From: Crambe crambe
Lineage: Eukaryota; Porifera; Demospongiae; Poecilosclerida; Crambeidae
Direction of reading: 5' to 3'
Length of the DNA: 64,000 nucleotides
Assembly: GCA_963924555.1 (NCBI GenBank)
Contig: OZ004584.1
Location: forward strand, 7,749,001-7,813,000
Within the stretch, counting starts at the first letter, position 1; each line of letters opens with the position of its first letter. The position numbers and the translations under genes are program-made. This document shows, piece after piece, positions 1 to 64,000 of the stretch. The notes under the pieces are model-generated. The model saw only the letters and a program-made list of their open reading frames with translations, was not told the DNA's origin and made no database searches.

Positions 1-21
1 AGCTATTGTAATTGTATATAG

Positions 22-2390
22 GTCTACTTTCTGCTGTTGGTGACCTAAGTGCCACTGCACTGGACTCAGCCATCTCTCTCACCTGGAACCCTCCCTTCAC
101 CTTGGATATCACTAGTGTCGACCCTGACATCACCTACAGAGTGGATGTGATCAACTCCACTTCATCACAAGTGATACACTCACAAGGAGGGATCACTGTC
201 ACACAATACAACTACACAACTTCACTGTCACCTGAAAGAAGAGCATGTGATGTCTTCAAATTCACAATCACACCAGTTAACATAGTTGGGAATGGCAACA
301 ATTCTAAAGGTTTCCTTAATGTTGGTGAGTGAATGGATAAACCCATAATGCATGCCTATACAATACCTTCTGTACACAGTTCCTTCTGTCCTGAGTCATG
401 ATGCCAACCTAATGAATGGATCATTTTTATATCATATAAGGATGGTAAGTATACCATGTACGTAGTTGTATGGCAAGAACTATAGTAGCTATTAGACTAC
501 AGACCAGTAGCTTGGTATCATTTGGCAGAGTCTGCAAGCAGTCTATTCTGTGTGTAATTTTTGATCATGCAGTCTGCCATGATTTGTGGAGTGAATGTCA
601 TGGACATTTCTATTTTGAACTATGATGATGAAGGAATTAATGCACAAGATGTGATAGTCACTGTCAATGATAGTGATCGTACTATTATTGAGATCACAAG
701 TTCCAGCCTGATACTGAATCGTCACTACAATGTAACACTTAATGTCAGCAACAGTGCTGGATCAGACACTATAAATCTGACACTGAGTAGGTTATAATAT
801 TTGTTTGGAGTCTTGTTGTTAAAATTTCATTGCAGGTACACATGATGTTCAACGTACTGATATGGAAAACTCCACAGTCACTATATCTTATGTTGAGAAT
901 ACCAAAGCCAAAGGAGCACTCTGTATCTTGATCTCTGTTCATGATAGACGCGTGGATTTTAACTCATCTCTATTTGTCTTTATACGAAGAAATGAAGAAC
1001 TGTCTATTGCAATGCCACATTACTTGAGACCTGGACAGTATGATGTTATTTCTTATGACGTGGAAAGTAATGGAAAATTACTACCTGGTGTTGGTTATCC
1101 AGCATACGTTCAGAAGATCAGTGTTGATCAAACAGGTGTAAAAATTTCTTTTCATCTTCCCTTGATAATACTATTCTTGTGCAGGGTCAGTTCCTGTCCC
1201 TACATCTCTTCATTTTGAAAACTGTGGCGTGAGTCACAGCACTGAGTCTGGAAATATTCTAGCATCATGTGAATTCCCAAGTACTTCAATGGCAAGTGGT
1301 TTTCAGATAATTCTTCAGTTCAATGACCCAGCAAATGTTGAGAGTGTTCAGAGAGTGATGGTGGGTCAGACACTTGATCGCAACACTTCAGTCTCCATCA
1401 GTGTGAGCAGGAGTGGGACCTATTATGCCACAATATTTGCAATACTAAATGAGACAATATTGGATAAGTTTCCATCATATTCAAAGGAGTTTACAGTGAA
1501 TATCCAAGGAACTGACCAAGGTCAGTGTATAACTAAATAATTATACTTTCAATTCATAGAAATGTAATTCGTTTTTCAATACTAGATGGAACAGAGACTC
1601 TTTCACCAGTTACAGGAAATGATACTGTGCCAAAAGACCTATTGATTGGTAAGCTACAATACTATGTGAAAATATTTGAGGTTGCTTCCTCTCCTCCACC
1701 ATGTGGTGGCAGAATCACTTAGCTTTAAGTAAGGTTATATGGACTGTTGTCTGTTATTATAGAACATAATTCAATTCCATTCTGTTATGAAAACATTAAT
1801 TTTTTTCCTACATAGTTGTTTATCAGCTTTCAAATACAGCTTTGCTATGTTTATTTACAGAGCAATCACATGACTGTGCATGCATGCACATGTGATTGCT
1901 GAGTACAAATGCCTGCTTGTGGTAAACATACTAACAAACATTGTATAGGTGTAGGTATAGGAGTTGCTGTTCTCATGGTAACTGCAATAGTATTAAGTGG
2001 AACTGTGATTTTCTTATTTCATAAACAAAGTTCAAACAAAGATCCTAAGTAAGTAGTTGTAGTCCACATGAAATAAGCCACTGTATAATGTGTGTTACTT
2101 GATCTGACAGTTCAAAGAAGAAAAGTCAGAATGTGGAGTTCCAATTAGATCCAAATGGAATGGCCACAAGTTCCTCTTCAAGAGTCATGTATGCAGAAAT
2201 AGCAGATCCTCCCAGTGCCTTCAATTACACACAGTGTCCAGCTTATGAGACTACAACTGAAGTGGTCAAGCATGACTATGAGGAAGTGAAACTCTATGGG
2301 AATTTAGACATTCCCACAACACATGAAGCCTATCAACTCACAACATGTTCTGCTTATGGAGTCCCAGAGCAGTCAACAACCTCAAGTTAA
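22..2390 (+). CDS. Type A receptor A1 (Ig/FN3 family), 5' end outside the window
   Basis: The 3' part of a type I membrane receptor gene; leader and Ig exons lie upstream of the window. Exons from paralogue comparison: 22-324 (FN3-like, LTWNPPF core, ends near VNIVGNG), 380-444, 573-786 (second FN3-like), 836-1135, 1185-1520, 1586-1648, optionally 1681-1728, 1949-2048 (transmembrane), 2111-2390 (tail and TAA). Splice phases agree at every joint and no stop interrupts the frame. The acceptor used elsewhere before the 1185 exon is intact (GCAG, then GGTCAG). The linker exon 1586-1648 (DGTETLSPVTG) is shared only with A4. The tail reads YAEI where most copies read YEEI, and keeps YETT, YEEV, YGNL, YQLT and YGVP. 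AATAAA occurs at 2421 and 2441. Function (surface recognition with tyrosine signalling) is inferred from architecture. Confidence 0.8.
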
Positions 2391-3993
2391 TACATACAAC
2401 AAACAGATGGCAATTCCCCAAATAAACTATTTTCATAACTAATAAACTAGCTATACTCATTACTAACATATTTTTCTGGTACACATTTTTTTAATGTCTA
2501 CTGTACATCCCTGATCCTTTTAGCTACTATTTATAATCTAGTTTGTCTTCCCTATCTTTATAATATATGGACCAAATAAACTGTGCACCCTTCCCAAGAT
2601 ATGGATCCTAATAACTTCAGGGAATAGTTAAAATACTGTAGCTATGAAACTTATCTGTACAGATTTTCAAAAGTTTGCTGCTAATAATAACATGAACACA
2701 TTACAATTTCAAGGATATTGCAACGAGGCACAGAGTCCATAGCATGTCTGATCTGCTCCATACTACCATCTGAACATGGTATTGTGAATATTTCACAGCT
2801 TGGAAGAAGTATTATTATTAGCTACTTGACATCATTCCTATCAAATTATAGCGAGCCAAATAAAACTAGCTTTCCCAGTTGTCAAATGGCTACACTACTG
2901 AAGTTGCAGCCTTAATCATGCACATTCACTGCAGAAACAGCTACTTCGCATCTTTATTATTTATAATTATTGAGCCATCAAACAGTCTACTGCCCCCCCC
3001 CTCCGAGCTTCCATCCATTCTTGGCATGATGTTAAAAGCTAACTGTAATTGGGAATGTTAGCCATTGCTAAACAAATGTTAGTTACGTATAGCTAACTTA
3101 AATTATTATCTTTCCCAATGCATTAGCTATAGCTAACTAATCATCTGTAACTGTATAAACACTCATGCAGTTTATACATACCTCTACCTTTTATAGAGGT
3201 CACATGACACTCTGCCTGCGTCTAGTCTATCCTTTCTTGTTTTCCTGTATAGGATGAAAACATGATAGTTAGAGAAGTATCCTAATCAGTTATTGATGTG
3301 GGTCAACCAGTTATTGCTTGGATTATAATATCAACTCATTCTTCACAATCAGAGGTATCATAATAAGAAGAGGGACTTATAGCCCTACCCTATTCTTTTA
3401 TACAAATTTCTTCCCTTGAGTTTATCAATGAAAACATGTAGCTAACACCATTCTCTGTTGCATTCAGGATTAGCTAATGATATTCATCATCTATACCTAT
3501 AGCTATGTAACTAAAGTGTGACAGTGCAAGCATGTGTTACTGCAGCAAGTATAAAGAGCTTGGCCCATGGAACAGTCTAAACAGTCATAGTGCTTGGGGA
3601 AATTAAAGGGACCACAAGTCAAGAACACATTTTGAAGTATAAAGTCTGTAGCTAGTTCCATCAACTAGGAGAGAAGACTCGGATCAGGTGAACCCTGCAT
3701 TTTGCATGTTAACAGCTTAATGTTGCATGGGTAAAGGGATTTCATCTGTCGTCTTAAGGGTGGTGATATTACTGGAATGTACAGTTGGCAAAAATCCTGG
3801 CTTGACTGATGAGCCCAATAATGGTAGGATAGTTATTCCATATTATGGCTAGTAAGTATAGCTAGCCTACTCCAGGAACAGTCTTGTCCCCCAGGATCTA
3901 AAATTTTGCAGAGGCGGACAATTAATAATTTTAGAGTCTGAAGTCTGATACAATGATGATAATTAAAGCTTGGTATTATTTTTGCAGTTTTCA
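2391..3993. other. Intergenic spacer A1-A2, part of the duplicated unit
   Basis: No gene seen. The stretch holds the A1 3' region and a long block repeated before other type A genes: a GAGCCATCAAACAGTCTACTG motif ending in a poly-C run near 2971-3002, a GATGTGGGTCAACCAGTTA motif near 3297, and a GGTAAAGGGATTTC motif followed by TACTGGAATGTACAGTTG near 3730-3790, just before the A2 leader. The same landmarks recur near 9021/9345, 36125/36704 and 42691/43003, so spacer and gene were duplicated together. The promoter must lie in the block nearest the leader, but I see no decisive core element. Confidence 0.6.
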
Positions 3994-6900
3994 ATGAAAG
4001 TGATTTTGATGCTGTGCTCTGTGTCTGCAATATTACAACCAGGGAACTCATCAGGTAGCTACATTGTGAAAAATCAGTGGTTGTCTTGGTTGCATGATTT
4101 CATTTTCTGCATCATTGATTTCAAGGAAATATACCACTGGCTGCTCTACATTCCAAACTATAATAAATTAGTGACAGCAATTGCATTAAAGAGCAAGAAA
4201 ATGCTTGAACTGAGATAACCAAACTGGGTTAAACCAACCATCTAGTTTTGAAGTGATAGTGTTATTATGCATACACGTACATGTGGTTGCACAACAAGAC
4301 AAACAAAAATAACAACAACAACAAAACAATCTGATGGGCATTATTAAGTGCAATAATGCCAAAAGTGCTAGACAAACAGCCAACATGTATAAGATATTGG
4401 TATGCACCAAATTAATTCGAAGCATCTTTATCATTACATATGGTCTATGTGAGCTTTTCCCTACACATAATAGAAAGTGTACAGTAAAGAAAATGATGCC
4501 TGCATTTAAATTTGGCCCTTAACTTGCTCAAAACTTACAATATTTCTATATTACCTAGCTACCGGCCCTTCTATTGGCAATTAACCCCGTATCAATTCAT
4601 CCAAGGGAAGGATGGTGACATTTATAGCTAGTCTCCTGTCAAGAACTGGATGTGATTGATCAAGTCCTTGATGCTTATATATATTATTATAAAGTTCCTT
4701 CCTTTGGTTTGGCAACACTAGTCTAATATAAAATATGGAATATTATATGACAGGTTCAATAATTTGTAATTATTTCATAATACTGATGTTGTGTATTAAT
4801 TTTGTAGATGTACTAATTCTCAATGGTCCTCCTGTGTCTTATGTTGGTGCTAGAGCCACTTTTGCCTGTTCTGGTGAAGATATTGTGAGTGTGCAGTGGC
4901 TGGTGAATGGAACACTAGATGATGGTCTCAACATGAATTTGGCATCTGAGTTCAGTCAGATAAGGCGTGTGGGTGACCTACTCATCCGTGATGTTCTTAT
5001 GGAGTACAATGGGATCACTATCCAGTGCAGAGCTAATTCCAGTTCTGAAAGTATCACATACTCAAATAACATCACACTACTAGTACAAGGTTGGTTATAC
5101 AATCAATATGCATGCAGCTGCTATATTAAAAGTCCCTTCCTCCTTTAATTTTAGCATATTGTGTGTACGTACATTCTGTACAATAGTAGCTAAACATTGA
5201 CATTGTGTACATAAATAAAATAAGCAGGTGTTAAAAACATTTACAGAAAGGGCATCGAGTAGCTACTCACAGAAATACTCTTGGGTGCTAAGTGTAATGG
5301 AAGCATCCAAGGGTGTTTTCCAGTACATTTTCATTATTAGTATGCACAAAAATTAATGTGTGATAATTGAACAATTTGCAAATAGTGCACATATGTACAC
5401 AGAGAAGTCACAAGATGCTATTGTACTTATTATTTATAAGGTCTACTTTCTGCTGTTGGTGACCTGAGTGTCACTGCACTGGACTCAACCATCTCTCTCA
5501 CCTGGAACCCTCCCTTCACCTTGGATATCACTAATGTTGACCCTGACATCACCTACAGAGTGGATGTGATCAACTCCACTTCCTCACAAGTGATACACTC
5601 ACAAGGAGGGATCACTATCACACAATACAACTACACAACTTCACTGTCACCTGAAAGAAGAGCATGTGATGTCTTCAAATTCACAATCATACCAGTTAAC
5701 ACAGTTGGCAATGGTGACAATTCAGGTGTATCTAAAGGTTTCCTTAATGTTGGTGAGTGAATGGATAAACCCATAATGCATACCTATACAATACCTTCTG
5801 TACACAGTTCCTTCTGTCCTGAGTCATGATGCCAATCTGATAAATGTATCATTTTTGTATCATATGAAGATGGTAAGTACCATGCATGCAGCTACTATAC
5901 AGCAAGTGTAACTGCAGCTGCTAATCTCAATATCTCAGAAAGAGCAGTAGCTCTCAAAAGAGAATGTAGCTAATCACCTCCAATACCTAATTAGTAAAAT
6001 ATGGTGATTGCAGTGTATGTGGTTATAGAGGTATATTTTTCGTTCCTGTTGTTTTATCAATGCAGTCTGCCACTGTTTGTGGAGTGAATATCATGGATAT
6101 TTCTGTTTTGAACTATGGTACTGAAAAAATCAGCATACAAAATGTGATAGCCACTGTCAATGGGAGTGATCGCAGTATTATTGAGATTACCAGTCCCAGC
6201 CTGAAACTGAACCGTCACTACAATGTAACGCTTAACATCAGCAATAGTGCTGGATCAAATACTATAAATCTGATACTGAGTAGGTTATGGTGTTTGTTTG
6301 GAGTCCTGTTGTTTATTCTATGGGAAACACTTCATTGCAGGTACTCATGATGTTCAACGCACTGATATGGAAAACTCCATTGTCAATATATCTTATGTTG
6401 AGAACACCAAAGCCAAAGGAGCACTCTGTATCTTGATCTCTGTTCGTGATGAATATGTGGATTTAAGCTCATCTGTATTTGTTTTTGTTCGAAGAAATGA
6501 AGAATTGCTACCACTTAACTTGAGTCCTGGACAGTATGATGTTGTGTGTTATGATGTGGAAAGTAATGGAAGATTGCTACCTGGTGTTGGTTATCCAGCC
6601 TATGTTCAGAGGATCAGTATCACACAAACAGGTATAGAGAAATCATTTCATTTTTCCTTTATTATTCACATCTAAATTCAGTTTTCATCCTAAGATCTCA
6701 TCTTAAAAACTGTGGTGTGAGTCATAGCAATAGAAATATTCTAGCATCATGTGAATTCCCAAGTACTTCAATGGCAAGTGGTTTTCAGATGATTCTTCAG
6801 TTCAATGATCCTGTAACTGTTGAGAGTGTTCATAGAGTGGAGGTGGGCCAGACCCTTGATCGCAACACTTCAGTCTCCATCAGTGTGAACAGAAGTGGGA

Positions 6901-7847
6901 CCTATTATGCCACAATATTTGCAATACTAAATGAGACAATATTGGATGAGTTTCCATCATATTCAATGGAGTTTACAGTGAATGTTCAAGGAACTGACCA
7001 AAGTCAGTGATAATAATAGTACTTTGTTATACTATAAGTGCATGAAAGTGTTTAGCTATATATATATATAGGTGAGGTTACTTCCTCTCCTCCACCATCC
7101 AGAATGGATGTGCCACAGAACCACTTAGCATTAGGTAAGGTTATAAGGTTATAACTATGAGGTATGGCTAGCTACTAACTAATAGCTTCTGTGTGAATTC
7201 TGCGTGGATATGAATGGCAGCAAGGAACTATTATGTTGTCTGTATAAGACTATTCTGTTATGGAAACATTTCCCCCATGCAGGTCCATTAAGTTATGATA
7301 TATCAGCTTGTTATTTATTTTCAGTGCATGTACACATGATTGCCAAGTATAGCTAATTAGTTATTAGTATTATGAGCTAATGCATGTGGTACAGACCTTG
7401 TAACCATGCAGCCTATACATTTTGTATTATAGGTGTAGGTATTGGAGTTGCTGTAGTCGTGGTAACTGCAATAGTATTATGTGGAACTGCAATCCATAAA
7501 CAATGTTCAAACAAAGCTAGGTAAGTAGCTCTATGGCTTATAATAACATAAGCCACTGTGTAATGTGTGTTGACAGTTCAGAGAAGAAAGTGGAGTTTCA
7601 ATTAGATCCAAATGGCAAGACCACAAGTTCCTCATCAAGAGTCATGTATGAAGAAATAGCAGATCCTCCCAGTGCCATCAACTGCACACAATGTCCAGCT
7701 TATGAGACTACGACTGAAGTGGTCAAGCATGACTATGAGGAAGTGAAACTCTATGGGAATTTAGACATTCCCACAATACACGAAGCCTATCAACTCACAA
7801 CATGTTCTGCTTATGGAGTCCCAGTACAGTCAACAACATCAAGTTAA
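3994..7847 (+). CDS. Type A receptor A2, complete (about 655 aa)
   Basis: Ten exons: 3994-4054 (signal peptide, MKVILMLCSVSAILQPG), 4808-5089 (Ig-like: Cys in TFACSG, Trp in VQWLVNG, Cys in TIQCRA), 5441-5752 (FN3-like), 5808-5872, 6066-6279 (FN3-like), 6341-6631, 6682-7002, 7072-7134 (stalk, rich in Ser and Pro), 7433-7520 (transmembrane, GVGIGVAVVVV), 7577-7847 (tail, TAA). The lengths sum to a multiple of three and the joined frame is open. The transmembrane exon is 12 nt shorter than in A1. The exon at 6682 uses a TTCAG acceptor because the usual CAG-GGTCAG site has changed; the frame still fits. The tail begins SEKKVEFQLDP, then VMYEEI and the other five tyrosine sites. AATAAA lies at 7856. 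Predicted cell-surface recognition receptor; the ligand is unknown. Confidence 0.85.
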
Positions 7848-9604
7848 CACATACAATAAACAGATGGCAATTTCCCAAATGGCTACCAATTTCATAACTA
7901 ACTATACTCATTAGTATACTTTTTCTGGTACACTATTCATTTTTTTCCTTTTTTTTTGCCTCGGTACCAGAGTACCGCGCTGAGGCACAGGTTTCCCCAG
8001 CTTATGTTTCCCCTGGTTACATGTTTCCCGCACAAAATGTTTCACTGGGATCACCGTGCATGCAGTGGTGGTGGTACGTACGTACATCGTAATAGTAGCA
8101 CACCCGTGCATTCATGTAACTTACACCCCGCAATCTACATTGATGCCAGACATCAAGAAAGGCAAGAACAATGAGATCAACTACAGGCCTTGAATGGAAG
8201 TCGAATTTCATTAAGCTTAGCTAGAATTGAATTTCAACAGTGTGCACTCATATTCTACCAATGCCGAGGCACATGTCTTTTTGAAGATAAACTTGTTATA
8301 CAGTATATAATGTTTTCAGTACACCCCCAACCCTTTAGCTACCTGTCTTCCCTACATATCTATATATATTATATACCAACCAAATAAACTGTGGCACCAA
8401 TTTCAATAAGATAAGGATCCTAATAACTTCAGGACATTGTTATATGAAACTTATCTGTACAAATATGCTCAGATGGCAGTATGGAAGATAATTCCTGTAA
8501 CCACAACAGGTCAGACATGTTGTGGACTCTGTACCTCATTGTAATATTCATGTTATTATTATCACTTGGACAATGTAGTAGCAAACTTTTCAGTCGGTTA
8601 TAGAGGAAAGAGTATAATATTTCACAGCTTACAAGAATCAAAAATAGAGAATCATTCCCATCAAATTAGCTCCCGAGATCCAGATCATAAACAAAAGATC
8701 AGATCCCATATTTTAATAGCTAAAGGACTTCTTACTGCATTGATTTTAACAGATGACCCCATATCTAAATTCTTTAGCTGATAATGGTTACCCCTTACAT
8801 CTGTGTGCACCAATGATATATATTACAGTGGCAGCAGTATTTGTTTAATTGATAACCCCTTACCTTACCAACTAACACTCTTGCTTACTCTGCCACATAT
8901 TATATAAAAATGAGCCAAAAACTGAATGAAAGTAGCTTTTGCTAGAGTATATGTAGCCTTCATCATGCACACTCACTGTCTGTAAAGTAATACTTAGTAT
9001 CTTTGTATATTTAATTATAGAGCCATCAAACAGTCTACTGCCCCCCCCCCCCCTACTATGATGTGTCACATTGTAAATTGGAGTGTGGCTATAAAAACGA
9101 GCTTCCCTCCATTCTTGATGTGATGTTAAAAGCTTGGGAATATTCGCCATCACTGAACAAATTATTCTTTCCCAATGCATTAGCTATAACTAATTATCTG
9201 TAACTGTATAAACACTCATGCATGCATGTTGTGCAGTTTATACATATACCTTTTATATAGGGGTCACATGACACTATCCATTCTTATTTTCCTGTATAGG
9301 ATGAAAACATGATGGTTAGCTATCTATAAATTCCTGAATCAGTTATTGATGTGGGTCAACCAGTTACTACGTATACAGACACGCTTGGATAATGATATCT
9401 TCACAATCAGAGGTATAATTTATATCATAATAATTATAGTTGAGGGACTTATAGTTGCTTTATTCCCTTCCCTATTCTTTCATACAAATTTCTTCCCTTG
9501 AGTTTGTCCATGAAAACATGTAACACTATCATTCTCTGTTGCATCAGGATCTCTTGTTCATTATCTATATAGCTACCTACATAATATTATGGCTAGCTAT
9601 ATTA
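7848..9604. other. Intergenic spacer A2-A3, first part, with a possible small insertion
   Basis: Apart from A2 3' sequence and the same spacer landmarks as at 2391-3993 (poly-C run near 9040-9053, GATGTGGGTCAACCAGTT near 9349), a segment of about 317 bp at 7958-8274 is absent from the A1 3' region. It is bounded by TGCCTCGG and CCGAGGCA, so it may be a small inverted-repeat insertion. Open frames here are short and unsupported. Confidence 0.45.
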
Positions 9605-10640
9605 CAGTCGATCGAATCGCCAGTGCACCGGAAGTCCATTGCCGTAATACAATGTTAATTTTCGGAGAATACAAACAGTATCCGGAAAATTACTGCAAAC
9701 TCAGCATAAATTACCATAAAGAATGGTAGCTATTTTAGTGTGAGTTGAGGCCCTATTCTTCAAAGATGGTAAACGTGCATCGAAAGATATTCAAGCACAT
9801 GGAAGGCTTATTCAAGAAGGTAGTGATGCATGCTTATGAAGTAGCTAGTTGTAGTATCATTAGACTTCCTGAAGCTGAGAGTGCACCTAGTCCAAGTGTA
9901 CAGGCTGAAAGTACCAGTGGGGAGAGTGGTCAAATTCCATTTCTCCATGAATTACGAATTTGATTTTTTGTGAATTGATAGTGCTAAGATGTATCATTCC
10001 TGCCTGCAAATTTTGTTTTGTTCTGAGAATTTTCTTGTGTATAGAACATGATACAAATTCCTACTTTTTTCACAAAATTACTTCCAATAGTGTCATTTCA
10101 TTGCAAGACCCCAAGAAGATAATTCCCCCCATGGAAAGAGTACTACAACATTTGATCTTTCCTGAGCCTAGATTCATGTGATATCTTTCTACAGACTCAA
10201 CTATTTGGTGAACAGCTGACGTATACTAACACAGTATGGCAGCAAAGAAGTCAGAAATTGTGTTTGATCAATGCATGCACACACTTTATTGGAACAAGTT
10301 TGATTTTTGATGCAAGATAATATATACCATAAACATCTATTGAGTCAATGCATGTCTTATACTGAAGAGGAGAAATGGTTTTTGACCGCAATTAGTATTT
10401 TTATCAGCCATGATTTCATGCACTGAGAATTTATTTTAAAAGGTCTAGTAAAGTATTATTTATCAAGAGGAGGGTGAAGAAGTCGTTAAAATTTCATATA
10501 AGAAGTTTTCAGAAGTCATGATAGCCATAAGTGGAGAGTAACCAGCACACAAACACACCTGCTTCTTTTTTTCCATTAAAATTGTTCCCAATACGTCACT
10601 TCCGGTTTATTATTAAAAATTGACGGTGGCGATTCGACTG
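9605..10640. mobile_element. DNA-transposon-like insertion (1036 bp) with ATTA duplication
   Basis: The left end starts CAGTCGATCGAATCGCCA; the right end is the reverse complement of CAGTCGAATCGCCACCG. Both ends also carry an inverted CCGGAAGT box. ATTA flanks both sides (9601-9604 and 10641-10644). The matching A1-A2 spacer lacks the whole segment and reads straight through from GCTATGTAACTAAAG, which gives an empty site. A 66-codon frame from an ATG at 9763 (MVNVHRKIF) and a second short frame after it resemble nothing I know. No transposase is visible, so the element is probably non-autonomous. Confidence 0.7.
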
Positions 10641-10943
10641 ATTAACTAAGTGTGAACAAGCATGTGTTTCTACAGCAAGTATAGCCATTGACCCATGGAA
10701 CAGTCATAGTACTTAGGGGAATTAAAGGAACCATGCACAGGTCATTGGTATTATCAAGAGCATGTTTTGAAGCATAGCTTCCATCAACTGAGTATGATCT
10801 GACTCAGGTCGGGTGATCCCTGCATTTTGTACGTTGACAACTTAATGCTGCATGGTGGGATAGCTATAATTATATGCCGTATGCTATGGCTGGTGAGTAA
10901 AGATGCCTAGCAGTCTCTGAAGTCTGATTTTTTGCAGCTTTCA

Positions 10944-13900
10944 ATGAGAGTGATTTTGATGCTGTGTTCTGTATCTGCAATATTACAACCAGGGAACTCA
11001 TCACATTCAGGTACACTGTGAAGTAAGATATGACTGGATAAGATTGATCATATTTCCTTTTATCAATCCTCTACAATTTTTTTCCATTTCACAGAAATGT
11101 TTTCCCCTATATGTAATTGTACACTTGGATTTCATGGTTGATGATGTTGCCTTGAATGGTAAGATTCCCCTTCCTTTTCTGGTCTTTATGGAATCTTACA
11201 CATGATGAAGTCTCTTGTTAACATCATATAATTATAGTCTTTTCTGCCTCCTTGACCAATAATGCAGTGTAGGCAGCCCATAGCCTGAGCAGTTAACTAC
11301 TTCTGTTCTGTAGCAAGAAAATTTTCTGTCTCTAAAGAAATAGCTAAAACATATCTAAAATGGTCATTGTGTACGTATTTCTAGTGCTCAGTGGTCCTAC
11401 TGTGTCTTATGTTGGTGCTAGAGCCACTTTTATATGTTCTGGTGGTGGAGATATTGTGAATATCCAGTGGTTGTTGAACGGAACACTAGATGATGGCCTC
11501 AACATGAATGTGGTGTCTGAGTTTGGTCAGATATCACGTGTTGGTAACTTACTCATCCGTAATGTCCTTATGGAGTACAATGGGACCACTATCCAGTGCA
11601 GAGCTAATTCCAGTTCTGGAAGTATCACATACTCCAATATCATCACACTACTAGTACAAGGTTAGTTGTACAATACACATATGGCCCATGCATAAGATAA
11701 TCCCCCACTGATTTTCAGCAACATTAGAGTTGAGATAGTCAGTGATGGTGATTGAACATCACATCACACGGTAGCAAATGGCTATGATTAATGTGAACAG
11801 TTATGTATGCACATGCACACGTTGATAACTTACACACATTGAAATTCATTAGGTCAACTTTCTGTTGTTGGTGATCTAAGTGCCATTGCACTGGACTCAA
11901 CAATCTCTTTCACCTGGAACCCTCTCTTCACCTTGGATATCACTAATGTCGACCCTGACATCACCTACAGAGTGGATGTGATCAACTCCACTTCCTCACA
12001 AGTGATAAAATCACAAGGAGGGATCACTATCACACAGTACAACTACACAACTTCATTGTCACCTGCAAGAAGAGCATGTAATGTCTTCAAATTCACAATC
12101 ACACCAGTTAACATAGTTGGCAATGGAGACAACTCAAGCATATCTAAAGGTTTCCTTAATGTTGGTGAGTGAATGGATAAACCCATAATGCCTGCCTATA
12201 TAATACCTTCTATACACAGTTCCTTCTGTCCTGAGTCATGATGCCAACCTAATGAATGGATCATTTTCATTCCATATAAGGATGGTAAGTACCATGCAGC
12301 TATATGGCAAGTGTAACTGCAGCTGCTGATCTCAATACCTCAGAAATAGTTTCCTTCTACTTAGAAAGAGAAAATCACGTGATCATATAGGACATTTCTG
12401 TTTTGAACTATGATGATGAAGTAATCAATGTACATGATGTGATAGTCACTGTCAATGATAGTGATCATACAATCATTGAGATCACAAGTTCCAGCCTGAA
12501 ACTGAATCATCACTACAATGTAACACTTAACATCAGCAATAGTGCTGGATCAGACACTATAAATATGAATCTAAGTAGGTTATGATGTTTGTTTGGAGTC
12601 TTGTTGTTTATTCTGTGGGAAACACTTCATTGCAGGTACACATGATGTTCAACGCACTGATATGGAAAACTCCACTGTCAATATATCTTATGTTGAGAAC
12701 ACCAAAGCCAAAGGAGCACTCTGTATCTTGATCTCTATTCATGATGGACGTGTGGATTTTGACTCATCTGTGTTTGTCTTCATTCGTAACGAAGAAGTGC
12801 CTATTTCAATGCCACTTTACTTGAGGCCTGGAAAATATGATGGTGTGTGTTATGATGTGGAAAGTAATGGAAGATTACTACCTGGTGTTAGTTATCCAGC
12901 CTATGTTCAGAGAATCAGTATCACCCAAACAGGTATAGAGAAATCTTTTCATCCTCCCTTTATTATTCACATCTAAATGTACAGGGTCAGTTTTCATCCT
13001 TAGATCACTTCATCTTGAAAACTGCGTTTGTGAGTTATAGCAATGGAAATATTCTAGCATCGTGTGAATTCCCAAGTATTTCATTGGCAAGTGGTTTTCA
13101 GATAATTCTTCAATTCAATGATCCAGCAAATGTTGAGAGTGTTCATAGATTGATGGTGGGTGAGACCCTTGATCGCAACACTTCAGTCTCCATCAATGTG
13201 AACAGAAGTGGGACCTATTATGCCACGATATTTGCAATACTAAATGTGGATGGGTTTCCATCATATTCAATGGAATTTACAGTGAATGTCCAAGGAACTA
13301 AACAAGGTCAGTGATACATAATAGTACTTTGAAAATTGTACTATACCATGTGATATACGTAGTTGAGGTTATTTCCTCTCCTCCAACATCCAGACTGGAT
13401 GTGTCGGCACAGAACCACTTAGCATTGGGTAAGGTTATATATAGCTAGCTATGAGGTGTGGCTGCTAGCTACTAACAGTCTCTGTGTGAATATGAATGGC
13501 AGCAAGGATTTATAGTGACTGTTGTCTGTTTATTAGAATGCAATCCTGTTATGAAAACGTTTTCCCCACTTGCATAGCTAGTTGTTCTTTCGATAAATTT
13601 ATTTTCAATCACATGTGCATACACATGTGATTGCTTAGTAGCTAGATATATCATGCATGTGGTAAACATAATATTTGTATCATAGGTGTAGGTATAGGAG
13701 TTGCTGTTGTCATGGTAACTGCAATAGTGTTATGTGGAACTGTGATTTTATTATTTCATAACAATGTTCAAGCAAAGATCCTAGGTAAGTTAGTATGTGG
13801 TCCACGTGTAATAAATCACTGCATAATGTGTATCATAAACATGTCACTTACAGTTCAGAGAAGAAAAGTGGCATTTCAATTAGATCCAAATGGCATGACC

Positions 13901-14146
13901 ACAAGTTCCTCATCAAGAATCATGTATGAAGAAATAGCAGATCCTCCCAGTGCCATCAACTGCACACAATGTCCAGCTCGTGAGACTACAACTGAAGTGG
14001 TCAAGCATAACTATGAAGAAGTGAAACTCCATGGGAATTTAGACATTCCCACAACACACGACTCACAACATGTTCTGCTTATGGAGTCCCAGAGCAGTCA
14101 ACGACCTCAAGTTAATACATACAACAAACAGATGGCAATTCCCTAA
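10944..14146 (+). CDS. Type A receptor A3, complete frame with compensated indels and shortened tail (about 653 aa)
   Basis: Exons: 10944-11010 (signal peptide), 11385-11660 (Ig-like), 11853-12164 (FN3-like), 12220-12284, 12391-12574, 12636-12932, 13004-13306, 13363-13428 (stalk), 13686-13784 (transmembrane), 13854-14146. The second FN3-like exon starts about ten codons late, losing a Cys. A 1-nt insertion near 13025 would break the exon if it were spliced at CAG-GGTCAG (12985); using the TTAG acceptor at 13001-13003 restores the frame but replaces ENCGV by KTAFV. A 1-nt loss at the end of the transmembrane exon is cancelled by a 1-nt gain at the start of the tail exon. A 10-nt deletion near 14059 replaces the YQLT and YGVP end with an unrelated C-terminus. 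YEEI, YETT and YEEV remain; YGNL has become HGNL. Confidence 0.75.
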
Positions 14147-15040
14147 ATATAGTTAAACGAAGTTTTCATAAGCTAGTATGAAAGATTTTTTCTGGTACAC
14201 TATTCAGTATTAATAATGTCTACGTAGAGTGCATCCCTGACCATTTGCGTAAGGTAAGGATTGTAACAATTCAGGTCATAATATAGATAAGTCAAAATTC
14301 ATTGCAAAGACCCAAGTGGGCATAACAAAATAAGAGATAGCTACAGGGTTCAAATTTGAAACAGTTTATGCACCTATCAATGGCGTACCCCACCTATCCC
14401 ACCTGGGGCACATATGGGAGTAGGTGGGGATTTGTCAATTTTTGAGTGACCTTTGCCCCAGATAAGGGGCATAATACTGTAGCTAGGTTATAGCTAGATA
14501 GCTACATAGTAGTGTGTGATATTATTCAAACAAATTCTTCTATTCAAGAATTTGCTATTCTAAGAGATTTGCAAGAATAATGCTCCAGGTGAATGGGCAG
14601 ATGTCCAACAGCAGACCATCACAGTCTTGTGTTCAATAGGAGACAGCAATATCATCATCAGGTGCACTTCCAGAAGGTGTTTGAAAATCATCTATCAATA
14701 AAAGTTGCTGTACCACACACATAGCTACATTGATGAACAAGTACATTTATCATATAATCTTTTGAACAGCTTGAGATTTGTTGGCACCTGTGGTTAATAC
14801 CTGCTGATGTTCATTGGGTAAAGTGGTAGTACACAGATGATCAGTTGTAGATGGAAGAGTGCTTATGAAGTTGTGCATGTTATGCATGCCAACAAGATCA
14901 CCACATTCTCCCAGCACACTGACCTGTGTACAATAATACACACAGTTTAAGTGCATCATTCAATAACTCTCTGAAATAATCTAACACAAAATGGAGGACC
15001 TCAATTTTGGAAAAAGTGCCAATACTCTTTCTACATATAG
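14147..15040. other. Intergenic stretch after A3
   Basis: Contains the A3 3' region (a TTTTTCTGGTACACTATTCA segment shared with other copies) and then unrecognised AT-rich sequence. I see no gene or clear repeat in it. Confidence 0.5.
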
Positions 15041-16700
15041 TTATCAATCAATCAATCAATCAATCAAGCAAGCAATGTAAAGCCCAATGGGCATATGGAA
15101 AATAAACGGGGAAAAAAGAATGTCAAGTGACTGAGGGAGGCTACTCAGGTGTAACATAAAAATGATTTATAACAAGTGATAAGTCAGGTTCTGATGATGA
15201 CAGAGCAGAGAGGATCCTGTCTACATTCATGAGGGAGGAGTGAGTTGTGATATAGTGTTCAAAGTACGAATTGCCCTCCAAATCTGACACATCACATCAA
15301 GGGCAAGGGCTGGAACCATATGAGGGCCTGGTCAGCTCCCTATACAGGTTCTGTAAGGCAGTGGTGCCGGCTGTGCCTCTATCCAGGGCTGCGTCCCAGA
15401 GTTTTATCCAGCTAGACTCCTTAGCAACCGCAGCTGCTATTCTGGTACTCGTGTGCTCTTGACAGGATGATAGTAGCAGTTCCATGTCTCTATTAGTCAC
15501 TTCACTCTTCAGCTCAGCTGTAGAACACATCATCCCTAGGGTCTTCTTCACCAAACCATTCAAACCCAGACGAGATTCAAGGAACTGGGACCCCTCTACG
15601 ATCTGAAGTGGAACTTCACTGGGTGTGTCTCCCATGAGTGAGAAATAGATGACCGAGGGACTCTTCATTTGTGGATGCACGTTGGATGAAGAGGAGTTTC
15701 CGCTGTAGTATGCGTGCTGTCATTGAGGGCCACTCCAGAGCGAGTCTAGTAGCCCTGCCAGAGTGATGTCGGGGCAGTTTCAAGATTCGACGGCCAATCT
15801 CAGCTTGGAAAGATTCAAGCTTATCCAATAGAGATTCAGTCAAGTACCAGTTTTCACTCCCAAATAGCAGGACTGGGATGACACAAGTTTCAAAGATGGC
15901 TCTACCAGAGAGAGGATTTAGCTTTCCCTGGAAACCACCCATTGCTCCAAATGCAAAGAAGCTACTCCTTGCCCATCCAATTGCAGTGTCGATTGACTTG
16001 TTTGCTGACAGGTCCCAGGACCACCAATATCCTAGGCACTTGGCAGAGGCAACTGGAGGGAGGGCCTGTTCCTTGATTGTGCAAATTGGCTCAGCAGGAG
16101 CTCTCTGGGATGAGACAATCACTACTTCACATTTAGATGCATTCAGGGATAGAGCATTTGTGGCTACAAACTCCTCCACTCTTCCAATTTGGGAGTCTAT
16201 ATAGGGTGTCCCTGCTAGTACATAGTGTCCTACATGAGCAAAGCCCCCTGCATATAACCCAGCCACACATGGACCCAGCTGGTTCTTCTCTAGATGTTGT
16301 AGGAGGGGGTCCAGTATGAGCAGGAACAGGGTGGGGGAGAGGACCGAGCCCTGAAGGAGGCCACGCTCCATGGTGTGAGGTTCAGAGGTCTTCCCATTGA
16401 GTAGGACACAACTCTTTGGGGCCGTGTACCAGGATCTCAGCAATCTCCATGTCTTCCCCATGATACCACACTCATATGCACGTTTCAGCAAAACAGGGTA
16501 TTGCACTGAGTCGTAAGCCTTTTGCAGATCGAAGAAACACAGATATGCGGTGTCTCCTTCCCGTGCAAACTTGGATACAGCTTCAAAGGTGGAGAAGGTG
16601 GCATCTATACATGAGTTGTTCTTCACGAATCCCGTTTGGTTCCTATGGGGAATTCCTCGTTCAGTAAGGATGGGCTGGAGTCTGAGTAGCAGCTATCACA
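15041..16700 (-). mobile_element. Non-LTR retrotransposon (LINE) remnant, 5' truncated, reverse transcriptase defective
   Basis: Minus-strand frame of 336 residues at 15616-16626, continuing by a 1-nt frameshift into 15297-15680. Reverse transcriptase landmarks in order: FFDLQKAYDSV (motif A with its Asp), GLLQGSVLSPTLFLL (motif B), then the place of the catalytic F/YADD box, which reads LYAGGFAHVGHYV with both Asp gone. Downstream comes the usual thumb and C-terminal part (CVIPVLLFGSENW, RRILKLPRH). Homologous residues extend upstream to about 16690 (LQPILTERG), where stops appear, so the 5' end is truncated. The element's 3' end (lowest coordinates) ends in a TGAT-type tetranucleotide tail, seen on the plus strand as ATCA repeats at 15045-15065, a form of LINE tail. 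Surely immobile on its own. Confidence 0.85.
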
Positions 16701-16764
16701 AGCCTGCGCATGCGCGGATCGGCGCCACACCCCAAGTCGAAAGTTCAGATCAGGCCATAGTACC

Positions 16765-17781
16765 ATAGATAGTATATTACCGCCCCGGGATTGGAAACGG
16801 TAGCATAGGCTAATTGAAAATTCCGCGGGCACTCCGTGTTATGGTTTGCGACCAAGAAACTTACCTAGTTACGTGGGTAGCAACGGGCTGCAGCGGTCCG
16901 CTAGGAGGCGTGTGGCTGCTCTTTCACAGGGAAACTGCAAGCGGCGGTTAGTATTTATAATTTGCATCCACAATTTCAATTATTCCTACTAGTATAATGG
17001 CTAAATTCCACACTTTAGCGATATAGAAAACTAGAAGAAAATTTGTCGGGGGAATGGTAGTCTTCATAACTTAGGTTTGTGCTTATTATCTAGTTTTGTG
17101 AGTAGAGTCATCCTTCTTTTATAGAATGAGTGGCATTAGATGCATGTTACTGCATTAATGGTGAAAATATAAACCAATTACTTAGAGCACTCATGGGAGG
17201 AAGGAAGCATCGGCTATGTACAAGAAAGTAATGGTCATGTAACCTCCACTGCTGCACTCCATTCCAGATATCCTGGTCACTCCACAGTTCATGCCAGTAT
17301 TAAATGATCAATAGTGTCAATATCATTTATAGATTGCAACATGACCCTAAAAATTGTTCCGGCATTACAGCTCCTGTGTCTCTCTAGTAACTGTGCCGGA
17401 TTGATTCCAGCAAAATTGTGTTGGTAACTCTGATGACTGCATCTTGGCATTGAAGTTCATTGACAATTTTGATGGTATAATATTATATTATTAGCAACTC
17501 TGCATCAATTTTTGTGATCACTTACTTGTGCATGCAAATCAGAAAGTAATTATTATATTGTGTAGTATAATTATTGTGTAGTAGCCTCCTTGACTGATGA
17601 ATAAGGAGAGGAAGAAGAGTCCATCACATCACTAGTAGCATGCACTGTATGTATTGCACATTATCACTGTATGTTCTGTAATAATTATTAGATTTAAGCG
17701 CGCGCGCGTTGACTTCATAACACGGATTGCCCGTGGAATTGGTTCCGTTTCCAATCCCGGGGCGGTAATATACTATCTATG
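16765..17781. mobile_element. Non-autonomous DNA transposon with 37-bp terminal inverted repeats
   Basis: The left end 16765-16801 and right end 17745-17781 are exact inverted copies (beginning CATAGATAGTATATTACCGC and ending in a GGAAACGG box). A 7-bp direct repeat ATAGTAC abuts both ends (16758-16764 and 17782-17788), as expected for a target-site duplication. The 1017-bp body has no convincing open frame. A 7-bp duplication does not point to one superfamily. Confidence 0.85.
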
Positions 17782-17788
17782 ATAGTAC

Positions 17789-18960
17789 GGAGTCTAATCG
17801 TGCAGATTTAATAAAGAAAATCAGAACTGAAAATATGTCTGGACGTTCAGGGTAGGTTACTCCACATTAGAGGGCATAGACACTGTTACTGTTAGTGTAG
17901 TTAGTCAAAAAATAACCTCCCCCTTTTCTGGGTAAAGGGTCTGCCGGCTCGTGAGACTACACTACTATACGTACATATACACATCTTGTGCAGCTCCAAT
18001 GATAGTTATGGGACTAATTTGAATGTGTGCAAGCTCAAGCATAACTTGCATGATGATCAATCCATTGAGGTGCAAAAAAGCCTGCCTAGTTTAGTGCAAA
18101 CTGCAGCTACTACTATTATTCAGAGACTCGGATATATCGCCCACATCAGCCAAGGTGCAAATTATCATACGGAGTTCCACCCTTGTGAGTTGTGTGTGCT
18201 ATTTTTGTGTTTCATACAGTTGCGTGTTTGCCGAGCCTGAAGAATGTACATCTCAGGGCCACTCCATCTTCCCCATGGACAGTTGACCACACCCATCTCA
18301 ACACAAATGATGTCATCACCATACTGCATTCAAAGGTAAGTAACTAGTGCCTCTAGTGCCTCTACTGTACAGTACATGACATGATGATACCTGCTTATGA
18401 TGACCATCATACTCATTGTTGACCATTACCTAATATCTTTTACTCCATTACCAAATGCTCTACTGCATTGATGACCATTTACCCCATGTCCCTCAGGCTC
18501 TAACTGCAAGGTCCCGCACTAGAGTAATCTGACTGTATTTAGGCATGAGCTTGTGTAGATAAAGTAACTTCCACACTCCAAAAGTGGATGTATCATATAC
18601 ACAGCTGACAGCTGAGGGTTCAGTTGCTATAGCAATGGCAGCCATCTTGAGAGGCAAAATGCATTATGTCTATGGGCACTTGCCTCTCAAGATGGCTGCC
18701 ATTACTGTGGAAAATATAAATAACACACCCTTTTTATAGGACCAAGAAAACATGCCGGATAAGTGAAATTTGAAACTGAAAATTTTGTACTGCATTAATT
18801 CATTGAGCAAAAACTATAATCTACTAATGGTGACTCAATTATGAACATGTAGGAGTTCCAATTGCTTTACAACTTCACCTTTACAACTTCACACTCAGTC
18901 AGAATTAAGTCATTAACCAGACTATCCTTAAAATAATAAAACAGACAATTAATGAGGGGA
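17789..18960. other. Unclassified sequence with one small hairpin
   Basis: An 84-codon open frame at 17986-18240 matches nothing I recognise and is not supported by codon context. A perfect 24-bp inverted repeat (AATGGCAGCCATCTTGAGAG and onward) lies at 18634-18657 and 18680-18703 with a 22-nt loop, which looks like a very short inverted-repeat element. I see nothing else. Confidence 0.5.
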
Positions 18961-19622
18961 GCCTACGCCATAAAAAATTAAAATTTTAAAACGTCCATAT
19001 CTTCATTATACTACCCCCTATAAGCTTGATTTAGGTCTCAAAAGAGAGCTCTCTTTGAGAGCTTTCCAATAGTGTACTTAGTTACAACTTTACACCCCCC
19101 CCCCCCCCCCCCCCCCATATATGGAAGACCTGACATGACCTCATTAATTAACAAAATTCTTTTAAATTACCACATACTTAGGAGGCCTTTGATACTCCTA
19201 TCATAGCTTCTATGGGCCTAGCTGCTTTGAATGAACTAAGGGATTTCAAGGGGGTATGGTTCCAAACATATGAAAGGGAGATGTAAAAAAATGGCACTTT
19301 TTTCACTTTTTTCACATTTATCTTTTTTTCTTTGGAACTATACCCCCCCTTGAAATCCCTTCGTTCATTCAAAGCAGCTAGGCCCATAGAAGCTATGATA
19401 GGAGTATCAAAGGCCTCCTAAGTATGTGGTAATTTAAAAGAATTTTGTTAATTAATGAGGTCATGTCAGGTCTTCCATATATGGGGGGTGTAAAGTTGTA
19501 ACTAAGTACACTATTGGAAAGCTCTCAAAGAGAGCTCTCTTTTGAGACCTAAATCAAGCTTATAGGGGGTAGTATAATGAAGATATGGACGTTTTAAAAT
19601 TTTTATTTTTTATGGTGTAGGC
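18961..19622. repeat. Long fold-back (inverted repeat) element, about 300-bp arms
   Basis: The sequence from GCCTACGCCATAAAAAATTA (18961) runs forward to about 19262 and returns as its own reverse complement from about 19335 to 19622, ending TTTTTTATGGTGTAGGC. The loop is about 70 nt of poly-T/poly-A-rich DNA. Arms are nearly identical, apart from a poly-C run of about 22 at 19095-19116 facing only six G in the right arm. A transcript would form a long double-stranded RNA. No coding content. Confidence 0.85.
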
Positions 19623-19990
19623 CACCCTTAAGTATGAAAGTTACCCCTTACTCCTCCTAATTAATAACCACACCCATCTACTTAAGCTCACTTCACTCCC
19701 CATGAGTGTTGACATCAATGGAGACAGCCAGATACAAAAGACTTGACTGCTGTCTCCTGTTCATGCCAGAGTGCATCTCCTTGACAGCTTTTAGAGTCTT
19801 TACCACACTCTGAACACACAATTGTTAGCTGATATTCATGACAATTACATGACATTCACATCCATTTTTTAAAATCTGCAATCTGATTGCAAATTCCTGC
19901 AGTGTCCACTGCAACCTGGCCACAGTTTCCCTCTCTCTCTCCATGAAGCCCCACCCATCCAGGAAAGTCTGTACGAGACTACTCTACAGT

Positions 19991-20141
19991 GGATTGCAGT
20001 AATCTTGCAACATGAAATTCAGAACACCAAACCAAAATTTACATAGCTTCCTTTCAAAGGACTTAATTGTGGCTTTAGAGTTGGGCTACTTAAAAGGAAG
20101 CTTGGTGTTCTGAATTTCATGTTGCAAGATCACTGCAATCC
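19991..20141. repeat. Inverted repeat, 40-bp arms
   Basis: 19991-20030 (GGATTGCAGTAATCTTGCAA and onward) is repeated in inverse orientation at 20102-20141 with one mismatch; the loop is 71 nt. A second, smaller hairpin, GTTGGTTGGCA against TGCCAACCAAC, follows at about 20201-20238. Both lie just before the Merlin-like transposase remnant and may belong to that element or to a short element nested in it. Confidence 0.65.
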
Positions 20142-20324
20142 ATTGTACGTACTTGATTTCATATCCTGCCTGGGACCTGTTACTTACATGGTGTATAGTG
20201 TTGGTTGGCAAACTCTCTAGGGAGTCTGCCAACCAACTTCCAAAGGACTGCTTTATGATGCTTACTAGTATAGAATCATCATGGGAGGGCAGCAAGTCAT
20301 GACATCTGGTAGTTGACACTCAAT

Positions 20325-20705
20325 ACATTCCAGTTCTTGGCTATATGGAGGTGGTAGACAAACGTGATGCTGCCAATTATCCAAAGCCATGTTGAATCTG
20401 GTACCATTGTTCGTAGTGATGAATGGGGTTCATACAGAAGAATTGCTTCAATTCCTGGTATTGCAGTTCATGAAACAGTAAACCATTCCCTGCACTTTGT
20501 TGATCCCAGTACTGGGGTACACACTCATGTTGAGTCATATTGGAATCGGGTCAAAATAAAGTTTAAGCGAATGAGAGGAGTTGACCGTGATCAGTTGCCA
20601 TCATACCTAGATGAGTTTATGTGGAGGGGAAGGATGGGTAAAACACATTCAGAGGCTTTTGGCTCTTTATTAGATGCCATAGCTGACCAATATCCTGTCC
20701 TATAA
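20325..20705 (+). pseudogene. Merlin/ISXO2-like transposase C-terminal fragment
   Basis: Two adjoining frames give LGYMEVVDKRDAA and, after a frameshift near 20370, LPIIQSHVESGTIVRSDEWG, then VNHSLHFVDP, GVHTHVESYWNRVKIKFKRM and a terminal LDEFMWRGR. This is the C-terminal catalytic half of the DDE transposase family that includes Merlin elements and bacterial ISXO2/IS1595. SDEW carries the second acidic residue and THVESYW the third. The N-terminal half with the first Asp is missing, so this is a dead fragment. The frame ends with TAA at 20705. Confidence 0.8.
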
Positions 20706-22215
20706 AACACTTTTATATACTTTCAAACCCATACTAGCTACATCCAATCCATTCATCATTCCTGATTCAATCACAGTTCACTCTACAACTGACTATAGCC
20801 TTAAATCAATTTCTGACAACTAAAGTAGATCAAAATAAAGCCCACCAGATCACTCACGTGCGCTTAATGAATTTGCATGAAAGTTCACGAAATTATTGGT
20901 GCCGTTCTTTACACCTGATCCACAATTTTTTGTATGGAATTAGTTCTGGGCATATGAAAATAGGAAAGATGACCTATTTGTATGTCCTGAAATAAACCAA
21001 TTGAATATCCATGGTGTAGGAATTTTCCTTGTCTATATTAATGGCTATAGCATATTCACACTGCCCATTTGACAGACCAATACACTGGCTTGATTATGAT
21101 AACTAGATGCTGAGTGTGTTGAACTTCTCTGTCATTACTTTTTTTGTTTGTTTTTTTAGTGAACATGGAGGCCGTTTTTGCAAATTCTGTGTGTTGATAT
21201 GGATCTAAGGTAGTAGTTATCTTTGCTTCAATTTTTTCTGAAAATCTCGCTAAACAGTTATTCTATAGGGTGCCATTTACCAAGCAATTCATTTTAGATG
21301 AATTTCTCTCTCTACTTCGAGGCAAGTTACCATAGTTTGGTTGAAGTTAGCTTTGGGCATATTGAAATGGGTAAGATAGCCTGTTTGTGTGCTGCTGTAT
21401 AGTGAATGCTATGTCCCGAATTAAACTACAATGTCCATATAGCTGTAGGGAATTAAATCAGTTAGCTACCACTGACTGTACAGTACCACTCTAGATACAC
21501 CACTGACCTGGTTTTTTTTTGCTCTGGCAACCTTGAATGATGCATTGTGTTGCAGAATGCAACCATCTGTTTTCCATATTTATATCCTTCCCACGCTTTC
21601 ACATATACACATAGATCTATGATATACATTTATCGTCACACGTCCCTCAGTTTTGTTCTCAATACCTCTTCCCAGGTTACTAAATGGCTGTAGTACATGG
21701 AGTTCTGATGGCAAAGGAGGCTCCTGACCTGGATGTATTTCCTTTCTATGGACATTAATGCTAACCTATCACTTGTTTACGATTTATCTTGTACTGTGGT
21801 TATGAAGTATTTTGTGCAGTTACAGTTCTTAAATACTGTGTACTATAATAGCTAAATGTTCTTTATTTTGCAATACATTTTATGAAGCCGTCTAATTACT
21901 TTAATTTCGGGACATTCCATTTACTAGGTACACACACACGAGCTGTTAGCCTTGAACCCAGCCTCTCTTTTCCTTTTCTTAAAGGAAAAAAGAGGCTGGG
22001 TTCGAGGCTAACGAGCTGTGCATTCTCTGTTGCTGACCTGGAATTTCTAGTTTCAACTTCAACTTCAACTAACAGCAAAATTATAGAATTTGCAAGTTGT
22101 GGTGGTAATATAAACAAAATCAACGCCCACGCAATTTGCATGCAGCTGCATGATTATTATTATTCTTAGCTAGCTATAGCACTTCCGGTCGGTAGACTAG
22201 AACTACGAAGTTACC
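20706..22215. other. Unclassified sequence before B1, with one palindrome
   Basis: No gene recognised. At about 21940-22020 a near-palindrome (GAGCTGTTAGCCTTGAACCC against its reverse complement, with TTTCCTTTTCTTAAAGGAAA at the centre) forms arms of about 38 nt. It makes shadow frames on both strands here; these are not genes. The last 30 bases are the B1 5' region, which resembles that before the B3 leader. Confidence 0.5.
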
Positions 22216-25200
22216 ATGTTCATAGTGATCTTAATGCTACTTGCTCAGAGAGGTATGTATAAATGCTATCTTTGTATGACAATAACCCTTGTAACAATCT
22301 GGGGCTGGGGTATTCCAGCTAGGACTCCTGTGAGGTAGCATCCAGCGGATAACTAAGTGGATAACATAGATGGGCTAGCCTCCAGTTTGACGTCATAACA
22401 TTTTAAAAGTGGAGTAGCTTGTGGAGGGTCCCACAGAAAAGTATTGGAAGTGTGATAGTATACTTGAGAAAAGGTGTCTTATCGTGCAAAACATTAAAAG
22501 GTGTTAAACGCTTGTAAAGTTTACAAGCTACATAGCTATAAAATGTACAAGAGATGTAAAATTCAATTAAGTATAACTCAGGAACAAAGTGGTGTATAAA
22601 TTTGGTTTAAAAGCCATGTAAATCTCCAGTTTAAGAGCTTTAGCCAATAACTCCATTTTGAATTTTTGCGCGATAAGACCCCTTTTCTCAAGTACTATCA
22701 CATTTTTATTTGTATTTATTTCTTGATATCAGTATCAACACTAACTCTCAGTGGTCCAATAACACCAGTAGCTGTTGGTGATGGAGCTGATTATGTTTGC
22801 ACTCAAAATAATATAAACGGTGATATCCAGTGGATAATTAATAACATGCCATTGGAAGACCTCAACCTTCCTAATGTGCAAACCACCTCCCTTACCGGAA
22901 GAGGATTCTTACTTTTCAATGATCTCTCTGTGAACTTTAATAAAACAACTGTTCAGTGCAAAATGAATAATTCAGGAACAATCATTTACTCCAATATCAA
23001 CGAACTACTTGTGCAAGGTATGCCTCAGGCATATGCATGTCATTTATCAATACTTTTAGCTCTTTTTAGGTCCACCCTCTGCCGTTAGTTCTCTTAATGC
23101 CACCACACTGAATCACACTATCTCCCTCACCTGGACACCTTCCTTCACCCTGAACATACCAAACTCTGACATCACCTACTGTGTTAGTGTGGAGGTGAAC
23201 ATCACTGCATCTTCATCAGTGACACAATCAGAATGTGGCATCACCACTAATGCCTACAACTACACCATCAACCCCAATGAAGGGTGTGGTTTCTATAGGT
23301 TCACTGTGACTCCCATGAACAGACTTAGTAATGGGTCAGCAGTCACACAAACACATCTTATGGAGTGTAAGTTGTCATTCATGGCTATTACGATGTCGCC
23401 ATTATGAAGTATGTCTTTTATTTAGCTGTAATGAGTGAGGGAAGACTTGTGCCAGTATTGATAGTGGAAGAAGTGTACACTTACAGGATAATCCTGGTAT
23501 GATTTGTGTTTTGTTGCACTGATTGTCCTAATCATTCACTGTAAAACAGAAGCATTATATATGCACATTACAATGTACACTATACCAGTGCAGTGTACAC
23601 TGAATAGTCCCAATACACACACTATAAATGTGCAGTGTACATATTCAATTTTACAGTGTATGCTACGGTGGCCAAGAAGGGTCACCTGCAACCGCTTTGC
23701 AAATATTCACTGCCGCCCGCGGTATCCACAATATATACCGCCAGCGGTACCCCCACGGTTCCGGCATGCGCGCACATGCATGACAGATCCGGAGACCCTT
23801 TACCCAGTCATTGATGTACTGAATTGTAATCAGTGCATTTTTCACCGAGATACGCCGAAAGAAATGCATCAAGTCCTAAATCCTCCATATCCAGCAATAT
23901 TGCACCTTACATATAATTATCTCTGTTACAGTATAATTATTTATTATTATAATGGATGTATGTGGGTACAGCAATGAGGTTGAGGGGAAAATGAAGGGAA
24001 CAGCAGAGATCACGAGGGTTGGTGAAATGAAATGACTAAAAATTTGTCCTGTTCCACACACTAACATATTGACATCATTGTAATTATTATTTCGCTAAAT
24101 GATACCTTATCACTGGTTGCACGTTTGCTATGCTTCTTCAAACATAATTGTATTACTTCATGATATATATTGAAGAGGTAAGGGGGCCAACTCCCCTCCC
24201 CTCTTGTCCACTGCAGTGAGTAGTGTCTTTGGTGCCCGTGCTGCTTCATCAAATAGTTCTACCTGCACAATTACGAAATAATAGGCTAGCTGGCTACATG
24301 CAATTAATTTTCCATTTAATATTTTTCTATGGGGCCATGTAGGGGTTCATAATCAAAGAAGTGACTTTTGCTACAAGTATCTTTTGATTACTGGCCATAA
24401 TTAATGATAACACTCCCAAGTTTGGTTCTTTGCATGATGACCCAAGGCCTCTGAACTTGGAGATCTTATTACAATTAGTTATAATTATTGGGTCCCAATT
24501 ATAAAAATGCTGACATGCTTTTTTTTTTTAGGGATTTTTCATAAAAATACAGTGCAGAGGTACAAGGGAAACCTGATATTTCCAAAGTGACCTGGACAGT
24601 ACATGTATTCATTTTGTGAATGCCAAGCTCTCTCCTCATCAACTTACTACACCATATATAGGCATAGACATCTGTTTTTGGAGACTGGTGGCAGGTGTCC
24701 AGCTCTGGGGCACTATACCCCAAAGCCTTTACGACTGACTTGACAGTGACCAGAGTTCTCCCTGGATCTGCACCTCATGCGATCGCGATCGCGACACATG
24801 GTACTGGGTAAAGGGTCTCCGGATCTGTCATGCATCGCATGTGCGTGCATGCCGGAACCGCGGGCGGTATGGTGGGTACCGCTGGCGGTATTGTGGATAC
24901 TGCGGGCCCAGCGCCCGGGCGGCAGTGAATATTTGCGAAGTGGTCGTGGGTGACCCTTCTCGGCCACCATAATGATCTTTATTGTTTACTAAATTTTGTA
25001 TATGATTGGCTTTTACCATACCGTATGGCCGGAAATATTGACGGGAATTATATTATACAATTTCCTCATGAAAATACCAATGATGGTATTTTATTTGAAA
25101 TCGCGCAAAATAAATTATGCATGCGAGCTGTGTACTAGCTATCATCGATTTAGCAAGAGTTCTCCAGTTGTGTTAGGGGCCATTACGTCTACAAAAGCTT

Positions 25201-27385
25201 ATGGACCCCAATTCTTGAGAGAGACTAACACTGATAGCGATCCTTATGCTGTAAGACGGCTGCAATCGTTGGACACATCCCTCGAAGAATTTCGGCCACT
25301 TCTTCTCTCTTTATTTATAGTGATGGATGGCTCTTCAATTCGCTACACCATCACGGGTTTAAGGTGCTACTCCTCCAGGGAGGCCTATAAGTTTTAAATT
25401 GACTTTCTCTCCAGCAGTGGCGTTCAATAAATGGAACACAACGTATCACGAACTTAAACCGCGCGACTTTTTGACAGTTTTATTTTTGGCGATTTGATGC
25501 TTAAACCGCCAAAGCGTCAAATTAAAATCTTCGTCGATATTTCCGGCTATACGGTAATATTATTCATCCTTATGTGGTGGTTGACCTTTACCATATTATT
25601 TCTAACCCCCACCCCATGCAGTCTGCTCCAGCATGTGTTAGTGGCCTTACCTTTGTGGATCGTGATACTGGAGAAAGAATGAATAAGAATTTAATAACTG
25701 GCAATGCAATCATTACATTTACAACAGAACAATTGAGGAGGAATCGTCAGTACAATGTTACACTGAATGCTATAAATGTTGAGAGTTCAGCCACAACGAT
25801 AATATCCACTCATGGAATACAAAATACCACTTATCAGATGGAAACTAATGGTATCAGTGTTGACACTAACTATTTCAGAGATTCATCTGCAATTGGAGCA
25901 CTATATATCTTCATATGTGTCGGAACAATGAATATTTCCTATCAACCATTTGATAGAGATGGGTCTCCTGAGCATATACCTCTAGTACCATACTTAGTTC
26001 TTGCCTATGATATTGAGAGTGATGGTGCACTCTATGATGGTGATGGAGTCAGCTTCCCAGCGAGTGTCAATAACATCTTTCACCCTGGAAATTGCCGTGG
26101 TAATTTTGGTTTCTTATTATAGCTAGCTACCACATGAATCAGCTGTGTGTGTGTGCGTGCGTGCGTGCGTGCATGCGTGCTACTTTCCCCTCCTTTTTGC
26201 GGTGAAAAATAACCAGTCAACAATGCTCACTCTTCTTCTCCTAGACATGGTACTGTAGCTATCATCTGGCAATTCCTATGTTTATGTTACAATACGTACG
26301 TACATTATTTTAGTGAAACTACCTTAAGTGTGTTCATTAGTATAATAATTACTATGAGAATTAATGGACTATTAAATTTGTTTATTTAGGATTCCTTCTT
26401 GACTCTATCACTTGTACTGTCACCACAACTGATAAAGTTATTTTTGCCCGATGCTCTAACTCAGACCCCACTGTGATCGGATTCCAAATGATAGTCCAGA
26501 GTACTGACCTTACTCGTATTAGGAGGCTTGTGATAACTCATGCTAATGATGTTTCATCTCTGATGAGTCTCCAAGTAGAGGTTAGTGGAGAACATCTCAT
26601 CACTATTTTTTCCATCAGAAGAGGAAGGGGAATAATTAATGCTCACACACCATATCAAACGAGGATGATGGTGGATATTCATATCGCCACCTCCACATTA
26701 TCAAGTAAGTAGCAGATTTTGAGTCAATACTGCTGGGTGACTCCCCTGTTGACAGTTTTCTCATTAACCAGGCAAGACTGGTCATTATTCTTTTCATTGA
26801 AACAATAGGTACACATCAAACAACTACTTCTCCTGTACCTACCAGAATTGAAATCATAGCTGGTGAGATCATATCAGTATTATCATAGTGGGTGGTGGTG
26901 ATGGTTTGTGGTAATTGTCATGTTTTTATTGATCATCTATCTTCATTTCTCAGTTGTTGGAATAATTGCTCTCATTCTACTTGCTCTACTTTTGGTTGGA
27001 ACTATTCTCTTATTTCACAAGCGATGTAAATCGAAATCCTTACAATCATCACACAATGAGTCAAAGTAAGATAACAAATGACTGAGCTATTGGTTTAACC
27101 TTCAATGTGTGACTATACAGTAGGGATGTACAACAGGCACCTCAGGAACAAGGAAAAAGATTTGATGTATCTTTGCCACAAGTGTATGAAGAAATAACAG
27201 ATCCTCCCAGTGCCATCAACTGCACACAATGTCCAGCTTATGAGACTACAACTGAAGTGGTCAAGCATAACTATGAAGAAGTAAAACTCTATGGGAATTT
27301 AGACATTCCCACGACACATGAAGCCTATCAACTCACAACATGTTCTGCTTATGGAGTCCCAGTAAAGTCAACAACCTCAAGTTAA
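22216..27385 (+). CDS. Type B receptor B1, complete (about 637 aa)
   Basis: Nine exons: 22216-22252 (signal peptide MFIVILMLLAQR), 22733-23017 (Ig-like: Cys in DYVCTQ, Trp in DIQWII, Cys in TVQCKM), 23070-23366 (FN3-like, ISLTWTPSF), 23426-23496, 25622-26099 (large exon, NRQYNVTLNAINVESS then unknown beta-rich segment), 26390-26704, 26809-26862 (Thr-rich stalk), 26954-27065 (transmembrane, IIALILLALLLVGTILL), 27121-27385 (tail, TAA). Lengths total a multiple of three and the frame is open. The fourth intron is about 2.1 kb because two DNA elements entered it. The tail begins with a B-specific part (RDVQQAP to VSLPQ) and becomes nearly identical to type A from YEEI onward. AATAAA follows near 27426. 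Predicted surface recognition receptor signalling through tail tyrosines. Confidence 0.85.
23537..23658. repeat. Small inverted-repeat element in B1 intron
   Basis: Bounded by CACTGTAAAA and TTTTACAGTG, with an internal GTGCAGTGTACA-type motif. Matching copies occupy the same intron in B2 (29143-29305) and B3 (33223-33337) but not in B4, where the intron is only 67 nt. It therefore entered before B1-B3 split. Confidence 0.65.
23663..24971. mobile_element. DNA-transposon-like insertion with long terminal inverted repeats in B1 intron
   Basis: The left end (CTACGGTGGCCAAGAAGGGT, about 143 nt) and right end (reverse complement of TATGGTGGCCGAGAAGGGTC, about 230 nt with internal duplications) are GC-rich inverted repeats containing GCAAATATTCACTGCC and CCGCCAGCGGTACC boxes. 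B2 has the empty site GTGTATGATCTTTATTG, so the insertion lies between GTGTATG and ATGATC with an ATG duplication. No transposase frame is evident. Confidence 0.75.
25021..25554. mobile_element. TA-flanked inverted-repeat element (MITE-like, 534 bp) in B1 intron
   Basis: Ends are CCGTATGGCCGGAAATATTG (left) and the reverse complement of CCGTATAGCCGGAAATATCG (right). B2 reads TTACCATAATATTATT at this place; B1 reads TTACCATA, the element, then TAATATT. This gives a TA target duplication, as in Tc1/mariner-type elements. A 133-codon frame crosses it without recognisable domains. Confidence 0.75.
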
Positions 27386-28085
27386 TACATACAACAAACA
27401 GATGGTAATTCCCCAAATAGACAAAAATAAACTGTTTTCATAACTAACTATACTCGTACATTTTTCTGGTACACTATTCAATATATTTTTTATAATATCT
27501 ACAGTACATCCCTGCCCCTTTAGCTATCATTTATGATCTAGTTTGTCTTACCTATCTTATATATACTGACCAAATAAACTGTGCACCAATTTCGATAATC
27601 CTAATAACTTCAGGGAACAGTTAAAATAATTATATTAAACATAATTAGCTATCTGTACAAAATTTATTGTGATATGCTCAGATGGCAGTGTGGAAGGTAA
27701 TTCCTGTAACCACAGCAGGTCAGACATGCTGTGCCTTATTGCAATATTCATGTTATTATTATCACTTGGACAATGTATTCGTATTCATAGTTGCAGCAAA
27801 CTTTTAATTCAGTTTTAGAGGAAAGAGTATTATGGTATCGTGAATATTTAGGATCATTTCTAGCTATCAAAAAAAAATTTTATGCCAGAAAAAGTATCCG
27901 GTAATTGATCCATCCAGTTTTACTATATGTGATAATGGCTATGAACTTCACAGTGTGAAGAAAAGTAGCTACTCCAGGGTTTAACTAGTGACACTGTATT
28001 TTGTCCCCATGTCTAAAATTTTTCAATTGATGACCCCTTACCCTAATACTCTGCCATAGTTAATTATTTTATTATACAGACCACA
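27386..28085. other. Intergenic spacer B1-B2
   Basis: Holds the 3' region shared with type A genes (CCAAATAAACTGTGCACC near 27569 and a GCTCAGATGGCAGTGTGGAA motif near 27676) and nothing else recognisable. Similarity between A and B spacers continues for hundreds of bases past the stop codon. Confidence 0.55.
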
Positions 28086-31000
28086 ATGGAGATTAAATTG
28101 GTTGCTGTGCTCATGTGCATATTGCAAGGTACATAGCTAGATATTAAAACAGGCTTCAGATGAGCATATTGGGTAGGCAACCAAAAAGCAGCCATCTCCC
28201 TAGCTATAGCTATAGTACCATAAATAATGTCATAGTGCTATGAAAGTGAGGGTTGATCTAAGATAAAATAGCTTGTGGAAGGCCCACAAAGAAGTATTGA
28301 AGGTTTATTAGTTATGGATTATTCATATTTATCAGCATCAACATCATCAATACTATTTCTCAGTGGTCCACCAAGACCAGTAGCCGTTGGTACTGGAACT
28401 GAGTATGTTTGCTCTTCTGAAAATGATATTTCAAGTATCCTAAATAACATGCCATTGGAAGACCTCAACCTTCCTAATGTGGCAGCCACCTCCTTTAATA
28501 GAAGAAGATTCTTATTTTTCAATGATCTCTCTGTGAACTTTAATGAAACAACTGTTCAGTGCAAAGTAAACAATTCAGGCATAATCATTTACTCCAATAT
28601 CATCAAACTACTTGTGCAAGGTATGCCTCAGGCATATGCATGTCAATTATTAATACTTTTAGCTCTTTTTAGGTCCACCCTCTGCCGTTGGTTCTCTTAG
28701 TGCTACCACATTAAACCCTTACACTATCTTCCTCACTTGGACACCTTCCTTCACCCTGAACATACCGAACCCTGACATCACCTACTGTATTAGTGCAGAG
28801 GTGAACATCACTGCATCTTCATTAGTGACACGATCAGAATGTGGCATCACCACTAATGCCTACAACTACACCATCAACCCCAATGAGGGGTGTGGCTTCT
28901 ATAGGTTCACTGTGACTCCTATGAACAGACTCGGTAATGGACCTGCAGTCACACACATACATCTTATGGAGTGTAAGTTGTCATTCATGGCTATTATGAT
29001 GTCGCCATTATGAAGTATGTCTTTTATTTAGCTGTACTGAGTGAGGGAAGACTTGTGCCAGTATCGATAGTGGAGGAAGTGTACACTTACAGGATAATCC
29101 TGGTATGATTTGTGTTTTGTTGCATTGATTGTCCTAATCATTCACTGTAAAACAGAAGCATTATATATGCACACTACAATGTACACTATACCAGTGCAGT
29201 GTACACTAAATAGTCCCAATACACACACTATACCAGTGAGTGTACACTAAATAGTCCCAATACACACACTATAAGTGTGCAGTGTACATATTCAATTTTA
29301 CAGTGTATGATCTTTATTGTTATATTACTATTGCTCTACTAAACTTTGTATGTGAGTGGTTCTTACCATAATATTATTCAGCCTTCATGTAGTGGTCGAC
29401 CTTTACCATTCTTATTTCTAACCCCCACCCCCTCCCAATGCAGTCTGCTCCAGCATGTGTTAGTGGCCTTACCTTTGTTGATCGTGATACTGGAGAAAGA
29501 ATGAATAAGAGTTTAATAACTGGCAATGCAATCATTACATTTACAACAGAACAATTGAGGAGAAATCGGTACTACGATGTTACAGTTAATGCTATAAATG
29601 TTGAGAGTTCAGCTTCAACAATTATATCCACTCATGGAATTAAAAATACCACTTATAAGAGGACAGTAAATGGTATCAGTATTGAAACTAACTATTTCAG
29701 AGATTCATCTGCAATTGGAGCACTATATATCTTCATATGTGTCGATAGTCATGGAGCAATGAATTTTTCCTATCAACTATTTGATAGAGATGGGTCTCCT
29801 GAGCATATACCTCTAGTACCATACTTAGTTCTTGCCTATGATATTGACAGTAATGGTACACTCTATGATGGTGATGGAGTCAGCTTCCCAGCAAGTATGA
29901 ATAACATCTCTCACCCTGGAAATTGCCATGGTAATTTTGGTCTCTTATTATATGTAGCTACCACATGAATCAGCTGTGCGTGTGTGTGTGTGTGCGTGCG
30001 TGCATGCGTGTACGTGAGTGTGTGCGTGTGCGCACGTGTGTGTGTTACTTTCCCCTCCCTTTTTGCAATGAAAAATAACCAGTCAACAATCCTCACTCTT
30101 CTTCTCCCAGACATGGTACTGTAGCTATTATCCGACAATTCCTATGTTATGTTACAATATGTTATTTTAGTGAAACTACGTACCTTTTAAGTGTGTTCAT
30201 TTTAATATAATAATTACTATGAGAATTAATGGACTGTTAAATTTGTTTATTTAGGATTCCTTCAACAAATACGTGACTCTATCACTTGTACTGTCACCAC
30301 AACTGATAAAGTTATTTTTGCCCGATGCTCTAACTCAGACCCCACTGTGATCAGATTCCAAATGATTGTCCAGAGTACTGACCTTACTCATGTTAGGAGG
30401 CTTATGATAACTCGTGCTAATAAAGTTTCATCTCTGATGAGTCTACAAGAAGAGGCTAGTGGAGAACATCTCATCACTATTTTTTCCATCAGAAGAAGAA
30501 GGGGAATAGTTAATACTCACACATCATATCAAACGAGGATGATGGTGGATGTTCCAGTCGCCACCTCCACATTATCAAGTAAGCAGCAGATTTTGAGTCA
30601 ATACTGCTGGGTGACTCTCCCCTGTTGACAGTTTTCTCATTAACTGGACAAGACTGGTCATTATTCTTTTCATAGAAACAATAGGTACACATCAAACAAC
30701 TACTTCTCCAGTACCTACCAGAATTGAAATCATAGCTGGTGAGATATAATTATATCATAGTGGGTGGTGGTGATGATTTGTGGTGATGTTATTATAGAAG
30801 CTTCTATCATTCTATTTCATTTCTCAGTTGTTGGAATAATTGCTCTCATTCTACTCGCTCTACTTTTGGTCTCTTATTTCACAAGCGATGTAAATCGAAA
30901 TCCTCACACGATGAGTCAAAGTAAGATAACAAATGACTGATCTATTAGTTTAACCTTCAATGTGTAACTATATAGTAGGGACGAACAAGGGAAAAGATTT

Positions 31001-31222
31001 GATGTATCTTTGCCACAAGTGTATTGAGAAATAGCAGATCCTTCCAATGCCTTCAACTGCACACAATGTTCGGCTTATGTGGCTACAGCTGAAGTGGTCA
31101 AGCATGACTATGAGGAAGTGAAACTCTATGGGAATTTAGACATTCCCACAACACATGAAGCCTATCAGCTCACAACGTGTTCTGCTTATGGAGTCCCAGT
31201 GCAGTCAACAACCTCAAGTTAA
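28086..31222 (+). pseudogene. Type B receptor B2, tail lost through frameshift and stop
   Basis: Exons: 28086-28128 (signal peptide MEIKLVAVLMCILQ), 28336-28620 (Ig-like), 28673-28972 (FN3-like), 29032-29102, 29444-29930, 30255-30578, 30685-30738, 30828-30920 (transmembrane), 30976 onward. The ectodomain is open throughout. In the transmembrane exon a 10-nt deletion after LLALLLV shifts the frame; translation then ends at TAG 31032-31034 after a short tail without tyrosine sites (about 571 aa). Independently, the ancestral frame has TGA at 31024-31026 inside the YEEI codons, and the remaining tail (to TAA 31222) carries extra substitutions such as AYVATAEVV. The Ig exon lacks the core Trp (SSILNN where B1 has DIQWIINN). 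Either a pseudogene or a tail-less membrane form. Confidence 0.8.
29143..29305. repeat. Small inverted-repeat element in B2 intron
   Basis: Same element as at 23537-23658 (CACTGTAAAA to TTTTACAGTG) with an internal 40-nt unit duplicated (AGTGTACACTAAATAGTCCC occurs twice). Confidence 0.6.
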
Positions 31223-31889
31223 TACATACAACAAACAGATGGCAATTCCCCAATAAACAAAAACACTGTTTTCTATACTCATAAGTATATTTTTCTGGTA
31301 CACTTTTATTAGCTATCATTTATGATCTAGTTTGTCTTCCCTATCTTATATACACCAACCAAATAAACTGTGCACCAATCTTAATAACTTCAGGAAACAG
31401 TTAAAATTATTGTATCAAACATAATTATCTGTACAAAATTTTGTTATATGCTCAGATGGCAGTGTGGAAGGTAATTCCTGTAACCACAGCAGGTCAGACA
31501 TACCTCATTGCAATATTCATGTTATTATTTTCATTTGGATAATGAATTTTTATTCACAGTAGCAGCAAGTCAGTTTTAGAGGAAAGAGTATGGTATTGTG
31601 AATATTTCATAACTTGCAAGAATCATTTCTAGCTATCAAAAAAAATGCCAGAAAAAGGTATAATCATCCAGAGATAGTAGCTAGATCCGTCTGATTTAAC
31701 TCTAGACTACATTCCTCCAGAAAGATTGATCGAGAGAGGCCTTCATTCATAGGTTTGGGCAGAACAAGAAGGTGCAGAGATGAAGAAGAATTTGAAGTAT
31801 GCATGAAACCCTAATTAAGGACATATGCGCAACGCGGTATTATACTCATGCGCAAAATTAATTACACAGAACTAGAACTAGAAGTTATC
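31223..31889. other. Intergenic spacer B2-B3
   Basis: 3' region with AATAAA near 31250 and the same downstream landmarks as after B1, then about 200 nt of unclassified sequence before the B3 leader. No gene seen. Confidence 0.5.
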
Positions 31890-34800
31890 ATGTTCATAGT
31901 GATCTTAATGCTACTTGCTCAGAGAGGTATGAATACTATCTTTGTATGACAACAACCCTTGTAACAATTTGGGCTGGGGTATTCTAGCTAGGACTCCTGT
32001 TAGGTAGCTAGTTGTCCTTGGAAGAATAGGCTATAGTATCAGGTCTCAGGTGACATAACATGGAAGTTAAGCTTTATTCATTATCATACTATGTATCAGC
32101 ATCAACATCATCATTAATACTAACTCTCAGTGGTCCACCAAGACCAGTAGCTGTTGGTGATGGAGCTGATTATGTTTTCTCTCCTCAAAGTTTAAATGGT
32201 GGCATTTCAAGTATCCAGTGGATAACTAGCTAGCTAAGTGGATAACAATCATTTACTGCAATTATGACTAGCTTCAGATGGGCTAGCCTCGTAGCTATGT
32301 ACCCCAGTCTGACGTCATAGCATTTTAAAAGTCAAGTAGTCCCACAGAAAGTATTGGAAGGGTGCAAGTTTTTTATTTGTATTTATTTCTTAGTATTAGC
32401 ATCAACATCATCAATACTAACTCTCAGTGGTCCAATAACACCAGTAGCTGTTGGTGATGGAGCTGATTATGTTTGCACTCAAAATAATATAAATGGTGAT
32501 ATCCAGTGGATGATTAATAACATGCCATTGGAAGACCTCAACCTTCCTAATGTGCAAACCACCTCCCTTACTGGAAGAGGATTCTTACTTTTCAATGATC
32601 TCTCCGTGAACTTTAATGAAACAACTGTTCAGTGCAAAGTAAACACTTCAGGAACAATCGTTTACTCCAGTATCGTCAAACTACTTGTGCAAGGTATGCC
32701 TCAGGCATATGCCATTTATTAATACTTTTATGTAGCTCTTTTAGGTCCACCCTCTGCCGTTGGTTCTCTTAGTGCCACCATACTGAACCCTTACACTATC
32801 TCCCTCACCTGGACACCTTCCTTCACCCTGAACATACGGAACCCTGACATCACCTACTGCGTTAGTGTGGAGGTGAACATCACCGCATCTTCATCAGTGA
32901 CACGATCAGAATGTGGCATCACCACTAATGCCTACAACTACACCATCAACCCTAATCAGAGGTGTTGCGGTGGCTTCTATACTTTCACTGTGACTCCCAT
33001 GAACAGACTTGGTGATGGATCAGCAGTCACACACACACATCTTATGGAGTGTAAGTTGTTGTTTGTGCTGTAGCTGACGTCATCATTATGAAGTATATTT
33101 TCAGCTTCTGTAATAAGTGAGGAGGAACAACTTGTGCCAGTATCGATAGTGGAAGAAGTGTACACTTACAGGATAATCCTGGTATGATTTGTGCTTTGTT
33201 GCATTTGATTGTCCTAATCATTCACTGTAAAACAGAATATGCACACTACAATGTACACTATACCAGTGCAATGTACACTAAATTGTCCCAATACACACAC
33301 TATATGTGTGCGGTGTACATAATTCAATTTTACAGTGTATGCAATGGTTTATACTATAATTGCTCTACTAAATTTTGTATGTGAGTGGCTTTTTACCATA
33401 ATACTATTCAGCCTTTATATGTGGTGGTCGACTTTTACCATTATTATTTCTAACCCCCACCCCCTCCCAATGCAGTCTGCTCCAGCATGCATTAGTGGCC
33501 TTACCTTTGTGGATCGTAACACTGGAGAAAGAATGAATAAGAGTTTAATAACTGACAATGCAACAATTATATTTACAACAGAACAATTGAGGAGGAATCG
33601 TCACTACAATGTTATAGTTAATGCTATAAATGTTGAGAGTTCAGCCACAACAATTATATCCACTCATGGAATTGAAAATACCACTTATCAGATAGAAACT
33701 AATGGTATCAGTATTGAAACTAACTATTTCAGAGATTCATCTGCAATTGGAGCACTATATATCTTCATATGTGTCGATAGTCATGGAGCAATGAATTTTT
33801 TCTATCAACCATTCAATAGAGATGGGTCTCCTGAGCATATACCTCTAGTACCATACTTAGTTCTTGCCTATGATATTGACAGTGATGGTGCACTCTATGA
33901 TGGTGGTGGAGTCAGCTTCCCAGCAAGTGTGAATAACATCTCTCACCCTGGAAATTGCCGTGGTAATTTTAGTTTCTTATTATAGCTACCACATGAATCA
34001 GCTGTGCGTGTGTGTGTGTGTGCATGTGTTACTTTCCCCTCCCTTTTTGCGGTGAAAAATAGCCAGTCAACAATGCTCACTCTTCTTCTCCTAGACATGG
34101 TACTTTAGCTATCCGGCAATTCCTACATTTATGTTATAATACATTATTTTAGTGAAACTACCTTAAGTGTGTTTATTAATTTTTTAGTATAATAATTACT
34201 ATGAGAATTAATGGACTATTAAATTTGTTTATTTAGGATCCCTTCAACAAATACTTGACTCTATCACTTGTACTGTCACCACAACAGATAAAGTTATTTT
34301 TGCCCGATGCTCTAACTCAGACCCCACTGTGATCAGATTCCAAATGATTGTCCAGAGTACTGACCTTACTCGTGTTAGGAGGCTTATGATAACTCGTGCT
34401 AATAACGTTTCATCTCTGATGAGCCTACAAGTAGAGGTTAGTGGAGAACATCTCATCACTATTTTTTCCGTCAGAAGAGGAAGGGGAATAGTTAATGCTC
34501 ACACACCATATCAAACGAGGATGATGGTGGATGTTCCAGTCGCCACCTCCACATTATCAAGTAAGTAGCAGATTTTGAGTCAATACTGCTGGGTGACTCT
34601 CCCCCGTTGACAGTTTTCTCATTAACTGGGCAAGACTGTAAGTGTGTCATTATTCTTTCCATTGAAACAATAGGTACACATCAAACAACTACTTCTCCAG
34701 TACCTACAAGAACTGGTGAGATCATATCAGCGTTATCATAGTGGGTGGTGCTGATGGTTTGTGGTAATTGTCATGTTTTATTGAGATGATTCTATCATAT

Positions 34801-35288
34801 TTCAATATGCATGATAAGAGAATCATCTATCTCTTAAATTTCATTTCTCAGTTGTTGGAATAATTGCTCTCATTCTACTTGCTCTACTTTTGGTTGGAAC
34901 TATTCTCTTACTTCACAAGCGATGTAAATCAAAATCCTTACAATCATCACACAATGAGTCAAAGTAAGATAAGAAATGACTGAGCTATTGGTTTAACCTT
35001 CAATGTGTGACTATATACAGTAGGGATGTACAACAGGCACCTCATGAACAAGGGAAAAGATTTGATGTGTCTTTGCCACAAGTGTATGAAGAAATAGCAG
35101 ATCCTCCCAGTGCCTTCAACTGCACGCAATGTCCAGCTTATGAGACTACTACAACTGAAGTGGTCAAGCATAACTATGAAGAAGTAAAACTCTATGGGAA
35201 TTTAGACATTCCCACAACATATGAAGCCTATCAACTCACAGCATGTTCTGCTTATGGAGTCCCAGTAAAGTCAACAACCTCAAGTTAA
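31890..35288 (+). CDS. Type B receptor B3, complete (about 648 aa)
   Basis: Exons: 31890-31926 (signal peptide identical to B1), 32400-32693 (Ig-like: YVCTQ, IQWMIN, VQCKV), 32745-33050 (FN3-like), 33105-33181, 33476-33962, 34237-34560, 34674-34715 (stalk), 34852-34963 (transmembrane), 35021-35288 (tail, TAA). The joined frame is open and a multiple of three. The stalk exon is 12 nt shorter than in B1 (it lacks EIIA). The FN3-like exon has an extra Cys pair region (NQRCCGGFY where B1 has NEGCGFY). A broken extra Ig exon lies in the first intron (32100-32237). The tail has one extra Thr (YETTTTEVV) and otherwise matches B1. Predicted function as for B1. Confidence 0.85.
32100..32237 (+). pseudogene. 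Truncated Ig pseudo-exon inside B3
   Basis: It starts after a TATCAG acceptor with the same ASTSS-LTLSGPPRPVAVGDGA reading as the working B3 Ig exon but has Phe in place of the first Cys (YVFSPQ). It ends just after the Trp (SIQWIT), where the frame runs into TAG in a TAGCTAGCTAAG run. No donor remains. It shows that the B3 5' part is a local duplication; the intact Ig exon follows 160 nt later. Confidence 0.75.
33223..33337. repeat. Small inverted-repeat element in B3 intron
   Basis: Third copy of the CACTGTAAAA to TTTTACAGTG element, at the same intron position as in B1 and B2. Confidence 0.6.
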
Positions 35289-37313
35289 TATATGCAACAA
35301 ACAGATGGCAATTCCCCAAATAAACAAAAATAAACTGTTTTCATGACTAACTGTACTGGTATATTTTTTCGGTAAACTATTCAATATATTTTTCATAATG
35401 TCTACAGTATGTCCCTGCCCCTTTAGCTACCATTTATAATCTAGTTTGTCTTCCGTATCTATACCGACCAAATAAACTGTGCACCAATTTCTATAAGATA
35501 AAGATCCTAATAACTTCAAGGAACATAAGATACATTATTGTATGAAACATATTATGCTCAGATGGCAGTGTGGAAGGTAATTCCTGTAACCACAGCAGGT
35601 CAGACTCTCCCTCATTGCAATATTCATGTTATTATTATCACTTGGACATTGAATCTGTATTCATAGTAGCAGTTCAGTAGTCAGTTTTAGAGGAAAGAGT
35701 ATGGTATTGTGATAGCAATATTTCACAGCTTGCAAGAATCATTCCTATAGAAGCTCCCAAGATCCAAAAGATCAAATCACATATTAAAAGACTTCGTAGT
35801 AGCAATGGTGGATCTAGGAGGGGATCTAGGCAATGGTGGATCTAGGAGGGGATCAGGTTTGGTGTGGCCACTTATAAGAATCACAGAGTTTGCAAGTTAG
35901 TTGGCTAAGCATCAAGTGAGCACAGTTTCCTTAAAAAGGGTGTGGTTATGGCTGAGCCTGCCCAAAATCCTGGATCCACCACTGTACTATAAAAATGAGT
36001 CAAAACTGAATGAAAGTAGCTAGTTGTCAAATATACAGTACTGAAGAGTTGCAACCTTCATCATGCACATTCACTGTCATTAACAACTAAAATAATATTA
36101 TAGCTACTTTGCATATTTAATTATAGAGCCATCAAATAGTCTATTGTATGCCCCCCCCCCCTTTTACTATGATGTGTCACACTGTAAATTGGAGTGTGGC
36201 TATAAAAATGAGCTTTCCTCCATTCTTGGTGTTTCCCATCTTTAAGCTAACTAGCTAGCTATTATTTGGGATGTTTGCATTAACTTTCCAAATGCACAAC
36301 ATCATCTGTCACTGTATAAACACTGTGTACATGCATGTATGCATGTTGTGGATATTTTCCTTCTCTTTCATACGTATATGTGTGTGTTTGTGTTTCTGCT
36401 AGGTTTCCGTAATAGCTATCTGTACAGTTCGTCACTGTAAAAACAAGAGTGTGTTCCCTGTTTATACCTTACTGTTTACAGAGAGCATTCCTTATAGGTA
36501 CAAAAGTACACAGTTTCATTTTTAGAGTATATTTCTAAACAAACCTTTGGTTCACCACTACCTTTTCATAGGTGTCACATGATATTCTGCCTGGTTGATT
36601 CTACTGTAGCTAGGTCTATCTATTCTTGTTTTCCTGTATAGGATGAAAATATGATAGCTACGTATAATACGACATAATAAGAAGTATCCTAAATTCCTGA
36701 ATCAGTTATTGATGTGGGTCAACCAGTTAGTATACAGACATACTTGGATAATGATATCAACCCATTCTTCACAATCAGAGGTATCATAATAATAGTTAGG
36801 AAGAAGGATTTATAGTTGCCTGCCCTTCATAGGCTTATTCTTTCATACAAACGTCTTCCCTTGAGCTTTGTTATGAAAACATGTAGCAATCAGGATTAAC
36901 TAATGATCTCTTGCTAAGTGTGTGCAAACATGTGTTTAGAGCTACGTAGCTATAGCCATTGGCCCATGGAACAGTCATAGTATTTGGGGGGATTAAAGTC
37001 AAGAGCACATTTTGAAGCACAAAGTCTGTAGCTAGTTTCCATCTGAGGAGAGAAGACTCAGGTCAGCTAGCTAGGTCAGGTGATCTGTTGACAGCTTAAT
37101 GTTGCATGGGTAAAGGGATTTCAGCTGTCATCTTAAGGGCAGTGGTATTACTTGGAATGTATAGTTGCTACATAAATAAAATTCCTGGCTTGATTGAATT
37201 GTGCCCTTATGTAGCTAACTGCATGGTGGGATAGCAATGCCATGCTATGGCTGGTAAGTAAAGATGCCTATTCTGAGTATCCAGTCTGAAGTCTATTAAT
37301 TTTGCAGCTTTCA
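35289..37313. other. Intergenic spacer B3-A4 with a MITE and the type A upstream block
   Basis: Starts with the shared 3' region, then a short insertion (35803-35984, listed separately). Next comes the type A spacer series: poly-C run near 36150-36162, GATGTGGGTCAACCAGTTA near 36711, and GGTAAAGGGATTTC with TACTTGGAATGTATAGTTG near 37110-37170. So the transition from the B to the A spacer falls inside this stretch. No other gene seen. Confidence 0.55.
35803..35984. mobile_element. Short hAT-like MITE
   Basis: Ends CAATGGTGGATCTAGGA and the reverse complement of CAGTGGTGGATCCAGGA; the CAGTGGTGG terminus is typical of hAT-derived MITEs. The left terminus is duplicated in tandem (about 24 nt). 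I could not find a clear 8-bp target duplication. Confidence 0.55.
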
Positions 37314-40300
37314 ATGAGAGTGATTTTGATGCTGTGTTCTGTGTCTGCAATATTACAACCAGGGGACTCATCAGGTACGTACTACGTACATGGTGAAAAA
37401 TCAGTGGTTGTCTTTGATTTCAAGGAAATACCACTGGCTGCTCTAAATTCCAAACTGTAGCTAACAAGGATGATTAGTGACAGCGATTGCATTAAAGAGC
37501 AAAAAAAGCTTAAAACTGAGATAACCAAACTGGGTTAAACCAACCATCTAGTTACATGTAGCTAGCTACTCAAGCTTGCACAACAAGGGGAATATGAAAC
37601 TATAACAACATTATAAGTGCAATGATGCTGGAGGGATTCCAAAAGTGCTAGACAAAGTTAAGCAGCCGACAAGTATAAGATAATTGGCATGCACCATGCC
37701 ATTTACATATGAATTTTTCTCCTGCACATTAAGAAAATGATGCCTGCATTTAAATTTGGCCCTTAACTTGTGTTATTTTTTTATACCCAGGCCCTGCTAT
37801 TTATACCACTTTTAATTGGACAGTTATAGTTAACACTTTTAATCCAGCTCTTCAATCGGAATGATTTTTAAGACTAATTCTATACTCAATCTGATGGTTG
37901 CGGAAACCCTGTATCAATACATCCAAGGGAAGGATGGTGACATTTATAGAGGACTTGTGTCTCCTGTCAAGAACTGGATATGATCAATCAAGTCCTTGAT
38001 GCAAATATATTATTTAAAAGTTCCTTCCTTTGGGTTGGCATGGCAACACTAGTCATATTATACGACAGGTTCAATAATTTGTACTTGTTTCATAATACTG
38101 ATGTTGTGTATTTGTAGGAGATGTACTAATTCTCAATGGTCCTCCTGTGTCTTATGTTGGTGCTAGAGCCACTTTTGCCTGTTCTGGTGAAGATATTGTG
38201 AGTGTGCAGTGGCTGGTGAATGGAACACTAGACGATGACCTCAACATGAACGTAGTGTCTGAGTTCAGTCAGATAAGGCATGTGGGTGACCTACTCATCC
38301 GTGTTGTCCCTATGGAGTACAATGGGACCACTATCCAGTGCAGAGCTAATTCCAGTTCTAGAAGTATCACATACTCCAATATCATCACACTACTAGTACA
38401 AGGTTAGTTGTACAATAACCATGCAGCTGCAATAATATTGTGTGTATATTCTGTACAATAGTAACAGTGTTACAGCAGTGGATAATTTAGTACACGAATA
38501 AAATAAGCAAGTGTTAAAAACATTTACAGAGTAGCTTTTACAGAGTAGCTCACAGAAACACCCGAGTGAACTGGAAGCATCCAAGTGTGTTTCCAGTACA
38601 CTTTCACACAAATAATTATTAGTACAAAATTTATGATAATAATTTTTGTGTGAACAATTCAATCCATCCATGTATGCAAGTAGTGCACATACACACATTC
38701 TTATTACGTACTTATAAGGTCCTCTTTCTGCTGTTGGTGACCTAAGTGCCACTGTACTGGACTTAACCATCTCTCTCACCTGGAACCCTCCCTTCACCTT
38801 GGATATCACTAATGTTGATCCTGACATCACCTACAGAGTGGATGTGATCAACTCCACTTCCTCACAAGTGATACACTCACAAGAAAGGATCACTGTCACA
38901 CAGTACAACACCTGAAAGAAGAGCATGTGATGTCTTCAAATTCACAATCACACCAGTTAACATAGTTGGCGATGGAGACAATTCAAGTATATCTAAAGGT
39001 TTCCTTACTGTTGGTGAGTGAATGGATAAACCCATAATGCCTGCCTATAATAAAATATACCTTCTGTACACAGTTTCTTCTGTCCTGAGTCATGATGCCA
39101 ACGTGATAAATGGATCATTTTCATTCCATATAAGGATGGTAAAACTATGCAGCTCATAGGAGGCGGAAGGTGGGGGCTGAGCCCCCTCAAAAATGATGGA
39201 TTATGACATTTCTTAAGAAATAGTTTGCTTCTTTTTATTGTCGTTGTTTTTTTGTTTTTGTTTTTTTGTTTATATTTTTAGGCAGCTTAAAAAATTAATA
39301 GTTAGTTAGCTAACAAGCTATAATATTCAGTGGGAATTGAGATATCACCCTAGAACCTCAGAGAATACACCAGATCCAATCCAATGAGGCTTAAAAACCA
39401 AAATTTTCCTGGTGGAGCATGCCCCCAGACCCCCCTAGATGGCACGCTTTATGTGCCAGTGTGGTCACACTTTTATTACACTTACACTCAGCCCCCCAAA
39501 AATAGATGACCTTCCTCCCCCTATGCAGCTGTACATACAGTAAGTGTATACGTGGGTAGCTATAGCTGCTAATAGACTAGCTACATCTCATCAATTAGGA
39601 GAGAGAGCAGAAGCTCTAGAAATGACCAATTAAGTTCGTTAGAGTCCCATTTCTGTGCATTAGTGAAAAAGAACGTACGTAGCTCACACTAACACTCAGC
39701 CAGCTTAATGGGGACAAAATATTAATTATGGATAAAAAGAAGGATGACTTTAGCTAGCTACAGTTGAAATCTGGCTCTATTATAGTAGAGCTTATGTATT
39801 TACTCACATTGTGAAAGAATGAAGGAAAAGTATGAATCAGAAAGTGTAGCACAGGTGTGATGACATCAGTATCTACAGAGTCCTTAAGAAAGCATTTTAT
39901 TAGCTATCTGCATTTATATTGAAAGTAGGAGTTCATGTTGCCCTATTATGAAGGTAGCTATATGTGTGATATAAATGTACAGATTTGTTAGAGCACTGCT
40001 GAAGATTAGTATTTAGCTAGTTACTTTAGTCTGTCTTCTTTTTTTGCTGTCATATAATATTATGCAGTCTGCCATGATTTGTGGAGTACATGTGGTGGAC
40101 ATTTCAGTTTTGAACTATGATGATGAAGAAATTAGTGTACAAGATATACTAGCCACTGTGAATGTTGATGATCGAACAGCCATTAAAATAACAAGTTCCC
40201 ACTTGATACTGAATCATCACTACAATAACACTTAACGTCAGCAATAATGCCAGATTTAACATTATAAATCTGACACTGAGTAAGTTATGATGTTTATTTG

Positions 40301-41844
40301 CAGTCTTTAGTTTATACACTTTTGGTATTGCAGGTACACATGATGTTCAACGCACTGATATGGAAAACCACATAATCAATATATCTTATATTGAGAACAC
40401 CAAAGCCAAAGGAGCACTCTGTATCTTGATCTCTATTCATGATGTACGTGTGGATTTTGACTTCATCTGTGTTCATCTTCATTCAAAGAAATGAAGAACT
40501 GCTTATCTTAATGCTGAGATCTGGAATGTATAATGTTGTTTGTTATGATGTGGAAAGTAATGAAAGATACTACCTTATCCAGCCTATGTTCAGAGGATCA
40601 GTATCACCCAAACAGGTAGCTATAGAGCAATCTTTTCATCCTTCCTTGATATTTTTCACATCTAAATGCACAGGGTCAGTTTTCATTCATAGGTCACTTC
40701 ATCTTGAAAACTGTGGTGTGAGTTATAGCACTGAATCTGGAAATATTCTAGCATCATGTGAATTCCCAAGTATTTTGATAACAAGCGGTTTTCAGATAGT
40801 TCTTCAGTTCAATGACCCAGCAAATGTTGAGAGTGTTCAGAGAGTGATGGTGGGTCAGACTCTTGATCACCACACTTCGGTCTCCATCAGTGTGAGCAGG
40901 AGTGGGACCTATTATGCCACAATATTTGCAATACTAAATGAGACAATATTGGATGAGTTTCCATCATACAGGAGCTTACAGTGACTGCTCAAGGAACTGA
41001 CCAAGGTCAGTGTATAGCTAAATATGTACCTGCAATTCATAGAAATGTAATTCGTTTTTCAAAAAGTAGATGGAACAGAGGCTTTTTCACCAGTTACAGG
41101 AAATTATATTGTGCCAAAAGACAATACTATGTATGTGAAAATATTTGAGGTTGCTTCCTCTCCTCCACCATGTGGTGGCACAGAACCACTTAGCATTGGG
41201 TAAGGTTATGGACTGTTGTCTGTTTATTATAGAACACAATTCAATTCCATTCTGTTATGAAAACTAACATTAAATTTTTTCCTACGTACATAGTTGTTTA
41301 TCAGCTTTCAAATACAGCTTTTGTTATGTTTATATTCAGAGAAATCACATGACTGTGCATGCATGCACATGTGATTGCCGAGTTGTTGTAAACATACTAA
41401 CAAATATTTGTATTATAGGTCTAGGTATTGGAGTTGCTGTTCTCATGGTAACTGCAATAGTATTATTTTCTTATTTCATAAGCGTTCAAACAAAGATACT
41501 AAGTAAGTAGCTGTGGTCCACATGAAATAAGTCACTGTATAATGTGTGTTACTTGATCTGATAGTTCAGAGAAGAAAAATCAGGATGTGGAGTTTCAATT
41601 AGATCCAAATGGCATGACCACAAGTTCCTCATCAAGAGTCATATATGAAGAAATAGCAGATCCTCCCAGTGCCTTCAACTGCACACAATGTCCAGCTTAT
41701 GAGACTACAACTGAAGTGGTCAAGCATGACTATGAGGAAGTGAAACTCTATGGGAATTTAGACATTCCCACAACACATGAAGCCTATCAACTCACAACAT
41801 GTTCTGCTTATGGAGTCCCAGTGCAGTCAACAACCTCAAGTTAA
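37314..41844 (+). pseudogene. Type A receptor A4, pseudogene with intact tail exon
   Basis: Recognisable exons: 37314-37374 (signal peptide MRVILMLCSVSAILQPG), 38118-38402 (Ig-like, intact), 38719-39013 (FN3-like, 17-nt deletion, stop TGA at 38913-38915), 39074-39138, 40068-40279 (2-nt deletion near 40226), 40334-40615 (T insertion near 40462, further deletions near 40570), 40674-41005 (8-nt deletion near 40966), 41070 to about 41121 (linker like A1, donor lost), 41419-41502 (transmembrane, net 16 nt deleted), 41565-41844 (tail). The tail exon alone is undamaged, with VIYEEI and all six tyrosine sites. The first introns still splice, so a short secreted Ig product is conceivable. It is closest to A1 (shared linker exon and 3' flank). 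Confidence 0.85.
39155..39525. mobile_element. Inverted-repeat element (371 bp) in A4 intron
   Basis: Begins CATAGGAGGCGGAAGGTGGG and ends in the reverse complement of CATAGGGGGAGGAAGGTC, with a GGGGGCTGAG box in both ends. CAGCT flanks both sides (39150-39154, 39526-39530). A3 has the empty site CCATGCAGCTATATGG at the same intron position. No coding capacity. Confidence 0.75.
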
Positions 41845-43600
41845 TACATACAACAAACAGATGATAAACTGTTTTCATAACTAACTATACTCATTAGTAT
41901 ATATTTTTCTGGTACACATATTTTTTTATAATGTCTACAGTACGTATGTACGTCCCTGACCCATTTATAATCTAGTTTGTCTTCCCTATCTATGTAGCTA
42001 TATAATTATATTGACAAAATAAACTGTGCACCTTCCCAAGATAGGGATCCTAATAACTTCAGGGAACAGTTAAAATACCATACATTATTATTGTATGAAA
42101 CTTATCTGTACAAAATTTTTGTGATTTACTCTTTCCTCTAGAAGGCTGAAGGTATGCTGCTACTATGAATACAGGTTCATTGCCCAAGTGATAATAATAA
42201 CATGAACACATTACAATTTCAAGGATATTGCAACGAGGCACAGAGTCCATAGCATGTCTGATCTGCTGTGGTTACAGAAATTACCTTCCACACTGCCATC
42301 TGAACATATAGTATTGTGAATATTTCATTATTAGCTACTTGACATCATTCCTATCGATATGTAGCGAGATCCAGATCAAGTCAAAAGATCCAATCAGATC
42401 AGATCAAAGGTTTTATATTAAAGGACAATTATTACCAGATTTTAACTTATGATCCATTTACTTTTATTGTGTATATTGACCCTCTTTAGCTGCAGTTTAA
42501 TCGATAACCCCTTACTTTACCAACTAAGCTGACCATCTGCCACATGTTATAAAAAATGAGCCAAAACTGAATGAAACTAGCTTTCCCAGTTGTCAAATAG
42601 CTACACTACTGAAGTTGCAGCCTTCATCATGCACATTCACTGTCAGAAACAACTAAAGTAATACTTTGCATCTTTATTATTTATAATTATAGAGCCATCA
42701 AACAGTCTACTGCCCCCCCCCCCCCTTTACTATGATGTGTCACATTGTAAATTGGAGTGTGGCTATAAAAATGAGCCATTCTTGGCATGATGTTAGTAAT
42801 TGGGAATGTTTGCCATTGCTAAACAAATGTTAGTTATCTATAGCTAACTTGTCTTTTCCATGTATAAATACTCATGCAGTTTATTCATACCTCTATATAC
42901 CTTTTATAGGGGTCACATGACACTCTGCCTGCGTCTATCCATTCTTGTTTCCTGTATAGGATGAAAGCATGAGAGTTAGCTATCTATAAATTCCTGAATC
43001 AGTTATTGATGTGGGTCAACCAGTTACTATACTGACACACTTGGATAATGATATCAACCCATTCTTCACAATCAGAGGTATATCATAATATAGTTTAATA
43101 GGAAGAGGGATTTATAGTTGCTTTATTCCCTTCCTTCCCTATTCTTTCATACAAATTTCTTCCCTTGATGAAAATATGTAACACTATCATTCTCTGTTGC
43201 ATTCAGGATTAGCTAATGATCTCTTATTCATTGACTATACCTATAGTAACTTACAGAGCTATATTGGTCCATTGGTCTAAACAGTCATGAAATTAAAAGG
43301 ACGGTATTATCAAGAGCACATTTTGAAGCATAAAGTTTGTAGCTAGTTTCAATCAACTGAATAATGATATGAAGAGAGAAGACTCAGGTCAGGTGATCCC
43401 TGCATTTTGCATGTTGACAGCATGGGTAAAGGGATTACACCTGTCGTCTTAAGGGCAGTGGTATTACTGGAATGTACAGTTGGCACTCCTACGTACTTTT
43501 AAATGAAATTCCTGACTTGACTGATGTGTTTTATAATGTAGCTGCATGGTGTGATAGATATGCCAATGGCTGGTAAGTAAAGATATTTTTGCAGCTTTCA
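41845..43600. other. Intergenic spacer A4-A5
   Basis: A near-complete copy of the A1-A2 spacer. Landmarks in the same order: AATAAACTGTGCACC near 42017, AACATGAACACATTACAATT near 42189, poly-C run near 42711-42725, GATGTGGGTCAACCAGTTA near 43009, GGTAAAGGGATTAC near 43434. No gene. Confidence 0.6.
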
Positions 43601-44293
43601 ATGAGAGTGATTTCGATATTGTGTTCTGTGTCTGCAATATTACAACCAGGGGACTCATCTTTACTGTGTGCACATGCATGCTTCAAGGGGCCTTAGGCAA
43701 TTCCAGAGGAATATGAATCAAACAAACTTCATTTTTCTTTACACTTTCTATTGTATGGTTATGTCCAGTGTCCCATATTAAAACTGCTTCATATTAATTC
43801 AGTGCCAATAACTAACTTGTCGGTTATATTTTGTCAGCACTTTGGAATCTTTCTAAAGTGCTTGTTGTAAAAATGGTGCATTATTTGGTCCTTAACTAAT
43901 ACAATTTTGGGCACAAAAATTGCATGGGGAGTCTGATATGGTATGACAGGTTCAACATACTTGATTTTTTTTGATAATAATTATGCTGATGTTGTGTATT
44001 TGTAGGAGGTGTACAAATTCTCGGTGGTCCTACTGTGTCTTATGTTGGTGCTGAAGCCGTTTTTACCTGTTTTAATGGTCGTGATATTGTGAGTGCACAG
44101 TGGCTGTTGAATGGAACACTAGATGATGGCCTCAACATGAATGTGGTGTCTGAGTTTGGTCAGATATCGCATGTGGGTAACCTACTCATCCGTGTTGTCC
44201 CTATGGAGTACAATGGGACCACTATCCAGTGCGGAACTAATTCCAGTTCTGGAAGTATCACATACTCCAATATCATCACAATGTTAGTACAAG
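43601..44293 (+). pseudogene. Type A fragment A5: leader plus Ig exon only
   Basis: Leader 43601 onward (MRVISILCSVSAILQPGDSS) has lost the TCATCAG donor; it reads on into TTACTGTGTGCACATG. The Ig exon 44006-44293 is intact (Cys in VFTCFN, Trp in AQWLLNG, Cys in TIQCGT) with a good acceptor and donor. No FN3-like, transmembrane or tail exon follows before the A6 leader at 47871; the space is filled by microsatellites, an inverted repeat and a duplicated 1.2-kb segment. Because the Ig exon has phase 1 at both ends it could in principle be joined to A6 exons downstream. Most simply it is the stump of a gene cut by recombination. Confidence 0.7.
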
Positions 44294-45336
<1,043 letters not shown>

Positions 45337-45603
45337 TCTGGAATTATGTATGGTAAAGGGTTAGCTATGTCATGACATCTTAGCGTAGCTAGTATGTAAT
45401 CAACTGGGTTGACTGCTGCTATGGCTGGTATTAGCTAAAGGCCTTAAAAAATTATATATAGCTAGGTCAATGGCAATATTATTATAAACTGTATAGATGA
45501 TATACAAGCTCCAGCCCTTCCAGATCTACAATACATGAACTTTAACTTGGATAGCAGGATCACAGCATCCAGTTGCTTATAAAAAAGGTGATGAACAAGT
45601 GAA

Positions 45604-45923
45604 GGAAAAAAATATTATTTATTCTAATTAAAAAAGGGATGGCTGTGTGTGGTTCAAAAAAGTTCAGCAACAAGAGAGTGAACTTCAGTCAAGTAACCCC
45701 TTACCCAATCACCAATATTACCAAACTACGAGCTAACTATTCCTAGCTACTTCCTTTATATCTCATCTTGACCTGTCATTGGAGTGAAGTGAGAATAGTT
45801 AGCTCATACAGTTTGGTAATATCGGTGATGGGTATAAGGGGTTACTTGACTGAAGTTCTCTTGTTGCTGAACTTTTTTGAACCGCACACAGCCTCTTTTT
45901 TATTTAGAATAAATATTTTTTCC
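45604..45923. repeat. Fold-back element with arms of about 150 bp
   Basis: 45604-45757 returns as reverse complement at about 45776-45923; shared boxes include GGTTCAAAAAAGTTCAGCAA and CTTCAGTCAAGTAACCCCTT. Arms differ by several small indels. A 65-codon frame in the right arm is a by-product. Confidence 0.75.
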
Positions 45924-46037
45924 TATAGCTACGTAGCTACATTCCCCACATTCAATCCAAGATAAATAAACATTGAATTTGGGAGAGACCATAGCTGTAA
46001 GATTCTAAATTTGGTGGAATCCCTCTCTCTTCAAGTC

Positions 46038-47300
46038 TACAGCTGGCTCTTATTTAGATAGCTATAAGAATAGAAGATGGAATTTTTGCTATCATATTTG
46101 CTTATCATACAGGTATGACTATAAGTATACTCTATCTAATTCCTTTTCATCTTTAGCAAGTGGAGAGGACTTGGCAATTCCACCAGAACATAAAACTCAA
46201 TGCAATTCAAGCCTTTTCTATAGCTACATATTCTTCCCCCAAACAACAACACTTCCCTGGTCCCCGAGATTGTAGTATAGTTAACTAGCTACTGTGCCAA
46301 ATAACGTGGTTGTTGGCACGTTTTTGTTGTTGTTGTTATTTTTTTTGAAGTTAGCTATATCCATCTGAACAGACAAGGACAGGAGCCTATTGGCCTTGTA
46401 CGCTTTGACTCAAGCAGCTTACTGCCACCCATATTTAGGAGGGGGTGCATTTTCATGTTGATTGAAGGCCCCTAGGGGCTGACTCCCAGGACCATATTTT
46501 TTTGCATAGCCAGTAAAATGGGCCTGAGCCCATAAAAGGATAACGAGGCCTATTTCTTATGATGCTGTTATTAAAGTGCAAGCAGGCAAGTAGTCAAAAG
46601 TTTCAAGCCTGGCTGGGCTCAAAACCTGCTATGCCACCTTCATGTCATTGTGCAGGAGTCAAGATACTAGTTATTGTAACTAAATAGCACATTATTAATT
46701 TTGACCACGCCCACTTCCCTAGCCATGAGCAGTCAGATTTCGCCAGTAAGTGTAGAACTCTTCCAGGACCAGCAGCTGGGAGTGCTGTTTCAGTTAGCTA
46801 GATTAAGTATTACTCAGTATAATAATTATAGGAGTAGAAATTTTCTTTTGCTTATGTGCAAAGTTTATTGATCATCTAGTTTGAGAAGACTTTGGAGGCC
46901 TGCCTCCACTCCATAGCTACCGATATGCTAATTGAGCATACCCAGCTATTGCAAACTAATTATAAGGATATTTTATTTTATACTTATATTCACTGGAGCT
47001 GATCAGTAGATATTCACGTTTTTTGGAGGCCAGTGCAGGCTAGAGTGAATCAGTCTATCTTTTAATGCTCCTGTATTCATGGTTTGGTAGTGTGTATGTG
47101 ATTCTGAATGTGTTTCAAAAGTTACCAATAATTATTATCGATTCACATACTGAAATGCATAAAGTCAACTGTAAACACTTCTGTGTATGCATAATATAGG
47201 CATACATATTCTCCTTTTGTTTGTGTGTGTGTGTGTGTGTACGTACGTATGTGACTTCTAAATATTAGTTCTCAAACTTTCAATATCAACTCACATACTG
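46038..47300. repeat. 1.2-kb duplicated segment, copy 1 (with leader-like exon)
   Basis: Matches 62774-64000 base for base over long stretches, starting at ACAGCTGGCTCTTATTTAGA. It includes a possible signal-peptide exon at 46077-46112 (MEFLLSYLLIIQ, then GTATGACT as donor) and, after a TTTAG acceptor, an open stretch SGEDLAIPPEH. Small indels separate the copies: about 45 nt at 47000-47045 is unique to this copy, and about 30 nt at 63591-63625 is unique to the other. This could be an interspersed repeat or the 5' end of another gene type; I cannot tell which. Confidence 0.7.
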
Positions 47301-47357
47301 AAATTCATAACGTCAACTGTAAACACTTTCTGTATGGAGAATGTGTGTGTGTGCGTG

Positions 47358-47546
<189 letters not shown>

Positions 47547-47870
47547 GCTCTATCTTTTCTTTTGTAGGCTGGTTATACCTTTGATACCTCAAAATTTAAA
47601 CCTTCCAAACTGCTAGTTGCCATGCATATTCATAATGAGGAAAGCATACTCTATTCAACAATGGTATAGCTACAGTGGCTTATGGATGGTATCTATAACC
47701 GTATTAGCTAGCTACAGGTACTGTATTCAAAACTTAAATTCAATGTTTACCAAGTTGGAATATATAGCTAGAGTAGAAGGTGTCTATACATGCCCAGTAC
47801 ATGTTCTATTTTTTTGTTTATTCCTCTCGGTCTCTCAGTATAATTTTTAATTTAGAATTTAGATCTAAAG

Positions 47871-50800
47871 ATGGAATCAAAGATGATAATATTATACATC
47901 CTGTGTACCCTACTGAACTCAGGTATGATAGCTATTGTAATATAGTGTGGAGATAGTCCAACCATTATGCCACATAAAACACTGTTACAACTTTTGAATA
48001 CAGTGCATGGAATAGCACACCTGAGAAGCAATCACCACTCGGCATACTATATTGCCACTCTAAGTGGCTGCCAACATATTGTGCAGTGAATTTTATGCCT
48101 CAACACAGACTTGTGTCAGGTAGCTACAGAAGATATACTGGAGACTGAAGATCTGAAATTATAGCTAGACACCAAGGCATGGATTCTATGGGATTAGAAA
48201 CCTTCAGGCCCTTGGAGGATTGTGTGCATGTGTAGTATAACTCTATGTGCAGTGCTAATACTTTCATAATTTCCAAATCTGGTCACATATGTATGCATGG
48301 CACATGGAAGTCTCAACCCACCCAGTAAAGAATATAATTGGTTCCTACTCCACTGATGAGACCTTCTTCATTCAATAAAATTTTTGCTGAGTGTTGAGTA
48401 ATTTGTGAATTAGGTCTGTGTTTACTTTGTAGGAGTACCTCTAATACCTCTCACTGGTCCTGATGTGTCTTATGTTGGTGCTGAAGCCGTTTTTACCTGT
48501 AATGTGGGTGATATATATGATACTGTGCAGTGGCTGGTGAATGGGACACTAGATGATGGCCTCAACATGAACATAGTATCTGAGTTCAGTCAGATAACGC
48601 GTGTGGGTAACCTACTCTTCCGATATGTCCCTATGGAGTACAATGGGACCACTATCCAGTGCAGAGCTAATTCCAGTTCTGGAGATATAACCCACTCCAT
48701 TATCATCACACTACTAGTACAAGGTTGGTTAACATATGCATGCATTGCAGTGGCGGCTCAGGGTGGGGGCGAGAGGGACTAGAGCCCCCCCCCCCCCCCC
48801 ACTTTTTTTGACCCATTGTATAATTGTCTAACTGCAGCAGTAAAGTCTACTGTCTAGTCACTAGCTAATGATGTTGCATATTAGTGGCTGCATTAATGTT
48901 CATAAGGTTATACAGCTGATTGAAAGAAATGTAATCCCCTCCCTAATAGAGTATTGGAATTTGTGGAGAATTAGCCAACAATGAGTCCTCCAAAAAAAAG
49001 TAGATTCCTCCAAAAAAAAAAGAAAAAAAAAAGTACGGCCACGTGATCAGTGAGCTTCCCTCCCAAAGTGAAATTCCTAGATGAAACCCTAATTAGTGAC
49101 TGCATTATTGATTGGCCACAACATGTAGAGAATCAAAACCTTCATGGATATCATTATAGCTCATCGGGAGTAGTCATCGATGCGCAATTTTTGAGCCCCC
49201 CCCCCCCCACTTTTTGGGGTCCTCAGCCACCCCTGCATTGTGTTATAGCGTACCACTGGCAAGCTCCTATTTATAATGCACACTCACTCCCATGCTTCAC
49301 GTTGATTTCCCTTATGCTCTCTTTCTTGATATTGATTATGTGATTATTATTATAGCTATAATACGTATACATTCTGAAACTACCCATACAATGATTTGGT
49401 ATAGTAAACATACTGGCTCTTAAAACATTCAAAGGCTAAGGTGGTGACAATTAATGCATCGTTCATCTAGGTCTACTTTCTGCTGTTGGTGACCTAAGTG
49501 CCACTGTACTGGACTCAACCATCTCTCTCATCTGGAACCCTCCCTTCACCTTGGATATCACTGGTGTTCACCCTGACATCACGTACAGAGTGGATGTGAT
49601 CAACTCCACTTCCTCACAAGTGATACACTCACAAAGAGGGATCACTATCACACAATACAACTACACAACTTCACTGTCACCTGAAAGAAGAGCATGTGAT
49701 GTCTTCAAATTCACAATCACACCAGTTAACATAGTTGGCAATGGAGACAATTCAAGCATATCTAAAGGTTTCCTTAATGTTGGTGAGTGATCAATGGATA
49801 AACCCATATTATAATTTGATATTATATGTACCTTCTGTGCACAGTTCTTTCTGTCCTGAGTCGTCATGTCAACCTGATAAATGGATCATTTTCATTCCAT
49901 ATAAGGATGGTAAGTATTTACCATGCAGCTACTAATCTCATTGTCTCTGCAGTAGCTGGCTATTTCCCCTTTACTTAGAGAAAATCATGTGACTGTATTA
50001 CCTTTAAAAGAGAGCTAGTGTGCACCTCATACAGCTACACAGTTCACTTACGTTACTGTTCCTGCAGTTACATAAATAAGGACTTTTTTCATCCATGCAG
50101 TCTGCCATGGTGTGTGGAGTGAATATCATGGACATTTCTGTTTTGAACTATGATGATGAAGTAATCAATGCACAAGATATGCTAGCCACTGTCAATGATA
50201 GTGATCGCACTATCATTGAGATCACAAGTGCCAGCCTGCAACTGAATTATCACTACAATGTAACACTTAATATCACCAATAGTGCTGGATCTAACACTAT
50301 AAATCTGAATCTAAGTAGGTTACGATATTTATTTGGAGTCTTTTTTTTTTTACTCTGTGGGCAACACTTCATTGCAGGTACACATGATGTTCAACGTACT
50401 GATATGGAAAACTCCACTGTCAATATATCTTATGTTGAGAACACCAAAGCCAAAGGAGCACTCTGTATCTTGATCTTTGTTCATGATGGACGTGTGGATT
50501 TTAACTCATCTGTTTTTGTCTTCATTCAAAGAAATGAACAAATGCCTATTCTATACTTGAGGCCTGGAAAATATGATGTTGTTTGTTATGATGTGGAAAG
50601 TAATGGAAGATTACTACCTGGTGTTGGTTATCCAGCCTATGTTCAGAAGATCAATATCACCCAAAAACGTATGAGAATCTCTTTTTATCCTATGCTATTA
50701 TTATTCACATCTAAAATGTACAGTGTCAGTATTCATCTGTAGATCACTTCATCTTGAAAACTGCAGTGTGAGTTATAGCACTGAGTCTGGAAATATTCTA

Positions 50801-51890
50801 GCATCATGTAAATTCCCAAGTACTTCAATGGCAAGTGGTTTCCAGATGATTTTTCAGTTCGATGACCAAAGAAATGTTGAGAGTGTTCATAGAGTGATAG
50901 TTGGTGAGACCCTTGATCGCAACACTTTAGTCTCCATCAGTGTGAACAGAAGTGGGACCTATTATGCCACAATATTTGCAATAGTAAATGAGACAATATT
51001 GGAAGAGTTTCCATCATATTCAATAGAGTTTACAGTGAATATCCAAGGAACTGAACAAGGTCAGTGATATTATGGACTGTTTTTGATTAGTGAAAATGTT
51101 ATGATAACATTATTATAGTTGAGGTTGATTCCTCTTCTCCACCATCCAGAATTGATGCGGCACAGAATCACTTATCATTGGGTGAGGTATATAGCTGGCT
51201 AGGCAGTCTCTGTGTGTATATGCTTATTCCACTTGCAAAGTTGTTTAGCTACCTCCAATTCAGCTTTTGATAATGTTTATTTTTAGAGCAGTTCAACCAT
51301 GCGTGCAGCAGTGCAATCATGCATGCACATGTGCATGGTTGCATTGCTGAGTATTATTATCAAAAGCCTGCATGTGGTAAACACCTCACAACCAGCCCAG
51401 CATTCTCAACAAACATTAATTTGTATTATAGGTGTAGGTATTGGAGTTGCTGTTGTCATGGTAACTGCAATAGTATTATGTGGAACTACAATTTTCCTAT
51501 TTCATAAACGATGCAAATCAAACAAAGATCCTACGTAAGTAGCTTTGGTCCACATGAAAATAACCCTCTGTAGCTATGATGTGTATCAAAAAATGTCACA
51601 GCTCAGAGAAGAAAAGTCAGAATGTGGAGTTTCAGTTAGATCCAAATGGCAAGACCACAAGTTCCTCATCAAGAGTTGTATATGAAGAAATAGCAGATCC
51701 TCCCAGCACCTTCAACTGCACACAATGTCCAGCTTATGAGACTACAACTGAAGTGGTCCAGCACGACTATGAAGAAGTGAAACTCTGTGGGAATTTAGAC
51801 ATTCCCACAACACATGAGGCCTATCAACTCACAACATGTTCTGCTTATGGAGTCCCAGTACAGTCAACAACCTCAAGTTACGTAATATAA
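47871..51890 (+). CDS. Type A receptor A6, complete (about 671 aa)
   Basis: Exons: 47871-47922 (signal peptide MESKMIILYILCTLLNS), 48433-48723 (Ig-like: VFTCNV, VQWLVN, IQCRA), 49471-49782 (FN3-like), 49845-49909, 50101-50314, 50378-50668, 50724-51059, 51119-51181 (stalk), 51432-51534 (transmembrane, VAVVMVTAIVLCG followed by basic HKRCKS), 51602-51890. The frame is open and a multiple of three. The leader differs from A2-A5 and resembles A7, so A6 and A7 form a subgroup. One donor follows AAAAC instead of ACAG but keeps phase. The stop has moved: after TTSS the protein adds YVI before TAA, giving a new C-terminal Tyr. VVYEEI and the other tail sites are present. The most intact type A copy in the window. 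Confidence 0.87.
48748..49235. mobile_element. Inverted-repeat element (488 bp) in A6 intron
   Basis: Starts CAGTGGCGGCTCAGG and ends with the reverse complement of CAGGGGTGGCTGAGG; CATTG lies on both sides (48743-48747, 49236-49240). Two poly-C runs (about 48785-48800 and 49197-49208), each followed by ACTTTTT, sit near the ends, in direct rather than inverted order. The termini are hAT-like but the 5-bp duplication is not, so I leave the class open. Confidence 0.65.
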
Positions 51891-52409
51891 GCAACCAGTT
51901 CCAAAACATACCACAAAAACACACTGTTTTCATAACTACACTCATTAGTATAGAAGATTTTTTTCTGGTACACTATTCAGTAAAGAGTGCATCCCTGACC
52001 ATTTAGTTTAATTACCTTATAATTATGCTGACTGAATAAACAGTACACCCTTCCCTATAAGGTAAGGATTAATCTCAGGAAACAGTTTCAATGTAAGTTT
52101 TATGGCAGTTGCTACTAGCTTGTAGTTTTAGATATAACTAGCTATTATGGTACATAATGTGGAAGGGTAACAAATTTAAACATCATCAAATATTTCAAGT
52201 GGAGTCATTCATCAGCATACTTGCAGGCAGTATACCAAGTATATTATAGGCAATGCCACACCCATCTTGTCTAACTGACCCTTCCATGCAGTAGCGGGGG
52301 GAGGGTGCTAAATACGTGACCAGTCGCTCCACCACTGGAATATTGATCCTCTAAGCCTCTGAGTATAATAATGTTAGCTGTAAGTTTTGATATTGCATTC
52401 AGATCTGAG
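51891..52409. other. Intergenic spacer A6-A7
   Basis: The A6 3' region (TTTTTTCTGGTACACTATTC, then ACTGAATAAACAGTACACCC with AATAAA near 52034) followed by about 300 nt of unique sequence. No gene seen. Confidence 0.5.
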
Positions 52410-55400
52410 ATGAAATCGCTCAAACTGAAGATGGTAATATTATGCATACTGTGTACCCCACTGAATTCAGGTATCTTACGTATGTACAAGTAATTAGAAA
52501 CATGAGGGCTGTAATTAATCAGTCCCAGGTAAAAATCAAATAGCCACTTCTTAAACATATTAGACTAGCTATCTTGTCATGTCTAGCACTATTGATTGGT
52601 ATTAATTTAGTTATATATTATGCAGTTCTGGGTTAGGCTCTATAGGGGTTTAGCCTCAATGAGCATTGGTTGCTTCATCCTGGGAAGAGTGGAGTGCTTT
52701 CAATAGGCTTATCTAATGATAATGTACATTATAGTGAGGCACAAATTCTTGAAAATCTGCATGATGAAGCTACTGGTACATTTATCCTCCTTAAATAGAC
52801 CCACATTGGTACAAATAATATTCAGTATCAGAAATCTCCATTGATGTTGACTCCCCAGGATATTCTTGTTGAAATGTCAGTGGTTTGTTTCATAAAGCTA
52901 ATTTTTATGAGAACTAATTCTATTGATGTTAGCTGAGAGAAGTCAGCAGAATATATAGCTTGATATGCTGTACTGTTTGTTGGTTTTCAGACTATATGTA
53001 GCTAGGATGAACTAGAAATTGTATTTTCTAGTAATGAGGTGTAGTTAGTTACATGAATAAACAATTGTTGGTCATCCATGTGGGAAAACCAGCCACTCAG
53101 ATATTTTTTTATCTTCTATATTTTTAACCCTTTGACTGATGCTCTATAGCTAGGTCCTACGTATGATGCCTGAGAATCGGCTCTTATTTATCTAGCATTT
53201 TCTTGAGAAAGAGAATAAACTACATACAGTATTTCCAGTCATCCCACACACTATTAGTACTGGTAATTTCAAGTGCTGGTAAGATAGCAAGGTAGCGTAG
53301 ATAACTTATTGGGTTTGTATTTCTAAGCACTTAGTTTTGACACCATGGGTCTCGATCTGCTGTTGCACAAAGTTTCAATGGAACTTCAGCTGATAATATG
53401 TTTTGCTATAAGCGGTCACATCATCAGTTGATGATCAATTATAAATTGGAGTCATGTAATAATGTGTGTCATATATTTGTAGGAGCAACTCAGCTAACTC
53501 TCACTGGTTCTACTGTATCATATGTCGGTGCTACAGCCACTTTCACCTGTTCTGGTGGTGGTAATACTGTGAGTCTTCAGTGGCTGGTGAATGGGACACT
53601 ATTGAACAGCTCCAGCATGGATATAGTGTCCGAGTTCAGTCAGATAACGCATGTGGGTCATCTACTCTTCCGTGATGTCCTCAAGTACAATGGGACCACT
53701 ATCCAGTGCAGAGCTGATTCCAGTTCTGGAAGTATCACATACTCCAATAATATCATACTACTAATACAAGGTTATAGCTAGCTGATTATCATACAAACAT
53801 TATTATACAAACATGGCTTACAACCTTAGCATCTATGCATGCAACTATAGCAATCATAGATGATATGAATTATTATAGAGTTGCAAATGGAGCTAGTAGT
53901 ATGTATCTTAAAATGTTTCAAGGTTGGTTGATCACTTGAATCAGCTAAATGCTCTGTAGTAGCTCTTGGACCCCAACCTCAGCTGAGGTGTTACCATGCA
54001 AGTATATATAGGTCTACTTTCTGCTGTTGGTGACCTAAGTGCCACTGCACTGGACTCAACCATCTCTCTCACCTGGAACCCTCCCTTCACCTTGGATATC
54101 ACTGCTGTTGACCCTGACATCACCTACAGAGTAGATGTGATCAACTCCACTTCCTCACAAGTGATACACTCACAAGGAGGGATCACTATCACACAGTACA
54201 ACTACACAACTTCACTGTCACCTGAAAGAAGAGCATGTGATATCTTCAAGTTCACAATCACACCAGTTAACATAGTTGGCAATGGAGACAATTCAAGCAT
54301 ATCTAAAAGTTTCCTTAATGTTGGTGAGTGAATGGATAAACCCATATTATAATATACAGTATCTTCATAAATCTGTACACAGTTCCTTCTGTCCTGAGTC
54401 ATGATGCCAACCTGATAAACAGATCAAATTTTTCATTCCATATAAGAATTGTAAGTCTGTATGGCAAGTGAAGGTATAGCTGCCAATAGACTACATCTCA
54501 TGAACTAGGTGAGAGTAGCTCTAGAAATGACCTGGAGGGCTTATAATAAGTGATTCACCAGTGCATGAGAAAGAACATAGCAACTAGCTATAGTAACTAC
54601 CAGCACTAACACTCAACCATGCAGCTTGGGGACAAATTATTTCAAAAAGAAGTATATACTTAACTTTAGCTAGCTATTGTTGAAATCTGACTTTATATAG
54701 TAGCTGCATCCATGGTTACGATAGTTTATGTAGCTATGTAACCCCCATCCAGTTATTAAGATCATGTTTATAATAATTATAGCTATTATAATAATTATCA
54801 GTTTGTCTCTTCTTCCTTTGCTGTCATATATGCAGTCTGCCATGATTTGTAGAGTACATGTGCTGGGCATTTCAGTTTTGAATTATGATGATGAAGAAAT
54901 TAGTGCAAAAGATATACTAGCCACTGTGAATGTTGATGATCGCACAGTCATTGAAGTTACAAGTTCCTACTTGATACTGAATCGTCACTACAATATAACA
55001 CTTAATGTCAACAATAATGTTGGATCAAACACTTTAAATCTGATGCTGAGTAGGTTATGATATTTTCTTGCAAACTTTTGTTTAAACACTTTTGGTATTT
55101 CAGGTACATATGATGTTCAACGCACTGATGTGGAAAACCACATAGTAAATATATTTTATGTTGAGAACACCAAAGCCAAAGGAGCATTCTGTATCTTGAT
55201 CTTTATTCGTAATGGGCATGTGCATTTTGAGTCATTTGTGTTTGTCTTCATTCGAAGAAATGAAGAACTGCCTATTTCAATGTTGAGATCTGGAATGTAT
55301 AATGTTGTCTGTTATGATGTGGAAAGCAATGGAAGATTACTACCTGGTGTTGGTTATCCAGCCTATGTTCAGAGGATCAGTATCACACAAACAGGTATAG

Positions 55401-56744
55401 AGAAATATTTTCATCCTTCCTTGATATTTTTCACATTTAAATGCACAGGATCAGTTTTCATCCGTAGGTCACTTCATCTTGAAAACTGTGGTGTGAGTTA
55501 TAGCACTGAATCTGGAAATATTCTAGCATCATGTGAATTCCCAAGTATTTCGATAACAAGCGGTTTTCAGATAATTCTTCAGTTCAATGACCCAGCAAAT
55601 GTTGAGAGTGTTCAGAGAGTGATGGTGGGTCAGACCCTTGATCGCAACACTTCAGTCTCCATCAGTGTGAACAGAAGTGGGATCTACTTCGCTACAATAT
55701 TTGCAGTACTAAATGAGACAATATTGGATGAGTTTCCATCATATTCAATGGAGTTTACAGTGAATATCCAAGGAACTGAACAAGGTCAGTGATAATAATG
55801 ATACAGACTATAGCTAAGTAAAAATGTTTGATTATAATTATATATAGTCAAAGTTGCTTCTCCTTCTCCTCCATCCAGAATGGATGTGACACAGAACCAT
55901 TTAGCATTAGGTAAGGTTATAAGGCAGAGACACGATCAGTTACCATAGCTAATGTGGTAGAGGATTATATAACTACTAGCAGCTATAATTACCCTCTATA
56001 ATTATGAATAATAGTTAGCAAAGTTCTATATTGTTTATTAGGATCAAAGCTTTTAATTTCTATATATTTCCCCACTTATCATAGCTAGAATGTTTATCAA
56101 ACTTCAAATTCAGCATTGATCATGTGATTGCTGGATACATCTTAATTGGTATCCAAACCTCATTATCTGAATGAAATTCAAAGACTTTTTACTTTGCATT
56201 AATCAGAATATTCATTGAAAATACGTTGTCTCACTAATCTGGACACTTCAATTATCTGAACAAGGGTAACGTATTCAGATTAATGAGGTTCTACTGTAGT
56301 TAATAACTGGTTATTCTATCAACATTATAGGTATAGGTATTGGAGTTGCTGTTCCCATGGTAATTGCAATAGTGTTATGTGGAACTATGATTTTCCTACT
56401 TCATAAGCAATACAAATCAAACAGAGATCCTAGGTAAGTTTATGCGATCCAAATGAAATAAGTCACGTAGCTAGCAATGTGTATCATAAATATTTCGTTT
56501 CTCAAGCAGATCAAAGAAAAGTCAGTTTCAATTAGATCCAACTGTTATGAATAGCACCAGTTCCTCATCAAGAGTCGAAGTAGCAGATCCTCCCAGTGCC
56601 TTCAACTGCACACAATGTCCAGCTTATGAGACTACAACTGAAGTGGTCAAGCATGACTATGAGGAAGTGAAACTCTATGGGAATTTAGACATTCCCACAA
56701 CACATGAAGCCTATCAACTCACACTACGTATGTTCTGCTTATGA
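52410..56744 (+). CDS. Type A receptor A7, complete frame with altered tail (about 656 aa)
   Basis: Exons: 52410-52470 (signal peptide MKSLKLKMVILCILCTPLNS), 53483-53770 (Ig-like: TFTCSG, LQWLVN, IQCRA), 54012-54323 (FN3-like), 54383-54450 (65-nt exon lengthened by one codon), 54836-55049, 55104-55394, 55449-55784, 55848-55910 (stalk), 56331-56433 (transmembrane), 56510-56744. The frame is open and a multiple of three. The tail is remodelled at both ends: the first tyrosine site is deleted (SSSSRVEVADPP where others have SSRVMYEEIADPP), and a small insertion after AYQLT changes the end to LRMFCL with a stop at 56742-56744, so YGVP is lost. YETT, YEEV, YGNL and YQLT stay. Not obviously a pseudogene, since nothing upstream is damaged. 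Confidence 0.82.
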
Positions 56745-58147
56745 AGTCCCAGTGCAGTCAACAACCTCAAATTAATATATTTAGCTACGTATAATAACAA
56801 ACAGATGGCCAAATATCAAAAACAACACATACACACACTGTTTCCATAAATTTCTTCTTCCATTATTATAATGTCTAGAGTATGTCCCTAATATCACCAT
56901 AATATGCCTGCCTGCATGTGATAAACAATTATAGCTAATTCTCATATTTAACCATGCAGCCATCATTCCATTAACAAATCTTTATAGCTATAGGTGTAGG
57001 TAGCTATGGTAACTGGCACAACTCTGCCATGTAGTTATATGGCCTTTGACAATTTGAGTAAAAACATTACAAAGTCATTTTCACATGGTATGTAATTGGC
57101 TATATAGCTAACTTGCTAGCTACATACTCCATTGCAATCCTTGGCAACATCAAATAAACAAAACAGATTATGTAGCTAACTGTAGGAGTTTTCCATGATT
57201 GCATTAGTAGCTATTATGATGATACAACACACTGATCTGGACACAAATTGACCTCTCCTCAAGTCACTACAATAAGAATGGATAATAATAATTTGAGTAA
57301 TTGGAATTGTATTGCTGCAATAGATCGAAGAAGATTAATGTTGATCCATTTAGTATAGAGTGTATAGCTAGCTAGGCATTTGTAGTCAATGGAATTTCCA
57401 CCTATTGGTGACAAAGATTCGAGTGTAGGTCTCTATGCTATTCGTTATATATACTGAGTGAGGGCCATAGGTCATATAAGATAATATTGAAAGGATATCC
57501 TGACTATTGTTTGTGTACATGGATGTGTGGTGGCCAATGGCTCCAGGTAAGGGTAAAGAAGAATGGCAGAATAAGTGAGTGGTAATTATGCTGGGATTAG
57601 ATTTCTATAGCTACCCCTACAGGACTTATTTAATAGGGTAAGGGGTCATCAAACATGTAGCTGCTACGAATAGCTAGCAAGGTAAAGGGTCAACAGTTAA
57701 ACTCTGGAGTAGCTTCTTGCAAGCTATTTTCCTATAAAAAGTTTGCTGCTGCTATGTAGCTATCAATAATAACATGGTGGTGTTGCAATAAGGCACAGCA
57801 TTTTAGTGACATTTGAGCTATACATATGCTTACTTGTGTCTGTGCCCCATCAGAAAGATCCATACAAGACTAGAGTCTTAACATAATTAGCTACATGTAC
57901 CTTCCACACTGCCACCTGAGTGTATCACAAAAAATTGTAGCTACAGAGACGTTTCACACAATATACTGTTTCTGAAGTCATATAGCTATGGATCCTTAGC
58001 TAGTTACCTAATAATTCATAGTGAAGGGTGCACAGTTTTTTCAGTCAGTGTAGGGGTAGACAAACTACACATATAATTGGGAAAGGATGTACTCTACTGA
58101 ACAGTATTATTATACCAGAATAAAATCCTCTGAGTAGCTAGCTAGTT
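56745..58147. other. Intergenic spacer A7-B4
   Basis: The first lines are the remaining type A tail and 3' region (AGTCAACAACCTCAAATTAA). After that I see unclassified AT-rich DNA with many TAGCTA words and no gene. The B leader exon expected here is not found. Confidence 0.5.
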
Positions 58148-60582
58148 ATGAAAACAAAAACAAAAAAACAACAACAACAAAAACAAATGGAGAGGATTTC
58201 AAGTATCCAGAGGATAATAAATAACATGCCATTGGAAGACCTCAACCTTCCTAATGTGACAGCCGCCTACTTTAATGGAAGAGGATTCTTACTTTTCAAT
58301 GATCTCTCCGTGAACTTTAATGAAACAACTGTTCAGTGCAAAGTAAACAATTCAGGAACAATCATTCACTCCAATATCAATGAACTACTTGTGCAAGGTA
58401 TGCCTCAGGTATATGCATGTTGTTTAATACTTTTAGCTCTTTTTAGGTCCACCCTCTGCCGTTGGTTCTCTTAGTGCCACCACATACACTATCTCCCTCA
58501 CCTGGACACCTTCCTTCACCCTGAACATACCGAACCCTGATATCACCTACTGTGTTAGTGTGGAGGTGAACATCACTGCATCTTCATCAGTGACACGATC
58601 AGAATGTGGTATCGCCACTAATGCCTACAACTACACCATCAACCCCAGTGAGGGGTGTGGCTTCTATAGGTTCACTGTGACTCCCATGAACAGACTTGGT
58701 AATGGCTCAGCAGTCACATACACACATCTCATGGAGTGTAAGTTGTCATTCATGCTACTACTGATGTCACCATTATGAAAATTTTTTCTTCAGCTTCTGT
58801 AATGAGTGAGGGAAGACTTGTGCCAGTATCTATAGTTGATGAAGTGTACACTTACAGGATAGTCCTGGTAAGATTGATTGTATTAGCTAAAGGTATGCAA
58901 TGTCCTGTATGTTTTTTTCCTTTTTTTCATGCAGTCTGCTCCAGCATGTGTTAGTGGTCTTGCCTTTGTGGATCGTGATACTGGAGAAAGAATGAATAAG
59001 AGTTTGATAACTGAAAATGCAATAATTACATTTACAAGCGAACAATTGAGGAGGAATCGGCACTACAATGTTACAGTTAATGCTATAAATGTTGAGAGTT
59101 CAGTTGCAACGATTATATCCACTCATGGAATTAAAAATACCACCACTGAAACAAATGGCAGTACTGGTATTAGTATTGAAACTAATTATTTCAGAAATTC
59201 GTCTGTAATTGGAGCACTATATATCTTCATATTATGTGTCAGTCGTGGAGATGTGATTTTTTCTTATCAACCGTTCAATAGAACCGAGTCTCTTGAACAT
59301 AATATACCTCTAGTACCATACTTAGCTCTTGCCTATGATATTGAGAGTGATGGTTTGCTCTATGATGGTGATGGAGTCAGCTTCCCAGCAAGTATCAATA
59401 ACATTTCCAACTATGGAGTTGACCATGGTAAGTCAATAATGTGTGTTCATGTATGAATGTGTGAACAATCTGTGGAAGCAACAGTTAAGAGGGCTTTCAC
59501 AAATGATTTTTTAAACAGTTAGCATTGTTATGATGCTAAGCCCCTCTCCCCCCTCCCCTCTCCCCCCTCCCTAGTGTCATGGGAATGATAAACTATTGAA
59601 GATATACAATCAGAAGTCTTGAAATTTTAACTTTAAATAGAATAATTAGCATCACACCCTCAGGCCCCTCCCTTAGTGTCATAATGATGCTAACTGTTGG
59701 AAGAATCATTTGTGAAAGCACCCCTAAGTGTAAAGTCTGAGGAAGTTGACAGGAACTTAGAGTGTTGAGTGTGTCTGTAGCTGGGATGACTACACAATCT
59801 GGAAGAAGAAAATCCATTCACTTGGATTCACATTCATGATTCTGATGAATTATTTGAAAGTGACATGATCCTCGTGACTTATAACGAAATGGTTTCTACT
59901 AAACAATGATCATTGATAGCTAAGAATAAAGCTCCAGAGTGTTTGTAAAAGCAGTTATAGCTATTGCATTGATTTTTCTACTTGGTATTGTTTTTAGGAT
60001 CCCTTCAAGGAACACCTGACTCTATTGCTTGCACTGTTACCACAACTAAAATGAGTATTTCAGCCCGATGCTCCAACTCAGACCCCACTGTAACTGGATT
60101 CCAAATGATCGTCCAGAGTACTAACCTTGCTGACCTTGCTCGTGTTTGGAGACTTATGATAACTCGTACTAATGATGTTTCATCTCTGATGAGCCTACAA
60201 GTAGAGGTTAGTGGAGAACATCTCATCACCGTATATTCCATTAGAAGAGGAAGCAGGATGGCTTATACTCGCACACCATATCAAACAAGGATGATGATTG
60301 ATATTCCAGTCACCACCTCCACGTCAAGTAAGTAGCAGTTTTTAAGTCACTCACAGAATGTTTCTAGTCTGTTGACAAACTTTGATGAACTCCTGCAGTG
60401 ACATGACTATAGTCATTCTTTTCATTAATAGGTACACGTCCAACTTCTACAAAAAGTGAAGTCAAAGTCATAGCTGGTGAGATCAATATAGCTCTAGTCT
60501 GCTATTATTATTATGTTAATTATATAATATAGTGATTGTTCTTGTGGTGGTGGTGTTGGTGATTTTTGGAGGAATTGCATAG
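58148..60582 (+). pseudogene. Type B gene B4: lacks leader and half the Ig domain, and has no tail
   Basis: Open exons: 58148-58397 (starts inside a CAA-rich run; only the second half of the Ig exon, from ISSIQRIINNMPLED, with Arg at the Trp position), 58447-58737 (FN3-like), 58794-58867, 58935-59427, 59998-60327, 60432-60476 (stalk), 60533-60582. The last exon is a hydrophobic run unlike that of other copies (VIVLVVVVLVIFGG) ending at TAG 60580-60582. The joined frame is open for about 510 codons, but there is no signal peptide and no tyrosine tail. The FN3-like to stalk exons carry no lesion. An open stretch at about 60640-60725 (EKIMNSSLQYRSDNELRVI) might be a replacement tail but does not join in phase. 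Calling it a pseudogene is a judgement. Confidence 0.65.
59490..59728. repeat. Small fold-back element in B4 intron
   Basis: GGGCTTTCACAAATGATT at the left end is matched by its reverse complement at the right end (to 59725), with inner arms around AACAGTTAGCATTGTTATGA. The loop holds a C/T-rich tandem (CCCCTCTCCCCCCT twice). About 240 bp, non-coding, MITE-like. Confidence 0.65.
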
Positions 60583-60849
60583 TGTAAGCTGCCCACTATA
60601 CATATTTGATTTATCATAATTATCTCTGTCCCTGAAGGTTGCAGAGGACTGCAACTTGCACCGTCAGAAAAGATCATGAACTCATCTTTACAATACAGAT
60701 CAGACAATGAACTCAGGGTGATATAAAAAATGCACACAGAAACATTCTTATATAGCTACGCTTCAACGCACATGCATACGCCTATGGATACTACGTATGT
60801 TATCATGTCAATGCATGCATGCTATACTCATAAAGAATTGCTCTACAAG

Positions 60850-61680
60850 CGCATTGGGAGTGGGTGGAAACCTTTGGCTATTCGCTTCCAATGTGTCGGT
60901 TTGGGCTCCAATTTGTTGCCTGGTTCCCCAGGGAAGTATTTCAGGCCCTTTGCTGTTTATCAATGAGACCTCCCCACCTCAGAATATTTAGCTAATGCTC
61001 TTAGAGTCTACTCTTTTGCCAATGATAGCTACTAAATATTTGACACGTGTAATTGACCAGCAAGACTGCATCAAGATGCAGGACTACCTTGACCGGCTAT
61101 GTGAGTGGAACAGCTAGGGAGTGGGATATGAGGCTCAATGTCAATTGAGTGTGTATGCCTGAGCTTCAATAGGAAGGGAAGAGAGGGAGACCATTCATAT
61201 TTAATCAATGGCGCTCTGGTGCCACGTTCTGAGATCCACCTGTCGAGCTTACAAAGTTCTGTGTTTACTACAACAGCCATAGAGCAAAAAAAAAAAGAAA
61301 TATTACTTGTTCAACTACTGCTCATCAATTTGGAGGCCCCACCTCATCAAAGACATTGTGACTATACAGACTGTATGGAGGAGAGTTACTAAGTTCATCC
61401 TTGGCAGCTATTCCATGGATTATAACCATGGGCTTAAGGCTCCTTCCATTGTAGAGTTTAATGACAGGCACAGGAATGAATTGGCAGTTAGATGCTTTAA
61501 AGAGCATGAGGAGTATAGATCCACCAAACTGTGTCACACTTGTTCTCCCCTGTAAATATCATCAAACACTCCTTCTTTCACCGATTACCCAGACTGTGGA
61601 ATGCATTACCTCCCATTGACCTATCGCAATCAGTTGTAACTATTAAGAGGAAACTAACAGTATATCTGTTTGGAGTCAGC
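60850..61680 (+). mobile_element. Second LINE remnant (reverse transcriptase fragment)
   Basis: Broken frames carry the motif B region VPQGSISGPLLFINE (about 60917-60965), then FANDSY where the FADD active site should be (about 61013-61030), and later the conserved C-terminal part: FNYCSSIWRPHLIKDI, WRRVTKFILGSY and RHRNELAVRCFKEHE (61307-61520). The order and spacing fit the reverse transcriptase of CR1/Jockey-type elements. At least four frame changes and a degraded active site mean it is dead. It is unrelated in detail to the LINE at 15041-16700. Confidence 0.75.
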
Positions 61681-61991
61681 ATTCAACCCTGATGACCCAT
61701 GCACCTTTCATTTTCTCTGTCCATGCAATAAATGTTCACTTACTCCGCACAATCCTACTTTTACCTAGCCAGTTCTTATTTAACAATATTTATGGCTGTC
61801 AGCAGAAAGCTGTACAGAAATCATATCTCTGGATGTGTACCACTACAGAAAACTGGACAATACTATTTCATTTTGTCTAGCACACATATGCAGTTCAAAT
61901 AAAAAGGACAAAATCGCTCTACACCATTTTCATCAATAGAAACATCCTCCATAGCTACACCTTTCGTGCACCCAATGATTGCATGCACACT

Positions 61992-62527
61992 TCACCCATT
62001 CTTCACCATCAGCACAGAAGCTCCCATAGCAAAACACACATTCATAAGATTCCTATCCCAGACCACATCTAGTTTACCTTGCAATGCAGCATAGTGAAGT
62101 GGTGTGTTACCATAAGTAGTGGATTTGAGTTGTGGATAACATTTAAATATCGCACCACATTTAAGCCTCCTCTTGGTCATTATCAGGTGTTTCAAGGCAA
62201 GGATCAGAAGCAGTTCCTTATACTGGGAGGTCAACGGTGGTAACATTGTCATGACCAGGGTCACCAGGGTTGCTACTACTAGAGGTACTGGCACTAACCA
62301 GGATTATTATCTTTGTTCTTGGAACAACCGGGCTGCCTTTTCTTGTTAGCTATCTCCTTCTGCTTCTTCTGCTGGCACTCAAGACGTTCCTTTTCTGTAG
62401 CTCTTCCCTCTCCAGTTTGTCTCTTGTGTACCCTCATACGCTCTTCTTTCTCTTCAGCTTCTTTCTCCTTCTTCCTTTTCTTCTCTTCTAACATGTCCAA
62501 ATATAATGATATAATTCGGGCCTTCAA
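61992..62527 (-). pseudogene. Ankyrin-repeat / coiled-coil gene fragment
   Basis: Reading leftward: 62294-62527 encodes a highly charged, probably coiled-coil stretch (LEEKKRKKEKEAEEKEERM). A second frame, 61992-62294, includes one ankyrin-repeat core (TTYGNTPLHYAALQGKLDVV). The two frames overlap at 62294 and need a splice or frameshift to join. No start codon context or neighbouring ankyrin repeats are visible nearby, so this is either two exons of a larger minus-strand gene or a remnant. I cannot decide between them. Confidence 0.5.
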
Positions 62528-62773
62528 GGTTGTATGTTGCTGATCCTATAGATGCTACAATTATTGATCTAAGAGGTATATTTGGTTTGTGTATCCGGGG
62601 TGTAGCTATTTTGTGCTGTAACCCTCACTTCGATTTCTTGTCTATTTCTCCACTCCTTTTATTTTTTCATTCAGTAATCTTTCTGTCTTGTTCGTAGGGT
62701 CTTTATTTCTTCATATAAGCTTTATCATTCAATAGTTCAGATATTTTTTGATTGTAACATAATTTGTTACAGC

Positions 62774-64000
62774 TACAGCTGGCTCTTATTTAGATAGCTA
62801 TAAGAATAGAAGATGGAATTTTTGCTATCATATTTGCTTATCATGCAGGTATGACTATAAGTATGCTCTATCTAATTCCTTTTCATCATTAGCAAGTGGA
62901 GAGGACTTGGCAATTCCACCAGAAGATAAAACTCAATGCAATTCAAGCCTTTTCTATAGTTACATATTACTCCCCCAAACTACAACACTTCCCTGGTCCC
63001 CGAGATTATAGCATAGCTAACTAGCTACTGTGCCAGATAACGTGGTTGTTGGCACGTTTTTGTTGTTGTTGTTTAAACGAAGTTAGCTAGCTATATCCAT
63101 CTGAACAGACAAGGACAGGAGCCTATTGGCCTTTTACCCTTTGACTCAAGCAGCTTACTGCCACCCATATTTAGGAGGGGGTGCATTTTCATGTTGATTG
63201 AATGCCCCTAGGGGCCGACTCCCAGGACCATATTTTTTTGCATAGCCAGTAAAATGGGCCTGAGCCCATAAAAGGATAACGAGGCCTATTTTTTATGATG
63301 CTGTTATTAAAGTGCAAGCAGGCAAGTAGTCAAAAGCTTCAAGCCTGGCTGGGCTCAAAACCTGCTATGCCACCTTCATGTCATTGTGCAGGAGTCACGA
63401 TACTACGCTGTTGTTACTAAATAGCTAGCACATTATTAATTTTGACCACGCCCATTTCCCTAGCCATGAGCAGTCTGATTTTGCCAGTAAGTGTAGAACT
63501 CTTCCAGGACCAGCAGCTGGGAGTGCTGTTTCAGTTAGCTAGATTAAGTATTGCTCAGTATAATTATAGGAGTAGAAAATTTCTTTTGCTAACTTCAAGA
63601 AAAGCAGAATGTGTCAAGCAATAGCTATCATTATGTGCAAAGTTTATTGATCATCTAGTTTGAGAAGACTTTGGAGGCCTGGCTCCACTCCATAGCTACT
63701 GGTATGTTAATTGAGCATACCCAGCTATTGCAAACTAATTATAGGGATATTTTATGGATCATTTTTTTTGGAACCAGTCTATCTTTTAATGCTCCTCTAT
63801 TCATGGTTTGGTGGTGTGTATGTGATTCTGAATGTGTTTCAACAGTTACCAATAATTATTATCGATTCACATACTGAAATGCATAAAGTCAACTGTATGC
63901 ATAGGCATACATATTCTCCTTTTGTTTGTGTGTGTGTGTGTGTATGTACGTATGTGACTTCTAAATGTTAGTTCTCAAACTTTCAATATCAACTCACATA
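62774..64000. repeat. 1.2-kb duplicated segment, copy 2, cut by the window end
   Basis: Second copy of 46038-47300, same orientation, including the leader-like exon at 62813-62848 (MEFLLSYLLIMQ) and the AAGTGGAGAGGACTTGGCAA stretch. Copy 2 still matches copy 1 at the last base of the window, so the repeat continues beyond it. Confidence 0.75.

Follow-up and report, generated by a model that had tools for sequence, protein, structure and literature searches.

A stretch of 64,000 nucleotides from the demosponge Crambe crambe, referred to here as the window, was analyzed by exon-by-exon tblastn. Reference exons from A and B copies served as queries, and the search took in the window and extended 100 kb beyond it in both directions (264 kb). 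This analysis revealed eleven receptor copies in the window, all on the plus strand and in the order A1–3/B1–3/A4–7/B4. The E values of the exon matches were mostly between 1e-19 and 1e-88, the weakest being 1e-5 for a tail fragment, and the matches which define the eleven copies are far beyond chance. The receptor layout comprises Ig as the outermost domain, FN3, D3, D4 and D5, followed by a transmembrane segment (TM) and a tyrosine tail. Judged by this layout the array members are predicted type I transmembrane receptors.

Copy A1 (1–2387, plus strand, as are all of the following copies) contains FN3 (24–326), D3 (567–788), D4 (835–1137), D5 (1211–1525), a TM near 1951 and a tail exon (2109–2387). 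Its Ig exon was found by tblastn outside the window at −645 to −367 (plus strand), and its aligned leader start codon is GTG. Copy A2 (4810–7844) contains Ig (4810–5091), FN3 (5443–5754), D3 (6060–6281), D4 (6340–6633), D5 (6699–7007) and the tail (7575–7844); the TM near 7435 lacks 9 nt relative to the eight other copies aligned. In A3 (11381–14112) the D3 match contains a stop and the tail a frameshift, and a leader-like exon lies at 10944. Copy B1 (22741–27382) consists of Ig (22741–23019), FN3 (23069–23365), D3/D4 as a single open frame from 25616, D5 (26401–26709), a TM near 26965 and the tail (27152–27382). The ectodomain exons of B2 (28353–31219, TM near 30839) are open and its tail match contains a stop. 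All exons of B3 (32417–35285) are open, with a TM near 34863 and the tail at 35052–35285; the relic of an extra B Ig exon (32120–32224) was listed with this copy. Copy A4 (38123–41841) is dead, with a frameshift in FN3 and a stop in D4. Its tail exon (41563–41841) is still open and a leader-like exon lies at 37314. A5 (44011–44295) is a lone Ig exon. Copy A6 (48450–51878) has open exons, a TM near 51434 and CGNL in place of the YGNL tail motif. A7 (53494–56723) has open ectodomain exons, and its tail match stops at residue 75 of 90. For B4 (58205–60329) a truncated Ig match, FN3, D3/D4 and D5 were found, and tblastn with the reference tail exons gave no tail match.

Stop-free matches for Ig, FN3, D3/D4, D5 and tail were obtained for A1, A2, A6, B1 and B3. 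Among the matches listed, a leader exon was clear only in some copies. An earlier note, made from the letters of this DNA, had described eleven same-strand copies running A A A / B B B / A A A A / B, with intact, remodelled, tail-less and dead members, in a sponge-like animal. The exon-by-exon search bears out both number and order. The host is indeed a sponge.

Extent of the Array and Duplicated Blocks

The array had been placed at 22–60582. Copies do lie there, but the Ig exon of A1 is outside the window and the array continues past 60,582. Within the 264 kb we counted 24 copies (17 A, 7 B) at positions 7,719,089–7,912,930 of the contig, which is taken as C. crambe chromosome 4. This figure is our own grouping of the exon matches, with a tail fragment and two relic B Ig exons not counted. 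One array copy is inverted (7,853,106–7,856,945), and tail matches continue along the contig to 7.968 Mb. The block containing A6 and A7 (window 47,635–58,156) recurs 45.4 kb downstream, outside the window, with 96.9% identity over 10.6 kb. A second duplicated block of 3.8 kb, also outside the window, recurs at 94.3% identity. Together with the broken copies these blocks support the birth-and-death layout that had been read from the window. A transposase, a reverse transcriptase and long AC repeats are also present in the window.

Contig C66 was considered as a second haplotype. It matches the array over 12.6 kb at 99.92% (6 mismatches, 2 gap openings) and beyond that only in a 44-base piece. 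A 165-residue open frame past the matching part, the sole frame compared, is identical on contig C1 near 132 kb, which speaks against an allele. Because the match ends in this way and the frame recurs on C1, C66 was taken as a chimera or rearrangement, unusable for measuring polymorphism.

Domain Structure of the Receptors

None of the first nine exon peptides reached a curated Pfam cut-off. The assignment was made with paralogues. The Ig domain was recognized in a set of 20 paralogues, of which 11 matched C2-set_2, nine ig, six Ig_3, six I-set and five Ig_2 (Pfam, E ≤ 0.5). The best E value was 1.2e-5, and in the bit-score tables examined the curated cut-off was not reached. The Ig cysteines are invariant and the tryptophan is nearly invariant across the paralogues. 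Eleven of 15 FN3 paralogues matched fn3 (best E 0.0029), which identifies this domain as FN3; DUF4945 was matched by three of the 15 with a better best E of 0.0004. The Ig/FN3 ectodomain proposed earlier is supported by Pfam matches among the paralogues.

Sequence-profile searches of the PDB matched Ig (best E 0.0092) and FN3 (best E 0.4) weakly and D3/D4 not at all. For the B D3/D4 exon, structure prediction with six sequences yielded no usable model (mean pLDDT 32.7). The predicted fold of D5 is FN3-like.

Selection and Recombination

The ratio dN/dS (w) was determined for eight A copies (six for the tail). Neither E1 and E2 nor the divergent copy located at 7.910 Mb entered these sets, and two rows of the alignments named A3 and A4 were cut by locus ends. 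The Ig exon of the A copies showed a w of 0.85 (0.56–1.34). For FN3, D3, D4, D5 and tail w was 0.34–0.57 with upper bootstrap bounds below 1, corresponding to purifying selection. In the B copies w was 0.99 (0.61–1.79) for Ig versus 0.42 for FN3. The Ig exon thus has the highest dN/dS among the exons; its w is near 1, and a value above 1 was not shown. The earlier note had set purifying selection on the ectodomains against a recognition role. Such selection holds for FN3, D3, D4 and D5 of the A copies and not clearly for Ig of either subfamily.

D3 exhibited a dN similar to that of Ig and a higher dS. The lowest dS of all exons (0.093) was found for FN3, which hints at a homogenization of FN3 too. 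Within Ig the most variable nine-codon window lies between the first cysteine and QW, and indels occur there as well. This stretch between the first cysteine and the tryptophan is BC-loop-like in terms of the Ig fold. In three close pairs of copies amino-acid changes were commoner in Ig (p 6e-6) and silent changes not significantly so (p 0.14), a result that comes largely from one pair.

Recombination was detected across nine complete copies. It was found within Ig, within D4 and weakly within D5, and was not detected within FN3, D3 or the tail alone. The copy at 7,838,712 shares all 7 telling sites of Ig codons 15–26 with A5 and, from codon 29 on, 11 of 13 sites with its sister copy. The sequences indicate that exchange among copies explains part of the diversity. 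Such recombination makes tests for positive selection unreliable. For this reason, and because six tests were made, we did not rely on the site-model p values of 0.021 for Ig and 0.032 for D3 (none below 0.19 for the other four exons).

Tail Module Common to Both Subfamilies

The comparison of A with B covered Ig, FN3, D5 and tail. The ectodomain exons are strongly diverged, with dS values of 1.0 (Ig), 1.25 (FN3) and 1.7 (D5) and residue identities of 36, 47 and 24%, respectively. The first part of the tail exon is 20% identical between A and B, and from just before the YEEI codon onward the identity is 89%. For the last approximately 66 codons, starting with YEEI, dS was 0.102 (0.052–0.165) for A versus B, 0.097 within A and 0.075 within B. 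The likeness has a sharp edge at the YEEI codon. Downstream of the stop codon the identity drops within about 100 bases, beyond which A1 and B1 share a second similar patch. The near-unchanged module, which runs from the YEEI codon through the final sense codon, lies at 7647–7844 in A2 and its counterpart at 27185–27382 in B1 (both plus strand). Since dS of this part is as low between the subfamilies as within them, against 1.0–1.7 in the ectodomain, we infer that the module moved between A and B long after the subfamilies had split. Comparison of the array A tails with two A copies 2.6–2.7 Mb away gave a higher dS of 0.271 (0.128–0.483), with overlapping intervals.

Tails with stops or frameshifts (A3, A7 and E2 of the A type, B2 and B5 of the B type) were left out of the dS values and of the motif scan below, and were kept as unaltered DNA in the tree. 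The best tail tree contained three changes between A and B tails. We had expected the B tails to be significantly scattered among the A tails, but the AU test did not reject a single B-tail clade (p-AU 0.29 with six tails, 0.27 with five). Consequently, continuing conversion is a possible explanation. The test result, like the PHI value for the tail exon alone (p 0.07), would agree with a single old exon transfer in which an A-type tail replaced the end of the ancestral B gene, or the reverse, before B duplicated. The three changes in the best tree argue against such an event, although the 198-base module carries little signal. We consider a single transfer quite possible, at somewhat less than even odds. 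It covers the history of the shared tail alone and is to be weighed separately from the receptor function proposed below.

Tyrosine Motifs and Candidate Signaling Partners

Among the 11 readable A tail exons nine carry the canonical ITIM ([SIVL]xYxx[ILV]), and the exon of the dead A4 is one of these; the motif is absent from all three readable B tails. The B tails lack the strict motif because they carry Q at position −2 where A has V or I, a difference that falls just outside the shared module. An ITAM (YxxL/I-x(6-8)-YxxL/I) was found in none of 15 tails (11 A, three B and one from contig C8). Of the ITIM/ITAM-like tails named as a parallel in the earlier note, the ITIM is borne out for most readable A tails; neither an ITIM in the readable B tails nor any ITAM was found. 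That the A tails would work like ITIM receptors is a fair inference from these motifs, and A (ITIM kept) and B (Q at −2) may differ in output.

Genome-wide searches covered 143.14 Mb in 119 contigs. They gave 135 SH2 matches, among them a locus on contig C18 with SH2 (partial), SH2 and PTP in that order, which is how SHP phosphatases are laid out. A 69-residue tail query produced 64 matches. On the array contig 24 of these lie at 7.739–7.968 Mb, four at 5.0–5.15 Mb and one at 6.47 Mb; elsewhere there are five on C9, one on C14, one on C18, two on C66 and 26 distant ones on C8. With a C8 tail as query 66 matches were obtained, 31 of them on C8, some being fragments. The one C8 tail examined keeps YEEI, PAY, YEDV and AYGV, that is, four tyrosine motifs at about half identity. 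At a C8 locus of 2.2 kb one upstream exon encodes an Ig domain above the curated Pfam cut-off; another exon of the locus had no Pfam match.

Proposed Function

We propose, with a probability of about 0.5, that the array encodes a rearranging family of demosponge receptors which bind variable ligands via the Ig domain and have a common tyrosine-tail output. The Ig domain would bind either microbes or self markers on the cells of other sponges or sponge cells of the animal's kind, and the FN3-type domains would form a stalk. Upon ligand binding Src-type kinases would phosphorylate the tail (V/I-x-Y-E-E-I ... Y-E-E-V), which in turn would recruit SH2 proteins, for example the SH2-SH2-PTP phosphatase encoded in the genome. 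Gene conversion or exon transfer would have copied the tail between the subfamilies, letting differing outer parts report into a single signaling route. In its anatomy and evolution the array is in keeping with a family of receptors for variable ligands that share a tyrosine-based output. A recognition function, in allorecognition or toward microbes, is a plausible hypothesis in the light of the sequence.

Alternatively, the family may consist of adhesion proteins that glue cells or matrix, with copy number serving dosage or tissue-specific adhesion and the tail leading to the cytoskeleton or to general kinase signaling. Ectodomains of the Ig/FN3 type and the conservation of the FN3 exon (w 0.42) suit adhesion molecules, and sponge IgSF proteins act mainly in cell adhesion and intercellular recognition according to excerpts of a review (PMC11999971). 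The concentration of changes and indels in one Ig stretch, the several dead copies, the recombination and the ITIM-type tail fit this less well, and we regard it as somewhat unlikely. Neutral birth and death in a duplication-prone region, with Ig merely less constrained and conversion homogenizing the remainder, would account for an Ig w near 1 and not above, for the broken copies, the low FN3 dS (0.093) and the recombination; the transposase, reverse transcriptase and long AC repeats would be in keeping with it. Yet the other exons and the tail are under purifying selection, amino-acid change peaks in one loop, and the C8 tail keeps four tyrosine motifs at about half identity. This explanation appears unlikely to us.

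Comparison with Known Systems

The vertebrate KIR, LILR and CD300 paired receptors are likewise encoded in same-strand arrays that undergo birth and death, and they carry ITIM tails. In such pairs the ectodomains are common and the tails differ. The sponge array is the reverse, with differing ectodomains and a common tail. A shared tail on divergent ectodomains offers a clean case for studying how paralogues can diverge in specificity and still retain the same output. The domains of sponge aggregation factors are of the Calx-beta type; Pfam scans of the exons examined revealed no aggregation-factor-type domains. Aggregation factor genes have been discussed for allorecognition (Grice et al. 2017, cited in the excerpted PMC12065747).

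The Hydractinia allorecognition complex is an IgSF gene cluster with 41 members (excerpt of PMC11999971), and Alr candidates bear ITIM/ITAM-type motifs (excerpt of PMC12065747). The likeness, an IgSF gene cluster with ITIM-type motifs, is one of description; in contrast to Alr, the sponge tail is a shared module, with no ITAM in the 15 tails. The fester co-receptors (FcoR) of Botryllus fuhc have an Ig-type ectodomain, a TM and a long tail with ITIM, hemITAM or core Y-x-x-I/L/V, and furthermore a sushi domain and a switching of motifs that is linked to alleles or to splicing (excerpt of PMC12065747). The sponge receptors share with FcoR the Ig-type ectodomain, TM and ITIM-type tail, but combine Ig with FN3-type domains, and their motif difference falls between subfamilies. 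The likeness to Alr, FcoR and vertebrate paired receptors is one of layout and motif. A further possibility is that the array corresponds in sponges to the allorecognition complexes of cnidarians and tunicates, with one tyrosine signaling cassette kept alike by conversion across subfamilies of unrelated specificity and with opposite outputs of A (ITIM) and B (ITIM lost at a single residue); it seems to us quite improbable.

In the open-licence literature (titles and abstract openings) no description of this sponge receptor family was found. According to the excerpted 2025 review (PMC12065747), there is no conservation among the proteins proposed for allorecognition in sponges, cnidarians and ascidians, whereas ITIM-type signaling is what the systems have in common, from cnidarians up to mammals; that excerpt names no sponge receptor of the present Ig/ITIM kind. 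A sponge Ig array with ITIM tails would carry this signaling logic one phylum deeper, and the array supplies named loci for testing sponge recognition. Gene conversion, one of the routes proposed here for the tail, is mentioned for CD300A/C in an excerpt of PMC12447643.

Relatives of the receptor family outside the array

The matches listed include dozens of FN3 exons between 6.58 and 7.34 Mb of C6, outside the window and upstream of the array on the same chromosome. These exons share 33–44% identity with the FN3 exon of subfamily A among the matches listed. They form a larger, related family.

Clustered Ig and FN3 relatives of the array family were also observed outside the window on contig C13 (1.63–1.90 Mb). 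None of the 64 genome-wide matches of the 69-residue array tail was located on C13. On contig C8 (3.98–5.99 Mb), a related tyrosine tail has 31 matches, some of which are fragments. In the single C8 locus that was read, an Ig exon lies upstream of the tail.

Elements within and around the array

The interval between copies A3 and B1 contains a reverse transcriptase domain (RVT_1, window 15619–16692, minus strand, E 2e-19) and an ISXO2-like transposase (window 20358–20702, plus strand, E 7e-11). Long AC/GT dinucleotide runs, which were recognised from repetitive open frames, are present near the lone Ig exon A5 at about 44,910–45,330 and 47,340–47,560 of the window. Directly past the last copy in the window an ankyrin-repeat exon is encoded on the minus strand (window 61995–62303). 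Upstream of the array, C6 7,693,691–7,697,719 carries a tandem repeat whose unit, deduced from the offsets between matches, is about 111 bases long.

Contig C66 has a length of 23,790 bases, of which 12.6 kb correspond to C6 7,743,574–7,756,165 at 99.92% identity. Since the remainder contains an open frame with an identical copy on contig C1 near 132 kb, C66 would be either a chimeric contig or the product of a rearrangement.

Clusters of FN3, phosphatase and SH2 domains

Among the matches listed, fn3 matches are densely packed on contig C9 between 2.34 and 3.53 Mb, outside the window. This range overlaps with that of many listed tyrosine-phosphatase exon matches (2.62–3.41 Mb), which suggests a large array of FN3 receptor tyrosine phosphatases. 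The fn3 and tyrosine-phosphatase ranges overlap likewise on contig C12 (0.32–0.39 Mb) among the matches listed. Finally, SH2 domains, many of them paired, are clustered at close spacing on contig C5 (1.41–1.66 Mb), again outside the window.
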